DNA of 64,000 nt, from the NCBI RefSeq assembly GCF_002968575.1, contig NZ_PVBM01000016.1:1-64000 (forward strand), in the 5' to 3' direction. Made by a program: the position numbers and the translations under genes. Position 1 is the stretch's first letter, and every line of letters begins with the position of its first letter. The notes under the pieces were generated by a model. That model searched no databases. It saw nothing but the letters and a program-made list of their open reading frames with translations, and had not been told where the DNA came from. Below are positions 1 through 64,000 of this stretch, piece by piece. The DNA is from Neorhizobium huautlense. GTDB taxonomy: Bacteria > Pseudomonadota > Alphaproteobacteria > Rhizobiales > Rhizobiaceae.

Positions 1-126
1 CCCGCGTCCGGACTGGACTGACACCAGCTCAAGACGCTGACCCGCAAGGCCGTGGCGCGGGTCAATGATGGTTACATAATGCACCACCCCGTCGATAATA
101 GCGGCAGTCTGCGATGCTTGGCTCGC
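1..126 (-). pseudogene. Partial open frame running off the left edge
   Basis: Reading the minus strand from about 126 to 1, an open frame different from the adjacent istB frame contains VTIIDPRHGLAGQRLELVSV. This resembles short accessory proteins of unknown function often found beside transposase genes in rhizobia (a pattern I associate with DUF5372, from memory). The start is not visible because the frame begins at the junction with the istB remnant, and the end lies outside the window. It could be an intact gene beginning elsewhere or a fragment. Identity is weakly supported. Confidence 0.3.
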
Positions 127-543
127 CAAAGACGTCGCCCCATTCTGCAAAGCCGCGGTTTGACGTCAGGATCATGGCACCACGTTCATATCGCGCATTG
201 ACGAGTTGAAAGAAGAGATTGCAACCGCCTTGGATGACCGGCAGGTAGCCGATCTCGTCGACAATCAGCAAGCTTGGCCTGCAGAAGAAGCGAATGCGCT
301 CCTGAAGTCTGCCTTCTCGTTCGGAACGGGCAAGCGAACCAATGAGGTCGGCGAGGGTCGTAAAATACACACTCTTTCCGGCCTTCACAGCTTCGACACT
401 GAGCGCTGTGGCAAAATGGCTTTTGCCCGTTCCCGGCGGACCAAGGAAATGAACGGCCTCGTGACGATCGACGAAGCCGAGCTGCGCCAGGGTGAGTATC
501 CGATCTCGATCGAGCGAAGGTTGGAAGATCCGACGGCATCGTA
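126..543 (-). pseudogene. istB: istB (IS21 ATP-binding helper), 5'-truncated
   Basis: IstB is the AAA+ ATPase partner of the IstA transposase. The frame shows the Walker A stretch FLGPPGTGKSHFATAL (near 415-460) and the Walker B-like LLIVDEIGYLP. It continues to LTSNRGFAEWGDVFGEPSIA and then loses similarity near 126. Upstream the recognisable part begins only at QPSLDRDRILTLAQLGF near 520. The N-terminal roughly 100 residues are missing, and the istA frame runs straight into this point, so a deletion has joined istA and istB out of frame. Not functional. Confidence 0.75.
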
Positions 544-1756
544 GAAGGCGAGAGATCGCTGAAGCACCGTGTCGCCGGCGGGCTTGACGACAATGGCGTC
601 GTCGCGCGTCCTGGACCGATGTTGCGGCACGAGTGCTGGTCGATGGTCAGGTTGAATCCGGCGCTGTTTGCGGCCCTCCAGGACGGGATGGGCTGCGATC
701 AGAATGCCGTTCTCGAAGATGCGGACCTCGTCGGCGAGAGAATGGACTTCCACCGTTCGGCTTTGCGTAGCATCCGGAACGCTGTAGGTGTTGCCGCCGA
801 CGCTCACCATGCCTTCCCGCGACACCCGGCGCTCTAGCTTCAAGACGGATTTAAACGGAGCCAGCGGTAATGGTCGCAGGTACGGCCGCTCCTCGGCGAA
901 GGCTTCATTGACGACACGCAGGGTCATGGCGTGCTTCCTTGGATTGGCGACGGTAGCCAGCCAGTGCCGGAGCTGGGCGTTCAAGTCATCGAGGTTGCGG
1001 AACGAGCGGGCCAGGAAGAAGTCTTCGCGGATATAACGAAACGGCTGCTCGACCTTGCCCTTCGTTTTTGCTCGATACGGTTTGCATGCCCTGGGATGGA
1101 AGCCATAGTGACGAGCCAGGTCTATGAGGGCACGGTTATAGACGATGCCTTCTGACTGGCCTTCGCCGATGACGGCAGTCTTCATCCGATCGTAAAGCAC
1201 TTCGCGCGGAGCGCCGCCGAGAGCCTCGAAGGCGGCTATATGACAACGCAGGACGGTCGGCAGGTTCTGATGCATGACGAAGCGTGCCCAGATTAGACGG
1301 CTGTGACCCAGCACCATCGAGAACAGCCAGACGATCCTCGGCGTCATCGGTTCGTCGGTGAAGACGACATGAAACTGGGCGAAATCCACCTGAGCCTGCC
1401 ACCAGGCAGCGTCTCGAAACGAACTTCAAAGCCCTGACTTGCAACGGGGCGAACATCACGGAGAAAATCTGTCACCGCCGTGTAACCGCCGGCATAGCCT
1501 CGCTCACGCAGTTCTCGAAATAACCGATACCGGTCAGGCCGGGGTAGGATTTGACCCGCTCCCGCAGGTATGAAGCGAACGGGTCAATGACCGTTGCCCG
1601 AGGCTTTCTTGGACCATAGGCCGGAGCCTCGAGGCCTCGCTCTATGTATTTGCGCACCGTCTTGCGATCGATGCCAGTTTCTCTGGAAATAGCCGACACC
1701 GTCAGCCCCTGCTGATGCAGATCCAGGATCATGATCGTCTCCCTCAGCTTGATCAC
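544..1756 (-). pseudogene. istA: istA (IS21 transposase) with two frameshifts
   Basis: The N-terminal part (about 1756-1523) has the helix-turn-helix region TGIDRKTVRKYIERG of IstA. The catalytic rve/DDE part is in ORF 1389 downward, with FHVVFTDEPMTPRIVWLF and the integrase-like YRAKTKGKVEQPFRYIRED. The frames do not connect. One base appears missing near 1523 (GGTTATTTCGAGAACTGCG reads through correctly only with an extra base) and another near 1403 (GGTGGCAGGCTCAGG). At the 3' end the frame runs into istB sequence, giving a nonsense tail. Clearly inactive. Confidence 0.75.
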
Positions 1757-1799
1757 CCACCCCCCTTCCGACCATCGGAAGGAGTATTGGCGATGACGC

Positions 1800-1839
1800 G
1801 CCACTGGTCTTCCGGGGCGCGCCCCGGAAGACCAGTGGC
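1800..1839. repeat. Perfect 40-bp palindrome
   Basis: The two 20-base arms are exact reverse complements with no spacer; the left arm is GCCACTGGTCTTCCGGGGCG. It lies in the left end of the IS21 remnant, upstream of istA, between the two CAATACTCC repeats. It could form a strong cruciform or RNA hairpin. It may be an artefact of element rearrangement, or a block to read-through transcription into the transposase. Confidence 0.9.
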
Positions 1840-1898
1840 CGCAGCACCTGGGGAAGATTCAAACGGCACTAATAGGGAGTATTGATCCGGTACTGACA

Positions 1899-2813
1899 CC
1901 GGTCATCGCGCACGTAGGTCCATATGCACCCGGTCGTGCATTTGTCTTTGGCCTGGATGGGAATAGTGGTGTCATCGCCAAAAAGGCGCTCGGCCGCGAA
2001 GACATGCGTTTCGCTCAGATCAAAGATCAGCAGGAGCGCGGCCGTTCCATACCCGACCTGGTCGGCCAACGTCGAGGTCGAAAGCTCGATGCCCTCGCAT
2101 TTGAACCGGGTGCTCTGGCGGTTGAGAGGGCTATGCATGCCAAACTTGTCAAACAGGATCGTCGCCAGCTGATGAGGACCGATGAAGCCGCGCGGCGTCG
2201 CATGGAAGGGCGCCGGCGGCTGACTGATCGCCTCGCAGTCGCGGCAGGTAAATTTCTCGCCTACGGTTTCGATCACGATGAACCGGCGCGGGATCTCCTC
2301 CAGCGTTTCGGTCACATCCTCGCCCAGCTTGGAAAGCCGGGATCCGCCACAGCATGCACAGGTGCCGGGAGGATCGATAACCACACGCTTGCGTTCGACA
2401 CCCTCCGGCCACTGCTTTCGGACCGGCCGCTTGCGTGTGAACGAACGTACGCTCGCGGTCTTGGCGGCAGCAGCCTGCGCTGCAACCTCGTCCTCTGTCG
2501 CCGCCATCACCAGCTCTTCGAGCTGCAATTCCGTCTGGTCAAGCAATCGCGCGGTGCGCTCGGAACGCTTTCCGCGAAGCTCCCGCCTCAGCTTTTCGAT
2601 CGCCAGCTCCAGTTTGGCGATCAGCGCCTCACTGTCGGACAGCATCGCCTGGGCATTGGCGGCTTGCGCCACCGCAATGTCCCGCTCGGCGACGACGGTA
2701 TCGCGCTCGGCAACAACGACATCATGTTCAGCCTGCAACATCTCACGCTCGGAAAGCAGCACCAGATAGGCGCTCGCAAGGTCCGCAGGAAGATCCACAG
2801 GTTTCGAAGTCAT
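1899..2813 (-). pseudogene. tnpC: IS66 tnpC transposase, C-terminally truncated
   Basis: The IS66 transposase is normally about 500-550 residues; only about 305 remain. Visible are the N-terminal coiled-coil with repeated VVAERDTVVAERDIAVA segments (residues about 27-60), the basic KLRRELRGKRSERTARL motif, the zinc-binding CACCGGSRLSKLGEDVTE segment and the start of the DDE domain up to IWTYVRDDR. The frame then enters the IS21 end and stops after a few foreign residues. The catalytic domain is therefore incomplete. The gene is 42 bp downstream of tnpB. Confidence 0.85.
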
Positions 2814-2855
2814 GAAGCCATTCGATCATTCACTCAATATTTCAATGTAATAATG

Positions 2856-3209
2856 CTATCCAACCCGTCTCGGACGCCAGGTTTCCTGCGGATTGCGCCA
2901 GTCGATCCCGGACAACAAATAGGACAATTGCGCCGGTGAGATCGCTACCGCACCGCCATCCATATTCGGCCAGATATACCGGCCCTTCTCCAGCCGCCGG
3001 GTAAAAAGGCAGGCGCCCAGACCATCATGCCAGATGATCTTTAAAATATCCGATCTGCGGCCCCTGAAGACGAAGAGATGCCCCGACAACGGATCATGCT
3101 GCAGAACCTCCTGCACCCGAAGCGCCAAGGAGGGAAAGCCACAGCGCATGTCCGTATAGCCCGTCGAAAGCCAGACCTTGACCCCTGTTCCCATCGGAAA
3201 CAGATTCAC
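2856..3209 (-). CDS. tnpB: IS66 family accessory protein TnpB
   Basis: This 117-residue protein matches the IS66 Orf2/TnpB family over its whole length: GVKVWLSTGYTDMRCGF near the start, then DPLSGHLFVFRGRRSDILK and the SPAQLSYLLSGIDW end. TnpB is required with TnpA and TnpC for transposition of IS66 elements, though its biochemical role is unclear. Its ATG overlaps the tnpA stop by four bases (ATGA), the usual coupling in this family. Full length, but stranded because tnpC is broken. Confidence 0.9.
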   Translation of the reverse strand: MNLFPMGTGVKVWLSTGYTDMRCGFPSLALRVQEVLQHDPLSGHLFVFRGRRSDILKIIWHDGLGACLFTRRLEKGRYIWPNMDGGAVAISPAQLSYLLSGIDWRNPQETWRPRRVG

Positions 3210-3655
3210 CGCAGCGCCTCCAGTCCGCGCAGGATCCGAAGCAGCGCTTCAACGTCGACATCGCGTCCCACGATCACACGGCGACCATTGGCGCTGACAA
3301 CCTCCATAAGCCCACCTTGTGCCATTGAAGGCTTGGTCGCCGTCGCAGCGACCGGCACGCCTGGTTCCGGGACCAACAGTGCAGGAATAAACCCTTCACT
3401 CCCCCCACCATTGCCAAGCCGTCCCTCGCGCGCTGCTTTACGCCAATCGTTCAACTGAAAGCGTGTGATCCCATGGCGACGTGCCGTTGCCGTGACCTGA
3501 CGCGGGGCGGAATAACTCTCCGCCACGATTGCAAGTTTGGCCTCGTTGCTGAAACGGCGACGCCGCCCGCTATCGACAATCTCCATACGGCTAACTTGCG
3601 GCCGCTTCTCAAGCGTTAAATCCACGGTTCTCACACTGTCTATATTGACGTCCAT
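3206..3655 (-). CDS. tnpA: IS66 family TnpA (DNA-binding accessory protein)
   Basis: Contains the RRRRFSNEAKLAIVAESY helix-turn-helix region typical of IS66 TnpA, with RRHGITRFQLNDWRK completing it, and a C-terminal tail ending VEALLRILRGLEALR. Start is uncertain: ATG at 3655 gives about 149 residues, and the internal ATG at 3586 (MEIVDSG) is an alternative that still covers the conserved part. A further upstream in-frame start at 3682 lies in sequence close to the ISL3 fragment and is less likely. It overlaps tnpB by four bases. Confidence 0.8.
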   Translation of the reverse strand: MDVNIDSVRTVDLTLEKRPQVSRMEIVDSGRRRRFSNEAKLAIVAESYSAPRQVTATARRHGITRFQLNDWRKAAREGRLGNGGGSEGFIPALLVPEPGVPVAATATKPSMAQGGLMEVVSANGRRVIVGRDVDVEALLRILRGLEALR

Positions 3656-3678
3656 ATAGACAGAACATCCAGTTCGCC

Positions 3679-3975
3679 TCACTTCTCAGCAAGGCGGCCC
3701 ACCTCGGATGCGTACTCCCGCACGCAGAACACGTCGGATCTTTGACCACGTAGCACCCGCCTGACGAGGCCGCGGCTGTGCCCGGTGCGACGAACGATTT
3801 CTTTGATTGCAACTCCGGACTTGGCCAAGTCCAGAATGGCGGCGTTCGTGTCTTCTCGATGAAGATATCCCTGATATTTGATCCGCTCAGCGACCGTCAG
3901 CAGGTCCGGATTGAGGGTTGCGGACCCGATCGCTGTTTTGATCTGTCGCATGGATTTGCGGACGGCGTCGAGGAA
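3679..3975 (-). pseudogene. ISL3 transposase internal fragment
   Basis: The frame reads DAFLDAVRKSMRQIK, then EIVRRTGHSRGLVRRVLRGQ, the same segment found in the larger ISL3 remnant at 8732-9843 but clearly diverged in sequence. It has no catalytic start region and stops shortly after, at the IS66 end. On its 5' side it is fused to an IS110 fragment near 3976. Same orientation as the larger ISL3 copy on the other side of the nif genes. Confidence 0.75.
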
Positions 3976-4334
3976 TGCGTCGGTGCCCAGGCTTTTGGCA
4001 CCAGGTCGGCTCCCAGCAGATGCGCCAGCACCGTCGCGTAGATCTTATCGGTCTTGATCTTGGCGTCAGCGATCGCCTTGACCTTCAAGGGATGAGCGAG
4101 AACGACATCATCACAAATGTCGTCGAGCCAATCGTACATCATCATCCAGTTGCGGGTCGCCTCGACAACCGCGTGGCTAGTCTCCCGGTAGCGCTTGAGA
4201 AACCCACCCAGCGACTGCCGGTCGTTCTTAACCCGGCCGGATCTGAGCGTCTTGCCACTGCTGTCCTGAACCACCAGGTGGCTATAGGATTTGTGGTAGT
4301 CGGAGCCGAGGTGGTAATCATAAGAGGCAGTCAT
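3976..4334 (-). pseudogene. IS110 transposase N-terminal fragment
   Basis: Residues 1-115 match the DEDD RuvC-like domain of IS110 transposases: LGSDYHKSYSHLVV with the first Asp, VVEATRNW with the Glu, and KAIADAKIKTDKIYATVLAHLL with the Asp pair. Similarity ends at about LVPKAW, where ISL3 sequence begins in another frame; the C-terminal Tnp20 domain with its catalytic Ser is missing. ATG at 4334 is the natural start. Confidence 0.8.
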
Positions 4335-4426
4335 GCTTCTAACTCCCTTATTGAGATCTGCAAAACCCCAACAGGATAAGCCGAAAGGCTGGAAGTGTGA
4401 CTTCCCCCTCCATCATCACCTGCATC

Positions 4427-4702
4427 TCAGTGATCCGTTCTTTCGGCGGGTGCGGCCTCTTTCATGCCATCTCTTTTGCCTACCGTACCAGCATCATCAT
4501 TCACGATCTTCCTTGCCTCGACCGTCATCGGTAGAGGGGTGTCCTTCGGAAGCTCAGGCAATAGGAACCGCCAGCCGTTTGCAAGCTCCACAAAGCCGCC
4601 CCATAGGCTTTCATTCTCAATTCCGATGATCGGCTCTTCTAGATCCTTTCTGGGAACATATGCTGATAAGCCATTGTTAGTTCTCCGAATTGTCACTCTC
4701 AT
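4427..4702 (-). CDS. nifT: NifT/FixU family protein
   Basis: Small nif-associated protein of unknown biochemical role, found in nitrogenase gene clusters. The family signature is plain: MRVTIRRTNNGLSAYVPRKD, then EEPI, ESLWGGFVELANGW and LPELPKDTPLPMTVEARK. At 91 residues it is about 20 longer than typical NifT (about 72), with an extra hydrophilic C-terminal tail (IVNDDAGTVGKRDGMKEA and onward). The start at 4702 overlaps the nifZ stop by four bases (ATGA); an upstream in-frame start at 4732 would lie inside nifZ and is not favoured. Last gene of the nifB operon. Confidence 0.9.
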   Translation of the reverse strand: MRVTIRRTNNGLSAYVPRKDLEEPIIGIENESLWGGFVELANGWRFLLPELPKDTPLPMTVEARKIVNDDAGTVGKRDGMKEAAPAERTDH

Positions 4703-5043
4703 TTGGCTTTTCCTTCGTTCCCATGCGTGCATTCGGCAGCATTTTTCCGACTTGAGACCACGTCGAGGCTTACCAGTTCACGGGTGCGCATTCCAACGAC
4801 GATGCCACGATCAATCCATTCGACTGCATAGATGTAAAACTGCTGGAGAAATGTCCCCACATCGCACACAAAGCCCGTGTCGCCTTTCCTAACGAGGCTT
4901 GCTCCGATCTCTTTCCCGGGATAGGTGCCATCGTTCTTGATGTGAAGTGTGGCACAGACCCGCTCGCCCGGCATAAACTTTGGAGGATTATGGATTTCGA
5001 TCTCCTCCTCGCGTCCAACACCCATCGCCATTTCCTTCATCAT
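4699..5043 (-). CDS. nifZ: NifZ, nitrogenase maturation protein
   Basis: NifZ acts in maturation of the MoFe protein, helping P-cluster formation (family knowledge). The conserved core is visible at residues about 21-92: PPKFMPGERVCATLHIKNDG, TYPGKEIG, LVRKGDTGFVCDVGTFLQQF, YIYAVEWIDRGIVVGMR. The N-terminal 20 residues are poorly conserved, and ATG codons at 5043, 5040 or 5028 could each be the start. It lies 62 bp after fdxN and overlaps nifT by four bases. Order nifB-fdxN-nifZ-nifT is as in Rhizobium symbiotic plasmids. Confidence 0.92.
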   Translation of the reverse strand: MMKEMAMGVGREEEIEIHNPPKFMPGERVCATLHIKNDGTYPGKEIGASLVRKGDTGFVCDVGTFLQQFYIYAVEWIDRGIVVGMRTRELVSLDVVSSRKNAAECTHGNEGKAK

Positions 5044-5105
5044 TGTGGTATACAGGGAAGACCGAAGACTCTTGGGCCGGATAGCCCGGCTTTTGCGTTC
5101 CGGGT

Positions 5106-5300
5106 TTAAGCTGGCACGCAGGTCTTAGGTACCGGACACACTGAGGCGCATTGCTGTGCCTCGTAGACTCCCTCGCATTCGGTGCATCTCTCGGGATCAA
5201 TCACGTATCTATCGCCCCTCAACTCGATGGCACCCGAAGGACATTCAAACTCGCAAGCACCGCATTGCGTACATTGAGACGCGATGATTTTGAAGGACAT
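5106..5300 (-). CDS. fdxN: 2[4Fe-4S] ferredoxin FdxN
   Basis: A 64-residue bacterial-type ferredoxin with two cluster motifs: C10-x2-C13-x2-C16-x3-C20-P and C39-x2-C42-x8-C51-x3-C55-P. The eight-residue insertion in the second motif ([13 protein letters not shown]) is typical of nif-linked FdxN ferredoxins, which donate electrons in nitrogenase assembly or reduction and are needed for symbiotic fixation in some rhizobia. It lies 34 bp downstream of nifB in the same direction, with no separate promoter evident. Confidence 0.95.
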
Positions 5301-5334
5301 GGATCAACTCCTGTTTGTGTCTGGATAAGCAAGC

Positions 5335-6816
5335 TCAAGCTATTGCCTGTGATAGATCGATACCATTCTCAGAGGCATAAAGAGCGCTGATTGCAGTTTC
5401 GATGTGCTCATAGCCAAAGACCTCTATTCCCCGGATCCCAGCTTCTATAAGCTGCTTCTTGGGGCATTCTCCGATTCTAGCGCACAACACGATGTCTATG
5501 CCTTTGAGTGCAGCAATGATGCCATCTAGGGTGCCTTCCTCGCCCCACCCCCCTCGGCAATACGGCTCAATTTTGCGATGCCCCACAAATGTAATGCCTG
5601 TCTGCGAGGCTTCATAGACTTGGAACTCCTTAGCATGACCGAAGTGTTCGTTAATGCGTCCGCCCCCCTTCGTCGCAACAGCCACTCGAAGCGACCCGCG
5701 CACGCTCATTGAAGCAAGCGTCGTCATCGCCTGGTTCTGCGCTACCAATTGGTCATCGCGTATGCGTTCGACCACCTCCCGGTAGGCAAGACGCTTGCCG
5801 CCGTTGTAGCCAAGATCGGGCGGAATCTGGTCGAGCGTGAACTCCTGGCCGCGATCAGTGCCGAGAAGTCCGACTGCATCGGCACGGCACTGTCGGCAGT
5901 GACGCATCAGTTTGACACCACCTTCGAGACGATCCTGAAGCGCCTTCAGTTCGAGCGCATTTGGACCGCGTTGTCCATTGAGACCAAAGCGAGTACCGTG
6001 TGTCGGGTCGGAAATTAGCGGCATGACGTTGTGCAGAAATGCACCACGCTCAGTAACCCATTTGTTGACTTCGATCAGGTGCTGATCATTGATGCCGGGG
6101 ATCATCACCGAATTGACCTTCGTTAGGATGCCGCGTTCGCTCAACATCTCAAGCCCCAACATCTGCCTCTCATGCAGGATTTTGGAAGCCTCCATGCCAG
6201 TGTAGCGGCGATGACGATAGAATATCCACGGGTAAATCTCTTGGCCGACAGCAGGGTCAACCATGTTTATGGTGATCGTCACGTGACTGATGTTCAATTC
6301 GGCCAACTCGTCGACATGCTCCGGCAGGGCAAGTCCATTAGTGGAGATGCATAGCTTGATGTCCGGAATCTCCCTGGAGACGCGTTCGAAAGTCGCCCTT
6401 GTCTTTGCCCAGTCGTAGCTGGCGTCGCCCGGACCCGCGATCCCGAGAACCGACAACTGCGGCACTTCGTTGGCGACCGCAATCACCTTCAGCAGCGCCT
6501 GCTCCGGTGTCAGCTTTTCCGACACAACACCAGGTCGACTTTCATTGGTGCAATCATATTTGCGATTGCAGTAGTTGCATTGAATATTGCAGGCTGAGGC
6601 GACCGCGACGTGCATGCGGGCAAAATGGTGGTGCGCTTCCTCTGAAAAGCATGGATGATCCTTGATCTTCTCCCAGGTGGCCGAATCTATTTTGGCTGCC
6701 CTGGAGGACAGGCCGCAAAACGAGGATGCGCAGCCACCGGATTTCGCGGTCGTAAGCAACTGCCCAGCGGATGGCGTTTGGGTCGGGCTTTCGAGCGAAA
6801 CAATCGGGGCATTCAT
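5335..6816 (-). CDS. nifB: NifB, nitrogenase FeMo-cofactor biosynthesis protein
   Basis: Radical SAM enzyme that builds the 8Fe-9S-carbide NifB-co precursor of FeMo-cofactor. It has 493 residues, the usual length of two-domain NifB. The SAM cluster motif is C76-N-I-Q-C80-N-Y-C83, followed by C89; upstream CASSFCGLSS and HPCFSEEAHHHFARMH carry further cluster ligands. The C-terminal part (from about residue 375, VRGSLRVAVATKGGG and NEHFGHAKEFQVYE) is the NifX/NafY-like cofactor-binding domain. ATG at 6816 has GGAG upstream. First gene of the nifB-fdxN-nifZ-nifT operon, driven by the promoter at 6855-6870. Appears intact although IS fragments surround it. Confidence 0.97.
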   Translation of the reverse strand: MNAPIVSLESPTQTPSAGQLLTTAKSGGCASSFCGLSSRAAKIDSATWEKIKDHPCFSEEAHHHFARMHVAVASACNIQCNYCNRKYDCTNESRPGVVSEKLTPEQALLKVIAVANEVPQLSVLGIAGPGDASYDWAKTRATFERVSREIPDIKLCISTNGLALPEHVDELAELNISHVTITINMVDPAVGQEIYPWIFYRHRRYTGMEASKILHERQMLGLEMLSERGILTKVNSVMIPGINDQHLIEVNKWVTERGAFLHNVMPLISDPTHGTRFGLNGQRGPNALELKALQDRLEGGVKLMRHCRQCRADAVGLLGTDRGQEFTLDQIPPDLGYNGGKRLAYREVVERIRDDQLVAQNQAMTTLASMSVRGSLRVAVATKGGGRINEHFGHAKEFQVYEASQTGITFVGHRKIEPYCRGGWGEEGTLDGIIAALKGIDIVLCARIGECPKKQLIEAGIRGIEVFGYEHIETAISALYASENGIDLSQAIA

Positions 6817-6854
6817 CGAACATCTCCACTGATGGGTAAGGTCGTTGTCGGAAA

Positions 6855-6870
6855 TGCAAGCGCTGTACCA
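6855..6870 (-). promoter_or_regulatory. Sigma-54 (-24/-12) promoter of nifB
   Basis: The minus strand reads TGGTACAGCGCTTGCA, one mismatch from TGGCAC-N5-TTGCA, with GG and GC ten bases apart as sigma-54 requires. It is 38 bp upstream of the nifB ATG. Confidence 0.88.
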
Positions 6871-6941
6871 ACAGAAAGGGATAGTTATTTCAATACGTTG
6901 TTGTTTAGTGTTTGGTTCGTGCCATTGCTCTGGCGCACTTT

Positions 6942-6957
6942 TGTCGAAGTCGCAACA
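6942..6957. promoter_or_regulatory. NifA upstream activator site
   Basis: TGTCGAAGTCGCAACA matches the NifA consensus TGT-N10-ACA exactly. It lies about 70-85 bp upstream of the -24 element at 6870, a typical spacing for looping activation. Confidence 0.82.
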
Positions 6958-7028
6958 TTGATCGTGTCCCGCGGGGTGGTGTAGCTGGCGGCATTGGTCG
7001 CCGTGCTCTCCGGCATGGGCCGGGCTGA

Positions 7029-8228
7029 TCAGCGCGCCACTGCTGGCAGGCTGATTATGGGATCATCGCTCATCTGGCTGATCGTTTCCAGCGTCATGTA
7101 TCTGGCGCGCTGGACAGCCCATTCGTCGTTCTGCTCGAGCAGGATCGCACCGACGAAGCGCACGATTGCATCGTCGTTGGGGAAGATGCCGACCACCTCG
7201 GTTCGTCGCTTAATTTCGCCGTTGAGACGCTCGATCGGATTCGTCGAGTGAAGCTTGGCAGGATGTTCCTTCGGGAACGTCATGTAAGCCAGTACGTCGG
7301 GCTCGGTCGCGTCCATGATTGTTGCCAGCTTCGGCACCTTCGGCCGGATCTGGTCGGCAACGGCTCGCCATTGTAGGGACGCTGCCTCGGGCGTCTCCTG
7401 AGCGAAAGCGGTGGCGATGAAGGCCGAGACGACCCTGCGCCCGCTCCTTGCCGGCGTGAGCCAGCACGTTCCTCATGAAGTGGACGCGGCACCTCTGCCA
7501 TGTCGCGCACAGCACCTTGGTGACGGCCGCCTTATGCCTTCGTGGGCATCAGAGACGACAAGCTTGACGCCACGTAGGCCGCGACGTGTCACCTTGCGCA
7601 GAAACTCCGTCCAGATTGGCTCGGCTTCCGATGTGCCAATCTCCATGCCCAGCACCTCGCGCCGGCCGTCCGCGTTGACGCCGACGGCGATGATGACGGC
7701 AACCGAAACGATCCGCCCGCCGCTGCGGACCTTCACGTAAGTGGCGTCGATCCACAGGTAGGGCCAATCGCCCTCGATCGGCCGCTCGAGGAAGGCCTTC
7801 ACCTTCCCGTCGATCTCCTCGCACAGCCGCGAGACCTGGCTTTTGGAGATACCGCTCATGCCCATTGCCTTGACCAAGTCGTCGACCGAGCGCGTCGATA
7901 TGCCTTGGATATAGGCTTCCTGGATGACGGCGGTCAGCGCCTTCTCGGCCATGCGGCGGGGTTCGAGGAAGCCTGGAAAGTAGGAGCCCTTCCTGAGCTT
8001 GGGTATGCGCAGCTCGACCGTGCCGGCCCGCGTCTCCCAGTCCCTGTCGCGGTATCCGTTACGCTGGGCCAGCCGCAACGGGTCCTTCTCGCCATAGGCG
8101 GCGCCGGTGGCTACGCCCACCTCCATTTCCATCAGCCGCTCGGCGGCAAAGCCGATCATCTCCCGCAGCAGATCGGCATCAAGGGTCTTCTCCACGAGCG
8201 TGCGCAGGTTCATCATGTCGTCGGTCAT
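7029..8228 (-). pseudogene. IS256-family transposase with two frameshifts
   Basis: Three frames together cover a complete Mutator/IS256 transposase of about 400 residues. 8228-7534 carries the N-terminus and first catalytic Asp ([20 protein letters not shown]). 7515-7450 carries the [14 protein letters not shown] segment. 7337-7029 carries the C-terminal LHSTNPIERLNGEIKRR with the catalytic Glu. One base is missing near 7534 (ATAAGGCGG) and an extra base occurs near 7448. The gene sits where nifA would often be found, just upstream of the nifB regulatory region. Inactive. Confidence 0.85.
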
Positions 8229-8519
8229 CGGTGGTCCTTCCGAAATGGGTTGGCGTCAACAACCAAACCCTTCCGGAAAGCGCCGATGACCACCCACACG
8301 CCGCTCACTCGCTACAGCGCTACCAACGGCGCGCTCGCGAGCGGCTTCATTATCGCTGAGCTACACCAACTGATGGGACACGACCTCAACATTAACTGCA
8401 CCCCATTTCTACCGACATTCTGCATAAGCAAAGGGCTCAAGCTTATGCTTACGATCACAACCAAGAGCGTCGTACGCGCAGTATTGGCCGGTACCGAAGA
8501 TGTGGAAGACGCGAACCGG

Positions 8520-8612
8520 GGTCCTCATTCTCCGCCACAGCGCTGCCAGCCGGCTTCTACGCTGGCGCGCCGATGAAGGAGATTGCGGAAATATTACGGC
8601 ATCGAATTGAAC
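8520..8612 (+). pseudogene. Tyrosine recombinase (integrase) C-terminal scrap
   Basis: Joining two frames gives GPHS-RHSAASRLLR then GAPMKEIAEILRHR, the conserved box with the HxxR motif and following helices of phage-type integrases. Small deletions break the frame near 8532 and 8563, and the catalytic Tyr region is not found. The flanking 8229-8519 and 8613-8731 hold nothing I recognise; this is the junction zone between the IS256 and ISL3 remnants. Confidence 0.6.
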
Positions 8613-8731
8613 TGATGGGGTTGTCGCTCGTCACTGGTCAAGCCACTTTTTCAAGCGGAACAAACTGTGCGTCGGTGATGCTCTCAATCGGCGTTGTAAC
8701 GGGGCTCTGACGCATATTTGGTGCAATTCTC

Positions 8732-9843
8732 TCATGTCGCGCCAATCAGGCGGGCTTGAAGAAGATCAAGCTTTCCGCGTCCGTACATCTGGCGCTTTAC
8801 CAGCTTGAGCTTGGTGATCTGCCCCTGGGTTTGTCCATTGGACCATAGTGATACGATCGCTGCGCGGACTGCCTGTATGTCTTTCGCCACACCATTACAA
8901 AAGGAGGAAAACAGACTGTCGCGGGCTCGGTCGATCCACGACGCGAGCCGGTTTTCCGCCTTGCGCCGGATTATGCGATGGAAGTCAGCGATGATGTCGC
9001 GAGTCTTGACCAGCAAGGGAATACCGCCTTCTATTGCAGCGATGGTGACGGTCTCGCATTTCGTCAGGTTGTCTCTGGTGGTTGTCAAAACGCGGGCAAT
9101 CGTTCGGACGGAAGGAATGCGGTTCAACGATTCCGCATCCGCCTTGTCGGCCCTCTTCCGCCGTGTGGCCCATTCGCTCACGACCCGGCGCGAATCACGA
9201 AAGCCCTGTGTTTTCAAACGCCGCCATAGCTCAGTGCCCTTCCGCTTGCCGGCAGCCCATGCACGTCAAGCCATTCGAGATAGGTCTCCAACGAGCTTTC
9301 TCTTGACCGAAAGACGTCGTTGCGGTGCCCTCTGAGCACCTGGCGGACCAAGCCGCGGCTACGACCAGTACGGCGCACGATTTCCATGATCGTGACACCG
9401 TCCTTTGCAAGCGCTGTGATCGCCGCGTTGGTCTGTTCGCGCCGAAGATAGCTTTGGTTTTGAAGGCGCTCGGCCGCGGTCAGAAGTTTAGGATTGATGC
9501 GCGTTGCACCTAGTGTCTTGCGGATTTGTCGCATCGATTTGCGGACGGCGTCCAGGAATGCACGGCTGTCATTCTCCATCAGATACCATCGATCAGCGAC
9601 CTGCACTGCATCGGGCAATACCCTTGCGGCCGCCAACCCGTAAGCGCCGCCGCGGTCGCGAGCAATGATCTCGATTTGGGGATTTTCCCGCAACCAAGCC
9701 TCTGCCGTCGCGGGCTCACGGTCGGGCAGCAAACGGATCGGCCGCCGACGCTCCAGGTCACACACGATCGTGCCATAGCGATGATTGCGCCGCCAGGCCC
9801 AGTCGTCGATGCCAATCACCGAAGGCGGGGTCGACGGCGGTAA
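8732..9843 (-). pseudogene. ISL3-family transposase, N-terminal part missing and frameshifted
   Basis: The frame from about 9843 begins PSTPPSVIGIDDWAWRR with the first catalytic Asp of ISL3 (Transposase_20/12-like) and continues through ARDRGGAYGLAAARVLPDAV and ADRWYLMENDSRAFLDAVR. At about 9217 one frame ends in SYGGV while the next picks up KTQGFRDSRRVVSEWATRRK and runs to 8732, so a single-base frameshift separates them. The zinc-finger N-terminal region (about 150 residues) is absent; the break at about 9843 is joined to the 3' end of doxX. Not active. Confidence 0.82.
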
Positions 9844-10277
9844 TACTCACGCGGGGCGACGGGTGTCCTCTTGCCGCGTCCCCAGAGGATGAAGGCCACG
9901 AGAGGGAGCAGGATAAAGTTCAGCGGCAGGGCCGCAAATTCACTCCGCGTGGCATGGAAGACGATGGCGCAGACTTGTAGCAAGGTGCAGCCCAATGCGG
10001 CAAGAACGGTCATGCGTGGCTGGATCCGAGTAAGAGCCGGCAACAGAATGCCGATTCCGCCTGCCACATCGATCAACCCGGTAAGGCGCAACAGGGTAGG
10101 ATATTCGACGGGCCATTGGGTCTGCCACATCGCGGCGAGCGCCTCAGCCGGCATGAAAAGCTTCTGGGAACCAAACAGGACGAAAGCGGCAGACGCCAGC
10201 GTCTGAGCGATCCAGAGACTGATCCGCAGTGTCTTGCCGGCAGGCGGATTGGGAGTAGAGACGATGTTTGCTTGCAT
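9816..10277 (-). CDS. DoxX family membrane protein with IS-derived C-terminus
   Basis: Small inner-membrane protein of the DoxX/DoxD superfamily, with about four membrane segments (residues about 20-40, 62-82, 88-108, 116-132) and the family motifs LFGSQKLFMP and GLIDVAGGIGILLPAL. DoxX proteins are often linked to redox or electrophile stress. It is co-directional with azoR 27 bp upstream, suggesting one operon under the divergent LysR gene. The last nine or so residues (YYRRRPRLR) are encoded by sequence belonging to the ISL3 remnant, so the natural C-terminus has been replaced. Function probably little affected because the change is after the last membrane segment. Confidence 0.8.
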   Translation of the reverse strand: MQANIVSTPNPPAGKTLRISLWIAQTLASAAFVLFGSQKLFMPAEALAAMWQTQWPVEYPTLLRLTGLIDVAGGIGILLPALTRIQPRMTVLAALGCTLLQVCAIVFHATRSEFAALPLNFILLPLVAFILWGRGKRTPVAPREYYRRRPRLR

Positions 10278-10304
10278 GTAAAACTCCTGCTTCAGTGAGG
10301 CGGC

Positions 10305-10913
10305 TTAGGCGGCGATCCGGGCGATCTGGGCCCGGGCGGCGGTAACGGCATTCGCGGCGCCATCGGGGCCGCGGTTCACACCTTCGACACGGATCACCTC
10401 GACGTCCGTGATTCCGATAAAGGCTAGCACCGACTTCAGGTAAGGCGTGGCATGATCGAGCGCCGCCGCCGGGCCTTCGGAGTAGATCCCGCCCGAGGCG
10501 AGCACGATATAAGCCTTCCTGTCTTTGACCAGCCCCTCGGGACCGCTGGCGGTATATTGGAAGGTCTTGCCAGCCCGGCCGATGTAGTCGATCCAGGATT
10601 TCAGGTTCGACGTGATGTTGAAGTTGATGAAGGCGGTGCCGATTACCAGCGTATCGGCCCCGAGAATTTCAGCCACGAGTTCATCCGACAGCCGGATTGC
10701 TGCAGCTTCCGCAGCATTCAGAGCCTCATTCGGCTTGTGGATCCCGGCAGTGAAGCCGCCGTCTATATGTGGAAGCGGATTGGTGGCCAGATCGCGGTGA
10801 ACCAGCAGGCTGGTGGGATTCGCCGCCCGCAGCCGATCGGCAAGCTCGAACGCAATCTGCGTGGAGAATGAACTGGGGCGCGGGCTGGCAGTGAGAAGCA
10901 GGATGGACGACAT
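10305..10913 (-). CDS. azoR: FMN-dependent NADH-azoreductase
   Basis: Flavodoxin-fold quinone/azo reductase of 202 residues. It starts with the phosphate-binding loop SPRPSSFSTQIA (residues 10-21) and has the FINFNITSNLKSWIDYIGRAGKTF region that contacts FMN, followed by ASGGIY. AzoR proteins reduce quinones and azo compounds with NADH, protecting from electrophiles. It is followed by doxX and is divergent from a LysR gene whose product probably controls it; the shared 110-bp intergenic region is the likely operator. Confidence 0.9.
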   Translation of the reverse strand: MSSILLLTASPRPSSFSTQIAFELADRLRAANPTSLLVHRDLATNPLPHIDGGFTAGIHKPNEALNAAEAAAIRLSDELVAEILGADTLVIGTAFINFNITSNLKSWIDYIGRAGKTFQYTASGPEGLVKDRKAYIVLASGGIYSEGPAAALDHATPYLKSVLAFIGITDVEVIRVEGVNRGPDGAANAVTAARAQIARIAA

Positions 10914-11003
10914 GAAGTGCCCTTCTAAGGACGCGAGTGAATCTATCGACGGCTTTAGAGCTTGTAGGTCATCGTGAAAACTGACATAAAATCGAACTAA
11001 GAT

Positions 11004-11018
11004 ATCGATCGGATCGAT
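11004..11018. promoter_or_regulatory. Possible LysR operator near azoR/lysR start
   Basis: ATCGAT-CGG-ATCGAT, two copies of a self-palindromic hexamer in the azoR-lysR intergenic region, a few bases upstream of the LysR ATG. Candidate autoregulatory site; weak support. Confidence 0.3.
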
Positions 11019-11023
11019 GAGTT

Positions 11024-11941
11024 ATGCAGCCCCATCCAACTCTGGATCAATTCCAAGTATTCCTTGCAGTAGTGGAGAAAGGCAGCTTCTCTGCCGCCTC
11101 CCGTGCGCTGAATCGCACGCAGTCGGTGGTTAGCTATACGATTGCCAATCTTGAAGCGCAGCTCGGGGTGACGCTCTTCCAACGTTCCGGAACCAAACGC
11201 CCACAACTTACAGAGGCTGGCACATCCGTCCTTGAGGACGCGCGCAGGCTGCTGGGTGATCTCGACCTGATGCAAGCACGCGTGAAAGCGCTGAACGATG
11301 GACTTGAGGGAGAGCTGCGCCTGGCGATCAGCAGCGCCGTCCCATCGGACATCGTTGTCGATGCGCTGCGTGCCTTCCGACACTTGTATCCGACCGTGTC
11401 TTTGAGTGTGACGGCCGGTACGCTTGGGATCGTGATGGATGCGGTCATAAACGGGAGCGCGACGGTCGGCTTCGGCGGCTTCATGGCGGCCGGAAACCAC
11501 AAGGTTGTTTCAGAGGCAATCGGCCATTCTGCCATAATTCCCGTCGCAAGCCCCGACCATCCTCTTGGAATGTTGGACCGGACCATTGGCCTTGTTGACG
11601 TGAGGGATGAGACACAGCTCGTCGTTTACGACGCCTCCGGGCTGACAAAAGGACGTGACTTCAACGTGTTCTCCCTTAAGATCTGGCGGGTCAGCGACAA
11701 CGCGACGAAGCACCTGTTTATCCGGGGCGGCTTAGGTTGGGGTGGCCTTCCGGCGTCACTGGTAACGGATGACATAGCAAACGGCCGCCTTGTCCATCTT
11801 GATCTTCCCATTTTTGACCAAAACGGCTACCCGCTTTACGCAATTCACAATGTTACCACCCCGCCGGGACCAGCAGCTAGGTGGCTCACCAGCGAGATCC
11901 GCGCTAGGCTTTCGCGCCAGAGCAAGCTCGCTGAGGGTTGA
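11024..11941 (+). CDS. LysR family transcriptional regulator
   Basis: 305-residue LTTR. Winged HTH at residues about 6-65 (LDQFQVFLAVVEKGSFSAAS, VSYTIANLEAQLGVTLFQRS) and a type 2 periplasmic-binding-like effector domain from about 95. Divergent from azoR-doxX with 110 bp between, the standard arrangement for a LysR regulator of a quinone/azo-reductase stress operon. The effector is unknown. Confidence 0.9.
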   Translation: MQPHPTLDQFQVFLAVVEKGSFSAASRALNRTQSVVSYTIANLEAQLGVTLFQRSGTKRPQLTEAGTSVLEDARRLLGDLDLMQARVKALNDGLEGELRLAISSAVPSDIVVDALRAFRHLYPTVSLSVTAGTLGIVMDAVINGSATVGFGGFMAAGNHKVVSEAIGHSAIIPVASPDHPLGMLDRTIGLVDVRDETQLVVYDASGLTKGRDFNVFSLKIWRVSDNATKHLFIRGGLGWGGLPASLVTDDIANGRLVHLDLPIFDQNGYPLYAIHNVTTPPGPAARWLTSEIRARLSRQSKLAEG

Positions 11942-12079
11942 GCGCCGACATGTGGCGAACGCCAGGGAGTTAGCCTGAGGGCGCCGCCCGGTGATGCTCG
12001 AACCGCTTCCGTAAGAGTGCGTGTCGAAACGGGGAACAGGCGATTTGATCGGCAGCGTAAATGGCTGAGGCGCAAGCAC

Positions 12080-13099
12080 CTAGCCGAGCCGGCGTACCAT
12101 GCGATCAGGAACGTGAGGCTCTTGAGCATTGACAAGCGCCCTGTGGTCTATGCGCGCTTGAAACCTGGCCCGATACTCGTGAGGTGTGACCCCGATGGTC
12201 TTGCTGAAGGCCCGGCGCATCGCCCCAACGTCACCGAAGCCGCAGGCTTTTGCGATGGATTGCAATGGACGGTTAGTATCTTCCAGCAACCTGCGTGCAG
12301 CGTCGGTGCGGGCCGCGACGATGAAATCCAGCGGCGTCATACCGAGTTCGAGCCTGAACACGCGGCCGAAATTACGAGTGCTCATACCGACCGTCCTGGC
12401 GATCCCCTCGACATGAAGCTCTCGATCCAGGTTTTCCAGAATGTAGGCCTGTGCCTTCTGAATGAAGGTCGTTTCGGACATTTGGCCAACAAGATGTGCG
12501 CTGAACTGAGATTGACCGCCTGGCCGCTTTACAAACATCACCATGTATCTCGCCACAGCCAATGCGACTTCGCGCCCAAGATCCTCTTCTACTAGGGCGA
12601 GAGCAAGGTCGATGCCAGCGGTCACGCCGGCGGCAGTGATGAGCTTGCCATCACGAATATAGATCGCGTCCGGCTCTAGTTCTATGTGAGGGTATTCCTT
12701 GTGGAACCTTGGCGTGCATTCCCAGTGGGTCGTGACCCGCTTGCCTTCAAGCAGCCCTGCCGCGGCAAGCAGGAAGACGCCAGTGCAGATTGAACCATAT
12801 CGCTTGACGGTAGGCACGCGGCGGCGCAGCCAGGAAATGACCTGCGGATCGATTGCCTGGAATGAAGGGTCGCCTGCCACCAGCAAAGTATGGATTGTTT
12901 CATCGCGGTCAAAGATCGTACGATCCGCAAGAAACCGCAGTTGGCCAGTTCCGCCAATTGAAGGTTGCCCGGTGGACATGATCTGTATGTCATACCTGCT
13001 CATCTCGCCGCAGCGGCGCGCAGCCTCCCAGAATACCTCTGCAGGACCCACAACATCCAATGATTGGACGCCCGGTGGCGCTAAAATAACGATCCGCAT
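12080..13099 (-). CDS. GlxA-family AraC-type regulator
   Basis: 339 residues. Residues 1-170 form a DJ-1/PfpI-like (class I glutamine amidotransferase-like) sensor domain with the nucleophile-elbow Cys in YGSICTGVFLLAAAG and the following VTTHWECT. Residues about 215-315 are a two-helix-turn-helix AraC domain (HVEGIARTVGMSTRNFGRVF, LQSIAKACGFGDVGAMRRAF). Such regulators often control amine or amino-acid catabolism. It lies downstream of the nitrile hydratase operon on the same strand but behind a strong hairpin, so it is probably a separate unit. Confidence 0.9.
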   Translation of the reverse strand: MRIVILAPPGVQSLDVVGPAEVFWEAARRCGEMSRYDIQIMSTGQPSIGGTGQLRFLADRTIFDRDETIHTLLVAGDPSFQAIDPQVISWLRRRVPTVKRYGSICTGVFLLAAAGLLEGKRVTTHWECTPRFHKEYPHIELEPDAIYIRDGKLITAAGVTAGIDLALALVEEDLGREVALAVARYMVMFVKRPGGQSQFSAHLVGQMSETTFIQKAQAYILENLDRELHVEGIARTVGMSTRNFGRVFRLELGMTPLDFIVAARTDAARRLLEDTNRPLQSIAKACGFGDVGAMRRAFSKTIGVTPHEYRARFQARIDHRALVNAQEPHVPDRMVRRLG

Positions 13100-13155
13100 T
13101 GGGGAATGCCTCTAAACCCTCTGTTGATCCCGAGGCAGAAGCAAGATTCCTGCCA

Positions 13156-13190
13156 AGAGTGACCACCACCCGGCGGCGGGTGGTCACTCT
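13156..13190 (-). terminator. Hairpin after cbiM, likely terminator
   Basis: Arms AGAGTGACCACC and GGTGGTCACTCT are exact reverse complements (12 bp) around an 11-base GC-rich loop. It lies 8 bp after the cbiM stop and before the GlxA-type gene. No T-run follows on the minus strand, so it may need Rho or act only as an RNA-stabilising structure. Confidence 0.6.
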
Positions 13191-13197
13191 CAGAAAA

Positions 13198-13875
13198 TCA
13201 ATTGGCAGAGGTCAGTCGGGCATCGAAGAAGCCCATACGTGACACATCCCTCCCGGATTTGACCGCCGCGAGCACCAGGATATCGATGAGCGGTTCCACC
13301 AGGATGACCATTAGGTAAGCCAAGCCAAAGCTCCCGATGGAGAGCAGGTTCTCGACATTGAAGCCATGTCCGTAAAGCGCCCAGAATGCCACCCACAAAA
13401 CGACACCGCCCTGATAGGTCGCCGACAAGGCCAGCGTCTGCCGATACCTGAGATCGACATAGGGGGTATTTGGCGCAATGATCTTGCTTGAAGCAAGCTG
13501 CAGCGCAAAAAGCGGCGCCAGCAAGGTCGTGACGTTCATACCATATTGGGGCAGGTCGAATGGCGCAAAAAACATTCCCTGGAGCACCAACCCTGCGGCA
13601 AGACCCACCGCCGCCGGCGCGGCACCGAACAGCAGGAAGAGTGTCGAGCCAAGGATGAGGTGAACCTCCGAGACGCCGACCGGATAATGCGGAAGGATTT
13701 CGAAGAAGGAAAAGACGAGAGCCGTTGCGAAGGCGCTTCGGATCAGAAGGGAGGACAGCCCCCGGCGCTTGAGCTCGTCGCGCGCATGTTTCATAGTGAA
13801 AAGCGTAGCGCCGGCGGCAGTGGCATAGCTCAGGACGATCTTGGCCCCGTCCACGATACCAGGCTCGATATGCAT
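13198..13875 (-). CDS. cbiM: CbiM-family cobalt transporter (ECF permease-like)
   Basis: Membrane protein of 225 residues with about six segments, starting MHIEPGIVDGAKIVLSYA. In the CbiM/NikM family the first Met and His2 sit in a loop that coordinates Co2+ or Ni2+, so ATG at 13875 rather than the upstream in-frame start (13977) is chosen. HYPVGVSEVHLILGSTLFLLFG and GMNVTTLLAPLFAL are also family features. Last gene of the nitrile hydratase operon, 19 bp after the accessory gene; it probably brings in the cobalt for the active site. No CbiN, CbiQ or CbiO partner is nearby, so it either works alone or borrows partners. Confidence 0.82.
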   Translation of the reverse strand: MHIEPGIVDGAKIVLSYATAAGATLFTMKHARDELKRRGLSSLLIRSAFATALVFSFFEILPHYPVGVSEVHLILGSTLFLLFGAAPAAVGLAAGLVLQGMFFAPFDLPQYGMNVTTLLAPLFALQLASSKIIAPNTPYVDLRYRQTLALSATYQGGVVLWVAFWALYGHGFNVENLLSIGSFGLAYLMVILVEPLIDILVLAAVKSGRDVSRMGFFDARLTSAN

Positions 13876-13894
13876 GTTGATGTCTCCGTAAACG

Positions 13895-14242
13895 CTATTG
13901 TGGATTGGCTTGACCGCTGACACCGAAGAGCTCTCGTATCTCCGAGATGGCCAGCAGATTTGTCTTGACGACGGCACTCTCGAGCGCCGTCAGAAACTGG
14001 TCATAATAGTTCCATGATGAATGGTCAGAAGGGTGATCGCCTTCCCATTTCCCGATCGAAGCGATCAGTTCGTCACGAAAGTCGTCCCATTCGAAATAGC
14101 CTTCTTTGGCGAGCGCGAGCGCAATTCCGAAGGAGGTGCGTTCCCATTCGGACCCGAAACAAAGGGTACCGTTGGCCCGCGGGGGGCTGTCAGGCTTGCC
14201 CAACATCTCGGCAACAGCAAAATGTTCGAACTGCGTTAGCAT
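13895..14242 (-). CDS. Nitrile hydratase accessory protein (metallochaperone-like)
   Basis: 115 residues resembling the N-terminal half of the nitrile hydratase beta subunit, as P14K/NhlE-type activators do: FEHFAVAEMLGKPDSPPRAN, then FGSEWERTSFGIALALAKEG and FEWDDFRDELI, ending SSWNYYDQFLTALE. These proteins carry the alpha subunit during cobalt loading and Cys oxidation by self-subunit swapping. Eight bases downstream of nthA, in the same operon. Confidence 0.88.
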   Translation of the reverse strand: MLTQFEHFAVAEMLGKPDSPPRANGTLCFGSEWERTSFGIALALAKEGYFEWDDFRDELIASIGKWEGDHPSDHSSWNYYDQFLTALESAVVKTNLLAISEIRELFGVSGQANPQ

Positions 14243-14250
14243 ATTCTACC

Positions 14251-14868
14251 TCAGGCGGCCTTGGCGACAGCGACACCCATCATGGCTTCCGGCGTGACCA
14301 GAGCCTCAAGTTCCATCTCCGACAGACTTTCAGTTCCCGCAGGCCGTTCGGGCACGACGAACCAGCGAATCTGGGCGCTCGAATCCCAGACCTTAACCTC
14401 AACTTCCTCGGAGATCGGCAAACCGAATTCGGCAAGCACCGCACGCGGCTCGCGAGCTGCACGGCTACGGAAGGTCGGATCCTTGTACCAATACGGCGGC
14501 AACCCGAGTACCGGCCACGGGTAGCAGGAGCATAAGGTACAGATAATCAGATTATGGATGCCTGGTGCGTTGGCAACTGCGCGCATATGCTCGCCCTCTG
14601 CGCCGGCCATACCATCAGGCAGGTCGAGCTCGGCGATCGCTTTCGGTGTATCCTCGATAAGCCGCCGCTTGAAATCCGGATCGACCCAGGCGCGGGCGAC
14701 AATCTTGGCACCGTTAAAGGGCCCCATCTTGGTCTCGAAGTATTCGAGCACCGTATCGACGGTCCGATCCGTGATGATTCCCTTCTTGATAAGCAAGGCT
14801 TCGAGGGCCCGCACGCGCGCGGCATTGTGAGCCTCGCGGTCCTCCCGATATTTGAAGCGTTCAGACAT
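14251..14868 (-). CDS. nthA: Nitrile hydratase alpha subunit, cobalt type
   Basis: Catalytic subunit hydrating nitriles to amides. The metal site is C110-T-L-C113-S-C115 followed by YPWPVLG; Thr between the first two positions (CTLCSC rather than CSLCSC) marks the cobalt form. 205 residues, normal length. ATG at 14868 follows a GGGGAGAAA Shine-Dalgarno; the longer frame to 15270 lies inside nthB and is spurious. Order beta-alpha-accessory, as in Rhodococcus cobalt enzymes. No amidase gene is nearby to use the amide product. Confidence 0.95.
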   Translation of the reverse strand: MSERFKYREDREAHNAARVRALEALLIKKGIITDRTVDTVLEYFETKMGPFNGAKIVARAWVDPDFKRRLIEDTPKAIAELDLPDGMAGAEGEHMRAVANAPGIHNLIICTLCSCYPWPVLGLPPYWYKDPTFRSRAAREPRAVLAEFGLPISEEVEVKVWDSSAQIRWFVVPERPAGTESLSEMELEALVTPEAMMGVAVAKAA

Positions 14869-14890
14869 TTGTTTCTCCCCAACAATAATC

Positions 14891-15634
14891 TTAGGCAGCC
14901 TTGATCGACTCCGACACGTCCGCCGGGCTGACGTAGCGCGCATAGAGATCGGCGTAGAGGCTGAAGTTCGGTTCGGCATTGCCCGGCCACAGGTCGTTCG
15001 GATTGAAGCGAACGCAGTACACTGCCATTGCTGCTCCGATACCGTCTGCGCCAGTGTCGCAGAGATAGGTATACGCGCCGGGATAGACGGTTTCGATGAC
15101 GCCCGTCTTGCACCGCAGGAATCCCGGCAGACGGGTATGCTCCACACTTGGGACATTCGCGATCGTGACCACATCGCCGACTGAGAATTCAGGCGTCGCC
15201 ACCACGTCCCTTGCCGGACTGTCACCTTCCACCAGATATTTGGTAACGCGGTCATCGATTGCCGGATCACCAGCCCTTGGGAGCGGCTTCCTGGGGTCCG
15301 CGTAATACTCCTCCGTTAAGGCGTCGAGCTCGTCTTCGGTGATATACCCCTGATCGATAAAGTAGCCCGAAATCCCGCCCAGCCATTTCTCGTAGTATCG
15401 ATACTTGAAATAGTCGAATGGATTGAGGCTCTCGGCTCCCTTGCGCAGATCGGCCCAGGTCCAGATCGTGTGGAAGACCGAGGGCGTTTGGGGCAGCGGC
15501 AATTGGGCCGACAAAGCCATCATTGCTGTGTGGATCCCGAATATCCGCGTTTCCCACGGTTCAACGAAAACCCTGGTTTCGGTGCTGACAGGACCGAGGC
15601 CTTCCAGTCCGCCAAGATAATGCTGGAGTTTCAT
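14891..15634 (-). CDS. nthB: Nitrile hydratase beta subunit
   Basis: 247 residues, near the usual beta-subunit size. Typical N-terminus MKLQHYLGGLEGLGPVSTET, then WETRIFGIHTAM, SYYEKWL-like YYEKWLGGISGYFIDQGYIT, and the C-terminal SH3-like barrel FSVGDVVTIANV with HTRLPGFLRCKTGVIE and FNPNDLWPG. It pairs with NthA in an alpha-beta heterodimer. It starts the core of the operon 22 bp upstream of nthA, separated from cobW by 355 bp that may hold its own promoter. Confidence 0.95.
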   Translation of the reverse strand: MKLQHYLGGLEGLGPVSTETRVFVEPWETRIFGIHTAMMALSAQLPLPQTPSVFHTIWTWADLRKGAESLNPFDYFKYRYYEKWLGGISGYFIDQGYITEDELDALTEEYYADPRKPLPRAGDPAIDDRVTKYLVEGDSPARDVVATPEFSVGDVVTIANVPSVEHTRLPGFLRCKTGVIETVYPGAYTYLCDTGADGIGAAMAVYCVRFNPNDLWPGNAEPNFSLYADLYARYVSPADVSESIKAA

Positions 15635-15989
15635 ACCGCTATTCCTTTCGAGAAAATGGGGTCACTGTCTGCCCTGCCTTGAAGGCGAGATTTAACATGG
15701 CGTCATGTTCGACAAGTATCTGGAGGCATCTTCAAGCAGCGTTCAAAAGCCCAAGGCAAATGGTGCGCAGGATAGTCGAGCAACTCAGTCCCCTGACCAG
15801 TCGAATGCCAACAGATTTGATTAACGCTCGGGCCGCAGACGACGATAGTGCGCGGATCAGGAGAATTGGCCCGAGGCCGAGTGGGAAACACGACTTTTCC
15901 CATATAAGCTTCGGCCTTACCAAGAACGGCTCAGCGTTCTTTGTGTCGGACAGTGAGCACAGCGTATCTTCCTTTCTGGATGCAAGATC
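15635..15989. other. Intergenic region between cobW and nthB
   Basis: 355 bp with no convincing gene; short frames here show no family features. It is the likely place for an nthB promoter. No cobalamin-type riboswitch pattern was seen. Confidence 0.5.
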
Positions 15990-16961
15990 TCAAACGGTCT
16001 CGGCCAAGGCGGCAGGAGTGCAGCTTTCAAGGCCGCGGCGAAGTTCGGCGGGGTCAAGGTCTCGGCCAATAAAGACGATATCGCTAAGGCGAACATCTTC
16101 TCTCCATGGCTTTCCCGGACGCCCCTCGAGCGTCATATGGACACCGTGGAAGACGTAGCGACGCGCTTCCCCGGCGAAGTTCAACACTCCCTTCATGCGA
16201 AGGATGTCGGCACCTTGGACCTGCACGAGTTGGTTCAGCCAGGCGTTGAATGCCGCCGGGTCCAGAGGTTCTTCCTGCCGCAATGCGACACAGGCAATGG
16301 ACTGGTCATGTTCATGCTCGTGGTCTTCAAGAATGGCCGGGTCGATCGACATGATGTTGTTGAGGTCAAACGCGCCAAGGTCGAGCACGACGTCTATTGG
16401 CACAGCACAGTCCTTGGTATGAATGAGCCGAGCCAGCGGGTTAAGTTGCCGTACTTGCTTTTCGGCCGCTGCAAGCTCGTGCGCAGAAACGAGGTCTGTT
16501 TTGTTGAGCAGGACAAGGTCGGCAAAGCTGATCTGCTCGACGGCTTCGTCCTGACCGAGTTGCTGTCCAACGTGCCGGGCATCGACGACGGTAACGATCG
16601 CGTCGAGTTGCACTCGGTCCGACAAGACCTCGTCAAGAACAAAGGATTGAATGACGGGTGCCGGATCGGCGAGACCAGATGTTTCGATGACGATGCGATC
16701 GAATACATGTTCTGACGCCAGGAGATCGCGAAGTGCGCCGATCAGATCCTCCCGCACCGTGCAGCAGATACAGCCATTGTTCAGCTCAACGACGGCTTCG
16801 CTCGTCTCAATGATCAGTTTGCCGTCGATCCCAACTTCACCGAACTCATTGATGATAACAGCGATGCGTTCTTCATGGCGTTCCGTCAAAAGCCGGTTGA
16901 GAAGCGTGGTTTTTCCGGCACCGAGAAAACCAGTAAGAATCGTCGCCTTGAGTTTTTTCAT
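15990..16961 (-). CDS. CobW-family GTPase, cobalt chaperone for nitrile hydratase
   Basis: COG0523 metallochaperone GTPase, 323 residues. Walker A GFLGAGKTTLLN at 11-22, the metal-binding G-C64-I-C66-C67 motif, ETSGLADPAPV, and the NKTD base-recognition motif. A His-rich loop DHEHEHDQ lies around residue 210, and the CobW C-terminal domain follows. ATG at 16961 has GGAGG seven bases upstream; the frame to 17030 is not needed. Located upstream of nthB on the same strand, it probably delivers cobalt, working with CbiM. Confidence 0.92.
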   Translation of the reverse strand: MKKLKATILTGFLGAGKTTLLNRLLTERHEERIAVIINEFGEVGIDGKLIIETSEAVVELNNGCICCTVREDLIGALRDLLASEHVFDRIVIETSGLADPAPVIQSFVLDEVLSDRVQLDAIVTVVDARHVGQQLGQDEAVEQISFADLVLLNKTDLVSAHELAAAEKQVRQLNPLARLIHTKDCAVPIDVVLDLGAFDLNNIMSIDPAILEDHEHEHDQSIACVALRQEEPLDPAAFNAWLNQLVQVQGADILRMKGVLNFAGEARRYVFHGVHMTLEGRPGKPWREDVRLSDIVFIGRDLDPAELRRGLESCTPAALAETV

Positions 16962-17240
16962 GTTCGCCTCCGATCCGAACCGAGCCTGAGACCTGCCGAC
17001 CTCGGTCGACTGCAATTCGGGCCCACGCAAGTGTCTGGCCGCCGTGCGGCTCTGGAGACGATTACAATACGAAGTCGGACGGCTGACAATCGCAGCAGGA
17101 AGGCAGATTCAGCCAAATCGCCAACAGAATCCGCCAATCTGTGGACGAAATTTAAGCATGCATATTTTTTGATCACCTGCGGAAAAAGCAGGCGCGAAGC
17201 GGCCGATCCGCGCTATTGCAACAATCCACGCGCCGGATTT

Positions 17241-18224
17241 TCAATCTTCGTCCAGAGAGCCCCGTTCTCGCGCCTTGAGCGTCTCGGATGGGGTCTCCCC
17301 GTAAAGTTTGCTATAGGCTTCAGAAAACCGTCCCATATGCGTAAATCCCGCCTTGCGTGCGATATCGGAAATCGCCAGGGGTAAGGTGCTTTTTTGCAGC
17401 TCTTGGCGTGCAGCCTCCAGCCTGATCTTCTGCAGATAGCCGAGCGGCGTAGCGCCTCTAAATCTCTTGAACGCGGCCTGAAGGGCACGCACGCTTGTCC
17501 CAGCCTCACGCGCTATCATGGCCACCGACATGGGAGTTCCTAGATTTGCGCGCATATATGAAATCGCCCTTTTTAGGTGCCAGGGAATGGCCGGTGAAGC
17601 GGGCGGTGCATTTTGTCGGACTGGGCTGACAGCAGTCACGTGGCATAGAGCCGTGATGACGGCCTGAAAAAGACACTCAACGGCCTTGCGAGGAAGGCGA
17701 TACTCTTCCGGAGCATTCAGGCAGTCGCAGATGAGTTCCACAAGGACTTTCAGGTGCGACGCACTCGGCAAATTCAAGTCGATCACCCATTCCATTTTGA
17801 GGAAACCGGAGGCTGACTTCGCCAAGCTTCCGCCCAAAGCATGCTCTAGCGCGGCCGCTTCAAACGCGAAGAAGACGTGGTCCGCCGGCTCAATCAGCAG
17901 GCGCTCTTTTGCAAGGCTGAGACTATCCGAGAAAAAGCCATGCGTTAACTTTGGACCAAATGGCCTCTCCCCGGCGGATACATCGGTCGTATCGACGCTG
18001 GGCAAACACAGGAGATAAGGCTCGGATTCGGCAGGCAGCAGGCGGAATACTTCTGAAAGGCCGTCCCTGTCCGTCGAGCCCAACCGGCCTATGAGGAACC
18101 TGTTGCCCCCAATCGATATCTCGTGGACATGCGCCGGCGATTTAGCAGCACCTTGGCTCAGGCTCGATTGCTCATACAAATCAGACTGCCCACATCTAGC
18201 GTCAGCGATCCGAGATTGACACAA
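17241..18224 (-). CDS. AraC-family regulator, probable nitrile hydratase activator
   Basis: 327 residues. The N-terminal two thirds is a sensor region without a recognised motif. The C-terminal 100 residues carry the AraC double HTH (SVAMIAREAGTSVRALQAAF, AISDIARKAGFTHMGRFSEA, YSKLYGETPSETL). It lies 279 bp upstream of cobW in the same direction, consistent with controlling the nitrile hydratase genes. It shares architecture with the AraC protein at 49274-50281, and both resemble the NhhR-type/feaR-like group. The start could be one of several downstream codons. Confidence 0.88.
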   Translation of the reverse strand: MCQSRIADARCGQSDLYEQSSLSQGAAKSPAHVHEISIGGNRFLIGRLGSTDRDGLSEVFRLLPAESEPYLLCLPSVDTTDVSAGERPFGPKLTHGFFSDSLSLAKERLLIEPADHVFFAFEAAALEHALGGSLAKSASGFLKMEWVIDLNLPSASHLKVLVELICDCLNAPEEYRLPRKAVECLFQAVITALCHVTAVSPVRQNAPPASPAIPWHLKRAISYMRANLGTPMSVAMIAREAGTSVRALQAAFKRFRGATPLGYLQKIRLEAARQELQKSTLPLAISDIARKAGFTHMGRFSEAYSKLYGETPSETLKARERGSLDED

Positions 18225-18862
18225 GAGCTCCTCCCCCGCAGAGCCGGACCTCGCGACGGGGACGACACATCGGCATCGTGCCCGGCAATGCCGGCCGGTC
18301 GAGGCTTCGGCTGCAATGACTGGGCCAGCTCGGGATTTCTCGTTAACACTCTGAGAAAACTACATAACGGCTAGAACGATGCGTCATGTCTGAATTGCGG
18401 TATTCGGTGTTTTGTCATGAATCCGAGACGCAGCGTCTCACTATTGAAACACTTCGCTGACGCCCCTTTGGCTGCAAAGAGGCGAGCCTGAATGCCAACC
18501 TGCTTTCACGCCTTTCGCGGCATGATTGAGAGGGGCAATCCGGCTGTTTTGCCATGAGATGGCAAAGCTGCAGTCGGAACGTGAAGACCACCAGCCTCAC
18601 GACGCTTTGCCGACGTCGCGACCAGCCGGCCCATGGAGAAACCGAATTCAGATCTATCCAAATTGCGCTTTGTATCCAAATAGCGCCGCGAACCTACCGT
18701 GGCGAACTGGTTTCTATGACACTGTTAATACTCTCCGACTCAAATCTTCAACACGACGGAGCGACATGGGCGGAAACGGAATATCTGCATGTAAAATGCA
18801 GCTATTCCGGTCCACGGGGGCGCTTCGATCTGTTGGAACATTTGGGACACCTGGAGAGAAGC
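18225..18862. other. 638-bp region between divergent araC and chemoreceptor genes
   Basis: No convincing gene. An open frame upstream of the chemoreceptor start (from 18554) is in frame with it, but its translation shows no membrane segment or known family. Must hold promoters for both divergent genes; I could not identify specific elements. Confidence 0.5.
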
Positions 18863-20677
18863 ATGCGTAACATCTCGATGCGCAACAAATTGGTCTTGTT
18901 CATCTGCGGCCTGACTTGCGCCTTATCAATCACTGCGGCCAGCTTGGTCAAAACCGCAATGGATCAAGTTTCTGCTGAGCGGATCGATGCATTGAAAAGT
19001 CAGGTGGATATCGCCTACTCGATCATGGACCACTTCTATCAGTCTGAAATATCGGGGGCGTTGAGCCATGAAGCGGCGTTGTCGTCGGCAATCAACGCTA
19101 TCGAAGCAATCCGTTACGAACCCACCGGATACATTTTCGGGTACGATTATAACGGTGTACGTGTGTTGATGCCGGACAAGAAGGATGTCGGCACAAACTT
19201 CATGAACACCAAAGACAAGAACGGCATAGCTGTTGTCGGAACTCTGATAGAAATAGCGCGCAATGGCGGAGGCTCCCTCCAATACTATTGGCCGAAGCCA
19301 GGGCTTCCTGCTGATCAGCAGGTTGTGAAAACGGCTTATGCCCGGGATTTTGCACCCTGGCAGATCATTCTCGGTACAGGCAGCTACATGGATGATATTG
19401 GGAGCAAGATATACCAGATTTACAAGAAGGCCGCCTTTATCGGCTTGTCCGTGCTGGCTGTCAGCATCTTGATTGCAGTCTTCCTGCTGAGAAGCATCAC
19501 AGTTCCGTTTTCTGAAATCCGCAAAGCACTTGGTGCAATAGCTGCTCAGGATATTTCCTATAAAATCCCCTACACTGATCAGCCGAGTGAAATTGGCATG
19601 ATGGCCGCTTCAATCAAGACGCTTCAGGACCGCGTCAGAAGGCGGCTGGAATTGGAACGGCGAGATGCGGAGAACAAGCTCGCCCTTGAAGCCGAGCGCG
19701 ATCAAAGAGTGCAGCTTGAAGAGGAAGAGCGAGCAATCCAGACGCATGTCGTATCCACGATCAGTGGAGCGTTGGAAGCCTTGTCCCAGGGAGATCTAAC
19801 GGTACGCTGCGGCGATATTGGTGAGAGATATGCCGCACTGCGTGCGAACTTTAATACGGCGATGGAGAGACTCGAATCGGCTCTGGCGGTTGTAAACCAG
19901 AAAGGCCAGGTCATCGCAATGAGCAAGGAGGAGATCTATCGCGCATCTGCCGATCTTGCACGCCGCAGCGAGCTTCAAGCTGCCAATCTCGAGGAGGCAT
20001 CGGCTGCAATTGACGAGCTGACCGTTACCGTCCGGGAAACAGCGCAAGGAGCCCATAGCGCGGCAGCCAAGGTCAGCGCGATCAGTAACGAAGCTAACCA
20101 GAGCGAAGCAATCGTCGTGAAAGCAATCAGCGCGATGGCCGGCATTGAACACTCTGCGAGAGAGATCTCAAATATCATCAGTGTTATCGATGAGATTGCG
20201 TTTCAGACCAACCTCCTCGCCCTTAATGCCGGCGTCGAAGCTGCAAGAGCAGGCGAAAGCGGGAAGGGCTTCGCAGTGGTCGCTCAGGAAGTGCGCGAGC
20301 TCGCACAGCGCTCAGCGTCCGCCGCAAAAGAAATCAAAGATCAAATCTCAAAGTCATCCATTCAGGTCACTGAAGGCGTGAGCCTGGTTGGCGATGCCGG
20401 TCAAGCGCTCCAAAGAATATCGCGACAGATCGAAGAAGCCGATCAATTTGTGGCGAGTATCGCCCGGAGTGCCAAGGAGCAGGACACGACACTCTCCAGC
20501 GTGGCGAGCTCGATCAATGAGCTTGACGTGGCGACGCAGAAAAACGCTGCAATGGCGCAGGCGACCACCGAAATTGCAGCCACACTTGCCGTTGATACGG
20601 AAGGTTTACTTAGTTTGATTGCCAACTTCAGGACTGCGAGCATCAACCAAGACGATCGACTTTACGAAGCAGCGTGA
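18863..20677 (+). CDS. Methyl-accepting chemotaxis protein, single-Cache sensor
   Basis: 604 residues. TM1 at about 8-28, a periplasmic sCache_2 domain (about 35-185) with the signature [20 protein letters not shown] and the later [19 protein letters not shown]2 at about 193-215, HAMP (about 216-270) and a second HAMP-like segment, then the signalling domain with the hairpin tip [20 protein letters not shown] and [13 protein letters not shown]. No C-terminal CheR-binding pentapeptide (ends YEAA). ATG at 18863 with GGAGAG just upstream gives the usual [10 protein letters not shown] start. sCache_2 receptors often sense small carboxylates. Confidence 0.93.
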
Positions 20678-20737
20678 GTGTAAGACCACATCTCATGCTT
20701 CATCATCTTCCCAGCTGAATACCAGCTCTCGCATGCC

Positions 20738-20767
20738 AGCATCCGGCGGCCCTCGCCGCCGGATGCT
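20738..20767 (+). terminator. Rho-independent-type terminator after the chemoreceptor gene
   Basis: Arms AGCATCCGGCGGC and GCCGCCGGATGCT are exact reverse complements with a CCTC loop, followed by TCTGTCTT. It lies 61 bp after the stop at 20677. Confidence 0.75.
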
Positions 20768-20906
20768 TCTGTCTTAAAAGCGCGTAAAACAAGTGCTCAA
20801 GCGCACTACTTTTATTCCCACTCCAAACTCTAAAATGCCTTCTTGGACTGGTTTGCGCAGAAATAGGCCAATGCAACTGGTTCGTCCCAATCTGCACGGC
20901 GAAAAG

Positions 20907-22868
<1,962 letters not shown>

Positions 22869-23125
22869 GAACTCCTCCTCATCAATCCAAAGATTGGTTG
22901 ACGTACAAGTCTCTCCTTGGCGGGATGGATCCGAAGCCCCCGCGGCGTTTCGAGACTGCCATCGGCGATGCAGCAGCATGCGCCATCAAGTACGGCCGAG
23001 GGCCCGCGTACAGCCGGTTACGATTCAACCCTTTGGTCCGCCTGCTTGTGAGTTGAAAAGCGCCGTGGATGGGGATCTCTCCACGTCTATCAGGAAACCG
23101 GCATTTTGCGGGCCCTCTAACAGAA

Positions 23126-23145
23126 GTCCGGGCATTCGCCCGGAC
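23126..23145 (-). terminator. Hairpin after the transporter gene
   Basis: GTCCGGGC-ATTC-GCCCGGAC, a perfect 8-bp stem with four-base loop, followed on the minus strand by TTCTGTT. It lies about 77 bp after the transporter stop (23222) and is the probable terminator of the hydrolase-transporter operon. The rest of 22869-23221 holds no gene. Confidence 0.6.
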
Positions 23146-23221
23146 CTCCCTTGCGTCGACCTGGCGGTTAGTGAACAGGCCCCCCCGTGACAGACAATTG
23201 CCTGGCGAGCCATGTCCCTTA

Positions 23222-24844
23222 TCAGGTATTCAGGTCACGACCGCGCGTCTCTGGCAGGAGAAGCGCACCGATCACCGCTGTCAGTCCTGCGAATGCGACG
23301 GTGTACCAAAGCCCACCGAAGATGTTGCCGGTTGCAATCACCACGGCCGTCGCGACGAAGGGTGCGAAGCCACCGATCCATCCATTGCCGAGCTGCAAAG
23401 CTACCGACACACCGCTGTAGCGTATACGGACGGGAAAGAGCTCGACGAGAAGCGCTCCGAGCGGGCCGTAGACCATCGTGGCCAGGAAAACGAGGCAGAA
23501 CAGAATACCTATCACCATAGGTCCGTTCGGTTGAACAGGTACCTTCGGATCGGGCATACCACTTGCAGTCAGATCTGCAAGCAGCTCTGCCTCGCTGTAC
23601 GGTTTGGTGTCACCACCGTTCACTTGCACACGCAAGGGTTCCGCGTCGGTCTTGACCGTGTAGGGGACTGCCCGTGCCGTCAGAAGCGCCTTGACCTTCT
23701 GGCAGTCCGTCGTCGCTTGCGGGCTGAACAATTGACCTATGAAGGATTGATCATGGTCGCAGTCGTTTCCAACCAGTGTTACCGACGTCTTCGCGCGGAA
23801 CTCAGCTAGCGCCGGATTGCCGTAGGTGCCCAGAGCCTGGAACAGCGGCATGATGAGGAACGCCGACAGTGCACAACCAGTCACAACGATCCACTTGCGT
23901 CCAATCCGGTCAGAGAGCCAGCCGAAGAACAGGAAGAAGGGCGTTCCGAGGGTCAGCGCGACCAGAAGGTAGAAGTTGGCCTGATCATGCGTCATTTTCA
24001 GTGTCGTCGTCATGAAATAGAGGCTGTAGAAGTGGCCCGTGTACCAGATGACGGCCTGACCAGCGACGATACCGAAGATTGCCACCAGAATCAGACGCAA
24101 ATTGCGGCGATCTCCAAGGGTCTCGGCGATCGGGTTTTTCGAGCCCTTACCCTGTGCCTTCATCTCCTGGAATACAGGCGATTCATGCAGCTTCAGGCGG
24201 ATGTAGAGCGAAAGAACCAGAAGAACGATCGATCCGACGAAGGGCAAGCGCCAGCCCCAGCTTGCAAAGGATTCCGGCGACATCGAACTGCGGCACAGCA
24301 CGATCACGATCAGCGACAGGAAGAGACCCAGCGTTGCGGTGATCTGGATCCAACTGGTCGTCAAACCGCGATGATTGTGGTCGGAATGCTCGGCAACATA
24401 GGTGACGGCACCGCCGAACTCACCCCCGACGGCCAACCCCTGGAGAAGGCGCAAGGTCACGAGCAATGCAGGCGCTGCCCACCCGATCGTCTCGTAGGTC
24501 GGCAAAAGGCCAATGGCAGCCGTCGCAAGGCCCATGACAAGCATGGTCACCAGGAAGGTCTTTTTCCGGCCGACAAGGTCACCCAAGCGTCCGAAGACAA
24601 CGGCACCGAAGGGCCGCAGCACAAAGCCGGCGCCAAAGGTCGCAAGTGCGGCAAGAAGTGCTGCGGTTTCATTGCCCTTCGGAAAGAACAGCGTACTGAA
24701 AAAGGCGGCAAGCGACCCATAGATGAAGAAGTCGTACCACTCGAAAACGGTCCCGAGGGCCGCAGCAAAGACCGTGCGCTTCGTGTTCCGATCAAGGCCC
24801 TCTGCAGTCGCAGCGGCTCCAGATGAAATCTCATGAACAGACAT
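23222..24844 (-). CDS. MFS transporter, metabolite:H+ symporter (MHS) type, with large inserted loop
   Basis: 540 residues. N-terminal MHS features: GTVFEWYDFFIYGSLAAFF, FGAGFVLRPFGAVVFGRLGDLVGRK, and RLLQGLAVGGEFGGAVTYVAEH. Related carriers (ShiA, ProP, KgtP) are about 430-450 residues. This one has an extra hydrophilic stretch of about 95 residues, at about 335-430, between helices of the C-terminal half, with two Cys (NDCDHD and TTDCQKV) that could form a disulfide if periplasmic. Fifteen bases downstream of the alpha/beta hydrolase, in the same sigma-54-controlled operon, so it probably imports that enzyme's substrate or a related acid. Confidence 0.88.
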   Translation of the reverse strand: MSVHEISSGAAATAEGLDRNTKRTVFAAALGTVFEWYDFFIYGSLAAFFSTLFFPKGNETAALLAALATFGAGFVLRPFGAVVFGRLGDLVGRKKTFLVTMLVMGLATAAIGLLPTYETIGWAAPALLVTLRLLQGLAVGGEFGGAVTYVAEHSDHNHRGLTTSWIQITATLGLFLSLIVIVLCRSSMSPESFASWGWRLPFVGSIVLLVLSLYIRLKLHESPVFQEMKAQGKGSKNPIAETLGDRRNLRLILVAIFGIVAGQAVIWYTGHFYSLYFMTTTLKMTHDQANFYLLVALTLGTPFFLFFGWLSDRIGRKWIVVTGCALSAFLIMPLFQALGTYGNPALAEFRAKTSVTLVGNDCDHDQSFIGQLFSPQATTDCQKVKALLTARAVPYTVKTDAEPLRVQVNGGDTKPYSEAELLADLTASGMPDPKVPVQPNGPMVIGILFCLVFLATMVYGPLGALLVELFPVRIRYSGVSVALQLGNGWIGGFAPFVATAVVIATGNIFGGLWYTVAFAGLTAVIGALLLPETRGRDLNT

Positions 24845-24859
24845 AACTGTGCCCTCCCC

Positions 24860-25687
24860 CTAGATCGCGTGGCGCGAGCGCTCTTGGCTGCTCGCCTGAA
24901 AAGATGAATCCTCGCAAGCCTGCAGAAATGCCGCCAGCGTGTCATTGAATTTCCCAGGCTGCTCAAGCATCGGGAAGTGTCCGGCATCCTCGATGACCTC
25001 TAATCTGCTGTCCGGTATGCCATCAGCCAGGATGACCGACTCTGCGGGAGGCGTGATGATATCCTCGTTTCCGACGACAACCAGTGTCGGGACCCTGATG
25101 TCAGCGAGGCGTGAACGACTGTCGGACGCATTCAGCGAGGCAATTGCCTCGCGCGCCACGAAGTCAGGGGTCTGGGCCACCTCCTGCCGAGCAAACTGCA
25201 GGAGATCCTCGCTCGCTGCGCTGCCGAATGACCGATCGATGACGTTCTGGCTGGCCTGTACGACACCGAGCTCGTCAATTGCCTTGAGCACGTTATCAAC
25301 GTTGACGTCTTCTCCAAGCCCATGCGGCGTCGCTCCGACAAGCACCAGGGCCTGTACCCGTTCCGGATGGGCGAGCGTGAAGCTTTGTGCAATGGTTCCG
25401 CCCATCGACAGGCCGACTAGGACAGCTTGCCGGATGTCAAGCTTGCGGAAGACTTCCAGCACGTCGTTTGCAAAGGCCTCGATCGTATAGCTACGCCCGG
25501 CAGGCCTCGGCGAAACACCATGCCCCGGCAAGTTGATGCGGACGACTTGGTGTCGGGACGAGAAGGTTTCGACCTGCTCGCGCCAGAATTCGGCGGTCGT
25601 CGTAAATCCGTGCACGAAGACGAGCGGTGCACCTGCACCCGACACTTGGACGATCGTGTCGCCTATCTCAATTGTTTCCGTATGCAT
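24860..25687 (-). CDS. Alpha/beta hydrolase
   Basis: 275 residues of the alpha/beta hydrolase fold, closest in pattern to 3-oxoadipate enol-lactonase and related C-C or ester hydrolases. Oxyanion region FVHGFTTTAEFW, nucleophile Ser94 in VGLSMGGTIA, acid Asp in VVGNEDIITP, and His in DAGHFPMLEQPGKF. ATG at 25687 has GGGGAG upstream; the frame extending to 25855 is not used because it covers the promoter. First gene of the operon with the MHS transporter; substrate unknown. Confidence 0.88.
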   Translation of the reverse strand: MHTETIEIGDTIVQVSGAGAPLVFVHGFTTTAEFWREQVETFSSRHQVVRINLPGHGVSPRPAGRSYTIEAFANDVLEVFRKLDIRQAVLVGLSMGGTIAQSFTLAHPERVQALVLVGATPHGLGEDVNVDNVLKAIDELGVVQASQNVIDRSFGSAASEDLLQFARQEVAQTPDFVAREAIASLNASDSRSRLADIRVPTLVVVGNEDIITPPAESVILADGIPDSRLEVIEDAGHFPMLEQPGKFNDTLAAFLQACEDSSFQASSQERSRHAI

Positions 25688-25725
25688 AATTTGCTCCCCT
25701 TTCGGTATTTTGCGCGAATAGCATC

Positions 25726-25741
25726 GCAAGCCGTGGGCCAA
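25726..25741 (-). promoter_or_regulatory. Sigma-54 promoter of the hydrolase-transporter operon
   Basis: The minus strand reads TTGGCCCACGGCTTGC, with GG and GC ten bases apart and the TTGC -12 box intact. It is 38 bp upstream of the hydrolase ATG, and the divergent gene encodes a sigma-54 activator. Confidence 0.75.
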
Positions 25742-25871
25742 ATCTCCTCGAGAGAGAGCAGGAACTTGTAACCGATTGAATTTGAGGCGTTTACGATTAG
25801 ATCTGGATGAGCCGAGGCCGTGCCCTGGTATCGGTGCTTGTGAACTCGTTCTCAAATCTGCTACACCTTAG

Positions 25872-25887
25872 GTCTCGCATGTGAGAC
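25872..25887. promoter_or_regulatory. Candidate activator binding site (palindrome)
   Basis: GTCTCGCATGTGAGAC is a 16-bp inverted repeat with one mismatched pair. It lies about 130-145 bp upstream of the -24 box at 25740 and about 54 bp before the activator ATG, where an enhancer site for the divergent sigma-54 activator is expected. Confidence 0.55.
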
Positions 25888-25940
25888 ATTCTGGCGCCTG
25901 ATGCAAGTGGTAGCCACTCAGAACAACTAGGCAGGAGAAC

Positions 25941-27290
25941 ATGTCGCTTCCGGAATGGCTTTCAGGCTCCTCTGAAGAGGCCGGATTCCTCCGGCTCGTT
26001 CTCGATCACGTCTCGGATTGTCTTGTCGCTGTCGACACGGAAGGAACGATTGTCCTGATTAACGACCCCTATTGCCGCCTTCTTGGCGGCGAGGCAGAGG
26101 AGTTTCTCGGACGGCACATAACTGACGTGGTCGGGCCGCAAACCAGGCTTCATTTCGTTGCCCGGGGTATTGGCACGCATATCGGTTATCCGCTGGAGGT
26201 GCGCGGCCACAAGCTGGTGACGAAACAGGTGCCGGTGCACAAGGACGGACAGATCATCGGCGCCGTGGGTTTGGCGCTGTTCTCCGATTACAATGCTCTG
26301 AAGAAGACCTACAGCCGGATTTCGAAGGCGGAACTTGCCATTCCCTCGAAACCGAAGGCATGGCAATCGAAATTCGGCCTCGACGATATCATCGGGACTG
26401 GCGCGGTGATGGACGCGTTCCGTGACAACCTGAAACTCGCGGCCGCCTATGATGTGCCTGTCCTCATACGCGGGGAGACTGGCAGCGGCAAGGAACTGGC
26501 CGCGCAGGCGATACATTCGCTGTCGGAACGCAGTACGATGCCCTTCGTGTGGGTCAACTGCGCGTCGATACCAAGCGAACTGATCGAGGCGGAGTTGTTC
26601 GGATATGACGGGGGTGCGTTCACAGGCGCTCGCAGTCAGGGCAAGCCGGGAAAATTCGAGTTGGCTGCAGGGGGCGTCATATTCCTGGATGAGATTGGCG
26701 ACATGCCGCTTACCCTCCAAGGCAGTCTGTTGCGGGTTTTGCAGACTGGCGAGATCGTCCGCGTCGGCGGCACTCATCCAGTCAGCATCGACGTGCGCAT
26801 CATCTGCGCGACGAACAGGCCGCTGGCCGAACTGATAGAGGCGGGACGGTTCAGAGAAGATCTTTACCATCGTCTGAGCGTATTGCCGATCGATGTTCCT
26901 GCCTTGCGAGAAAGAGAAAACCTCGATCTGTTTGCCAAACAGTTGCTTGAGCGCATCGCGAGCAGGCTCTCAAAGTCGGCGCCGGAGCTGACATGCGAGG
27001 ACCACGCTTTGATTGCTGCGCACGAGTGGCCAGGCAATGTGCGGGAACTGGAGAATGCACTCACGCGCATGGTCGTGACGGGAAAGTTATCGCTCTTGTC
27101 GATGGCAGCGGCCCGCCCGACCTCGGCCAAGGCGGGGGGAGACCTGAAGAGCCGCGTCAGATCCGAGACCCACACAGCACTTCGTGCGGCTCTCCAGGAG
27201 GCGGGGGGCAACAAGCAGCGCGCAGCCGAGATACTCGGCATCAGCCGCGCGCAACTCTACAGGCTGCTCAAGGAGGATCGACCGGCCTAA
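25941..27290 (+). CDS. PAS-domain sigma-54-dependent activator
   Basis: 449 residues. PAS sensor domain at about 15-125 ([20 protein letters not shown], [10 protein letters not shown]), AAA+ domain at about 148-375 with Walker A GETGSGKE (178-185), the sigma-54 contact loop GAFTGA (225-230) and Walker [12 protein letters not shown], then a Fis-type HTH at about 415-445 ([21 protein letters not shown]). The architecture is that of aromatic/short-acid responsive activators such as PrpR or HbpR-like proteins with a PAS input. Divergent from the hydrolase-transporter operon, which has a matching sigma-54 promoter. Confidence 0.95.
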
Positions 27291-27362
27291 GCGATCATTC
27301 GTCCCTCTCCGGCGCGTGTGTTGTCAGCGTGCGATCATCTTCACCTGCGAGTCGGGCGCCGA

Positions 27363-28565
27363 TCATTCGAAGTCGAGGGCCTGAAGGAGATCCTCGACGA
27401 GATCCTCGGCATCTTCAAGGCCTGCTGAGCACCGTATGACGCCCTCGCCAAGGATATCGCAAAGCTCTCTCTCGGCGAGCGGGAGGTGACGGGTCGTCGT
27501 GAGACGAGACGAACCGCAAATGAAACTGCCAAGTTCTGCTACATTGCCGCCAGGCGTGATCAGCCTCAGTCGTTTGATCATTGCCGCCGCAGCATCAGCT
27601 CCCCGGTGCAGTCCAAAGGCAAGCATCCCGCCGCCGCCGGTCATCTGACGGCGGGCGGTTTCATAGTCCGGGTGGGATCTCAAGAGAGGATATCTGACCC
27701 ACGCCACGGAGGGGTGGGCTTCCAAGGTCAGAGCAAGCGCGTGCGCAGCACTGCAATGTTGATCCATACGAAGTGCCAAGGTGTTCAGGCCGCGCAATAT
27801 CAGGAACGATGCATGCGGTGAGATGGCCGTTTCATGCGGATGACGAAGGCTCTCCTCCCTCAACTGTCGGATGACCCTCGCCTCACCAAGCAGCACGCCT
27901 CCGACGGTGTCACCGTGACCATTTATGTATTTCGACAAGGAGTGCAGAACGATGTCCGCCCCGTGTTCCAGCGGACGCTGAAGCACAGGCGTTGCAAGCG
28001 TGCTGTCGACTGCCACCTTGAGGCCATGGGTATGAGCACGATCGGAAATTCTGGCAACATCCAGCACCTGGTTGAGAGGATTGGTGGGGGTGTCGAGATA
28101 GACAAATCTCGTTCGGGCTGTGACCGAATGGTTGATGGCCTTTTCGTCCGAAAGATCCGTTGCGACAAGCTTCGCGCCAACCGCTGAAACGATCTCCCAC
28201 ATGAGATAGGCCGTATCCGTGCAGACGGGTCTGTGAACGATCATCTCGTCTCCGGCCGACAGCAATGACCGGACAAAAGTGCGAAAGGCGGTCAAGCCTG
28301 ATGAGAGGCCCAGGCCCGCCTGCGCCCCTTCCAGACGAGCGAGCTTCTCCTCAAGTTGTGTTGTGGCCGAAAGATCTCCGTCCGGACCATCAAACCCGAC
28401 TTTGATGGCCCGGCCACAAGCCGACAAAGCAGATGTGCCGGGGATGGAGCCCACGAATTTTGATGGAAACGGATCATGTATCGTGCGGGTTGAAAAGCCG
28501 AGATCTTCGAAATCCGCTTCGGCTTCCCCGGTGTCCTGATCGCCAAGCGAGTGCTTTCCGTTCAT
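27363..28565 (-). CDS. Cys/Met metabolism PLP enzyme, divergent active site
   Basis: 400 residues, fold-type I, of the cystathionine gamma-synthase/gamma-lyase family. The PLP Lys is in HSLSKYINGHGDT and the PLP-binding Asp in VAVDSTLATPVLQRP. Two normally conserved features are absent. The YSRxxNPT motif that supplies Tyr and Arg to the neighbouring subunit is replaced around residue 60 by GFDGPDGDLSATTQ. The Tyr that stacks on PLP and acts as acid/base is replaced by Cys in HRPVCTDTAY. The other two paralogs (33232 and 45747) keep both. Twenty bases downstream of the XRE-cupin regulator, so co-transcribed with it. Possibly a gamma-lyase for an unusual substrate such as canavanine, or a partner subunit. 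Confidence 0.85.
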   Translation of the reverse strand: MNGKHSLGDQDTGEAEADFEDLGFSTRTIHDPFPSKFVGSIPGTSALSACGRAIKVGFDGPDGDLSATTQLEEKLARLEGAQAGLGLSSGLTAFRTFVRSLLSAGDEMIVHRPVCTDTAYLMWEIVSAVGAKLVATDLSDEKAINHSVTARTRFVYLDTPTNPLNQVLDVARISDRAHTHGLKVAVDSTLATPVLQRPLEHGADIVLHSLSKYINGHGDTVGGVLLGEARVIRQLREESLRHPHETAISPHASFLILRGLNTLALRMDQHCSAAHALALTLEAHPSVAWVRYPLLRSHPDYETARRQMTGGGGMLAFGLHRGADAAAAMIKRLRLITPGGNVAELGSFICGSSRLTTTRHLPLAERELCDILGEGVIRCSAGLEDAEDLVEDLLQALDFE

Positions 28566-28585
28566 TCGTGCTCCCCCTTGTCTAT

Positions 28586-29209
28586 CTAAAGACCGGTTCG
28601 CACCCGCGGCCGCTGCAGTTCCGCCACCGTCATAACGAAGCGCAATTCAGCGGTTCCGCAATTCATGTAGGCATGCTTGTCTTCCGTTCGCGCCAGGACC
28701 GATGACCCCGCCTGCACCAGATACTCGCTTTCGCCAAGCTTCAGGGTGAGTTCGCCAACTTCGACATTGAGAAGTTCGAGTGTGCCAGGCGAATGGCCCG
28801 GCGATTCGAAAATTTCGCCAGGCAACAGCGTCCAGCGCCAAAGCTCGATCTCGTCCGGCCCGTTGGTTCCCACGAGAAGCGTGGCGCTTCCGCCCTTTGG
28901 ACCACGCCACAAGGTTGAAGCGTCTTGCGGAGGGACAATGCGGACCGGAACGCTCGAGGCGACGCCGACGAAATCGGCGACCGATACGCCGAGCGCCGTT
29001 GCAGCCCGGCACAACGTAGCGATGCTCGGATTGGCAGTCCCCTTTTCGATTTCGACGAGCATGCCCTTGCTCACACCGGACTTCCGAGAGAGCTCGTCGA
29101 GTGTCAGGCCGCTCTGGCGCCTGAACGTTTTCATGTTTTGGGAGACGGTTGCGCTGACGCGCTCGACGTCAGCGACCGATTCGGTCGATATATTGACTTT
29201 CTTTTCCAT
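28586..29209 (-). CDS. XRE-cupin transcriptional regulator
   Basis: 207 residues: HTH_XRE at about 23-80 (LTLDELSRKSGVSKGMLVEI, then EKGTANPSIATLCRAATALG) and a C-terminal cupin sensor (about 120-195, LLPGEIFESPGHSPGTLELL). Same architecture as SutR/YdcN-type and other amino-acid-responsive regulators. ATG at 29209 (MEKKV) is preferred to 29221. Divergent from the B3/B4 gene with only 43 bp between the two starts, in which a perfect palindrome lies; it likely represses both directions until its ligand is present. Confidence 0.9.
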   Translation of the reverse strand: MEKKVNISTESVADVERVSATVSQNMKTFRRQSGLTLDELSRKSGVSKGMLVEIEKGTANPSIATLCRAATALGVSVADFVGVASSVPVRIVPPQDASTLWRGPKGGSATLLVGTNGPDEIELWRWTLLPGEIFESPGHSPGTLELLNVEVGELTLKLGESEYLVQAGSSVLARTEDKHAYMNCGTAELRFVMTVAELQRPRVRTGL

Positions 29210-29222
29210 GGTCGATATCATA

Positions 29223-29235
29223 GACCAAATTGGTC
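29223..29235. promoter_or_regulatory. Operator palindrome GACCAA-A-TTGGTC
   Basis: A perfect inverted repeat with a single central base, between the divergent regulator (start 29209) and B3/B4 gene (start 29253). Very likely the XRE-cupin binding site. A 10-base half, ATAGACCAAA, recurs inverted at 36074-36083 before the homoserine operon. Confidence 0.7.
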
Positions 29236-29252
29236 AATGGGAGCTAGAGGGC

Positions 29253-30011
29253 ATGTTGGATTTTCCGGTGATCGACACCGATATCGTAAAAATCGCACCG
29301 GACTTTCGCGCGATCAGCATTCTGGTTGACGCCAACGATGGGGTGCGCGGCACAATGAGCCGCGACGTCCTTGGGGAAGCCTGTGATTTCGTGCGCACCG
29401 GCGGACCGCAATGGGCGGACGCGCATCTCGCTTCCTGGGCGGAAGTCTATAGCCGCTTTGGCGCAAAGCCCAATCGAACGCCGTGTTCTGCGCAGGCGCT
29501 GAAAAAGCGGGTCGACAAAGACGGTCGCCTTCCGTCGATCGGCCCGCTGGTTGACCTTTACAACGCGGTGAGCCTGCGTTTTGCAGTGCCGGTTGGCGGC
29601 GAAAATTTCGATGCCTATGTGGGCCAGCCGCGGCTGTCGATCGCCGACGGCACGGAAGCCTTCGATACGGTTGCAAACGGCGAGGCGATCATCGAGCACC
29701 CGTCCAAAGGCGAAGTGATCTGGCGCGATGACGTGGGTGTGACATGCCGCCGGTGGAACTGGCGGCAGGGAACGCGCACGCGGCTGGATTCTGTCGGCGG
29801 CCGGATGTGGTTCATCCTCGAGAGCCTTGGGACGATGCCGGAAGAGGCGCTTGAAGAGGCCGCGAACATGCTGGTGAACGGGCTTCGGCAACTGGCGCCT
29901 GGCTGTGAGGTCTATAGACATCTCCTCACGGCACAGGACACGCAGGCAGGCCCGGCGGCGAAGGTCAGTATATTGACCGATGGAGGCGTGTTTCCGTCGA
30001 AGGCCGACTGA
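29253..30011 (+). CDS. Standalone B3/B4 tRNA-editing-domain protein
   Basis: 252 residues of the COG3382 group, which corresponds to the editing B3/B4 module of phenylalanyl-tRNA synthetase beta chain without the synthetase. Recognisable segments: AISILVDANDGV, FGAKPNRTPCSAQALKKRV, PSIGPLVDLYNAVSLRFAVP and GEVIWRDDVGVTCRRWNWRQ. One member is known to deacylate canavanyl-tRNA(Arg), protecting the cell from canavanine in protein. ATG at 29253 has GGGAG/GAGG upstream. Divergent from an XRE-cupin regulator and upstream of the ABC transporter on the same strand; context supports an editing role against an imported amino-acid analogue. Confidence 0.88.
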   Translation: MLDFPVIDTDIVKIAPDFRAISILVDANDGVRGTMSRDVLGEACDFVRTGGPQWADAHLASWAEVYSRFGAKPNRTPCSAQALKKRVDKDGRLPSIGPLVDLYNAVSLRFAVPVGGENFDAYVGQPRLSIADGTEAFDTVANGEAIIEHPSKGEVIWRDDVGVTCRRWNWRQGTRTRLDSVGGRMWFILESLGTMPEEALEEAANMLVNGLRQLAPGCEVYRHLLTAQDTQAGPAAKVSILTDGGVFPSKAD

Positions 30012-30119
30012 CCAGCGGTTACCCCTGATTAAGATCAACGATTTTTTGTCGCGGCGACGTGGCGGTGGCGAAGCTGTGCCCGGAGGAGTGGGTGCACGTC
30101 GCATCGCAAAGGAGGAACA

Positions 30120-30902
30120 ATGCGCCCTGAGACACACGTGCCGGCCTTGGTCGTGAATGACGTTCATAAAAGCTATGGATCCCACAAGGTGCTGAAGGGT
30201 ATTTCCCTTTCGGCTGAAAAGGGTGACGTTGTTTCGATCATCGGGTCATCGGGCTCCGGCAAGAGCACCTTCCTGCGCTGCATCAATTTCCTTGAGATTC
30301 CGGATCGTGGGTCCTTTCGCATCAATGGCGAAGATGTTGCGTTCAGAAGCGGCCGGGACGGAAAATCGCAGCCTGCCAACTGGCGGCAGATCGAAAGGCT
30401 GAGGACGGGCCTGGGCATGGTCTTCCAGAGCTTCAACCTTTGGCAACATATGACCATCCTTCAAAACGTCATCGAAGCACCCGTACATGTGCTCGGCGTC
30501 GAGCGGGCAGCAGCCATCGAGAAGGCCGAAGCCCTGCTGGCAAAGGTCGGTCTCTACGAGAAGAAGGATGCCTACCCTGCTTTTCTCTCCGGCGGCCAGC
30601 AGCAACGCGCCTCCATCGCCCGTGCACTCTGCGTCGATCCCTCCGTCATGCTGTTCGATGAGCCGACCTCTGCCCTTGATCCCGAGCTTGTCGGCGAGGT
30701 GTTGAAAGTCATCCGCGGCCTCGCAGAGGAGGGTCGCACCATGATCATGGTCACTCACGAGATGAAGTTCGCTCGCGATGTCTCGACACGCGTCATGTTT
30801 CTGCACCAGGGCCAAGTGGAGGAAGAAGGTTCCCCCGCACAGGTCTTCGGCGCACCCACGAGCGCTCGCTGCAAGGAATTCGTTGCAGCCGGTTCGCACT
30901 GA
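30120..30902 (+). CDS. Polar amino-acid ABC transporter ATP-binding protein
   Basis: 260 residues, HisP/OccP-like. Walker A GSSGSGKSTFLRC, Q-loop GMVFQSFNLWQHMT, signature LSGGQQQRASIARALC, Walker B VMLFDEPTSALDPE and switch His in VTHEMKFARDV. The closest family members transport basic or polar amino acids (histidine, arginine, octopine, nopaline). Preceded by AGGAGG. Starts a four-gene transporter set. Confidence 0.93.
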   Translation: MRPETHVPALVVNDVHKSYGSHKVLKGISLSAEKGDVVSIIGSSGSGKSTFLRCINFLEIPDRGSFRINGEDVAFRSGRDGKSQPANWRQIERLRTGLGMVFQSFNLWQHMTILQNVIEAPVHVLGVERAAAIEKAEALLAKVGLYEKKDAYPAFLSGGQQQRASIARALCVDPSVMLFDEPTSALDPELVGEVLKVIRGLAEEGRTMIMVTHEMKFARDVSTRVMFLHQGQVEEEGSPAQVFGAPTSARCKEFVAAGSH

Positions 30903-30939
30903 CCACTCAACAGTCTCAACAGCAAAAAGGGGAATGCAA

Positions 30940-31701
30940 ATGAAGCACCTAGGAAAAGCGCTTGCCATCACGTTGTTCATGATGGCGGCAGATGCGCATG
31001 CAGAAATCCGCTTTGGCATCGTCAACGAGGCCTACCCGCCTTACACGACCAAGGACGCCTCCGGTAAAGCGATTGGCTGGGAAATCGACCTCATGGACGC
31101 GGTATGTGAGGAACTCAATGAGAAATGCACGATCGTCGACGTTGCGTGGGATGGCCTCATTCCGGCACTGGAAAGCAAGAAGATCGACGTGATCTGGTCC
31201 TCCATGTCGATCACCGACGAACGCAAGAAGCGGATCGACTTCACCGACAAGTACTATTCGGCACTGGCCGGGATGATCGGCCCGAAGGACGGCGCCATGG
31301 GGGTCACGGCCAAGGAACTGAAGGACAAAACGGTGGGCATTGCCGTTTCGACGACCCAGTCGGCATATTTCAAGGAGCACTTTGCCGACGTCGCTAGCGA
31401 GAAAAGCTACGCGACAGTCGATGAGTCCTTTCAGGACCTCGCGTCCGGCCGCATCGATTATGTCTTTGCTGACACGGGCCCGCTCAAGGAGTTTCTAAAA
31501 ACCGATCTGGGACAGGGATGCTGCGAGTACAAGGGCAATGTCGAACCGGATGACGCCATTCTTGGCGCAGGTGTGGGTGGCGGTGTGCGCAAGGGTGATG
31601 ACGAGCTCCGTGAACGGCTGAACGCCGCCATAAAAGCGGTCAGAGCCAGCGGCGAATACGCCGAATTCAGCAAGAAGTTTTTCGACTACGACCCCTATTG
31701 A
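30940..31701 (+). CDS. Amino-acid ABC transporter substrate-binding protein
   Basis: 253 residues, periplasmic binding protein family 3. Signal peptide of about 21 residues (MKHLGKALAITLFMMAADAHA) with cleavage before EIRFG. Conserved IRFGIVNEAYPPYT, GKAIGWEIDLMDAVCEEL and later GRIDYVFADTGPL. AAGGGG sits eight bases before ATG 30940; ATG at 30934 is the alternative. Ligand likely a basic or polar amino acid. A pair of Cys (GQGCCEY) is unusual. Confidence 0.92.
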   Translation: MKHLGKALAITLFMMAADAHAEIRFGIVNEAYPPYTTKDASGKAIGWEIDLMDAVCEELNEKCTIVDVAWDGLIPALESKKIDVIWSSMSITDERKKRIDFTDKYYSALAGMIGPKDGAMGVTAKELKDKTVGIAVSTTQSAYFKEHFADVASEKSYATVDESFQDLASGRIDYVFADTGPLKEFLKTDLGQGCCEYKGNVEPDDAILGAGVGGGVRKGDDELRERLNAAIKAVRASGEYAEFSKKFFDYDPY

Positions 31702-31767
31702 GACAGATGACGCTGCCGATTGCCGCGCAAGCCGCGGTGATCGGCACACCCGATTGGAAGACTTCCC

Positions 31768-32490
31768 ATGAACACTCCACATTCAGCGCTGGACCTGTTG
31801 TCATTGACTCCACCCGGGTGGGGCGGCGTGTTGCTGGCTGGTGCGCTGGCAACCGTCCTGATCTCGGCTGGTGCGTATCTGGTCGGAATGATGATAGGCT
31901 TCTTCGGCGCCCTTGGAAAACTGAGTGGGATTCCCCCGCTGCGGTCCCTTCTGAATGCTTATACGACAATCGTTCGAGCCGTTCCTGAGCTCATTTTGAT
32001 CGTTGCCTTGTACTATGCGGGAACCGACGGACTAAACCGCCTGCTTGCCTTGGCGGGCGTCGGACCTGTCGAGGTCAATGGCCTTGTCGCGGCTGTCGCG
32101 GTGCTCGGTTTCGTACAGGGGGCCTACATGACGGAGGTCCTGCGCGGCGCAATCCTGGCAATTCCGGTGGGACAGCTGGAGGCAGCCAAGGCGTTCGGCA
32201 TGCGCCCGACGCTGCGCTTCCGCAGGATCGTGCTTCCGGGTCTCATTCCGAACGCGCTGCCGGGTTTTGCCAATCTCTGGATGTCGGTTATCAAGGATAG
32301 CGCATTGATTGCCGTCGTCGGCTATCAGGAGCTGGCGCTGGCCGCACGCGTCGCTGCGAGCAACACCAAGGAATACATGGTGTTTTTTCTCGCAGCTGCA
32401 GCCCTCTATCTCGTGATCACCATCGTCTCAAACATGCTCTTCTCTGCGCTCGAAGTCTCCTTCCGCCGCGGACAAAAGCCGGCTTCATAA
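31768..32490 (+). CDS. Amino-acid ABC transporter permease (HisQ-like)
   Basis: 240 residues with about five membrane segments and the EAA loop EAAKAFGMRPTLRFRRIVLP that docks on the ATPase. Typical NAYTTIVRAVPELILIVALYY segment after the first helices. Pairs with the next gene, 12 bp downstream, to form the membrane channel. Confidence 0.92.
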   Translation: MNTPHSALDLLSLTPPGWGGVLLAGALATVLISAGAYLVGMMIGFFGALGKLSGIPPLRSLLNAYTTIVRAVPELILIVALYYAGTDGLNRLLALAGVGPVEVNGLVAAVAVLGFVQGAYMTEVLRGAILAIPVGQLEAAKAFGMRPTLRFRRIVLPGLIPNALPGFANLWMSVIKDSALIAVVGYQELALAARVAASNTKEYMVFFLAAAALYLVITIVSNMLFSALEVSFRRGQKPAS

Positions 32491-32502
32491 GGGAGTTTGG
32501 AC

Positions 32503-33192
32503 ATGGATTTCAGCTGGATCTTTTCCTATCGAGACCTGCTCATACAAGGCGCGTTCCTCACCTGCTTGCTACTTGCGATTTCGGTGACCTGCGGCTTTGT
32601 GCTTGCGGTCTTCCTGGCGATCGCCCAGGTTGGCCGCAACCCGGGCGCGCGCTGGCTGTCAAAGGGCTACTGCACGTTCTTCCGTGGCACGCCGCTCTTG
32701 ATCCAGCTTTGGCTCCTCTACTACGGCCTCGGCACCTATCTACCCTATGTGCCTGGGCTGAGAACCAGTTTCCTTTGGCCACTGCTGAGGGAGGGCCTTT
32801 TCTTCGCTGCCCTTGCGCTAACGCTGAATTTTGCAGCCTACCAAGGAGAAATCCTCAGAGGCGCGATGTTGGCGGTCCCAAGGGGCGAGCTTGAGGCGGC
32901 CCGCGCCGTCGGCATGTCGCAAGCCAAGATTCTTCGCCGTATCTGGCTTCCCCGCGCCATAAGGATCGGACTTCCTACCTTTGCCGGAGAGGTGGTCCTT
33001 CAGCTCAAAGCCACACCCATCGTCTTTTCCGTGACGGTGATGGACCTATACGGCGCCGCCTACAAGATCCGTCAGGATACGCTGCTCGTTTACGAGCCAC
33101 TGCTTCTCGTCACCCTCTTCTATGTCGGCCTGACTTTTTTCATCACTCAGGCCTTCCAGAAACTTGAAAATGCTGTGCCGACGCGCCGATAG
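32503..33192 (+). CDS. Amino-acid ABC transporter permease (HisM-like)
   Basis: 229 residues, about five membrane segments, with FFRGTPLLIQLWLLYYGL and the EAA loop EAARAVGMSQAKILRRIWLP. ATG at 32503 with AGGGAG upstream is preferred over the TTG at 32497. Second half of the heterodimeric channel. Followed after 39 bp by a PLP gamma-lyase, so uptake and breakdown are coupled. Confidence 0.92.
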   Translation: MDFSWIFSYRDLLIQGAFLTCLLLAISVTCGFVLAVFLAIAQVGRNPGARWLSKGYCTFFRGTPLLIQLWLLYYGLGTYLPYVPGLRTSFLWPLLREGLFFAALALTLNFAAYQGEILRGAMLAVPRGELEAARAVGMSQAKILRRIWLPRAIRIGLPTFAGEVVLQLKATPIVFSVTVMDLYGAAYKIRQDTLLVYEPLLLVTLFYVGLTFFITQAFQKLENAVPTRR

Positions 33193-33231
33193 CGCCGGTC
33201 AAGACCCATGAACAAAACCAGAGGCCACGAC

Positions 33232-34443
33232 ATGTCCAGACCAAACAAACATGAGCTTTCAACGCTCTCCTTCGAAACGCTTTCGGTACACGGCGGCAAC
33301 GAGATTGACCAGACGTCAGGTGCGATACGCACGCCGATCGTCATGGCGAATTCGTATCTTCTTCCCTACGACCCCTCGACCATGGACTGGTCCGACACCG
33401 AGGCGCCCTCCTACACCCGAAACTCCGGGCACAATCAGATCTGCCTGCAGCGCAAGCTGGCGGCCATGGAAGGCGGCGAGGACGCAGCCGTCTTCGCAAC
33501 CGGTGTGGCAGCGCTTCATGCCGTGTTCTTCACCTTCCTAAAGAGCGGCGATCATGTCATCGTCGGCGACGTGACCTACGAAGCGGTCTGGCGGCTTTTT
33601 GCCGAACTCCTGCCGCAGCGCTACAAGATCGAGGCCACCTTCGTCGATATGGGCGACATGGATGCGGTGAGGGCGGCGGTGCGGCCCAACACCAAGCTGA
33701 TCCATACCGAAACGATTGCCAACCCGACCACAAAAGTCGCCGACATCGCAACGCTCGTGTCCATCGCCAAGGAAGCCGGAGCTCTTCTGTCGGTGGATTC
33801 AACCTTTACCCCTCCTCCCTTCTTCCGGCCGCTGGCACTCGGCGCTGATCTCGTCATCCACTCCCTGACCAAGTATATCAATGGTCATGGTGACGCGATG
33901 GGCGGGGTGGTGATTGGGTCCAAGGATCTAGTCCATCATGTGAAGGCGGATGCCCTCGTTGATCTCGGCGGTACGATTTCACCGTTCAATGCCTGGCTCA
34001 TCACCCGTGGGTCGGTCACCCTCCCCTTGCGCCTCAAGCAGCAGTTCGCCACCGCACAGACCGTTGCGGATTACCTTTCCGGCGACAATCGTGTTGCCTA
34101 TGTCACCTATCCAGGACTTGAGAGCCACGACCAGCATCAGCTGGCAAAGGCGCAATTTGCAGGCAAGGGTTATGGTGGAGTGATGGCCTTCGCTGTCAAC
34201 GGTGATCCGGACGCTCAGAACCGCTTCGTCGCCAATCTGAAGGTGATCACTTCGGCTGTTTCACTCGGTCATGATGAGACGCTGATTGTTCATGTCGGAG
34301 GAAGCGGTCGCGGCGGAGCCGAGCGCTATCCGCTAAACTTCCAGAAGTATGGCCATCTGCGTCTTTCCATCGGACTCGAGGACCCGCAGGACCTCATCGC
34401 CGATATCGAGCACGCACTTGATGAGACCTTCAACCGGTTCTGA
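33232..34443 (+). CDS. PLP-dependent gamma-lyase-like enzyme (candidate canavanine gamma-lyase)
   Basis: 403 residues of the cystathionine gamma-lyase/methionine gamma-lyase family. Tyr and Arg of the inter-subunit motif are present (SYTRNSGHNQICLQR), the stacking Tyr is in VGDVTYEAVWRLF, Asp in LSVDSTFTPPPFF and PLP Lys in HSLTKYINGHGDA. ATG at 33232 has AGAGG seven bases upstream; ATG at 33208 is an alternative. Directly after the transporter genes and before the guanidinium exporter gene. Canavanine gamma-lyases of this family release hydroxyguanidine and yield homoserine, which the downstream operon could use. Other gamma-substituted substrates are possible. Confidence 0.85.
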   Translation: MSRPNKHELSTLSFETLSVHGGNEIDQTSGAIRTPIVMANSYLLPYDPSTMDWSDTEAPSYTRNSGHNQICLQRKLAAMEGGEDAAVFATGVAALHAVFFTFLKSGDHVIVGDVTYEAVWRLFAELLPQRYKIEATFVDMGDMDAVRAAVRPNTKLIHTETIANPTTKVADIATLVSIAKEAGALLSVDSTFTPPPFFRPLALGADLVIHSLTKYINGHGDAMGGVVIGSKDLVHHVKADALVDLGGTISPFNAWLITRGSVTLPLRLKQQFATAQTVADYLSGDNRVAYVTYPGLESHDQHQLAKAQFAGKGYGGVMAFAVNGDPDAQNRFVANLKVITSAVSLGHDETLIVHVGGSGRGGAERYPLNFQKYGHLRLSIGLEDPQDLIADIEHALDETFNRF

Positions 34444-34465
34444 AGATGCCAGTTCAGCCATTCGG

Positions 34466-34503
34466 TGTAGCGGGAAGGATCTCCTGAAGACGGTCTCGCT
34501 ACA
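34466..34503 (+). promoter_or_regulatory. Leader hairpin before sugE
   Basis: TGTAGCGGGA and TCTCGCTACA pair over ten positions with one G-U, enclosing a smaller AGGA-TC-TCCT hairpin. It lies between the gamma-lyase stop and the sugE start. It has no U-tract, so may be an RNA processing or attenuation structure. It does not match the guanidine riboswitch patterns I know. Confidence 0.4.
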
Positions 34504-34550
34504 TGAGCGTCGCTGCCGGTTCGATCCGGAATTCTCAAGGAACATATGAC

Positions 34551-34868
34551 ATGCATTGGATCATCCTGGCCATTGCAGGACTACTCGAGGTGGTCTGGGC
34601 CTTTTACATGAAAAAATCGGAAGGCTTCACGCTGCTTGTTCCGTCTGTGATCACTCTTGTCGCGATGATCGGAAGCGGGGTCCTGCTTTCGTTCTCGATG
34701 CGGGTTTTACCGCTTGGTACGGCCTATACCGTCTGGACTGGCATTGGAGCAATTGGGTCCTTCCTGCTCGGAATTCTGGTCTTGAACGAACCCGCAGCAC
34801 CAATGCGCATATTGGCCGGCATGATGATCGTTGCGGGTCTTGTGATGATGAAGCTGTCGAGTGTCTGA
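34551..34868 (+). CDS. sugE: SugE/Gdx family guanidinium exporter (SMR)
   Basis: 105 residues with four membrane helices. SugE subtype features: AGLLEVVWAFYMKKSEGF with the essential Glu in TM1, and GTAYTVWTGIGAIGSFLLG in TM3. This subtype exports guanidinium in exchange for protons rather than quaternary drugs. In a cluster with a gamma-lyase that may release (hydroxy)guanidine, an export role for that product fits. ATG at 34551 is preferred; the longer frame from 34503 has no hydrophobic extension. Confidence 0.92.
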   Translation: MHWIILAIAGLLEVVWAFYMKKSEGFTLLVPSVITLVAMIGSGVLLSFSMRVLPLGTAYTVWTGIGAIGSFLLGILVLNEPAAPMRILAGMMIVAGLVMMKLSSV

Positions 34869-34959
34869 GAGATGCAGCTCGGAGACGCAGCTTCGTGTCG
34901 AACGATGCCAAAGCAAAACGCGATCTCCTCTACGCCTAGAAGGCAGATTGGACCGAGAC

Positions 34960-35871
34960 ATGCTGGATTATCGCTCCGTTAGAGCCGTTATTGCAGTAAT
35001 CAGGCTGGGCAGCTTCGAAAGCGCCGCTCGCGAACTTCGTGTCACACAATCGGCCGTCTCGCAGCGCGTTAAGCAGCTGGAGAAACGTCTCGGCACAGCC
35101 TTGATCGTCAGAGGCAACCCTTGTTCCGCAACGAAAGAAGGTGAGCAGCTTGTTCGCCATTTTCAGCGCGTCGAGATGCTCGAGCACGATCTGGCCGCAG
35201 AATTTCCGCGCCTCACCGATCCCTGCTCCGCGTCCGAACGTTCCAGGCTGAGGATCGGTGCAGATCCAGAATGGCAGGGAAGCTGGATAGTTCAGGCACT
35301 CTCGGGCTTCACGCAGGACGCACCATTTCTTGTCGATTTGGTTCTGGATGAGACTGTTCGTGTCGGTGACAGGCTGCGTGCCGGCGAACTTCTTGCTGCA
35401 GTTACGCGTGAAGAGGAATTCGTAGAGGGGTATTCCAGCTTTTCATTGGGAAGCCTGCCCGTCACAGCCGTGGCGACGCCGGCCTTCATGCAGCATCATT
35501 TTCCCCGCGGGCTGCCGTCAGCGGCAATCGCGAGCGCCCCGGGCCTTGCGACGGGACCGACAGACCGCTTACCGCACCAGTGGATTAAGAGAGCACTCGG
35601 CGCGGACGTGAAGGTCTCCCTACATCGGCTGCCCTCACGTCGGAGCATCTTCGATGCAGCCCTCGCCGGCATTGGATGGGGTGTCGTCCCGGTTCACCTT
35701 GCCACAGATCACCTCAGATCCGGTGCGCTAGTCGAGCTGCGCTCCGGGACAGGCTTTGCCTTGCCGTTGTTTTGGCAGGTTGATCCTGTGGCAGTGAAAC
35801 AGTTGGAGAGGTTGACGGCAAGCGTCGTCCAGTTAGCGAAAAAGAACCTTGAACAAGATGGAAATACGTAG
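34960..35871 (+). CDS. ArgP-like LysR regulator
   Basis: 303 residues. HTH MLDYRSVRAVIAVIRLGSFE, then AARELRVTQSAVSQRVKQLE, typical of ArgP/IciA. ArgP responds to lysine/arginine and controls basic amino-acid export; mutants in E. coli are known for altered canavanine resistance. Here it follows sugE by 91 bp, so may control sugE or the transporter set in response to arginine-like ligands. ATG at 34960. Confidence 0.88.
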   Translation: MLDYRSVRAVIAVIRLGSFESAARELRVTQSAVSQRVKQLEKRLGTALIVRGNPCSATKEGEQLVRHFQRVEMLEHDLAAEFPRLTDPCSASERSRLRIGADPEWQGSWIVQALSGFTQDAPFLVDLVLDETVRVGDRLRAGELLAAVTREEEFVEGYSSFSLGSLPVTAVATPAFMQHHFPRGLPSAAIASAPGLATGPTDRLPHQWIKRALGADVKVSLHRLPSRRSIFDAALAGIGWGVVPVHLATDHLRSGALVELRSGTGFALPLFWQVDPVAVKQLERLTASVVQLAKKNLEQDGNT

Positions 35872-36073
35872 ATGCCGCTGCTCGACCGGCAACGATCAGC
35901 GGCACTGCCTGGAAATACGGAACACGAGCGGACTAACATGTTCATGATCCCGATCATAGACCGACACCCAACGAGCCTCCGGATACGCCGAAGCGGGTGT
36001 CACGTCTCAGCCACGGCCCAGTGCCTTGCATACCCAATCTAAACCACTGCGGAATGAGCGAAATGCACTGTTG

Positions 36074-36083
36074 TTTGGTCTAT
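36074..36083 (-). promoter_or_regulatory. Half-site of the XRE-cupin operator
   Basis: TTTGGTCTAT on the plus strand is the exact reverse complement of 29220-29229. It lies 67 bp before the homoserine dehydrogenase start. Only one half of the palindrome is present. Confidence 0.35.
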
Positions 36084-36150
36084 CTGCTCCGTTCCGCCTG
36101 AGCGATCCGCAATTCAAATTCGTGAAAGACAAGTCACCAGGAGGATCGTC

Positions 36151-37212
36151 ATGACAGTCTACAATATCGCTCTTATCGGATTTGGTGGGGTCAATCGGGC
36201 TCTTGCCGAGCTCATTGCGACCCGAAACCCGCAATGGCAGAGGGACCTGGGCTTCAGCCTGAACATCGTCGCCGTGAGCGACCTTTATCTCGGTTCGGTC
36301 ATCTCGCCCAACGGCCTTGACGCGAAGACACTGATTGAAGCGAATTTCACCAAGGGTGGTTTCGGACAGCTGTCTGGCGGCAGCGCCGAAGCGGACAACG
36401 AGACAATCATCAAGACAGCACCTGCCGACATCATTGTCGAGGCGACCTTCACCAATCCCAAGGATGGCGAACCGGCCGTATCTCATTGCCGCTGGGCGCT
36501 TCAGACCGGCAAGCATGTCGTCACGACGAATAAGGGGCCGGTTGCTATCGCGGCCCAGGAACTCAAGGACCTTGCCAAGGTAAACGGCCTCCATTTCGAA
36601 TACGAAGGCTCCGTCATGAGCGGCACTCCAGTCATTCGTATGGCTGAAAAGACGCTCGGCGGCGCTGAACTAAAGGGCTTCGAGGGCATCTTGAACGGCA
36701 CGTCAAACTTCATCCTTGGCCGCATGGAAGGCGGTCTCGACTTTGCCTCCGCCGTCAAGGAAGCCCAAGAGCTCGGTTACGCCGAAGCCGACCCGACCGC
36801 TGACGTGGAAGGTTTTGACGTGCGGCTCAAAGTCGTCATCCTCGCAAATGAGCTGCTTGGTGCCAAGCTCAGACCTGAGGATGTTACCTGCAACGGTATC
36901 TCCAAACTTTCTCTCGCTGACATTGAAGAAGCAACCCAGGCGAAGAGCCGCTGGAAGCTTATTGGATCAGCGGTCCGCAATGCTGATGGAAGAGTATCCG
37001 GCAACGTCTCCCCAAAACAGCTTCCTCTCGAGCACCCATTGGCAGGCGTGAATGGCGCAACCAACGCTGTCTCGTTGAACACCGAGCTGCTCGGCTCCGT
37101 AACGATCACAGGTCCAGGGGCTGGACGGATTGAAACGGCCTACGCCCTGCTCTCCGACATTGTCGCCATCCACAATGCACAGGCCAACGACGGCAAGAAG
37201 GATGCCGCATGA
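36151..37212 (+). CDS. Homoserine dehydrogenase, short form
   Basis: 353 residues, NAD(P) domain with [16 protein letters not shown] at the start and the substrate domain [37 protein letters not shown]. No C-terminal ACT domain, so feedback inhibition by threonine is unlikely; this suits a catabolic enzyme oxidising homoserine to aspartate 4-semialdehyde. AGGAGG precedes the ATG. First gene of a six-gene operon; its stop overlaps the next start (ATGATG). Confidence 0.93.
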
Positions 37213-38627
37213 TGCATAGCGTTTCCCTCAACAATGCCCCCGCTGTCCAGCACATAACCGTTAGCAACCCGTTTGACGGCAGCATAGTCGGCACAGTCGT
37301 CACGACGAGCGCCGACGACATCGGCTACCTTCTTGAGCGCGCAAGGCGCGGTGCTCAGATCGCACGCCGCCTTCCCCGTTACCAACGCTCTGCAATCCTC
37401 GAAAAGGCCGCCTCTGCAGTTGAGAAGAACAAAGAGGAGTTCGCTCTTCTTATTGTTCGGGAAGCCGGCAAGACGATCACGCAGGCTCGCAAGGAAGCGA
37501 CCCGCTGCATCAACACACTGAAGCTCTCGGCCGACGAAGCCAAGCGCAACGCCGGGGAAGTCATTCCCTTCGACTCCTATGCCGGATCGGAAACGCGTCA
37601 GGGGTGGTTTACCCGTGAACCGTTGGGCATTATTACGGCAATCACCCCCTACAACGACCCCCTGAACCTCGTCGCCCACAAGCTTGGGCCGGCAATCGCC
37701 GGCGGCAACGCAGTTCTTCTCAAGCCGTCGGAGCTGACCCCGTTGTCAGCGCTCAGACTGGCAGACGTCCTGGTTGAAAGCGGTCTTCCGGAGGAGATCG
37801 TCACCGTCGCGATCGGTGGCGCTGATCTTGGAAAAGCCCTCGTCACTGCTCGGGATGTTCGGATGATTTCGTTCACCGGCGGGTTTGTGACAGGCGAGGC
37901 GATCGCCAAGAATGCCGGCCTGAAGAAGCTGGCGATGGACCTTGGCGGCAACGCTCCAGTGATCGTGATGGAAAACTCGGATTTCGACGCGGCAGTCGAA
38001 GGCTGCGTCTCAGGCGCATATTGGGCAGCCGGCCAGAATTGCATCGGAACGCAGCGCATTCTGGTTCAGCGACCGATCTACGAACAATTCAGGACGGAGT
38101 TCGTTGCGAAGACCAAGAGGCTCAAAACTGGCAATCCGCTCGAAGCGGATACGGACGTGGGCCCGATGATCGCAGAGCGGGCAGTGACCCGGGCTGCAGC
38201 TATGGTTGATCGGGCGATCAGCGCAGGTGCTACTTTGCTGTGCGGCAACAAGCCCTCCGGCAATCTCTTCCCACCAACCGTGCTGGAGAACGTTCCTTCC
38301 GACTGCGATGTCTGGAAAGAAGAGGTTTTTGCTCCGATCGTCCTCCTCCAGCCGTTTGACAAGCTGAGCGATGCAATCGAGATGGCAAACAGTCCCGACT
38401 ACAGCCTTCACGCGGGCATCTTCACGAACGACCTGGAAGCCGCTCTGGACGCGGCGAGCCGGATTGATGCCGGTGGCGTCATGATCAATGACTCCTCGGA
38501 CTACCGTTTCGACGCAATGCCCTTCGGCGGCTTCAAATACGGCAGCATGGGACGCGAGGGGGTGCGTTTTGCATACGAAGACATGACGCAGCCCAAGGTC
38601 GTCTGCATCAATCGGTTGAAGACCTAA
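37209..38627 (+). CDS. Aldehyde dehydrogenase, probable aspartate-semialdehyde oxidising
   Basis: 472 residues, ALDH superfamily. NAD-binding and [30 protein letters not shown], catalytic Cys in [14 protein letters not shown], and the C-terminal [15 protein letters not shown]. The general-base Glu normally in LELGG is Asp here (AMDLGGNAP), a change seen in some non-standard ALDHs. Overlap with the homoserine dehydrogenase stop and position before aspartase suggest it converts aspartate semialdehyde to aspartate, bypassing the biosynthetic, phosphorylating route. Succinate- or other semialdehyde use cannot be ruled out. Confidence 0.88.
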
Positions 38628-38672
38628 TCACCACGCCAGACCGGTCCAGTCACCAGCATTCGGGAGTTTCAC

Positions 38673-39551
38673 ATGTTCAAAGGTTCCATTACCGCGCTCG
38701 TTACACCGTTCGCTGATGGCAAGGTCGATGAGGCTGCATTGTGTAGCCTCATCGAATGGCAGATTGGTGAGGGGTCTTCCGGCCTTGTTCCATGCGGGAC
38801 AACCGGTGAGAGCCCAACCCTTAGCCATGCTGAGCATAAGCAAGTCATCGAATTAACGATCGATGTCGCCAAAGGACGGGTTCCGATCATTGCCGGGGCC
38901 GGTTCTAACAGCACCGAGGAAGCAATAGACTTCGTCCACCACGCCCAAAAGGCAGGTGCAGACGGGCTGCTGATTGTTTCTCCATACTACAACAAGCCGA
39001 CCCAGGAAGGCATTTACCAGCACTTCAAGGCGATAGATGCTGAGGCAGACATCCCGATCATTGTCTACAATATTCCCGGCCGCAGCGTTATCGATATCCA
39101 GGTGGAAACGCTCGCGCGCATTTTCAAAGACTGCAAGAACGTCACTGGCGTGAAAGACGCAACTGGCAACATCCTTCGGCCGTCGTTGGAGCGCATGGCA
39201 TGTGGGAAGGAGTTCAATCTCCTGTCAGGCGAGGATGGCACCGCACTGGGTTACATGGCACATGGTGGCCATGGCTGCATCTCGGTGACTGCAAATGTTG
39301 CCCCGCGCCTTTGCGCCGAGTTTCAGCATGCCTGCCTGAGTGGAGATTTCAGTCTCGCACTCACTTTGCAGGATCAGTTGATGCCGCTTCATCGCGCCCT
39401 TTTCCTCGAAACCAATCCCGCAGGTCCGAAGTATGCCTTGTCGCGTCTTGGGATCATCCGTGGTGACCTGCGCCTTCCGCTCGTGGACGTTAGCCCGCCA
39501 GTGAAGCAGGCGATCGACGACGCTATGCGTCACGCCGGAATTGATGTGTAG
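38673..39551 (+). CDS. dapA: DapA-type 4-hydroxy-tetrahydrodipicolinate synthase
   Basis: 292 residues with all DHDPS hallmarks: [15 protein letters not shown], Tyr in [12 protein letters not shown], Schiff-base Lys in [10 protein letters not shown], and [13 protein letters not shown]. It condenses aspartate semialdehyde with pyruvate. In this catabolic operon it may drain toxic aspartate semialdehyde to lysine biosynthesis, or act on a related aldehyde. 45 bp after the ALDH gene, 11 bp before aspA. Confidence 0.92.
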
Positions 39552-39562
39552 AAAGACGAGAA

Positions 39563-40978
39563 ATGATCACTGAACGCATTGAAGCTGATTTGATTGGCTC
39601 CCTGCAGATCCCTGCCAATGTCCTCTACGGCGTCCATACGCGACGCGCCGAACTCAATTTCGATGTCTCTGGGCTCTGCCTCCGCGACTTCCCGGAACTT
39701 ATCCAGTCCATGGCCATGATCAAAAAGGCCGCGGTCATGGCAAACTATGAGCTTGGTCTTCTCTCGCAGGAAAAGACCAACGCAATTTCAGAAGCTTGCG
39801 ACCACCTCATCGAGCTCAAGGATGTAGATGGCAACTTCCCCGTCGACATGATGCAGGGTGGCGCTGGCACATCCACGAACATGAACGTCAATGAGGTGAT
39901 AAGCAACCTGGCGCTCAGTAAGCTGGGGGCCAAGGCAGGCGAATACAGCAAGCTTCATCCAAATGACGATGTAAACCTCTCGCAGTCGACCAACGACGTG
40001 TACCCGACGGCCCTGCGCCTCACCATTCTGCGCGCATGTGACGGCTTGGTGAGTGCACAGATCAGCCTCAGGGACGCGTTCCGCGCGAAGGCAAGAGAGT
40101 ATGCCGCGGCACTTAAGGTTGGACGCACACAGCTGCAGGACGCTGTGCCAATGACTGTCGGCCAGGAGTTCGAAGCCTTTGCCGAACTCATCGACGAAGA
40201 CATCAGGCAACTCCAGACCGTATCCAAGCTGCTCAAGGAAGTGAACCTCGGGGGATCTGCGATAGGGACGTCGATCAATGTGCCGCCCGGCTTTGCCGCT
40301 ACAGCCTGCCGTCACTTGATAGAGATTTCAGGCTTCCAGCTCATTCCAGCTCGAAATCTGATCGAGGCAACCTCTGACACGGGGGGCTTTGTCTCCTTCT
40401 CGGGCGTCCTCAAGCGCATGGCGGTGAAGCTGACGAAAATCAGCAACGACCTGAGGCTCTTGAGCAGCGGGCCTCGTGGCGGATTTGGCGAGATCCGGCT
40501 GCCCGCCGTGCAGGCGGGCTCGTCGATCATGCCCGGAAAGGTCAACCCCGTAATTCCGGAGATGATCAATCAGATCAGCTTCCAGGTCATCGGGAATGAT
40601 CTTACCGTCACTCTCGCTGCCAGTGCAGGTCAGCTCCAGTTAAACGCGATGGAGCCGGTGATCGTTCTCAATATTCTCCAATCGATGCGAATGCTGACCC
40701 GCGGAATGGACATTTTCAAGCATCGCTGCGTCGATGGCATTGAGGTGGACACAGCGCGCTGCGAGGCAGTTCTTGACCAGACACTCGTGCTGGCAACTCC
40801 GCTCGCAAAGATGATCGGCTACAGCAATGCAGCCGTCCTTTCGAAGAAGGCTCTGGCTGACAATCGAAAATTGCGAGAGGTCGTTGAGGAGGCAGGCGTC
40901 CTTACAGCGCAGCAAATTGAGACATTGTTCGCGGGGACGGCGGAGTTTACACGCCTGCCAACGCGCTCGTCAGCTTGA
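39563..40978 (+). CDS. aspA: Aspartate ammonia-lyase
   Basis: 471 residues, fumarase/aspartase superfamily. Signature GSSIMPGKVNPVIPE with the catalytic loop, and conserved MQGGAGTSTNMNVNEVISN, NLSQSTNDVYPTA and GRTQLQDAVPMTVGQEF. Converts aspartate to fumarate and ammonia, the final step needed to feed homoserine carbon into the TCA cycle. Eleven bases after dapA. Confidence 0.94.
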   Translation: MITERIEADLIGSLQIPANVLYGVHTRRAELNFDVSGLCLRDFPELIQSMAMIKKAAVMANYELGLLSQEKTNAISEACDHLIELKDVDGNFPVDMMQGGAGTSTNMNVNEVISNLALSKLGAKAGEYSKLHPNDDVNLSQSTNDVYPTALRLTILRACDGLVSAQISLRDAFRAKAREYAAALKVGRTQLQDAVPMTVGQEFEAFAELIDEDIRQLQTVSKLLKEVNLGGSAIGTSINVPPGFAATACRHLIEISGFQLIPARNLIEATSDTGGFVSFSGVLKRMAVKLTKISNDLRLLSSGPRGGFGEIRLPAVQAGSSIMPGKVNPVIPEMINQISFQVIGNDLTVTLAASAGQLQLNAMEPVIVLNILQSMRMLTRGMDIFKHRCVDGIEVDTARCEAVLDQTLVLATPLAKMIGYSNAAVLSKKALADNRKLREVVEEAGVLTAQQIETLFAGTAEFTRLPTRSSA

Positions 40979-40992
40979 TGGGATAGCAAAAA

Positions 40993-41793
40993 GTGGCGGT
41001 ATTTACTGAATTGTCCGATGAGGATCGCGTATCAATCACGACAGCCTACGGGATGATGTCGTTGTCGTCGGTAATCGGCATTGCCGATGGCGATACAGAA
41101 ACCACATACCTCTTTCGCACAAAAGAAGAGGAATACATCGTTACGCTGTTTGAAAACGGTGCGGAACCACTTGATCTCGAGAGAGCGTTCGTCACGATGG
41201 AGACGCTTCATCGCAATGGCGTGCCCTGCCCCAGGCCCATACGCACCGTTGACGGCAGCGCGACATTCCATGTGGCTGAACGTCTGGTGGCGGTCGTCAC
41301 ATTCGTCCCAGGATCATCTACCTCCAACGCGACAGATGCGAAATGCGTGAGCTTGGGCCGTGTCATGGCTCAAATCCATACTGTCCTTGAGCGCAAAGTT
41401 AAGAGGGTGGCGACAGAACTTCCCACGGGCGCTGTCCACGGTGCACTGGTTCACGACAATGTCTTCTACATTGATGACAGAGTCAGCGGCGTAATCAACT
41501 TCCGCCTGCGCCACGATGATGTTCTGGTGTCGGAAGTGGCTGACGCTTTGGTTTCATGGACAGGTCTTGCCACCGGAAAATTGGACAAATCCCGGGCAGG
41601 CGCGCTTCTCCGTGGCTATCAAGAGGTGCGCCAACTCTCGGAAGCCGAGATGCAAGCGCTTCCAGCTTTTGTGATGGCATCCGTTTCTCGCCGTTTTGCC
41701 GGCAAGAACGGGAAAACTGGCGTGCCGGAGATCGCTTTGGCGGCATACGAAACTGCTCGCAATATTCTGAACGACAGCTATCCAACATCATGA
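40993..41793 (+). CDS. Homoserine-kinase-like protein (APH fold) lacking catalytic residues
   Basis: 266 residues related to type II homoserine kinase ThrB: MAVFTELSDED at the start, YIVTLFENGAEPLDLERAFV, GVPCPRPIRTVDG and AERLVAVVTFVPG. The family is about 320 residues; about 50 are missing between the Q-I-H helix (near 129) and the catalytic loop. The catalytic motif, HxD-L in ThrB, reads H149-G-A151-L, so the Asp base is Ala. The metal-binding IDF reads I168-N-F. Asp155 of HDN remains. Likely no phosphotransfer; a pseudokinase binding homoserine, or a relic. GTG start 14 bp after aspA; overlaps the lrp start by four bases. Confidence 0.82.
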   Translation: MAVFTELSDEDRVSITTAYGMMSLSSVIGIADGDTETTYLFRTKEEEYIVTLFENGAEPLDLERAFVTMETLHRNGVPCPRPIRTVDGSATFHVAERLVAVVTFVPGSSTSNATDAKCVSLGRVMAQIHTVLERKVKRVATELPTGAVHGALVHDNVFYIDDRVSGVINFRLRHDDVLVSEVADALVSWTGLATGKLDKSRAGALLRGYQEVRQLSEAEMQALPAFVMASVSRRFAGKNGKTGVPEIALAAYETARNILNDSYPTS

Positions 41794-42233
41794 AGTACCT
41801 GATCGATCGGATAGATGAACAGATACTCTCCGAGTTGAAGGCGAATGCGCGCGTCTCGCACGCGGAACTGTCAGCGAAAGTGAACCTGTCGCGAAACGCG
41901 GTACGTGTTCGGATCGAAAGGCTAGAGCGCGAGGGCTTCATAAAGGGATACACCATCGTCACTGGCGATGGTGGCGGTGACCAACATGTCACCACAGCCT
42001 TGATGTTCGTATATCGCCAGGACCGGATGAGAGGCGGTGATGTCATTCAGGCGCTTCGCAAAATTCCCGAAGTTGTGGCATGCGATGTCATGACGGGCGA
42101 CTTCGATCTGCTAGTACGCGTCGAATCTCCCGAAGCCGATCGTATCCGCCGCATCTGGCAACAGGTTTCGGAAATGCCGGGGGTACGGGACACACTGACC
42201 GCGTTCGCGCTTTCTTCAGTCATAAGAAAATGA
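41790..42233 (+). CDS. Lrp/AsnC family transcriptional regulator
   Basis: 147 residues: AsnC HTH at about 5-55 (IDRIDEQILSELKANARVSH, then LSAKVNLSRNAVRVRIERLE) and a RAM effector domain (FDLLVRVESPEADRIRRIW). Its ATG overlaps the stop of the kinase-like gene (ATGA), so it is made with the homoserine operon and probably regulates it in response to homoserine or a product. Confidence 0.93.
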   Translation: MKYLIDRIDEQILSELKANARVSHAELSAKVNLSRNAVRVRIERLEREGFIKGYTIVTGDGGGDQHVTTALMFVYRQDRMRGGDVIQALRKIPEVVACDVMTGDFDLLVRVESPEADRIRRIWQQVSEMPGVRDTLTAFALSSVIRK

Positions 42234-42554
42234 CGCTATCCAGGCAATGAACCCCGGTCTGCCGCCAACCACAACAGCGCCGCCTGCTAGTCACACAAGT
42301 GCAGCGGGCCACCCGCCGACCCTTTTGCGTATGAAGTGACCCGCCGGCATCTGGACTTCAATGCTGTTCGCATGAGCAGACCACGCCTGACGCGCTCGGA
42401 CAATTTCTGCCTTGAGCACGCACAAAGCCCGCGAACAACAGTCGGCATGTGGATCACAATGGGCCTGTATCGGCGGGTCGAGATCAGGCCCGCCGAGGTG
42501 GCTTAGGCCCAAATGCTTGCAGAGCTCGAATGAAAACGAGCTCTGCCTTCGCCT
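42234..42554. other. Intergenic region between convergent operons
   Basis: 321 bp between the lrp gene and the convergent GST gene. I see no gene or clear terminator in it. Confidence 0.5.
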
Positions 42555-43193
42555 TCAAAGTATCGATAGTGAAGTGGGCCCTGGCATCAGATCATATGGA
42601 TGCCGCCAACCTGCCAGGTTTCGGATTCTGTCCTTCCACTTTGCGATGTTGGGAAACTCGCTCTCGGGCATGCCCGTCTCCTCCGGCATGTAGACGTAGC
42701 CGGCCAGAGACAGATCCGCGATTGTCGGGCGTTCAGACACAAGGAACGGCGTTTGCCGCAGGTGGTCGTCGACAATGCGATACGCGGCGGTCGCTCGCTC
42801 TCGCAGGAACTGCGTCAACTCGGTTTCTCCAGTCTGCTTGATCCCATAAAGATAGCGCAGAGTGGCGAAATAGCTTGTGAATTTATGGTTGTCGAACAAC
42901 ATCCATCGCCAGATCGCGTGCTTCTCCGAAGCATTGGCAGGACCAAATTTTCCCGTGGTTTCAGCCAAGTAGTCCAGGATAAGTGCCGACTGACTGAGTT
43001 TTGCGCCTTTGTGTTCCAGAACTGGAACTTCTCCCAGTTCGTTCACCTCCTGTCGCCATTGCTCTTGATGCGTTTGACCACCGAAGTAGTCCACGAGCAC
43101 CGGTTCCCAGTCTTGGCCTGCAAGCGCAAGAAACAACGCAACCTTGTATGAGTTTCCCGACATCGCAAAGCAATGCAGCCTGAATTCCGACAT
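42555..43193 (-). CDS. Glutathione S-transferase
   Basis: 212 residues: N-terminal thioredoxin fold (LHCFAMSGNSYKVALFLALAG with Ser near the active site, then ELGEVPVLEHKGAKLSQSA for glutathione binding) and a C-terminal helical domain (ERPTIADLSLAGYVYM). Last gene of a four-gene minus-strand operon behind the MocR regulator; may detoxify an electrophilic product of the gamma-lyase such as a vinyl or keto compound (inference). Confidence 0.9.
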   Translation of the reverse strand: MSEFRLHCFAMSGNSYKVALFLALAGQDWEPVLVDYFGGQTHQEQWRQEVNELGEVPVLEHKGAKLSQSALILDYLAETTGKFGPANASEKHAIWRWMLFDNHKFTSYFATLRYLYGIKQTGETELTQFLRERATAAYRIVDDHLRQTPFLVSERPTIADLSLAGYVYMPEETGMPESEFPNIAKWKDRIRNLAGWRHPYDLMPGPTSLSIL

Positions 43194-43292
43194 GCGCAGT
43201 CTCCAATCATTAGAGTTTCATCTTGGTTCGTCCCCATTGTTTGCGGCCGACGACTCTATTGTCTGGAGCGCAGAGGCAACAGGGGTCTGGCA

Positions 43293-44756
43293 CTAGACCA
43301 CTTCCAATGTGATCAACAGGGAGCCTGTGAGCAGCACGATCACGATCACCACCGCGAACGGCATCATTGCGCGGTAAACCGCCCGTTCCCGTCCAGCGCA
43401 GCCGGCAAGACTGCATACTATCGACATTCGCACCGGAGAAATTAGGTTTAGCGCAAGAGCCGCAGTGTGCTGCAGGGCGATAACCGCCGCGACATTCAGG
43501 CCGGCCTCCGTCGCGAGGCTGACCTGAGAACCCATGAAGAGGCCGTTTGCGGCATTGCCGCTGTTTGCGAGAGCGCCGAATGCAGCGGATATGAGCGTGA
43601 GGCATGCCAGCGCGCCTGTGCCGATCGCGGCATGCATGCCCTCTGCGAGGGCCGAAGCGATCCCCGAGCTGGACAAGATCTCCGCCATCATAGAAAAAAT
43701 GATGATGGCGAGAACCGAAAGTCGACCGGTCTTCCAAGCTTCCCGAGCCTGCAGTTTTAGGCTCGAAACGTGACCATAGAAGAGCGCGCACAACAAGGCT
43801 CCGAAGGTGAGCCAAGTGCCGGCGTGAAAGAGCGGCGACCAGCCCGGCGCGCCGACAAAAGGCTCGAGCCGCCCTGTTTGCTGCAGGAACTGGCTCAAAG
43901 GCAAGACGAGCCGACTGGCCAAAAGCCATCCTATGAGAAGCGCAAAGGGGGTCATCCTTTCCATTGCTTCAAGCATTCGCTCCTTGTCGGGGCGCTCATC
44001 GGCAACATAACGTAGAACGATGACGGGCCCGTAGGCACAGAGCATGGCCACCTCTGGTCCGAGGGCGTGCGTCGCTGCAATCAGCAGCAGAATGCTTCCT
44101 CCTAGCCATAGAACCTCGCTGAGATGCTCGCGGATCGGCGCCCCGACACCTGCTTTCTCAGCCATCCTCCAGAACATTGGCAACCAGAGCACATTCAAGG
44201 CCAACTGAAAGAAACTCGCATTGACAGCGAGGGCGGTAGGGTCGCTGTGCGAAAAGGCACCAGCGACGATCGCACCGTTGCCCATGCCGCCCCACAGAAT
44301 CATTGTCTGACTGATCAGGCTGAACGCCATCAGAGGGACAGGTTGCAGGTCCAGCTTGCGCAGCAACAGCATCGTTCCCACGATCCCGACACCGAAGCCG
44401 GTCGCGGATTCGGAAAACGGACCGATGAGGAAGCAGGCAGAAAACAGCAACCGCCGCCTGCCCTGCCTGTTGCGCTGCAGGCCTTCCACGGGCATCGCGG
44501 CATCTCCAGGCCGAATTGCCATTTGCCAGAACAGCAGCCCACCCAGGATGTAGGGCACAACAATCCAGCCGATCCAGGCTCCGCGCAGTAGTGCAAAGGC
44601 GCCATCAAACAGCTGAAACCGCTCCGGCGCAGCGGTCAACGCGACGACCACGGCAACCAGCAATCCGATGATTGCGGCACCAAGCGTGGAGGCACGACCG
44701 CTAGCGAGCAGTGCGATGACGATGAGCGCGGGCAATGCCCATACGAAATAAAGCAC
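43293..44756 (-). CDS. L-lactate permease family transporter
   Basis: 487 residues, somewhat shorter than LldP/GlcA (about 550), with about 12-14 membrane helices. Family motifs: IGPFSESATGFGVGIVGTM, the later ALANSGNAANGLFMGSQ, and the ISPVRMSIVCSLAGCAGRER end. Family members move lactate and glycolate with protons; in this operon a related hydroxy or keto acid may be the substrate. 41 bp after the DapA-superfamily gene. Confidence 0.9.
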   Translation of the reverse strand: MLYFVWALPALIVIALLASGRASTLGAAIIGLLVAVVVALTAAPERFQLFDGAFALLRGAWIGWIVVPYILGGLLFWQMAIRPGDAAMPVEGLQRNRQGRRRLLFSACFLIGPFSESATGFGVGIVGTMLLLRKLDLQPVPLMAFSLISQTMILWGGMGNGAIVAGAFSHSDPTALAVNASFFQLALNVLWLPMFWRMAEKAGVGAPIREHLSEVLWLGGSILLLIAATHALGPEVAMLCAYGPVIVLRYVADERPDKERMLEAMERMTPFALLIGWLLASRLVLPLSQFLQQTGRLEPFVGAPGWSPLFHAGTWLTFGALLCALFYGHVSSLKLQAREAWKTGRLSVLAIIIFSMMAEILSSSGIASALAEGMHAAIGTGALACLTLISAAFGALANSGNAANGLFMGSQVSLATEAGLNVAAVIALQHTAALALNLISPVRMSIVCSLAGCAGRERAVYRAMMPFAVVIVIVLLTGSLLITLEVV

Positions 44757-44797
44757 TGCCCTCTGGATCCTCCACCAGTGCCAGACGTTGCTTTGCC

Positions 44798-45697
44798 TCA
44801 GGCCAGGTCGTGCTCAAACACGGCGAGGCACTGAGCAACCCTCTCCTTCGCGGCCGGAGGCAGGGGGAGTATAGGACGAGGCGGTTCGGCCTGGCAGACG
44901 CCGAGCAGATCTGCCATGGTGTAGACCGTCCGAAGGCTTGAGAACTGTTTGAACAGTTCCCAGATCGGCGCAAGGCCTGCATCGATCCGGCGTGCCTCGC
45001 CGGCATCACCGTTCTGTGCTGCCCTGACGATGCGCAGGCAGACATCGGGAAGGATGCCGGCGAGCACGCTATACCAGGTATCGGCACCGCAGATCATGGC
45101 TTCGGCAGCATTCCAATCCCCGCTATAGCCGATCGAGAAGCCCCTAGGTGCCGTCGATCTCTGGTGCGCCAGATGCCTCGCGATCTCCTCGGATTTTTCC
45201 GTGGGATTCTTGATCGCAACAATGCCAGACACATGAGCCAATCGTTCTACCAGATCGGCTGTGAAACGGAAATGAGTGGTCCCCGGATTATCGTAGATCA
45301 CGATGGGTAGGCCGCTCTCGCGAGCGACGGTTGAGAAGTGCTCGAAGACCTCATTCTCCGTCAGCGGTGCATAGGAAACTGCAGCAAGGAGGCCAGCCGC
45401 GGCACCTGCGGCTTTCGCGTCCTGCGCCAGCCTGACCGCCTCGTCTGTCCGCATGGCCCCGACGCCCACCACGACCGGTGTGTTCCCGCGGACCTCCTTG
45501 ATCGCTGCTTCCACAGCCCGCCGCCGCTCCTCACGGGACAGGTACATATAGGTTCCGGTGCTGCCAAGAAGGCCAATCGAATCGACGCCCGCGGTGCAGA
45601 GGCGCGCTACCAGTCTTTTGAGCGCGGCAATGTCGACATTGCCGTTTTGGTCAGCCGGCGTGATGGGAAATGCGGAAAGCCCGCTGAGGATAGCCAT
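44798..45697 (-). CDS. DapA-superfamily aldolase/lyase
   Basis: 299 residues with the N-acetylneuraminate lyase/DHDPS fold. Schiff-base Lys in GIVAIKNPTEKSEE and Tyr in IVIYDNPGTTHFRF are kept, but the DHDPS GTTGE motif reads GSTGTYMYLS, so it is not a standard DapA. Such variants are pyruvate or 2-keto-acid aldolases, dehydratases or racemase-like. Placed between the gamma-lyase (49 bp) and the lactate-permease-like gene. Confidence 0.88.
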   Translation of the reverse strand: MAILSGLSAFPITPADQNGNVDIAALKRLVARLCTAGVDSIGLLGSTGTYMYLSREERRRAVEAAIKEVRGNTPVVVGVGAMRTDEAVRLAQDAKAAGAAAGLLAAVSYAPLTENEVFEHFSTVARESGLPIVIYDNPGTTHFRFTADLVERLAHVSGIVAIKNPTEKSEEIARHLAHQRSTAPRGFSIGYSGDWNAAEAMICGADTWYSVLAGILPDVCLRIVRAAQNGDAGEARRIDAGLAPIWELFKQFSSLRTVYTMADLLGVCQAEPPRPILPLPPAAKERVAQCLAVFEHDLA

Positions 45698-45746
45698 TGG
45701 AAACTCCGATTTCGACGTCTATGTATTCAAAGCTTCTCTGGAAATG

Positions 45747-46979
45747 TCAGAAGGCGAGAAGCGCCTGCTGCAGGTCGCCAATCAGATCGCTCACATCTTC
45801 CAGGCCGACGGACAGACGGATAAGGTCGTCTCCGACACCCCTTACCATGTGGGCGTCCTTCCTTATTGATTGCCGGGCTCTCGTAATGCTGGCCGGATGA
45901 TAAATTAGCGTGTCAGTGTCACCGAGGCTGACCGCGCGCGTCATCAGTTTCAAGCGGTCCAACATCGTCCTTGCGCCGTCGAAACCGGCATGAAGTCCAA
46001 AGGCAAGCATGCCGGATCCTTGCGCCATTTGTTTGCGCGCGGTCGCCTGATCAGGATGCGATTCCAGGAATGGGTAACTGACCCAGGACACAGCCGGATG
46101 CGCTTCGAGCATTCGGGCGATCGCCAGAGCCGAAGCGCTATGCCGATCCATACGAAGCGATAAGGTTTTCAGGCCGCGCATGATTAGGAAGGCCGAGTGT
46201 GGGGCCAAGGTCGCGCCTGTAATGTAGCGGAGCCCCGTTTCATGCAAGCGGTGGAGCGTTTCAGCGTCGCCGAGCAGCGCTCCACCCAACGTGTCTCCGT
46301 GCCCGTTGATGTATTTTGTCAGCGAGTGAAGAACGATATCCGCCCCATGCTCGATAGGCCGCTGGAGCGCTGGAGAAGCAAAGGTGCTGTCCACCGCGAC
46401 CTTCACGCCGCGCGCGTGAGCGCGCCCCGCGATCGCTGCGATGTCGAGAATGCTGCTCATCGGATTCACAGGTGTTTCGAAATAAACGAGCTTGGTTTTT
46501 TCGGTTATCGTACCGTCGAGGTTGGACGGATCAGACAAATCGACGGGAATGACCTTGATTCCGAAGCGAGGCAGGCCGTGCTCCACCATCGCAACAGTGT
46601 TGGAATAGAGCGTTTTGTGGACCACGAGTTCGTCGCCCTGCGATAGCAATGACAGTATCAGAGTGCCGAAAGCAGCCATCCCGGTCGATACAACCAGGCC
46701 CGCCTCGGCCCCTTCCAAATTCGCAAGCCTCTGCTCGAGAATCTCTGTGGTCGGGTTATATTCTCGCGCATAAAGCCGGCCGCCAAGTGCTGCGGCGGCA
46801 TCATTGGCCTCGACGCTCTCAAATCCGTAGGTTGAGGTCAGGAACACCGGCGGCTGGACAGCTCTCTTGAAGGCCACTGGGTCAAACGCGTGATGAATGG
46901 CGCGCGTGTCAAATCCGAAGCTTGCCGTATGAGAATAGTCAGCGCGTGCCTGACCCTTGTCCTGTTCGCTGCCCGTCAT
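45747..46979 (-). CDS. PLP-dependent gamma-lyase/gamma-synthase (third paralog)
   Basis: 410 residues of the Cys/Met metabolism PLP family with a standard active site: YAREYNPTTEILEQRLANLE, stacking Tyr in HKTLYSNTVAM, Asp in VAVDSTFASPALQRP and PLP Lys in HSLTKYINGHGDT. Likely methionine gamma-lyase, cystathionine gamma-lyase or O-acylhomoserine enzyme. First gene of the operon divergent from a MocR regulator. Sequence is closer in pattern to the 27363 paralog in overall layout (HGADIVLHSL) but has the catalytic residues that one lacks. Confidence 0.9.
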   Translation of the reverse strand: MTGSEQDKGQARADYSHTASFGFDTRAIHHAFDPVAFKRAVQPPVFLTSTYGFESVEANDAAAALGGRLYAREYNPTTEILEQRLANLEGAEAGLVVSTGMAAFGTLILSLLSQGDELVVHKTLYSNTVAMVEHGLPRFGIKVIPVDLSDPSNLDGTITEKTKLVYFETPVNPMSSILDIAAIAGRAHARGVKVAVDSTFASPALQRPIEHGADIVLHSLTKYINGHGDTLGGALLGDAETLHRLHETGLRYITGATLAPHSAFLIMRGLKTLSLRMDRHSASALAIARMLEAHPAVSWVSYPFLESHPDQATARKQMAQGSGMLAFGLHAGFDGARTMLDRLKLMTRAVSLGDTDTLIYHPASITRARQSIRKDAHMVRGVGDDLIRLSVGLEDVSDLIGDLQQALLAF

Positions 46980-47011
46980 AGCTCGATCATATCCTCTTTG
47001 CTTTAGTTCAG

Positions 47012-47047
47012 ACTGGCATCATACTGGCCGGCAACAAATATCCAGTT
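47012..47047. promoter_or_regulatory. Candidate MocR operator
   Basis: Two direct ACTGGC repeats start 11 bp apart (47012 and 47023), with an inverted CCAGTT at 47042, within the 81-bp divergent region. MocR regulators commonly bind direct repeats about one helical turn apart plus an inverted half-site. Confidence 0.45.
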
Positions 47048-47060
47048 CGGCAGAAAAAAG

Positions 47061-48545
47061 ATGGTCCAGTCGGAAAAGCAGGTGGAAGCGGGGCATGCCC
47101 CAAAGATGGGTGCTCGCAGAATCTACGAGGCGCTCAAAAATCAGATCCTCAACGGCGTGTATTCAGCAGGGAGCCAGCTGCCGTCCTCACGGAGCCTGGC
47201 AATTGAACTGCATGTGTCACGGACAACGGTTACAGTCGCCTATGAACAGCTTGCCGCTGAAGGCTTCGTGGAATTGCGTCAGGGTGCTCGTCCGCGAGTG
47301 ACGGCCTTGCAGCTGGGACAGCGCCTTCGAGAAACCAACGCGTCGCGGGAGGCATGTGGGCCGCTCTCGGCTTACGGAGAAAGGCTTCGCGCGCTTCCAC
47401 CGTGGCTCGATTACCTGCCCAACACTCTGGCGGTCGATTTTCGGTACGGCGACCTTGCCCCATCCGATTTTCCGGCGCTGGCATGGAAGCGTGCTGTCAA
47501 TTCTGTGATTACTCAAAGACCGGGGCGACTGGCCTATGAGGACCCGCGGGGTTCCCGGCGGCTGCGGCAAGCCCTTCAGGGTTACCTTTGGCGGGCAAGG
47601 ACGCTACAATGCGATCTTGAGCAGATCATTGTCGTCAATGGTTCTCAGCAGGGGTTGGATCTCTGTGCTCGGCTCCTCCTGGATGAAGACAGCGCATTCG
47701 TGATGGAGAACCCCGGTTATCGGATGGCTCGGCAGATATTCTCTAGTACCGGTGCCTGCACCATAGACGTGGACGTCGACGCTGACGGCCTACAAACGGC
47801 AGAGTTGGCAAATGTCAATGCTCGGATGGCCTATGTTACACCATCCCACCAATTCCCCTTAGGCGGCGTAATGCCGATTAGTCGGCGCCATCAGCTTGTC
47901 AATTGGGCTCTGGATCGTGATGCCTATGTGGTTGAGGACGACTACGACAGCGAATACCGGTATGACATCAGCCCTGTTCCGCCCCTTCAGAGCTTGGGGG
48001 ACGGGCGAAACGTCATTTATCTGGGCACCATTTCCAAGACGCTGTCACCGATGATGCGTATCGGCTACCTGGTGGTGCCAAAGCACTTGCAGGATGTGTT
48101 CGCAACCTCAAAACAGTTGACCGATCGGCACACTTCTATGACCGAGCAAGAAGCGCTTGCTTCCCTAATAGAATGCGGCGCTTATGAGAGCCATGTGCGT
48201 CGTGCCCGGCGGCTGAATCGTGAGCGCCGGGAGATGTTATTGAACGCTCTTCAGGCGACATTCGGTAGGCGAATTACCGTCGAAGGCGCTGATGCAGGCT
48301 TGCATGTCGTCGTTTGGTTCAACGAGCTATCCGCATCGGCTGAGGCCGTCCTGATGAAGGCTGCCTACGAGCTTGGTGTTGGCATTTATGGCATTTCGTC
48401 GCTCTATGCCCCGCTAGACACTAGCCGTTCAGAGAGACAGCCACTAGGGCTGGTGATGGGCTACTCGGCATTGTCGCCGAAGCATATTCAGAAGGGGGTG
48501 CAGCTTTTAGCAGAAGCCTTCTCAGCAGTCACAGATCCTGGCTGA
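47061..48545 (+). CDS. MocR-family regulator (GntR HTH-aminotransferase fusion)
   Basis: 494 residues: GntR winged HTH at about 20-85 (LPSSRSLAIELHVSRTTVTV, YEQLAAEGF) and a fold-type I aminotransferase-like domain from about 115 to the end, with AYEDPRGSRRLRQALQGYL, VEDDYDSEYRYD and the PLP Lys in GTISKTLSPMMRIGYLV. MocR proteins sense PLP or amino-acid adducts. Divergent from the gamma-lyase operon with 81 bp between starts, so it probably controls it. Confidence 0.94.
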   Translation: MVQSEKQVEAGHAPKMGARRIYEALKNQILNGVYSAGSQLPSSRSLAIELHVSRTTVTVAYEQLAAEGFVELRQGARPRVTALQLGQRLRETNASREACGPLSAYGERLRALPPWLDYLPNTLAVDFRYGDLAPSDFPALAWKRAVNSVITQRPGRLAYEDPRGSRRLRQALQGYLWRARTLQCDLEQIIVVNGSQQGLDLCARLLLDEDSAFVMENPGYRMARQIFSSTGACTIDVDVDADGLQTAELANVNARMAYVTPSHQFPLGGVMPISRRHQLVNWALDRDAYVVEDDYDSEYRYDISPVPPLQSLGDGRNVIYLGTISKTLSPMMRIGYLVVPKHLQDVFATSKQLTDRHTSMTEQEALASLIECGAYESHVRRARRLNRERREMLLNALQATFGRRITVEGADAGLHVVVWFNELSASAEAVLMKAAYELGVGIYGISSLYAPLDTSRSERQPLGLVMGYSALSPKHIQKGVQLLAEAFSAVTDPG

Positions 48546-49273
48546 GTGCATACGTAGATGCAGAACCCGCCCCCTACTCAGAATAAGCGTGAGTTCCTGC
48601 AGCTCCTCGTCAACTGGCACATTGATATCTAGAAAAACTGGCTCTTACTGAAGGGCCACTTTTCCCTCATCTGATATCTGTCGCGACTGGTGCAACGTGG
48701 GATGAGGCTATGGCGGAGCATGCGTCACAAAACATCTATTGATGATCAACGGAGCTTGCATGCTTCCGCCGGTCTTTATGTGCGGTGGCGGAAGGAAATC
48801 AAACGGGGGAAGTCGTGTACCTTCTCTTCGGACGATTTCGCGGCATTGTTCGACTGTGGATACGGCTTGCCGTGGCGGGACGAAAATCGATGCACAACAG
48901 ATTGCACAACCTTTGCGGTATCGCGGGCCTGTAACGACTTCGGATCGGACGAGGTCTGCAGCGATTCACGCTGCGAGGCTCACAAGTGGCTGTTCGGCAG
49001 ACGCTGTCGTTCGCATTGCTGCGTCAGCGATAGACGCCGGGTTTGGGCTGTGCACGTGGAAGTCAAAAGCACGAATGCACCGTTTGTGCCGCAAGTTTTG
49101 GATGTAGACAGGCCGGGTCACATTGTTACGGAGGCCCTCTCTTTGGTTGGCTTCCCGGGGGGCGCCTATATGGCCGCGGTCGAAAAGGTGGGTTTGCTCA
49201 CCCGCAAAGAGCACCACATCGAGCACCGAAAAATCTGGCATCAGCGTGTTCCAGCGGTAAGGGGTCAGTTCGC
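48546..49273. other. Region of unclear content
   Basis: 728 bp. A 196-codon plus-strand frame (48690-49280) and shorter overlapping ones exist, but their translations are Cys/Arg-rich and show no family features, so I do not call a gene. May hold the promoter for the AraC gene and a decayed sequence. Confidence 0.4.
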
Positions 49274-50281
49274 ATGTTAAACGATCATGCATCAGCTCAT
49301 ACCGCGCCGCACAGCGGCTCGACATTTGAGACCATGGTCGCGACTCTATCGAACGAATACGGTGCACTTGATGCCTTGCCCGACCGGGCATCACGCAGCT
49401 TCTATTGGAAAGCAGACTGCTGGACGGTCGGGACTGTGTCCCTGTTTTCAGGTGAGTTCGAGAATGGGTGGAGGCTGAGTGGATGCGCCGAGGCGGCTCA
49501 GTGGTTATCCATCATTTGGCCAAAGGTTGGCGTGACTGAACTGGACGTAGGAAATCAAGCAATCCGCGGTAAGCCAGGCGACGTGTTGCTAGCCCACAAT
49601 CGTCAAGTAAAGAGCTTCAACATGCTCGGCTCAGGGCATCGATATGAGGCACTACGTTTGGATTGGACAGCAATCGCTCGAGCAGTCCCTGCAATTTTCG
49701 AGACCCCTCTTGTTGATCCACTCCAACTTGAAACCAAACTCGACCTGTCCAATCAATCCGGTCAGATGCTAGTCAGCGTCGCTAAAGCCATGGCAGGCGG
49801 GATGCGCCACAATGGTCCATTACTTCGGTCTCCACTCGCAGTGACGAACCTTAGCAGTGCAATGGCCGATATTGTCCTGCGAACGGTTCCTCATCGGCTG
49901 TCACACCTATTGGAGAAGAAGGTCCATCTCGTTACACCAGCACATGTTCGTCACGCCATTGATTTCATGCATGCCAAAATAGGAAGTCCCTTGACAATCT
50001 TCATCGTTGCGGACGCTGTCGGAGTTTCTGTCCGGACGCTCGAGAATGCATTTCGAGTTTTCAAAGACACGACTCCAGCAACCTATCTTCGTACGATACG
50101 TCTCAAAGCGGCACGAAGGGATCTGCTTGACCCATTGAATACTCAGTCGGTCAAGGACATCTGTCTAAAATGGGGCTTCTTCCATTTCGGACGTTTTTCT
50201 GCCGTCTATCGCGCCTCCTATGGCGAAAGCCCGAAGGAAACCCGGGTCCGAGTCCGTAAATTTGACCCCGAGAATTTGTAA
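49274..50281 (+). CDS. AraC-family regulator
   Basis: 335 residues: N-terminal cupin-like sensor of the AraC-binding-like type (AIRGKPGDVLLAHNRQVKSF) and C-terminal AraC HTH (IFIVADAVGVSVRTLENAFR, VKDICLKWGFFHFGRFSAVY, RASYGESPKETR). ATG at 49274 is inside a longer frame; the upstream 77 codons show no conservation. Same subgroup as the AraC gene at 17241, but no obvious target operon beside it. Confidence 0.85.
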   Translation: MLNDHASAHTAPHSGSTFETMVATLSNEYGALDALPDRASRSFYWKADCWTVGTVSLFSGEFENGWRLSGCAEAAQWLSIIWPKVGVTELDVGNQAIRGKPGDVLLAHNRQVKSFNMLGSGHRYEALRLDWTAIARAVPAIFETPLVDPLQLETKLDLSNQSGQMLVSVAKAMAGGMRHNGPLLRSPLAVTNLSSAMADIVLRTVPHRLSHLLEKKVHLVTPAHVRHAIDFMHAKIGSPLTIFIVADAVGVSVRTLENAFRVFKDTTPATYLRTIRLKAARRDLLDPLNTQSVKDICLKWGFFHFGRFSAVYRASYGESPKETRVRVRKFDPENL

Positions 50282-50593
50282 GGTACAATTTTCAGCAAAT
50301 CGGTTCGATAACCTCACTTCCGAATGGGTAACACGTTGGTCCGCGATGCTGGCCTTGAACGGCACTGAACTGATGGGCAGTTCAGGATTGTCTGTTGTCT
50401 GATGGGGCTGCACCCCTGTCTTGGCAAAGTGCGTCGTCGACGTTAAGAGCTCGTCTAGCGAAGGTCCATTATGCAGCGATTAATCTCGGCCGCCAAGACG
50501 CGGCCGCGTTTCAACAACCTCACGCTTCCCACCTCACGTGCAATTAGATAATCCCACCATTCAGCCTGCCGAGCAATCGTTCTATCGGGAGAA

Positions 50594-50618
50594 GCCGCAG
50601 ACGCCAGGCGTCTGCGGC
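50594..50618. repeat. Perfect inverted repeat, 12-bp arms
   Basis: GCCGCAGACGCC-A-GGCGTCTGCGGC in the 500-bp gap between the AraC gene and the small protein gene. Nothing else was recognised in 50282-50781; the gap contains a 64-codon minus-strand frame without known features. It could be a terminator stem (no U-tract seen) or a protein-binding site. Confidence 0.85.
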
Positions 50619-50781
50619 AAGTGCAGCGGTCCATCAGGAGTATTGCCACTTATAGCGACGCTATGCTGAGTGGGTCAGCCTACGAGGAGAATGAGCCAGG
50701 TTTTCGTCCTGCCCGGAAGGCACAGTGATCAAACAAACCCATCTTTTTCTGGGCATCGATCGTCGTGTTTTCGGTCTTGGG

Positions 50782-50961
50782 TTAAGTACAAGAGAGGTGC
50801 GCCCTTGTGAGCTCATCTTGGATCTCCGAGAGCTTGGCAAACACGTCTTTAACTTGGTCGCGGACGCTCTCCATAGTCTCGATTTTCAGTCGCGTGTCGG
50901 CATCGATCGATTTCGAACGGTTCCCAGGATTGGTGACAGTGAAGACGATAACATTGCTCAT
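50782..50961 (-). CDS. Small protein translationally coupled to a chemoreceptor
   Basis: 59 residues: a short beta-like start [14 protein letters not shown], then a predicted amphipathic helix (TRLKIETMESVRDQVKDVFA, then KLSEIQDELTRAHL). No signal peptide or membrane segment. Its ATG shares one base with the chemoreceptor stop (TAATG) and the chemoreceptor's last bases include GAGGA as ribosome site, so it is probably translated by coupling. Family not recognised. The helix suggests interaction with the receptor bundle or another coiled partner (inference). Confidence 0.6.
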   Translation of the reverse strand: MSNVIVFTVTNPGNRSKSIDADTRLKIETMESVRDQVKDVFAKLSEIQDELTRAHLSCT

Positions 50962-52922
50962 TAAAAATCCTCCCATTGCTGAGCGGCAGAGACCGCCGCG
51001 CCTCTAGCACCGCCGAACGCTGATGAAATTTTCCGGATCATAGAGACGGGAACCGAAGGTCGCGGCTTGGAACCAAGGCTTGCAAGTTGGATCGGCTGTG
51101 CATCCGCACCATCGAAACGGAACTTTCCAAGCTGTGCCGACAGCGCCGCTGCTTCTGAAGCCAGCTTCTGTCCTGCAGCAGAAGTTTCCTCGACCATTGC
51201 AGCGTTCTGCTGAGTAAACTGGTCCATCGCGTTGACGGCGTTGTTGATCTCCTTCAGGGCTGTTGACTGCTCCCTCGCCGCCTCAACGATTGCATCAACG
51301 TGTTGATTGATTTCCTGCACTTCCAAAACGATTTCCGTCAACGCGTCGCCCGTCTCGTCGACGAGCGCCACACCGGAGCGGACCTGCTCCGCAGATGCAT
51401 GGATCAACTGCTTGATCTCCTTGGCGGCTCTCGCTGAGCGTTGCGCCAGTTCCCGGACCTCCTGGGCTACAACGGCAAACCCTTTGCCGGCCTCTCCCGC
51501 ACGGGCTGCTTCAACACCGGCATTAAGTGCCAGCAGATTGGTCTGGAACGCGATTTCGTCGATCACACTGATAATGTTGTTGATTTCGCTAGACGAGCTC
51601 TCGATCTGCCCCATGGCGTGGATTGCGCGCTTGACAACGTCGCCGGACCGCTCGGCATTCTCCCGCGTCTTGGCGACAACGGTACGAGCTTCTTCAGCCC
51701 GCGCAGTCGAACCGTTGACCGTCGCTGTGATCTGATCGAGTGCGGATGCGGTTTCTTCAAGCGATGCCGCCTGTTGCTCGGTGCGGCGCGCCAGGTCGTT
51801 GGCTGCCGTGCTGATTTCTGCGGCACCAGCGTCGATCAAGAACGCATTGCCTCCAACCGCCTTCAAGGTCGATTGTAGCTTGTCGGCGGAATTGTTGAAG
51901 TTCAGACGCAGAGTGTCCAAGGCAGGGCCGAATGCTCGAGTAAGGCGGAAAGCGAGATTGCCTTCGGCCATAGCTTCCAGCGCCTGAGCGAGTTGCGCGA
52001 CCGCGTTGTTGGTTTCCACCGCCACCGCCTCGCGGTCCCTGGCAGATTTTTCAAGCTGTTCGCGCTCCGCCGCTGCACGGTTGGCATCACTTTCAGCCCG
52101 GCGTGCAGCCTGCTCGCTTAGCGTATCGCGGACGGCGCCGATGGCGCGTGCAAGATCACCAATTTCGTCACGGCGAGTGTCGAGGCCAGCATCAGCTTCA
52201 TTGCTTTCCCCGCCTGCCATACGGTGGAGTGCCGACTGCAGCTTGGCGATGGGCTTCGTAATTGAACGACCTGTCAAAAGAGCCGAGGCGATCGCCAAAA
52301 GAATGGCGCCAGCGAGCGAACCGAATGCCAATGTCTGGAAACCACTGGCGGATTGACGGACTTCGCCACCAAGCTTCTGGTTCAGTGCCTCCTGGTAGTC
52401 GATGAATTTGTTGATTGCGCCCAACCAAGCTACGAACAGGGGCCGCGCCTGTTCAAGCAGAATGGTCTTTGCCTGCGCTTCATTGCCCCTCTTCTGCAGA
52501 TCGATGATTTGAGCAACAAGCGGATTAGTCTTGGCCTGAATGTCGGCGATTTCAGCAAGTATGCTCGTTTCCGTGGCCGAGGCGCCCGCGTGAGAGGCGA
52601 TCATATCCGCCATCTTTTTCTCGTTAACAGCGTAAGCGTCGGCCAGTTTCGCAATCAGATCCACGGCGGCCTGCAGTTCCGCAGGTGTTTCGACCAGCGT
52701 GACGTCCCGGATTGCAATGGCCCGATCGTGAACGCTGCCGCGGTAGTTAATGGCGAAGCGCTGCTTGACGCTGTTAACGTCGTTGATCTGGCCAAGACCA
52801 TCGTTAATCGCGTTGACCTGCCTGACTGAGTATTGCGTCAGCGCCAGCATCAAGAGCAGAAGAAAACCGAAACCCATCCCCAGGCGGGTTCCGATTCCGA
52901 AGGATCTAAAATTTGGTTTCAT
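50961..52922 (-). CDS. Methyl-accepting chemotaxis protein with CheR/CheB tether
   Basis: 653 residues. TM1 at about 14-32, a helical-bundle ligand domain (about 35-195), TM2 at about 198-218, HAMP (about 220-275) and a second HAMP-like region, signalling tip [20 protein letters not shown], and a C-terminal linker ending QQWEDF, a pentapeptide like NWETF that docks methyltransferase CheR and methylesterase CheB. ATG at 52922 starts [14 protein letters not shown]; upstream codons to 53021 are not conserved. Followed by a coupled small gene. Confidence 0.94.
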
Positions 52923-53651
52923 GTAGATGTTCCTGAAGAGAGGTGAGCGGCCTGATGATCTGCTGATTTGCATAACGCCGCCCCCGAGAACTCGCCAGGT
53001 AGGGTTAACAAGGTCTTGCATCTAACCGGACTTGATTACTTTGCTCCGCGAAACGGACACTCCGGCGGAAAGCGGACATCTGTACCGACCGACCGGTTGA
53101 AGCAGCCGTGGTCAAAACTGGATTATCAAGACCAACAAGTCGGCTGCTGTCGTCTAAGTGCCGCGGCATCCCCGTCAAGAGATCGCGTCTCTCGTGTCTT
53201 TGACAGCACCTGCAACCGTGTCAGGAATGGCTCTAACCATGACCCACTGGCAATTTGCGAACGTTTACGTCCCATGCCGAGCCAAACGGCAGGCGCCGCG
53301 CGATGGATAGAGGGCCTGACCTGAGCCCAGAAGCGAAGAGATGACAGGGAATACGCAGCTCGGAGCAAAACTCTGCCGCGCCTTGTACCAAATTTGACGG
53401 GCCCGGCGACGGCGACGTCTACAATATTTTTGTGTCCGATTCTTCCTTCTCTATCCGTTCTCCGTCGTAAACCTCGCCGTCCTAAGACCGATGTAAGGTT
53501 TCGTTTAGCTCCACATCGCACTGCAAGTGCAGCAGGTCCCGTGTTTGACGTGAAATTGTCCCCGGAGCCGCGCCAACACTCGCAATAGCCCATAGGGCCC
53601 CGATTTTCGCGCGTCAGTTTTAGAACGCTAGTCTTGAGGAAACTTCGGACA
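52923..53651. other. Divergent intergenic region
   Basis: About 730 bp between the chemoreceptor and the Tad-like genes. Short frames on both strands, none with recognisable features. Promoters for both sides are expected here. Confidence 0.5.
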
Positions 53652-55589
53652 ATGAGGACTTACCACCGCCTTGCTAGCAAGTTGAGCGCCGACCAGCACG
53701 GGGGTATCGCAATCATGGCAGCAATACTGCTGCCAATCATCATTGGTTTCGCAGCTTTGTCCGTCGAGTATGGATACGGGTTGCTGGTGCGGGACGAAAA
53801 TCAGCGCACTGCTGACTTGGCATCTTATGCGGGAGCGCTCGCCTATAGTGAAACAAGCTCGCAGGATCGGATGAGGTCTGCCGCGCTCAACGTTGCGAAG
53901 CTCAACGGTGTCGATCCTGCGAACGTTTCCGTCTCACTTGCAGCGTCACCGAAAGACGCAAAGCTCCAGGCGGTGTACGTTGGGGTCAAGACGACGAACA
54001 CGCTATTTCTGGCACCGGTCCTCGGCGTGAAACCTCAACTTGACGTCGCAGCAGAGGCCTATTCCTCGTTTGGTGCGGCGGAAAGCGCCTGCATCATCGC
54101 GCTTGATAAATCGGGAACAGGCGTGGCGCTTTCCGGTGGTGTTCAGGTCGGCGCGCCCAATTGCTACGTGGCGTCCAACAATGATCTAGTCGCGCCCTGT
54201 GGAACCAAGATCACGGCCAAGAGCGCCACCTACTTTGAAGGCTCTTCACAGCCCTGTCCATCGACCGCGAACATTGTGAAGGGCGACGGCAGCGAAGCTC
54301 CCGTCACAAAGCAATACACCGGCGATCCTTTGGAAAACCACGCGGGCGTGGCGGAACTCAATGGTCGCCTCGACATAATTCGGAAGGCATCCTGGCCGGC
54401 TGAAGCTTCGGTCACCAAAGGCAAGGACATCGAATTCGGTGGCAGCACCTCACCCCCGGACACTGCTGCCGCCCTACAGGCCATTGGATGCAGCTACGAC
54501 CCGGCCAACTACAATCAGTACTGGATGGACAAGTGGGATGTGACCTGCAGCGGTTCGAAGATCAACATCGGCTCCCTGCTTGTGCATGGCAACGTGCAGG
54601 TGAAGTTCAACGTCTCGGGCAGCAAGTCGACGGTCTATAGCTTCTCGGGCAGGATTCAGAACGACTTCGGCACAAAGCTGGAATTCGGCGACGGCATTTT
54701 TAACGTGGAGAAGGGGGTGTACGGTGCGGACCTGACATTTGGTGCTGGTTCCTTCCACTTTGGCATGGGAAGCGACAAATGCGGCGACGCGCGCTATAGC
54801 CTCTGCACGTCAGGCAAGGTCACCATCGATGGTCCAAGCACCTTCGTATTCGACGCCGGTTTCTATACTGGTGCTGGGGCCACACTCAAACTTGGGGCCG
54901 GTACGTCCAACAGTTACACCATCGGGAAATCCAGCGGCGACAATGCCATCGGGCTTGATGGCGGCTCCATTACGATCATGGCGGATGCCAGCACGAGCAA
55001 GGGTCTCTTCCGCCTGAACGGAGATCTGAATGGCGGCGGCGGTGGGAGCTGCATTGCCATCCCTGCCAGCGCCGAGCACGATATATCCGGAAACGTCAAT
55101 CTGGCGGGGGGCGCACGACTTGGTGCTGGCACCTATACCGTTGATGGGTACTTCTCGGTCAATACCGGCGGCTCCGCATGTAGCGACAATGTCGCCGTCT
55201 CCGGCAAGGACGTCACCATCGTACTGTCCGGTATCGAAACACCTTCCGATTGGGAGTGTAGTGGAAAGTCGTTCTGCCTGACGGGCGGCAATGCCATCAC
55301 GCTCAACGCCCCGAAATCCGGCCCCTTTGCGGAGCTGGCGGTAATTGGTCCGCAGTCTTCCAAGAACACGACAGGCGCCGAGATCACCTCCGGCGGCCGA
55401 GCCAAGATCTCCGGTGCATTCTATTTTCCAAATGGCGTGATCGACTTCGGCGGTGGTGGTCAGCTCGGGGATGCCGGGAACGGCTGCTTGCAATTGATCG
55501 GCACGAGCATCTCGCTGTCCGGCGGTTCCCAGGCGATGTCCGAATGTACGCAACTGAGTGGAACCGGAAAGGTGGCCTTGGTCCAATGA
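53652..55589 (+). CDS. TadG-like secreted/membrane protein
   Basis: 645 residues. N-terminal Tad-type segment with one membrane helix (GGIAIMAAILLPIIIGFAAL, then SVEYGYGLLVRDENQRTADL), as in the putative Flp pilus-assembly TadE/G family. The remaining 480 residues are Gly/Ser/Thr-rich with scattered Cys and a repeated pattern of short strands (SGGVQVGAPNCYVAS, GGSITIMAD, LGAGTYTVDGYF), suggesting a beta-helix exposed outside. Start at 53652 has GAGG upstream; TTG at 53634 is possible. Stop overlaps the next gene (ATGA). Confidence 0.8.
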   Translation: MRTYHRLASKLSADQHGGIAIMAAILLPIIIGFAALSVEYGYGLLVRDENQRTADLASYAGALAYSETSSQDRMRSAALNVAKLNGVDPANVSVSLAASPKDAKLQAVYVGVKTTNTLFLAPVLGVKPQLDVAAEAYSSFGAAESACIIALDKSGTGVALSGGVQVGAPNCYVASNNDLVAPCGTKITAKSATYFEGSSQPCPSTANIVKGDGSEAPVTKQYTGDPLENHAGVAELNGRLDIIRKASWPAEASVTKGKDIEFGGSTSPPDTAAALQAIGCSYDPANYNQYWMDKWDVTCSGSKINIGSLLVHGNVQVKFNVSGSKSTVYSFSGRIQNDFGTKLEFGDGIFNVEKGVYGADLTFGAGSFHFGMGSDKCGDARYSLCTSGKVTIDGPSTFVFDAGFYTGAGATLKLGAGTSNSYTIGKSSGDNAIGLDGGSITIMADASTSKGLFRLNGDLNGGGGGSCIAIPASAEHDISGNVNLAGGARLGAGTYTVDGYFSVNTGGSACSDNVAVSGKDVTIVLSGIETPSDWECSGKSFCLTGGNAITLNAPKSGPFAELAVIGPQSSKNTTGAEITSGGRAKISGAFYFPNGVIDFGGGGQLGDAGNGCLQLIGTSISLSGGSQAMSECTQLSGTGKVALVQ

Positions 55590-56182
55590 GGAAGCTTCTG
55601 AGAATAATGACGATGCAAGGGCACTTTCGTCTTGGCGATCGACGCAATGTCTTGAGGGACACAACAGGCAATGCTGCCATCGAATTTGCGCTGGTCGTCC
55701 CCATCTTCGCTCTGGTCTTCGTGGCGAGCGTCGATCTGGGAATGCTGGTGTTCTCGCGTTTTCAACTGGAGGCGGCCGTCTCGGCAAGCGCCAGCTATGC
55801 CATCGCACATTCCGACCAGGTCGATGGCAGCAACGGCAGCGAACTGGCCAAGAATCTCGCCCTCATGATCGCCAGCAATTATCGCGGCGATGCGACCGTG
55901 GTTATACAGGTCAACAACGGTCCACAGGCGAGTTATGACGGGGCCAAGATCAAGATCGGTGGTGTGAACAGTCAGGCCAATGCCTGCTATTGTCCAAAGG
56001 GGAATGCAGTATCAGTCGATTGGGGCGGGCAGTTCACCTGCAACACGTCTTGTCCTGACGGCGGGCGAGCCGGACGATATGTCGCTGTGACGGCGAGGCA
56101 GACATATACGCCATTCTTCAGGATGTTCGATGTCGTCAGAGACGGCTTCATTGCAGCCAATGCAGTGGTGCAGACGAAATGA
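55586..56182 (+). CDS. TadE-like pilus assembly protein
   Basis: 198 residues with a cytoplasmic N-terminus and the TadE helix GNAAIEFALVVPIFALVFVA, then SVDLGMLVFSRFQLEAAVSA. The outer part has four Cys in two pairs (ACYC, CNTSC). Overlaps the gene on each side by four bases, so the three Tad-like proteins are probably made together and may assemble into a minor pilin complex. Confidence 0.85.
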   Translation: MRKLLRIMTMQGHFRLGDRRNVLRDTTGNAAIEFALVVPIFALVFVASVDLGMLVFSRFQLEAAVSASASYAIAHSDQVDGSNGSELAKNLALMIASNYRGDATVVIQVNNGPQASYDGAKIKIGGVNSQANACYCPKGNAVSVDWGGQFTCNTSCPDGGRAGRYVAVTARQTYTPFFRMFDVVRDGFIAANAVVQTK

Positions 56183-56616
56183 AGTATTCCATTCGCAGGT
56201 TCATCCTTGAACGTTCCGGCGCAAGCGCCGTCGAGTTCGCGTTGGTCGCACCAGTCTTTCTCCTTTTGCTGTTTGGCATGATCGAATTCGCCCGATTGTT
56301 CTGGACGACGCATGCCCTCCGTGAAACAGCAATCGCCACTGCCCGTTGCATGGGCATACCGCAGCTCCAATGCGAAGATGGCGGAGCATACAGCTCTGAG
56401 AATGCGATCGCTTTCGCGAAATCCAAAGCGGCGGGGTGGCTCATCCAAATTGATCCGACGGCGATCACGCTCGATCGCAATGCCACCTGCAGTGGCCTGG
56501 AGGGTCTCTCACAGGCAAGGATCGAATATCAGTTCACGACTGTCGTACCCGATCTGCTCACATCGCTTGCGGGCGGTACCCAGCTGAAAGCCGAAGCATG
56601 CTACACCAATTACTGA
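56179..56616 (+). CDS. TadE-like pilus assembly protein (second)
   Basis: 145 residues, again with the TadE N-terminal helix GASAVEFALVAPVFLLLLFG, then MIEFARLFWTTHALRETAIA. Three or four Cys in the outer part (CMG, LQCEDG, ATCSG, EACYT). Last gene of the tight three-gene set; no TadA ATPase, TadB/C, RcpA secretin or Flp pilin gene is in the window. Confidence 0.87.
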   Translation: MKYSIRRFILERSGASAVEFALVAPVFLLLLFGMIEFARLFWTTHALRETAIATARCMGIPQLQCEDGGAYSSENAIAFAKSKAAGWLIQIDPTAITLDRNATCSGLEGLSQARIEYQFTTVVPDLLTSLAGGTQLKAEACYTNY

Positions 56617-56763
56617 ATTGCTCGCGACATTGGACCTTCGCACACCTATGTGTGTCGCGATGGCGCGCTCTGCCCTGACGGTTCAAGAGAACCGAAGCAA
56701 CGCTGGTGAGCATCCACGCCCCAATGGACGGGACCAATACGGTTTCACTACCTCAGACCCGCC

Positions 56764-59568
56764 TCACGACGCCAGGCTGAGGCCTTCCGGAAGCCCCAAT
56801 AGCTTGATGAGCTCCGCTTTGGGCATTGGTTTGCCATAGAAGAAGCCTTGCGCGGCCTCGCAGCCATTCGCTGTCAGGAAGGTGGCCTGCTCGAGGGTCT
56901 CGACACCTTCCGCCACGACGCTCTGTCCGAGGCAACGGGCGATCAACAGGATCGCCTTCACCAGTTCGGAACTGCGCTCGCCGGCGCCGTTGATGAACGA
57001 TCGGTCGATTTTGAGCGTGTCGATCGGAAAGCGAGCCAGATAATTGAGCGCCGAATATCCTGTGCCAAAATCATCGATGGCGATAGAGATGCCCATGGCT
57101 CGTAGTTCGTGCAGGATCTCCAGTGCCCTTTCCTTGTCGTCGAGCAGCAAACTTTCCGTGATTTCAATTTCAATCCAGGTCGCTCTACAGCCGGTCCTGC
57201 TCAGACAATCGGCGACCAACTTTGGCAAATCCCGGGATTGAAACTCCCTCGCAGATAGATTGATTGCCACTTTGTGCTGCAGTTGTCCGTCGGCATTCAG
57301 CGCGGACGCGGTACCGCAGGCCTCGTGCAACACCCAACGCCCCAGGTCGGTGATAAACCCAGTCTCCTCCGCTATACGGATGAACTTATCTGGTGGGATA
57401 ATGCCTCGCTCCGGGTGGCGCCATCTGAGCAATGCCTCCGAGCCAAAGATGGTGCCGTTCTGCAAGAGCACCTTCGGCTGGTAGTGCAACTCGAGTTCGC
57501 CGCGATCGATGGCGTGGCGCAGTTCCGATTCAAGCGCGAAGCGTTCCTCTGCGCCCGCCGTTAGATCCCGGGTATAGAAATGGAAGCTATCCCGCCCCGA
57601 GCGCTTCGCCAAGTACATGGCGGAATCGGCGTATCTCACCAGATCGTCTGGATCTGTGCTGTCGTCGGGGTAGTGCGCGATGCCGACGCTGCAGGAAACG
57701 AACACTTCCTTGCCGTCAATCTCGAAGCGCTCGTTGATCTTTTCCAGCACCCTACTGGCGATTCGGTTGATGTCCTCCTCCTGCCGGATTTCCGGTAAAA
57801 GGATCGCAAACTCGTCCCCGCCCAGCCGCGCAACGGTGTCGCAATTCCGCACGCTCGCCCTCAGTCGATCCGCGGCCTGACGGAGCAGCTCGTCTCCGGC
57901 CGGGTGCCCCATCGTGTCGTTCACCGCCTTGAAATGATCAAGATCAATCAGCATTACGCCTGCCCGCTGACCATTCGATGCGGCGCCTGCGATCATATGC
58001 TGCAGACGGTCGTTGAAGAGCGCCCGGTTTGGCAATGCTGTGAGCGGATCAAAGAACGCCATCTGGTGAACTTTCTGACGCGACCAGTACAGTTCCGTGA
58101 CATCACGCGAGACGCCAAGGATCGCCGTCACTGTCCCCTCGGGACCTAGCATTGGAACCTTTCTCGTCTCAAGACGGATACGCTCGCCGCTATCCTTGTG
58201 GGTGGCCCATTCTTCCTCGACGATGAGGCGACCGGCGGCCACAGTCTCTCTATCCAGATCGCGGAAGTATCGCGCCCTATCGACGTCGAAGAGATCGAAG
58301 TCAGTCTTGCCGACGACCTCTGATTCCGTATAGCCAGTCAATCGTTCGAACGCATGATTGCACAGCATATAATGCCCATCGATGCTCTTAAGCCATACAA
58401 TGTCTGGAATGGTTTGGAGCACGCTTTGAAGTTGCGCACGTACTTCGTTCAGCGCCTCTTCCGATTCTTTGCGGGCGGTCACATCGCGCGACAGCACGAG
58501 AAATGTAGAGGTACCACGACTGCTTGAAGATCTCTTTGCAATTGAATGCTCGAACCAACGTGACTCTCCGCTCGGGAGAGTCACGTGCAGGCAACTTCCA
58601 TAGGAAGTGCCGCTTGCATCGGCCTCGCGAATGGCTTCCATAGCGGTCGCGGCTTGGTCTGGCGGCAAGACTTCCTCGATTGTTCTACCAAGAAGGGCTT
58701 CCCGCTGCTGCGCCAAGAGGTCAGGATTTTTCGTCCAGACCTGGAGATACCGGCCTTCCGAATTCACTTCGAACAGAATGTCCGGGATGGCGGCCACTAC
58801 CCCTTCGGCGAATTCCAGCGCTTCCCTCAGCTTTTGCTCGGTCTGCTTGAGTTCGGTGATATCCTGCATGGCGCAGATCGACCCTGCCGGTTCACCGCTC
58901 TCATCGAAAAAAACAGCCGTGTTGAACACCGCCTCGAATTCGTTGCCACCTGGCATCTTGATCTTTGATTCGTATCGCTGGACATCAAGCCCTTCGAAGA
59001 GAAGCTGCTCTCTTGCTGCATGCAACGTCGCGCTGTGGGCCGGAGCCAGGTCAAAAACAGTTGTGCCGATGACCTTCTCGCGAGAATGGCCGAAAAAATC
59101 CTCGAATGCACTATTGCAGCCTATGTGAAACCCCTGCCGATCCTTGTAAATGACCGGAATGGGAAGAGCCTCGAGCAGTTTCTCAAAAAGGTTCTCCTCA
59201 TAGACTACCGCCTCATTCCGATGATGCTGCGGTGTAGTGCCATATCTGACAGACGTACAAGTGGACACTCTCAGTTGGGCGCCCGGGGCATGAGACCAAA
59301 GGTTTAGGCACACTGCGTGGCAGACATCATCAGATGAAAGGTTCAGTTGAAGATCGAGGCTGACGTTCTCGTGAAGAGATTGTCGCAGAGCCGAAAGCAG
59401 CGCTATAGCGTCGTTGGCATGACTGAGCCCCAAAAAGGCAGCAAGCTCTACTGCCAACTCGCCGGACGCCGAGGGTTCGCTGGAGCGCCCCTTCATAGGC
59501 TGTGCTTGCAGCGAGATGGGTGACGACTTCATGTGACTTATCCCGTTCGCGGTGATCGGAGGTTTCAT
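56764..59568 (-). CDS. Triple-PAS GGDEF-EAL signalling protein
   Basis: 934 residues. A region of about 120 residues without known features, then three PAS domains (about 125-250, 258-378, 388-505), GGDEF domain (about 515-675; ARLGGDEFAILLPE intact) and EAL domain (about 690-930; SEALLRW, then INLSAREFQSRD, DDFGTGYSALNYLARFPIDT, KIDRSFI, and AEGVETLEQATFL). Both cyclase and phosphodiesterase motifs are complete, so it may do either, or one may control the other. Cytoplasmic. Convergent with the Tad-like operon. The start could also be 59532 or 59496. Confidence 0.93.
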   Translation of the reverse strand: MKPPITANGISHMKSSPISLQAQPMKGRSSEPSASGELAVELAAFLGLSHANDAIALLSALRQSLHENVSLDLQLNLSSDDVCHAVCLNLWSHAPGAQLRVSTCTSVRYGTTPQHHRNEAVVYEENLFEKLLEALPIPVIYKDRQGFHIGCNSAFEDFFGHSREKVIGTTVFDLAPAHSATLHAAREQLLFEGLDVQRYESKIKMPGGNEFEAVFNTAVFFDESGEPAGSICAMQDITELKQTEQKLREALEFAEGVVAAIPDILFEVNSEGRYLQVWTKNPDLLAQQREALLGRTIEEVLPPDQAATAMEAIREADASGTSYGSCLHVTLPSGESRWFEHSIAKRSSSSRGTSTFLVLSRDVTARKESEEALNEVRAQLQSVLQTIPDIVWLKSIDGHYMLCNHAFERLTGYTESEVVGKTDFDLFDVDRARYFRDLDRETVAAGRLIVEEEWATHKDSGERIRLETRKVPMLGPEGTVTAILGVSRDVTELYWSRQKVHQMAFFDPLTALPNRALFNDRLQHMIAGAASNGQRAGVMLIDLDHFKAVNDTMGHPAGDELLRQAADRLRASVRNCDTVARLGGDEFAILLPEIRQEEDINRIASRVLEKINERFEIDGKEVFVSCSVGIAHYPDDSTDPDDLVRYADSAMYLAKRSGRDSFHFYTRDLTAGAEERFALESELRHAIDRGELELHYQPKVLLQNGTIFGSEALLRWRHPERGIIPPDKFIRIAEETGFITDLGRWVLHEACGTASALNADGQLQHKVAINLSAREFQSRDLPKLVADCLSRTGCRATWIEIEITESLLLDDKERALEILHELRAMGISIAIDDFGTGYSALNYLARFPIDTLKIDRSFINGAGERSSELVKAILLIARCLGQSVVAEGVETLEQATFLTANGCEAAQGFFYGKPMPKAELIKLLGLPEGLSLAS

Positions 59569-60040
59569 ACGTCTGATCGGAGCTTGTGAAGACCCACACG
59601 ATTCATTCGAGCAGGAGAATTCAATGGCCGGTGGAGGCAGTCGTGCCGCACGGTGGAGGCATCAACGCCGTTTAGCGCACGGCAACAGACCGGATTAGAG
59701 GCAGGAAACATTAAGGAAAGCTGCCTGTTAAGCAGCTCCGCCAATCTTGAGACGCATATTGGATCGACATGCGAAATTTGGATACGACATCTGTCCGTCC
59801 AGTAGGAACCGCTTTTCGGGGTTTACAAGAATCAAACTCAGCTGAGCCAACTAGCGGAAATTCTCTCAAACTGGACTGGAAATATCGCCGCAAACTGGCT
59901 CTGTTGATGCAGCCAGTTTCGCGGCAGGTTTCACCATCCGCCGGAATTGGTGTGACGTGCAGTGAGTGATCGCAAGTGCTACTCGGCGCCGGCAAAGGGA
60001 TTAAGGTTGATCAAAGGCAATGCATCGCGGGAGGGAATTT
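59569..60040. other. Divergent intergenic region
   Basis: 472 bp between the GGDEF-EAL gene and the MOSC gene. No gene recognised; short frames only. Confidence 0.5.
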
Positions 60041-60532
60041 ATGGCTTGGCAGGGAAGTCTACTCCACATTCACGTCGCGCCGGCTGCGTCTTACGAAATG
60101 GAAGAACTTGCCGAGGCGCAGCTCGTCGCCGGGCGCGGAATTGTCGGTGACCGTTATTATCTCGGTACTGGCACCTATTCTCCCAAGCCTGACATTCGTG
60201 AAGTCACGCTGATCGAAATCGAGGTTCTTGAAGCAATCGCCAACGGAGAGCCCAAGATTCCTGGTTTCAAGGGCGTGCTCAAACCCGAAGATCACAGGCG
60301 CAATCTGACGACCCGCGGCGTTCCGCTCAATCATCTGGTCGGCAAGCGCTTCCGGGTTGGGGAAACAGTTTTGCGGGCGGCACGAATGAATTTCCCCTGC
60401 AAGTACATCGAGGAGCTCCTCGGTATGCCAGGCCTATACGAGGGACTACTGAACCGCTCCGGTCTCAACTGTTCGATCGAGGTCGGTGGTATCATCCGCC
60501 CCGGCGATCCAATCCTGCCAATGGACGAGTGA
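60041..60532 (+). CDS. MOSC domain protein
   Basis: 163 residues, all MOSC domain: LVAGRGIVGDRYYLGTGTYS, REVTLIEIEVLEAI, RRNLTTRGVPLNHLVGKRFR and ARMNFPCKYIEELLG with the Cys expected to bind the molybdenum cofactor, ending IIRPGD. MOSC proteins such as YiiM, YcbX and mARC reduce N-hydroxylated compounds with an electron-transfer partner. ATG at 60041 has GGAGGG upstream. Six bases before a flavin/2Fe-2S reductase gene, a natural partner. Confidence 0.88.
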   Translation: MAWQGSLLHIHVAPAASYEMEELAEAQLVAGRGIVGDRYYLGTGTYSPKPDIREVTLIEIEVLEAIANGEPKIPGFKGVLKPEDHRRNLTTRGVPLNHLVGKRFRVGETVLRAARMNFPCKYIEELLGMPGLYEGLLNRSGLNCSIEVGGIIRPGDPILPMDE

Positions 60533-60538
60533 CGCGAC

Positions 60539-61489
60539 ATGGGATCCCCACGTATCATAATGAAACTAATAGTAGCAGGCGTCCGCGACGAACCCGGGGA
60601 CGTCCGCGTGATCGAGCTGAGGCACCGGCACAGGCCTTTCCTGCCGGCCTTCGAACCAGGATCGCATGTCGACGTCCACCTCCCCGACCGGAAAGTACGC
60701 CAGTATTCGCTCTGCGGTGATCCCGCAGATCTCAGCCGCTACACGATTGCGGTGAAGCGCGAGACCGGCGGCCGGGGCGGCTCGGCATGGATTCATGATC
60801 AGTTGGAGCCAGGCGCCGAGCTGCCTGTGTCCGCCCCGCGCAATCACTTCCCACTCAAGGCGAGTGACGGGCCGCTCCTTCTGCTGGCAGGGGGGATCGG
60901 CATCACGCCGATCCTTGCAATGGCTCAGGCTCTCTGTCGGCAGGACAAGCCCTTCGAACTCCATTATTTTACCCGGAGCCGAAGCCTGACCCCTTTGCTG
61001 GGGACCTTGGAGGAGACCATCAGCCCCGAGAGCCTGAGACTTCACTTCGACGATCAAGTCGAAACCCGACAGGACCTTGAGGGCCTGTTGTCGAAAAGAC
61101 CGAGCGGCGCGCAGCTCTATTACTGCGGACCTCCCGGCTTCATGGCGGCGGTCGCACGGGCTTCGGAACACTGGCCGGATGGTACGGTCCATTTCGAAGC
61201 CTTTCAGCCGCCGGTCCAGGACGATACACCACCGGAACCGTTCACGATCGTCCTTGGCAACGGGACGGTGGTTCCGGTTCCTGCCGACGCATCGGCGCTC
61301 TCGGCCATTCGCGCCGCCGGCGTGTTGCTGATGGCATCCTGCGAGAATGGCGTCTGTGGGACCTGCCAGTGCGGGTATCTGGAGGGCAAGCCGATCCATC
61401 GCGATGCGGTGCTTTCGAACGAGGCTCGCAGCCATCGATTTATCCCGTGCGTGTCACGCGCGACGGGCGTTCTGAAACTCGACCTGTAA
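60539..61489 (+). CDS. PDR/VanB-type oxidoreductase (flavin, NAD, 2Fe-2S)
   Basis: 316 residues in the order of phthalate dioxygenase reductase: FMN domain (about 1-105; FEPGSHVDVHLPDRKVRQYS), NAD domain (about 108-225; LLLLAGGIGITPILAMAQAL and YYCGPPGFM) and C-terminal plant-type 2Fe-2S ferredoxin (SCENGVCGTCQCGYLEG and FIPCVS). Transfers electrons from NAD(P)H to a partner enzyme, here most simply the MOSC protein. ATG at 60560 is an alternative start. The next gene follows after 14 bp. Confidence 0.93.
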   Translation: MGSPRIIMKLIVAGVRDEPGDVRVIELRHRHRPFLPAFEPGSHVDVHLPDRKVRQYSLCGDPADLSRYTIAVKRETGGRGGSAWIHDQLEPGAELPVSAPRNHFPLKASDGPLLLLAGGIGITPILAMAQALCRQDKPFELHYFTRSRSLTPLLGTLEETISPESLRLHFDDQVETRQDLEGLLSKRPSGAQLYYCGPPGFMAAVARASEHWPDGTVHFEAFQPPVQDDTPPEPFTIVLGNGTVVPVPADASALSAIRAAGVLLMASCENGVCGTCQCGYLEGKPIHRDAVLSNEARSHRFIPCVSRATGVLKLDL

Positions 61490-61503
61490 ATGTGGAGGTA
61501 GAG

Positions 61504-63900
61504 ATGGACCCGAAGATCAGCTATTTGAACGAAATAGAGCGCTGCGTTTTATGGCTTGCCGCCTGGACGATCCACCACGCCAACCATATCCGCGAGGGAG
61601 ACGAGGTGAAGGTGGGCGGGCATCAGGCTTCGTCCGCTTCGCTGAGCACGATCATGACTGCACTCTACTACTCGGTGCTCCGTCCCCAGGACCGGGTCGC
61701 GGTCAAACCCCACGCAGCGCCGATTTTTCATGCTCTCCAGTATCTCGCAGGCAACCAAACACGTGAAAAACTTGAAAACTTCCGGGGTTACAAGGGTGCG
61801 CAGAGTTACCCGTCTCGGACCAAGGATGTCGACGACGTTGATTTCTCCACTGGCTCCGTCGGCCTGGGGGTAGCGCAAACACTGTTTTCTTCCCTGGTTC
61901 AGGACTATGTGACGGCACATGGCTGGATGAACGATCGGCCCGAAGGGCGAATGGTTAGCCTGATCGGCGATGCCGAGATGGACGAAGGCAACATTTATGA
62001 GGCCCTGATCGAGGGGTGGAAGCACGGCCTCAGGAACTGCTGGTGGATCGTGGATTACAACCGCCAGTCACTGGACGCTGTGGTCCGCGAAGGGCTCTGG
62101 GAGCGCTTCGAACAGATATTCAGAAACTTTGGCTGGGACGTCGTGATCCTGCGCCACGGCTCTTTGCAAGAAGCTGCCTTTGCCGAGCCAGGTGGGGACA
62201 AGCTGCGGCAGTGGATCGAGAAGTGTCCGAACCAGCTTTATTCAGCCCTGACCTTCCAGGGTGGCGCGGCGTGGCGAAAGCGGCTGCTGGACGAGATCGG
62301 CGACCAGGGGCCGGTGACTGCGCTCATCGAGCGACGTTCCGACGAGGAATTGCATGCGCTCATGGTCAATCTCGGGGGGCACGATCTGCCGTGCCTGCTT
62401 GAAGCATTCGAACAGGCCTCGCGGCACGACCGTCCAGTCTGTTTTATCTGCTACACGATCAAGGGCTACGGCCTGCCACTGGCAGGCCACAAGGATAACC
62501 ATGCCGGGCAAATGACCCCAGGTCAGATGGAAAATTTTCGCCAGCGGATGGCTGTTCAGCCTGGGCAGGAGTGGGAAAAATGGGCCGCGGCCACCATTCC
62601 GGCTGATGAGCTCGACGCGTTTGTCGCTCAAGTACCGTTCTTCAGGGAGGGCCGCCGTAGGCTCTCCGCCCCGGCTATCCCCGTCCCTCCTGCACTCACT
62701 TCGCCTGGCCAGCCGGGCAAGCTGCTGTCAACCCAAATGGGCTTTGGCCAGATCCTCAACGATGTCGCGCGTGATGACACACCGCTTGCCGAGCGCATTG
62801 TGACGACCTCCCCAGACGTAACAGTTTCGACCAATCTTGGCCCCTGGGTCAATCGGCGTGGTCTCTTTGCCCGCGAAAGTATGGCCGACATCTTCAAGTC
62901 AGAACGGATACCGTCGACCTATAGCTGGGAGTTCGGTCCAAAAGGCCAGCATCTCGAACTGGGTATCGCTGAATCTAACCTGATGATCATGCTCGGGGCT
63001 CTCGGTCTTTCGCATTCGATCAACGGCGCCCGGCTCCTGCCCATAGGCACTGTCTATGATCCATTCATCTACCGCTCCGCTGATCAATTGAACTACGCCT
63101 GCTACCAGGATGCGCGCTTCCTCCTGGTCGCGACCCCGTCCGGCGTCACGCTTGCTCCGGAAGGCGGAGCGCACCAGTCGATCGGCACGCCATTGATCGG
63201 GATGGCTCAGGACGGGCTCTGTGCATTCGAGCCCGCATTTGTTGACGAGCTATCTGTCATCATGCGGTTCGCCTTCGACTACATGCAGCGCGACGGTGAC
63301 GGTGATCCGGATGAGACAACGTGGTTGCGCGATCAGACGGGCGGATCCGTCTATCTCCGTCTCTCGACACGCCCGCTGGAACAGCCAGCACGACCGATGA
63401 ATTCTGACCTGGAACAAGACATCATCAACGGAGCCTACTGGTTGCGTCGGCCCGGACCAAATGCCAGCGTGATCATTGCCTACCAGGGTGTCGTCGCACC
63501 CGAGGCGATTGCCGCGACAGGTCTGCTCGCCGAAGATCGACGCGATGTCGGATTGCTGGCAATCACGTCAGCAGATCGGCTCAATGCCGGGTGGCAGGCA
63601 GCAGAGCGCGCCCGGCAGCGCGGCGCTGCCGGCGCGATTAGCCACGTCGAACGCCTGCTGGCGCCGTTGTCACGCGATTGTGGGATTGTCACGGTCATCG
63701 ACGGGCATCCCGCTACGCTCTCCTGGCTTGGCGGCGTTTATGGTCACCGTGTAAAGTCTTTGGGTGTCGAGCATTTCGGGCAGACCGGGACAATCGCGGA
63801 TCTTTACCGGCATCATGGTCTCGATACCAACGCAATCATGCACGCGGCTCAAGCGGTGAGCGGTGGAAGGACCGTACGCTATCTCCAGGCGCTTTCATGA
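61504..63900 (+). CDS. Pyruvate dehydrogenase E1-like thiamine enzyme (AceE family)
   Basis: 798 residues, shorter than AceE (about 890). Transketolase-type domains: VGGHQASSASLSTIMTALYY, the TPP-binding GDAEMDEGNIYEALI with VDYNRQSLDAVV (aligned to the GDG-N motif), FICYTIKGYGLPLAGHKDNH, and a C-terminal half with GIAESNLMIMLGALG carrying the Glu that activates TPP. E1 of the homodimeric type decarboxylates a 2-oxo acid and needs an E2 partner, not seen in the window. ATG at 61504 follows GGAGG. Third gene of the MOSC-reductase operon. Confidence 0.88.
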   Translation: MDPKISYLNEIERCVLWLAAWTIHHANHIREGDEVKVGGHQASSASLSTIMTALYYSVLRPQDRVAVKPHAAPIFHALQYLAGNQTREKLENFRGYKGAQSYPSRTKDVDDVDFSTGSVGLGVAQTLFSSLVQDYVTAHGWMNDRPEGRMVSLIGDAEMDEGNIYEALIEGWKHGLRNCWWIVDYNRQSLDAVVREGLWERFEQIFRNFGWDVVILRHGSLQEAAFAEPGGDKLRQWIEKCPNQLYSALTFQGGAAWRKRLLDEIGDQGPVTALIERRSDEELHALMVNLGGHDLPCLLEAFEQASRHDRPVCFICYTIKGYGLPLAGHKDNHAGQMTPGQMENFRQRMAVQPGQEWEKWAAATIPADELDAFVAQVPFFREGRRRLSAPAIPVPPALTSPGQPGKLLSTQMGFGQILNDVARDDTPLAERIVTTSPDVTVSTNLGPWVNRRGLFARESMADIFKSERIPSTYSWEFGPKGQHLELGIAESNLMIMLGALGLSHSINGARLLPIGTVYDPFIYRSADQLNYACYQDARFLLVATPSGVTLAPEGGAHQSIGTPLIGMAQDGLCAFEPAFVDELSVIMRFAFDYMQRDGDGDPDETTWLRDQTGGSVYLRLSTRPLEQPARPMNSDLEQDIINGAYWLRRPGPNASVIIAYQGVVAPEAIAATGLLAEDRRDVGLLAITSADRLNAGWQAAERARQRGAAGAISHVERLLAPLSRDCGIVTVIDGHPATLSWLGGVYGHRVKSLGVEHFGQTGTIADLYRHHGLDTNAIMHAAQAVSGGRTVRYLQALS

Positions 63901-63974
63901 AGACTGAATTCTGCCCTCCAAATAACTTCTGGGTTCAAAGGTCCGTGTCGGGGGAAGTCGTGACAGATGATTGA
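63897..63974 (+). CDS. Possible 25-residue ORF overlapping the E1 stop
   Basis: ATGA overlap with the E1 gene, as in coupled operon genes; the peptide MKTEFCPPNNFWVQRSVSGE and five more residues has no known family. Might be a short real gene or chance. Confidence 0.25.
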   Translation: MKTEFCPPNNFWVQRSVSGEVVTDD

Positions 63975-64000
63975 TCGCGGTGCTTGCGAGGCACCATCCT
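63967..64000 (+). CDS. Possible start of a further gene at the right edge
   Basis: An ATG at 63967 overlaps the stop of the preceding short frame and stays open for the last 34 bases of the window (MIDRGACEAPS). Too short to judge. Confidence 0.2.
   Translation, partial: MIDRGACEAPS

Follow-up and report, generated by a model that had tools for sequence, protein, structure and literature searches.

Hauth and colleagues reportedly described a canavanine gamma-lyase pathway in RSC Chem Biol in 2022, with a gene set that includes homoserine dehydrogenase, an aldehyde dehydrogenase and aspartase, and a 2014 report by Vanderlinde is said to deal with homoserine use and the R. leguminosarum plasmid pRL8. 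In a 2023 study by Hauth et al. (PMC10018355), a 'canavanine utilization operon' is presented in which the gene for canavanine gamma-lyase (CanGL) is directly preceded by that for the B3/4 protein CtdA and degradation follows a homoserine route; the same text cites the 2022 paper under a title naming Rhizobiales. For pRL8, PMC3333776 reports a plasmid-borne homoserine dehydrogenase gene that is induced in the pea rhizosphere. On these accounts, the path from canavanine through homoserine to fumarate, with CtdA in front, is already known for Pseudomonas and Rhizobiales (Hauth 2022, 2023). An initial annotation of the DNA studied here had offered this path, from legume toxin to fumarate, as a fresh inference. 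Gene content, synteny and family membership support the pathway well, but the novelty falls away, as it has been published.

The locus lies within the window, by which we mean the whole 64 kb stretch of Neorhizobium huautlense DNA that was analysed (Table 1). It shares CanGL, CtdA in front and the homoserine route with the P. canavaninivorans / R. leguminosarum operon, and homoserine dehydrogenase (HomDH), aldehyde dehydrogenase and aspartase are all present. Compared with that operon as given in the 2023 account, the window adds GLY2, a pseudo-homoserine-kinase, DapA and a flank with GLY3 and a DHDPS-like protein. Stand-alone homoserine modules (L124-L126, L128-L130, L132, L159) can be likened to the pRL8 system by its description rather than by sequence; here, in contrast, the homoserine module is joined to a canavanine cassette.

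Our preferred reading, to which we assign a probability of about one half, is a canavanine utilisation and self-protection locus of the published type, built from two cassettes, in which paralogues stripped of catalytic residues would serve as ligand-binding regulatory partners. In cassette 1 (27.4-35.9 kb) canavanine would be detected and imported, CtdA would clear canavanyl-tRNA(Arg), CanGL would cut canavanine to homoserine and hydroxyguanidine, and (hydroxy)guanidinium would leave via Gdx. Cassette 2 (36.2-42.2 kb) would degrade homoserine to fumarate by way of aspartate semialdehyde and then aspartate, and DapA would offer the semialdehyde a side exit. Each cassette has a stripped paralogue of an enzyme with a similar substrate beside a regulator gene (pseudo-homoserine-kinase with Lrp, GLY2 with XRE-cupin), and the stripped proteins may bind a pathway ligand and tune that regulator, so that expression of the operons would depend on the presence of homoserine or canavanine. 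These 'extras' beside regulators look to be the new, unreported part; our search of the open-access literature, as far as its texts were available, returned no publication on the pairing of a dead homoserine/threonine enzyme with Lrp.

Table 1. Features of the locus in window coordinates. For the substrate-binding protein (30934), Gdx (34551), ArgP (34960) and Lrp (41790), the start given is the likely one and lies inside the listed open reading frame.
Feature	Position	Strand	Remarks
MFS transporter (-), alpha/beta hydrolase (-), PAS/sigma-54 regulator (+)	23222..27290		Conserved upstream neighbours
GLY2, Cys/Met-metabolism PLP-fold protein	27363..28565	-	Lacks Y59, R61 and Y114 equivalents (Y114 to Cys)
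XRE-cupin transcription regulator	28586..29221	-	Orthologue-sized start at ~29209
Palindromic candidate operator	29221..29238	+	Between XRE-cupin and CtdA genes
CtdA-type standalone B3/B4 protein, 252 aa	29253..30011	+	Pfam B3_4, 68 bits (cut-off 29.3); predicted canavanyl-tRNA(Arg) deacylase by homology (PMC10018355)
ABC transporter ATPase, HisP/ArtP type	30120..30902	+	
Substrate-binding protein, lysine/arginine/ornithine type	30934..31701	+	
ABC permease, HisQ/ArtQ type	31768..32490	+	
ABC permease, HisM/ArtM type	32497..33192	+	
Canavanine gamma-lyase (CanGL)	33232..34443	+	Active-site residues intact
Gdx/SugE-type SMR exporter	34551..34868	+	
ArgP/LysG-family LysR regulator	34960..35871	+	TIGR03298, 274.7 bits (cut-off 273.55)
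Homoserine dehydrogenase, second copy	36151..37212	+	
Aldehyde dehydrogenase	37209..38627	+	
DapA, dihydrodipicolinate synthase	38673..39551	+	Active site intact; TIGR00674, 333.9 bits (cut-off 206.15)
Aspartate ammonia-lyase	39563..40978	+	
Pseudo-homoserine-kinase	40993..41793	+	Catalytic Asp to Ala, metal-binding Asp to Asn
Lrp/AsnC regulator	41790..42233	+	
DHDPS-family protein	44798..45697	-	Lacks the DapA Arg
GLY3, gamma-lyase-family paralogue	45747..46979	-	Intact

All genes named in the initial annotation are present on the strands it gave, and its pathway stands; its readings of the 'kinase-like' gene and of the 'gamma-lyase-like' gene at 27363 do not, as both lack catalytic residues. 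The ends it drew (27363..42233) enclose the genes but leave out conserved neighbours on both sides, at 23222-27290 and at 42555-46979 (a GST, a permease, the DHDPS-family protein and a third gamma-lyase). The whole gene order recurs in L001 (A. salinitolerans), L089 (S. alkalisoli plasmid), L091 (A. pusense plasmid, a stretch that stops within the kinase-like gene) and L133/L138, and the clustering is therefore not due to chance. L059 (R. leguminosarum Vaf-46) and L131 have the same order without ArgP at that place, and L090 (Rhizobium CB3060) keeps the order of the plus-strand genes but has its gamma-lyase-like gene at a different place; order is conserved across Agrobacterium, Sinorhizobium and R. 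leguminosarum. A comparison of dS places a boundary between the two cassettes. nifB lies ~20 kb from the locus. Transposase genes are found nearby.

In the canavanine cassette, the CtdA gene precedes the operon and is transcribed away from the XRE-cupin gene. Its product is 56-58% identical to the Pseudomonas copies; PMC10018355 gives 55% between R. leguminosarum and P. canavaninivorans. CanGL carries the Tyr-x-Arg, Tyr, Asp, Lys and Arg of the active site, evolves at a dN/dS of 0.03-0.04, and is predicted to release homoserine and hydroxyguanidine. The closest NCBIfam model for the exporter is SugE (119.6 bits, just below the cut-off of 126), and its putative role is (hydroxy)guanidinium export. 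ArgP varies among loci in presence and place, and no other gene of the block reaches its dN/dS (0.22-0.23). Control of CtdA by a guanidine riboswitch was rejected, as an Rfam search of the 64 kb window gave no match at gathering scores. We consider it very improbable that the locus acts on some other arginine-like compound, or on an O-substituted homoserine, instead of canavanine. Such a compound would suit the module in L135-L137, which combines a 42-43% identical gamma-lyase, a like ABC transporter and a pseudo-kinase and in which no CtdA or Gdx was found. The locus itself, however, includes a guanidinium-type exporter, and its CanGL, with CtdA beside it, is 72-74% identical to that of nine Pseudomonas loci (L009-L013, L015, L024-L026), an arrangement described for canavanine in PMC10018355.

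The genome's other homoserine dehydrogenase copy is on contig C11. The aldehyde dehydrogenase of cassette 2 is a putative aspartate-semialdehyde oxidase. DapA, which the initial annotation left as an unexplained addition, has the motifs GTTGE, YYN, YNIPGR and GVKD, whose Thr-Thr, Tyr, Arg and Lys we take to be the dihydrodipicolinate synthase active-site positions, and is 62% identical to a second copy on contig C57. We did not find DapA in homoserine modules L124, L126, L135 and L136, although the pseudo-kinase is present there, and it therefore looks accessory. The same distribution speaks against a locus that serves lysine synthesis, and this reading was rejected. In the downstream DHDPS-family protein PGR has become PGT, with Lys and Tyr retained; its relatives recur in CtdA-bearing loci.

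The kinase-like gene, also set aside at first as unexplained, proves by its residues to encode a conserved pseudo-homoserine-kinase. In the APH fold the catalytic Asp lies in an H-x-D motif and the metal-binding Asp in I-D-F; here they read HGA and INF. Among the 120 listed of 290 homologues, the catalytic position is Ala in 116 and Ser in 4, the metal position is Asn in all 120, and the Asn-Phe-Arg that contains it is invariant. Homoserine kinase type II from A. tumefaciens (ThrB, 2ppq) retains both Asp residues, as does the genome's own ThrB (contig C53). The predicted structure (pLDDT 90) has 2ppq as its best Foldseek match (TM 0.77 by query length), and the two proteins are alike in fold and overall sequence, but the pseudo-kinase is shorter by ~42 residues between two matched stretches. 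An active homoserine kinase shunting homoserine to threonine was rejected on the loss of both Asp residues in 120/120 listed homologues.

The stop codon of the pseudo-kinase gene and the start of Lrp overlap by 4 nt. Lrp begins -17 to +22 nt from that stop in 22 of 23 distinct rhizobial loci, and the remaining one, L091, ends before the Lrp position. This Lrp is at most 37% identical (short match) to the genome's own paralogues. Since an order-wide sample of 297 genomes contained the pseudo-kinase in just 3, we turned to 394 genomes of the family (our own included, with at most 5-6 candidates scored per genome): HomDH and pseudo-kinase occur together in 14, HomDH alone in 1 and neither in 379. 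G574 has a HomDH-ALDH-Lrp locus with no pseudo-kinase.

In Pseudomonas canavanine loci, a gene of the threonine synthase family (ThrC-like) takes the place of the pseudo-kinase, lying 9-14 nt before Lrp in 7/9 of them, and the two Lrp proteins are orthologues, 51-54% identical. Compared with threonine synthase (4f4f), the ThrC-like proteins have lost either the PLP lysine or the phosphate loop. The lysine is missing in all 21 close relatives of the L009 protein with letters at that position, versus 0/98 other listed ThrC; the L024-L026 proteins retain it and have lost the phosphate loop, and in L025 and L026 the 50%-class Lrp does not come after the ThrC-like gene. We regard the Pseudomonas pair as an independent parallel of the rhizobial one. 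No relative of either protein was found in the other loci with CanGL among the 80, which include actinobacterial loci; several of those that have HomDH do carry Lrp. Six ORFs of a Burkholderia-type locus (L018) encode aldehyde dehydrogenases, an aspartate-dehydrogenase-type protein, a transporter, a PhzF-type protein and an integrase, with no ThrB or ThrC among them.

GLY2 and GLY3, its nearest relative found in the genome, both match the methionine gamma-lyase family, as the initial annotation had it for the 27363 gene, but GLY2 belongs to an active-site-stripped clade. With positions presumed to follow methionine gamma-lyase numbering, Y59 and R61 are missing in 17/18 members of this clade (11 with another residue, 6 with a gap), which have Cys at 114. 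GLY3 has all three residues, and outside the clade Y59/R61 are present in 98/98 and Y114 in 100/100 sequences with letters. At this locus GLY2 is 20 nt downstream of the XRE-cupin gene, and of 13 distinct loci, 9 have it after that gene and in the same orientation (~25 nt away in 6, 274-281 nt in 3). The opposite strand carries it in L006, L007, L008 and L090, at a distance of 1.3-1.9 kb (1.3 kb for the stripped gene of Rhizobium CB3060, L090), and in three of these loci it adjoins a GntR/aminotransferase-type gene. L141 has XRE-CtdA, and no GLY2 was found between those genes and the sigma-54 gene. The regulatory case is stronger for the pseudo-kinase/Lrp pair than for GLY2.

The half-site AAATTGGTCA of the candidate operator is exact or changed in rhizobial loci and exact in three Pseudomonas loci (L024-L026). 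Further XRE operator copies were rejected: exact AAATTGGTCA occurs once in the 64 kb, at 29227, and the long pattern, when as many as 3 mismatches are allowed, gives 4 matches (two being one palindrome read on both strands) versus 0.94 expected, with 3/100 shuffles reaching four.

Proteins of the gamma-lyase fold assemble into oligomers whose subunits share active sites; in methionine gamma-lyase, Y59 and R61 reach across the subunit interface. This geometry, and the GLY2 copies without a neighbouring XRE-cupin-type regulator, would fit stripped proteins that regulate or stabilise enzymes rather than partner transcription factors, GLY2 joining CanGL or GLY3 oligomers and the pseudo-kinase HomDH or ThrB. 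We think this unlikely: the pseudo-kinase adjoins Lrp, and the partner of Lrp differs between rhizobia and Pseudomonas while the Lrp itself remains related at 51-54%.

Most neighbouring genes evolve more slowly than GLY2 and the pseudo-kinase, an internal stop codon interrupts one GLY2 copy in another genome, and transposase genes are close by, as might be expected of pseudogenes that decay while carried along in a mobile, IS-rich region. Against such decay, already disfavoured and in our judgement scarcely credible, dN/dS is low for the pseudo-kinase, the Pseudomonas ThrC-like gene and GLY2 (0.12-0.16), at 0.06-0.30 for stripped genes where dS is unsaturated, and Asn-Phe-Arg is invariant in 120/120 listed homologues. 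Because these proteins have lost catalytic residues, yet are under selection and encoded beside regulator genes, sensing of pathway metabolites is suggested rather than their conversion.

Proteins that have lost known catalytic residues may still have acquired a new chemistry. On that view this would be a plain canavanine-utilisation locus, and the stripped paralogues would be minor enzymes that have neofunctionalised, for instance towards a side reaction with canaline or derivatives of homoserine. GLY2 gives this some substance, as it retains Arg at the R375 position, sometimes lies away from XRE-cupin, and keeps the PLP lysine in 15/17 stripped members; the lysine of the L024-L026 ThrC-like proteins points the same way. 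We nevertheless hold it to be rather unlikely, given that both catalytic acids are gone from 120/120 listed pseudo-kinases, the PLP lysine is absent from relatives of the L009 protein, and Arg replaces this lysine in two members of the GLY2 clade in the tree. Returning to the regulatory reading, we tentatively propose, at somewhat below even odds, that homoserine operons repeatedly recruit a dead threonine-branch enzyme as ligand sensor of an adjoining transcription factor: pseudo-homoserine-kinase with Lrp in rhizobia, pseudo-threonine-synthase with a related Lrp in Pseudomonas, and perhaps pseudo-gamma-lyase with XRE-cupin.

In source databases, 'homoserine kinase' or 'threonine synthase' is the label of many such proteins. 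The residues rule out such catalysis, so pathway models in which homoserine reaches threonine by way of these proteins would be in error. If the stripped proteins are sensors, they would show how bacteria distinguish homoserine and canavanine from normal amino acids. They would then also matter for which rhizobia do well near the roots of legumes, and would be a compact system for testing the independent evolution of pseudoenzyme regulators. Were the recruitment proposal true, a 'pseudoenzyme-regulator' design would have been reached independently in two bacterial classes, with the same regulator.

All genes named in the initial annotation were located in the window, contig C54 of a 5.7 Mb genome (see the table below). 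About 20 kb from the locus lies nifB, surrounded by whole or fragmentary genes for IS21, IS66, IS256 and ISL3 transposases; given this setting, the contig probably belongs to a symbiotic plasmid or island.

Features of the canavanine locus and its surroundings (window coordinates)
Feature	Position	Strand	Remark
nifB	5335-6816		
Nitrile hydratase alpha gene with CobW-type GTPase	14251-17030		upstream of locus
GLY2, gamma-lyase-fold gene	27363-28565	-	20 nt downstream of XRE-cupin
XRE-cupin regulator	28586-29221	-	
CtdA, standalone B3/B4 protein, predicted canavanyl-tRNA deacylase	29253-30011	+	divergent from XRE-cupin
Arginine-type ABC transporter	30120-33192	+	
CanGL, predicted canavanine gamma-lyase	33232-34443	+	
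Gdx/SugE	34551-34868	+	
ArgP	34960-35871	+	
Homoserine dehydrogenase (HomDH), aldehyde dehydrogenase, DapA, aspartase, kinase-like gene, Lrp	36151-42233	+	in that order
GST, lactate-permease-like transporter, DHDPS-family protein, GLY3	42555-46979		
DHDPS-family protein	44798-45697		
GLY3, intact GLY2 relative	45747-46979		
GntR/aminotransferase-type gene	47061-48545		divergent from 42555-46979 block

Activities of homoserine dehydrogenase, aspartate-semialdehyde dehydrogenase and aspartase are reportedly mentioned in the abstract of Hauth et al. 2022. One pathway from canavanine via homoserine to fumarate had been proposed for the locus, a reading that is right yet not new in the light of PMC10018355 and of Hauth et al. 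2022, which it cites. In PMC10018355, canavanine gamma-lyase yields homoserine and hydroxyguanidine, a B3/4 protein precedes the canavanine utilisation operon, a similar arrangement is described in R. leguminosarum, and the 2022 paper is referred to for Pseudomonadaceae and Rhizobiales.

The complete gene order recurs in A. salinitolerans (L001), on an S. alkalisoli plasmid (L089) and in L133/L138, and on an A. pusense plasmid (L091), where the stretch ends inside the kinase-like gene. R. leguminosarum Vaf-46 (L059) and L131 share the order, but without ArgP at that place; in Rhizobium CB3060 (L090) the plus-strand order is kept, a short LysR gene occupies the ArgP position and the GLY2-type gene has moved to the opposite side. 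Among the best 80 of at least 561 CanGL relatives, a sample weighted towards close relatives and with short flanks for some, CtdA (≥35%) lies within the DNA covered at 23 loci and HomDH (≥50%) at 22. By genus name, five CtdA-bearing loci of these 80 (L030, L037, L045, L055, L073; CtdA 38-51%) belong to Actinomycetota, and they too carry XRE-cupin-like genes; this range is broader than both groups in the title of Hauth et al. 2022. In a Rhizobiales bacterium (L002:8882-9937), an arginase-family gene immediately upstream of CanGL is a possible hydroxyguanidine or guanidine hydrolase.

The best NCBIfam matches of the kinase-like protein are to homoserine kinase, far below the cut-off (164 versus 271 bits). 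In alignment with A. tumefaciens homoserine kinase ThrB (2ppq), IHADL becomes VHGAL and LIDF becomes VINF. In the best 120 of 290 homologues, the window's own protein counted in, Ala (116) or Ser (4) replaces the first Asp, and Asn replaces the second throughout (120); ThrB on contig C53 of the same genome retains both. The AlphaFold model of this pseudo-homoserine-kinase (hereafter pseudo-kinase; pLDDT 90, pTM 0.87) has 2ppq as its top Foldseek match (TM 0.77 by query length), and dN/dS in closer pairs is 0.11-0.30. In 394 genomes of the bacterial family, with scoring limited to a few top candidates in each (E up to 1e-120 for HomDH, 1e-40 for the pseudo-kinase), HomDH occurred in 15 and the pseudo-kinase in 14 of those same 15 (Fisher p 8e-25, kinship ignored). 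In the exception, genome G574, HomDH and aldehyde dehydrogenase occur with Lrp at a locus where pseudo-kinase, aspartase and DapA were not found. Alignment-estimated Lrp starts fall -17 to +22 nt from the pseudo-kinase stop in 22 of 23 distinct rhizobial loci; the stretch of the 23rd (L091) stops before the Lrp position.

Within the best 80 CanGL loci, all nine from Pseudomonas carry a threonine-synthase (ThrC)-like gene. Its PLP lysine (FKD in 4f4f) is Gln in 6/9; in L024-L026 the lysine is present, but the TGNFG loop reads GASFA. Among the best 120 proteins listed in a database search, the 22 close relatives (≥52% identity to the L009 protein) have Gln (20), His (1) or a gap (1) in the lysine column, and the remaining 98 all have Lys with PTGNFG. 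The ThrC-like genes show dN/dS of 0.06-0.19 and end 9-14 nt upstream of Lrp in 7/9 loci; after the gene, L025 has only a 37% Lrp match and L026 none. The Pseudomonas-locus Lrp is 51-54% identical to the window Lrp, and the window genome's next best matches reach 34-35%. With related Lrp proteins beside either gene, the two lineages therefore share a regulator and differ in its stripped partner, ThrB-derived in rhizobia and ThrC-derived in Pseudomonas. Among the best 80, the pseudo-kinase is limited to rhizobial loci, and neither partner was found at the other CanGL loci. The pairing is not universal, since several partner-less loci with HomDH still have Lrp at 48-61%.

GLY2 still has its PLP lysine and the Asp that partners it, but has lost the equivalents of Y59, R61 and Y114 (methionine gamma-lyase numbering). 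In a tree of 122 sequences it falls in an 18-member clade (support 0.94). Of these members, 17 lack Y59 and R61 (11 with another residue, 6 with a gap, the gapped ones including some short proteins) and carry Cys at 114; P0175 is the sole intact member, and in two members the PLP lysine is Arg. All sequences outside the clade that have letters at these positions retain Y59 and R61 (98/98) and Y114 (100/100). The three database searches each covered the best 120 matches. GLY2 dN/dS is 0.12-0.16, with high dS. In 9 of 13 distinct loci GLY2 follows XRE-cupin on the same strand, at ~25 nt (6) or 274-281 nt (3). This link is weaker than that of pseudo-kinase and Lrp, because in L006, L007, L008 and L090 GLY2 is displaced to the opposite strand, 1.3-1.9 kb away.

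Between the window and L001, L089 and L091, dS is ~0.6-1.4 for the genes between MFS and ArgP, both included, and ≥2.1 or saturated from HomDH through GST; at the next gene it is 1.2 (L001, L089). Given this step between ArgP and HomDH, the homoserine cassette in the window has a different history from the canavanine cassette in front. Homoserine modules also stand alone (L124-L126, L128-L130, L132, L159). A variant module in L135, L136 and L137 comprises HomDH, aldehyde dehydrogenase, an arginine-type ABC transporter, aspartase, pseudo-kinase and Lrp; its gamma-lyase is only 42-43% identical to CanGL, neither CtdA nor Gdx was found in it, and its substrate is perhaps not canavanine.

The 42555-46979 block is entire in L133 and partial in L139-L141. 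Relatives of its DHDPS-family protein occur in 12/23 CtdA-bearing and 0/57 CtdA-less CanGL loci of the best 80 (Fisher 2e-8, kinship ignored); in Pseudomonas L009 the gene lies 20 nt downstream of CtdA. The protein retains the Schiff-base Lys and Tyr and lacks the DapA Arg, a position unaligned in L119 and L141, which both come from a single locus. It seems to be a genuine, if unexplained, component of canavanine loci. A nitrile hydratase block also precedes the locus in S. alkalisoli (L161) and R. leguminosarum Vaf10 (L093), and was not found within the stretch covered in A. pusense (L162). Because plants produce cyanamide from canavanine (PMC4650597), cyanamide hydration is a speculative link to the locus.

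Most likely, canavanine would be taken up via the ABC system, with CtdA protecting translation, CanGL cleaving canavanine, Gdx performing the export step and homoserine being oxidised as far as fumarate, the catalytic steps being assigned by homology. Judging from residue loss, selection, adjacency and the parallel between two classes, the most likely role of the stripped proteins would be to bind ligand and adjust Lrp and perhaps XRE-cupin.
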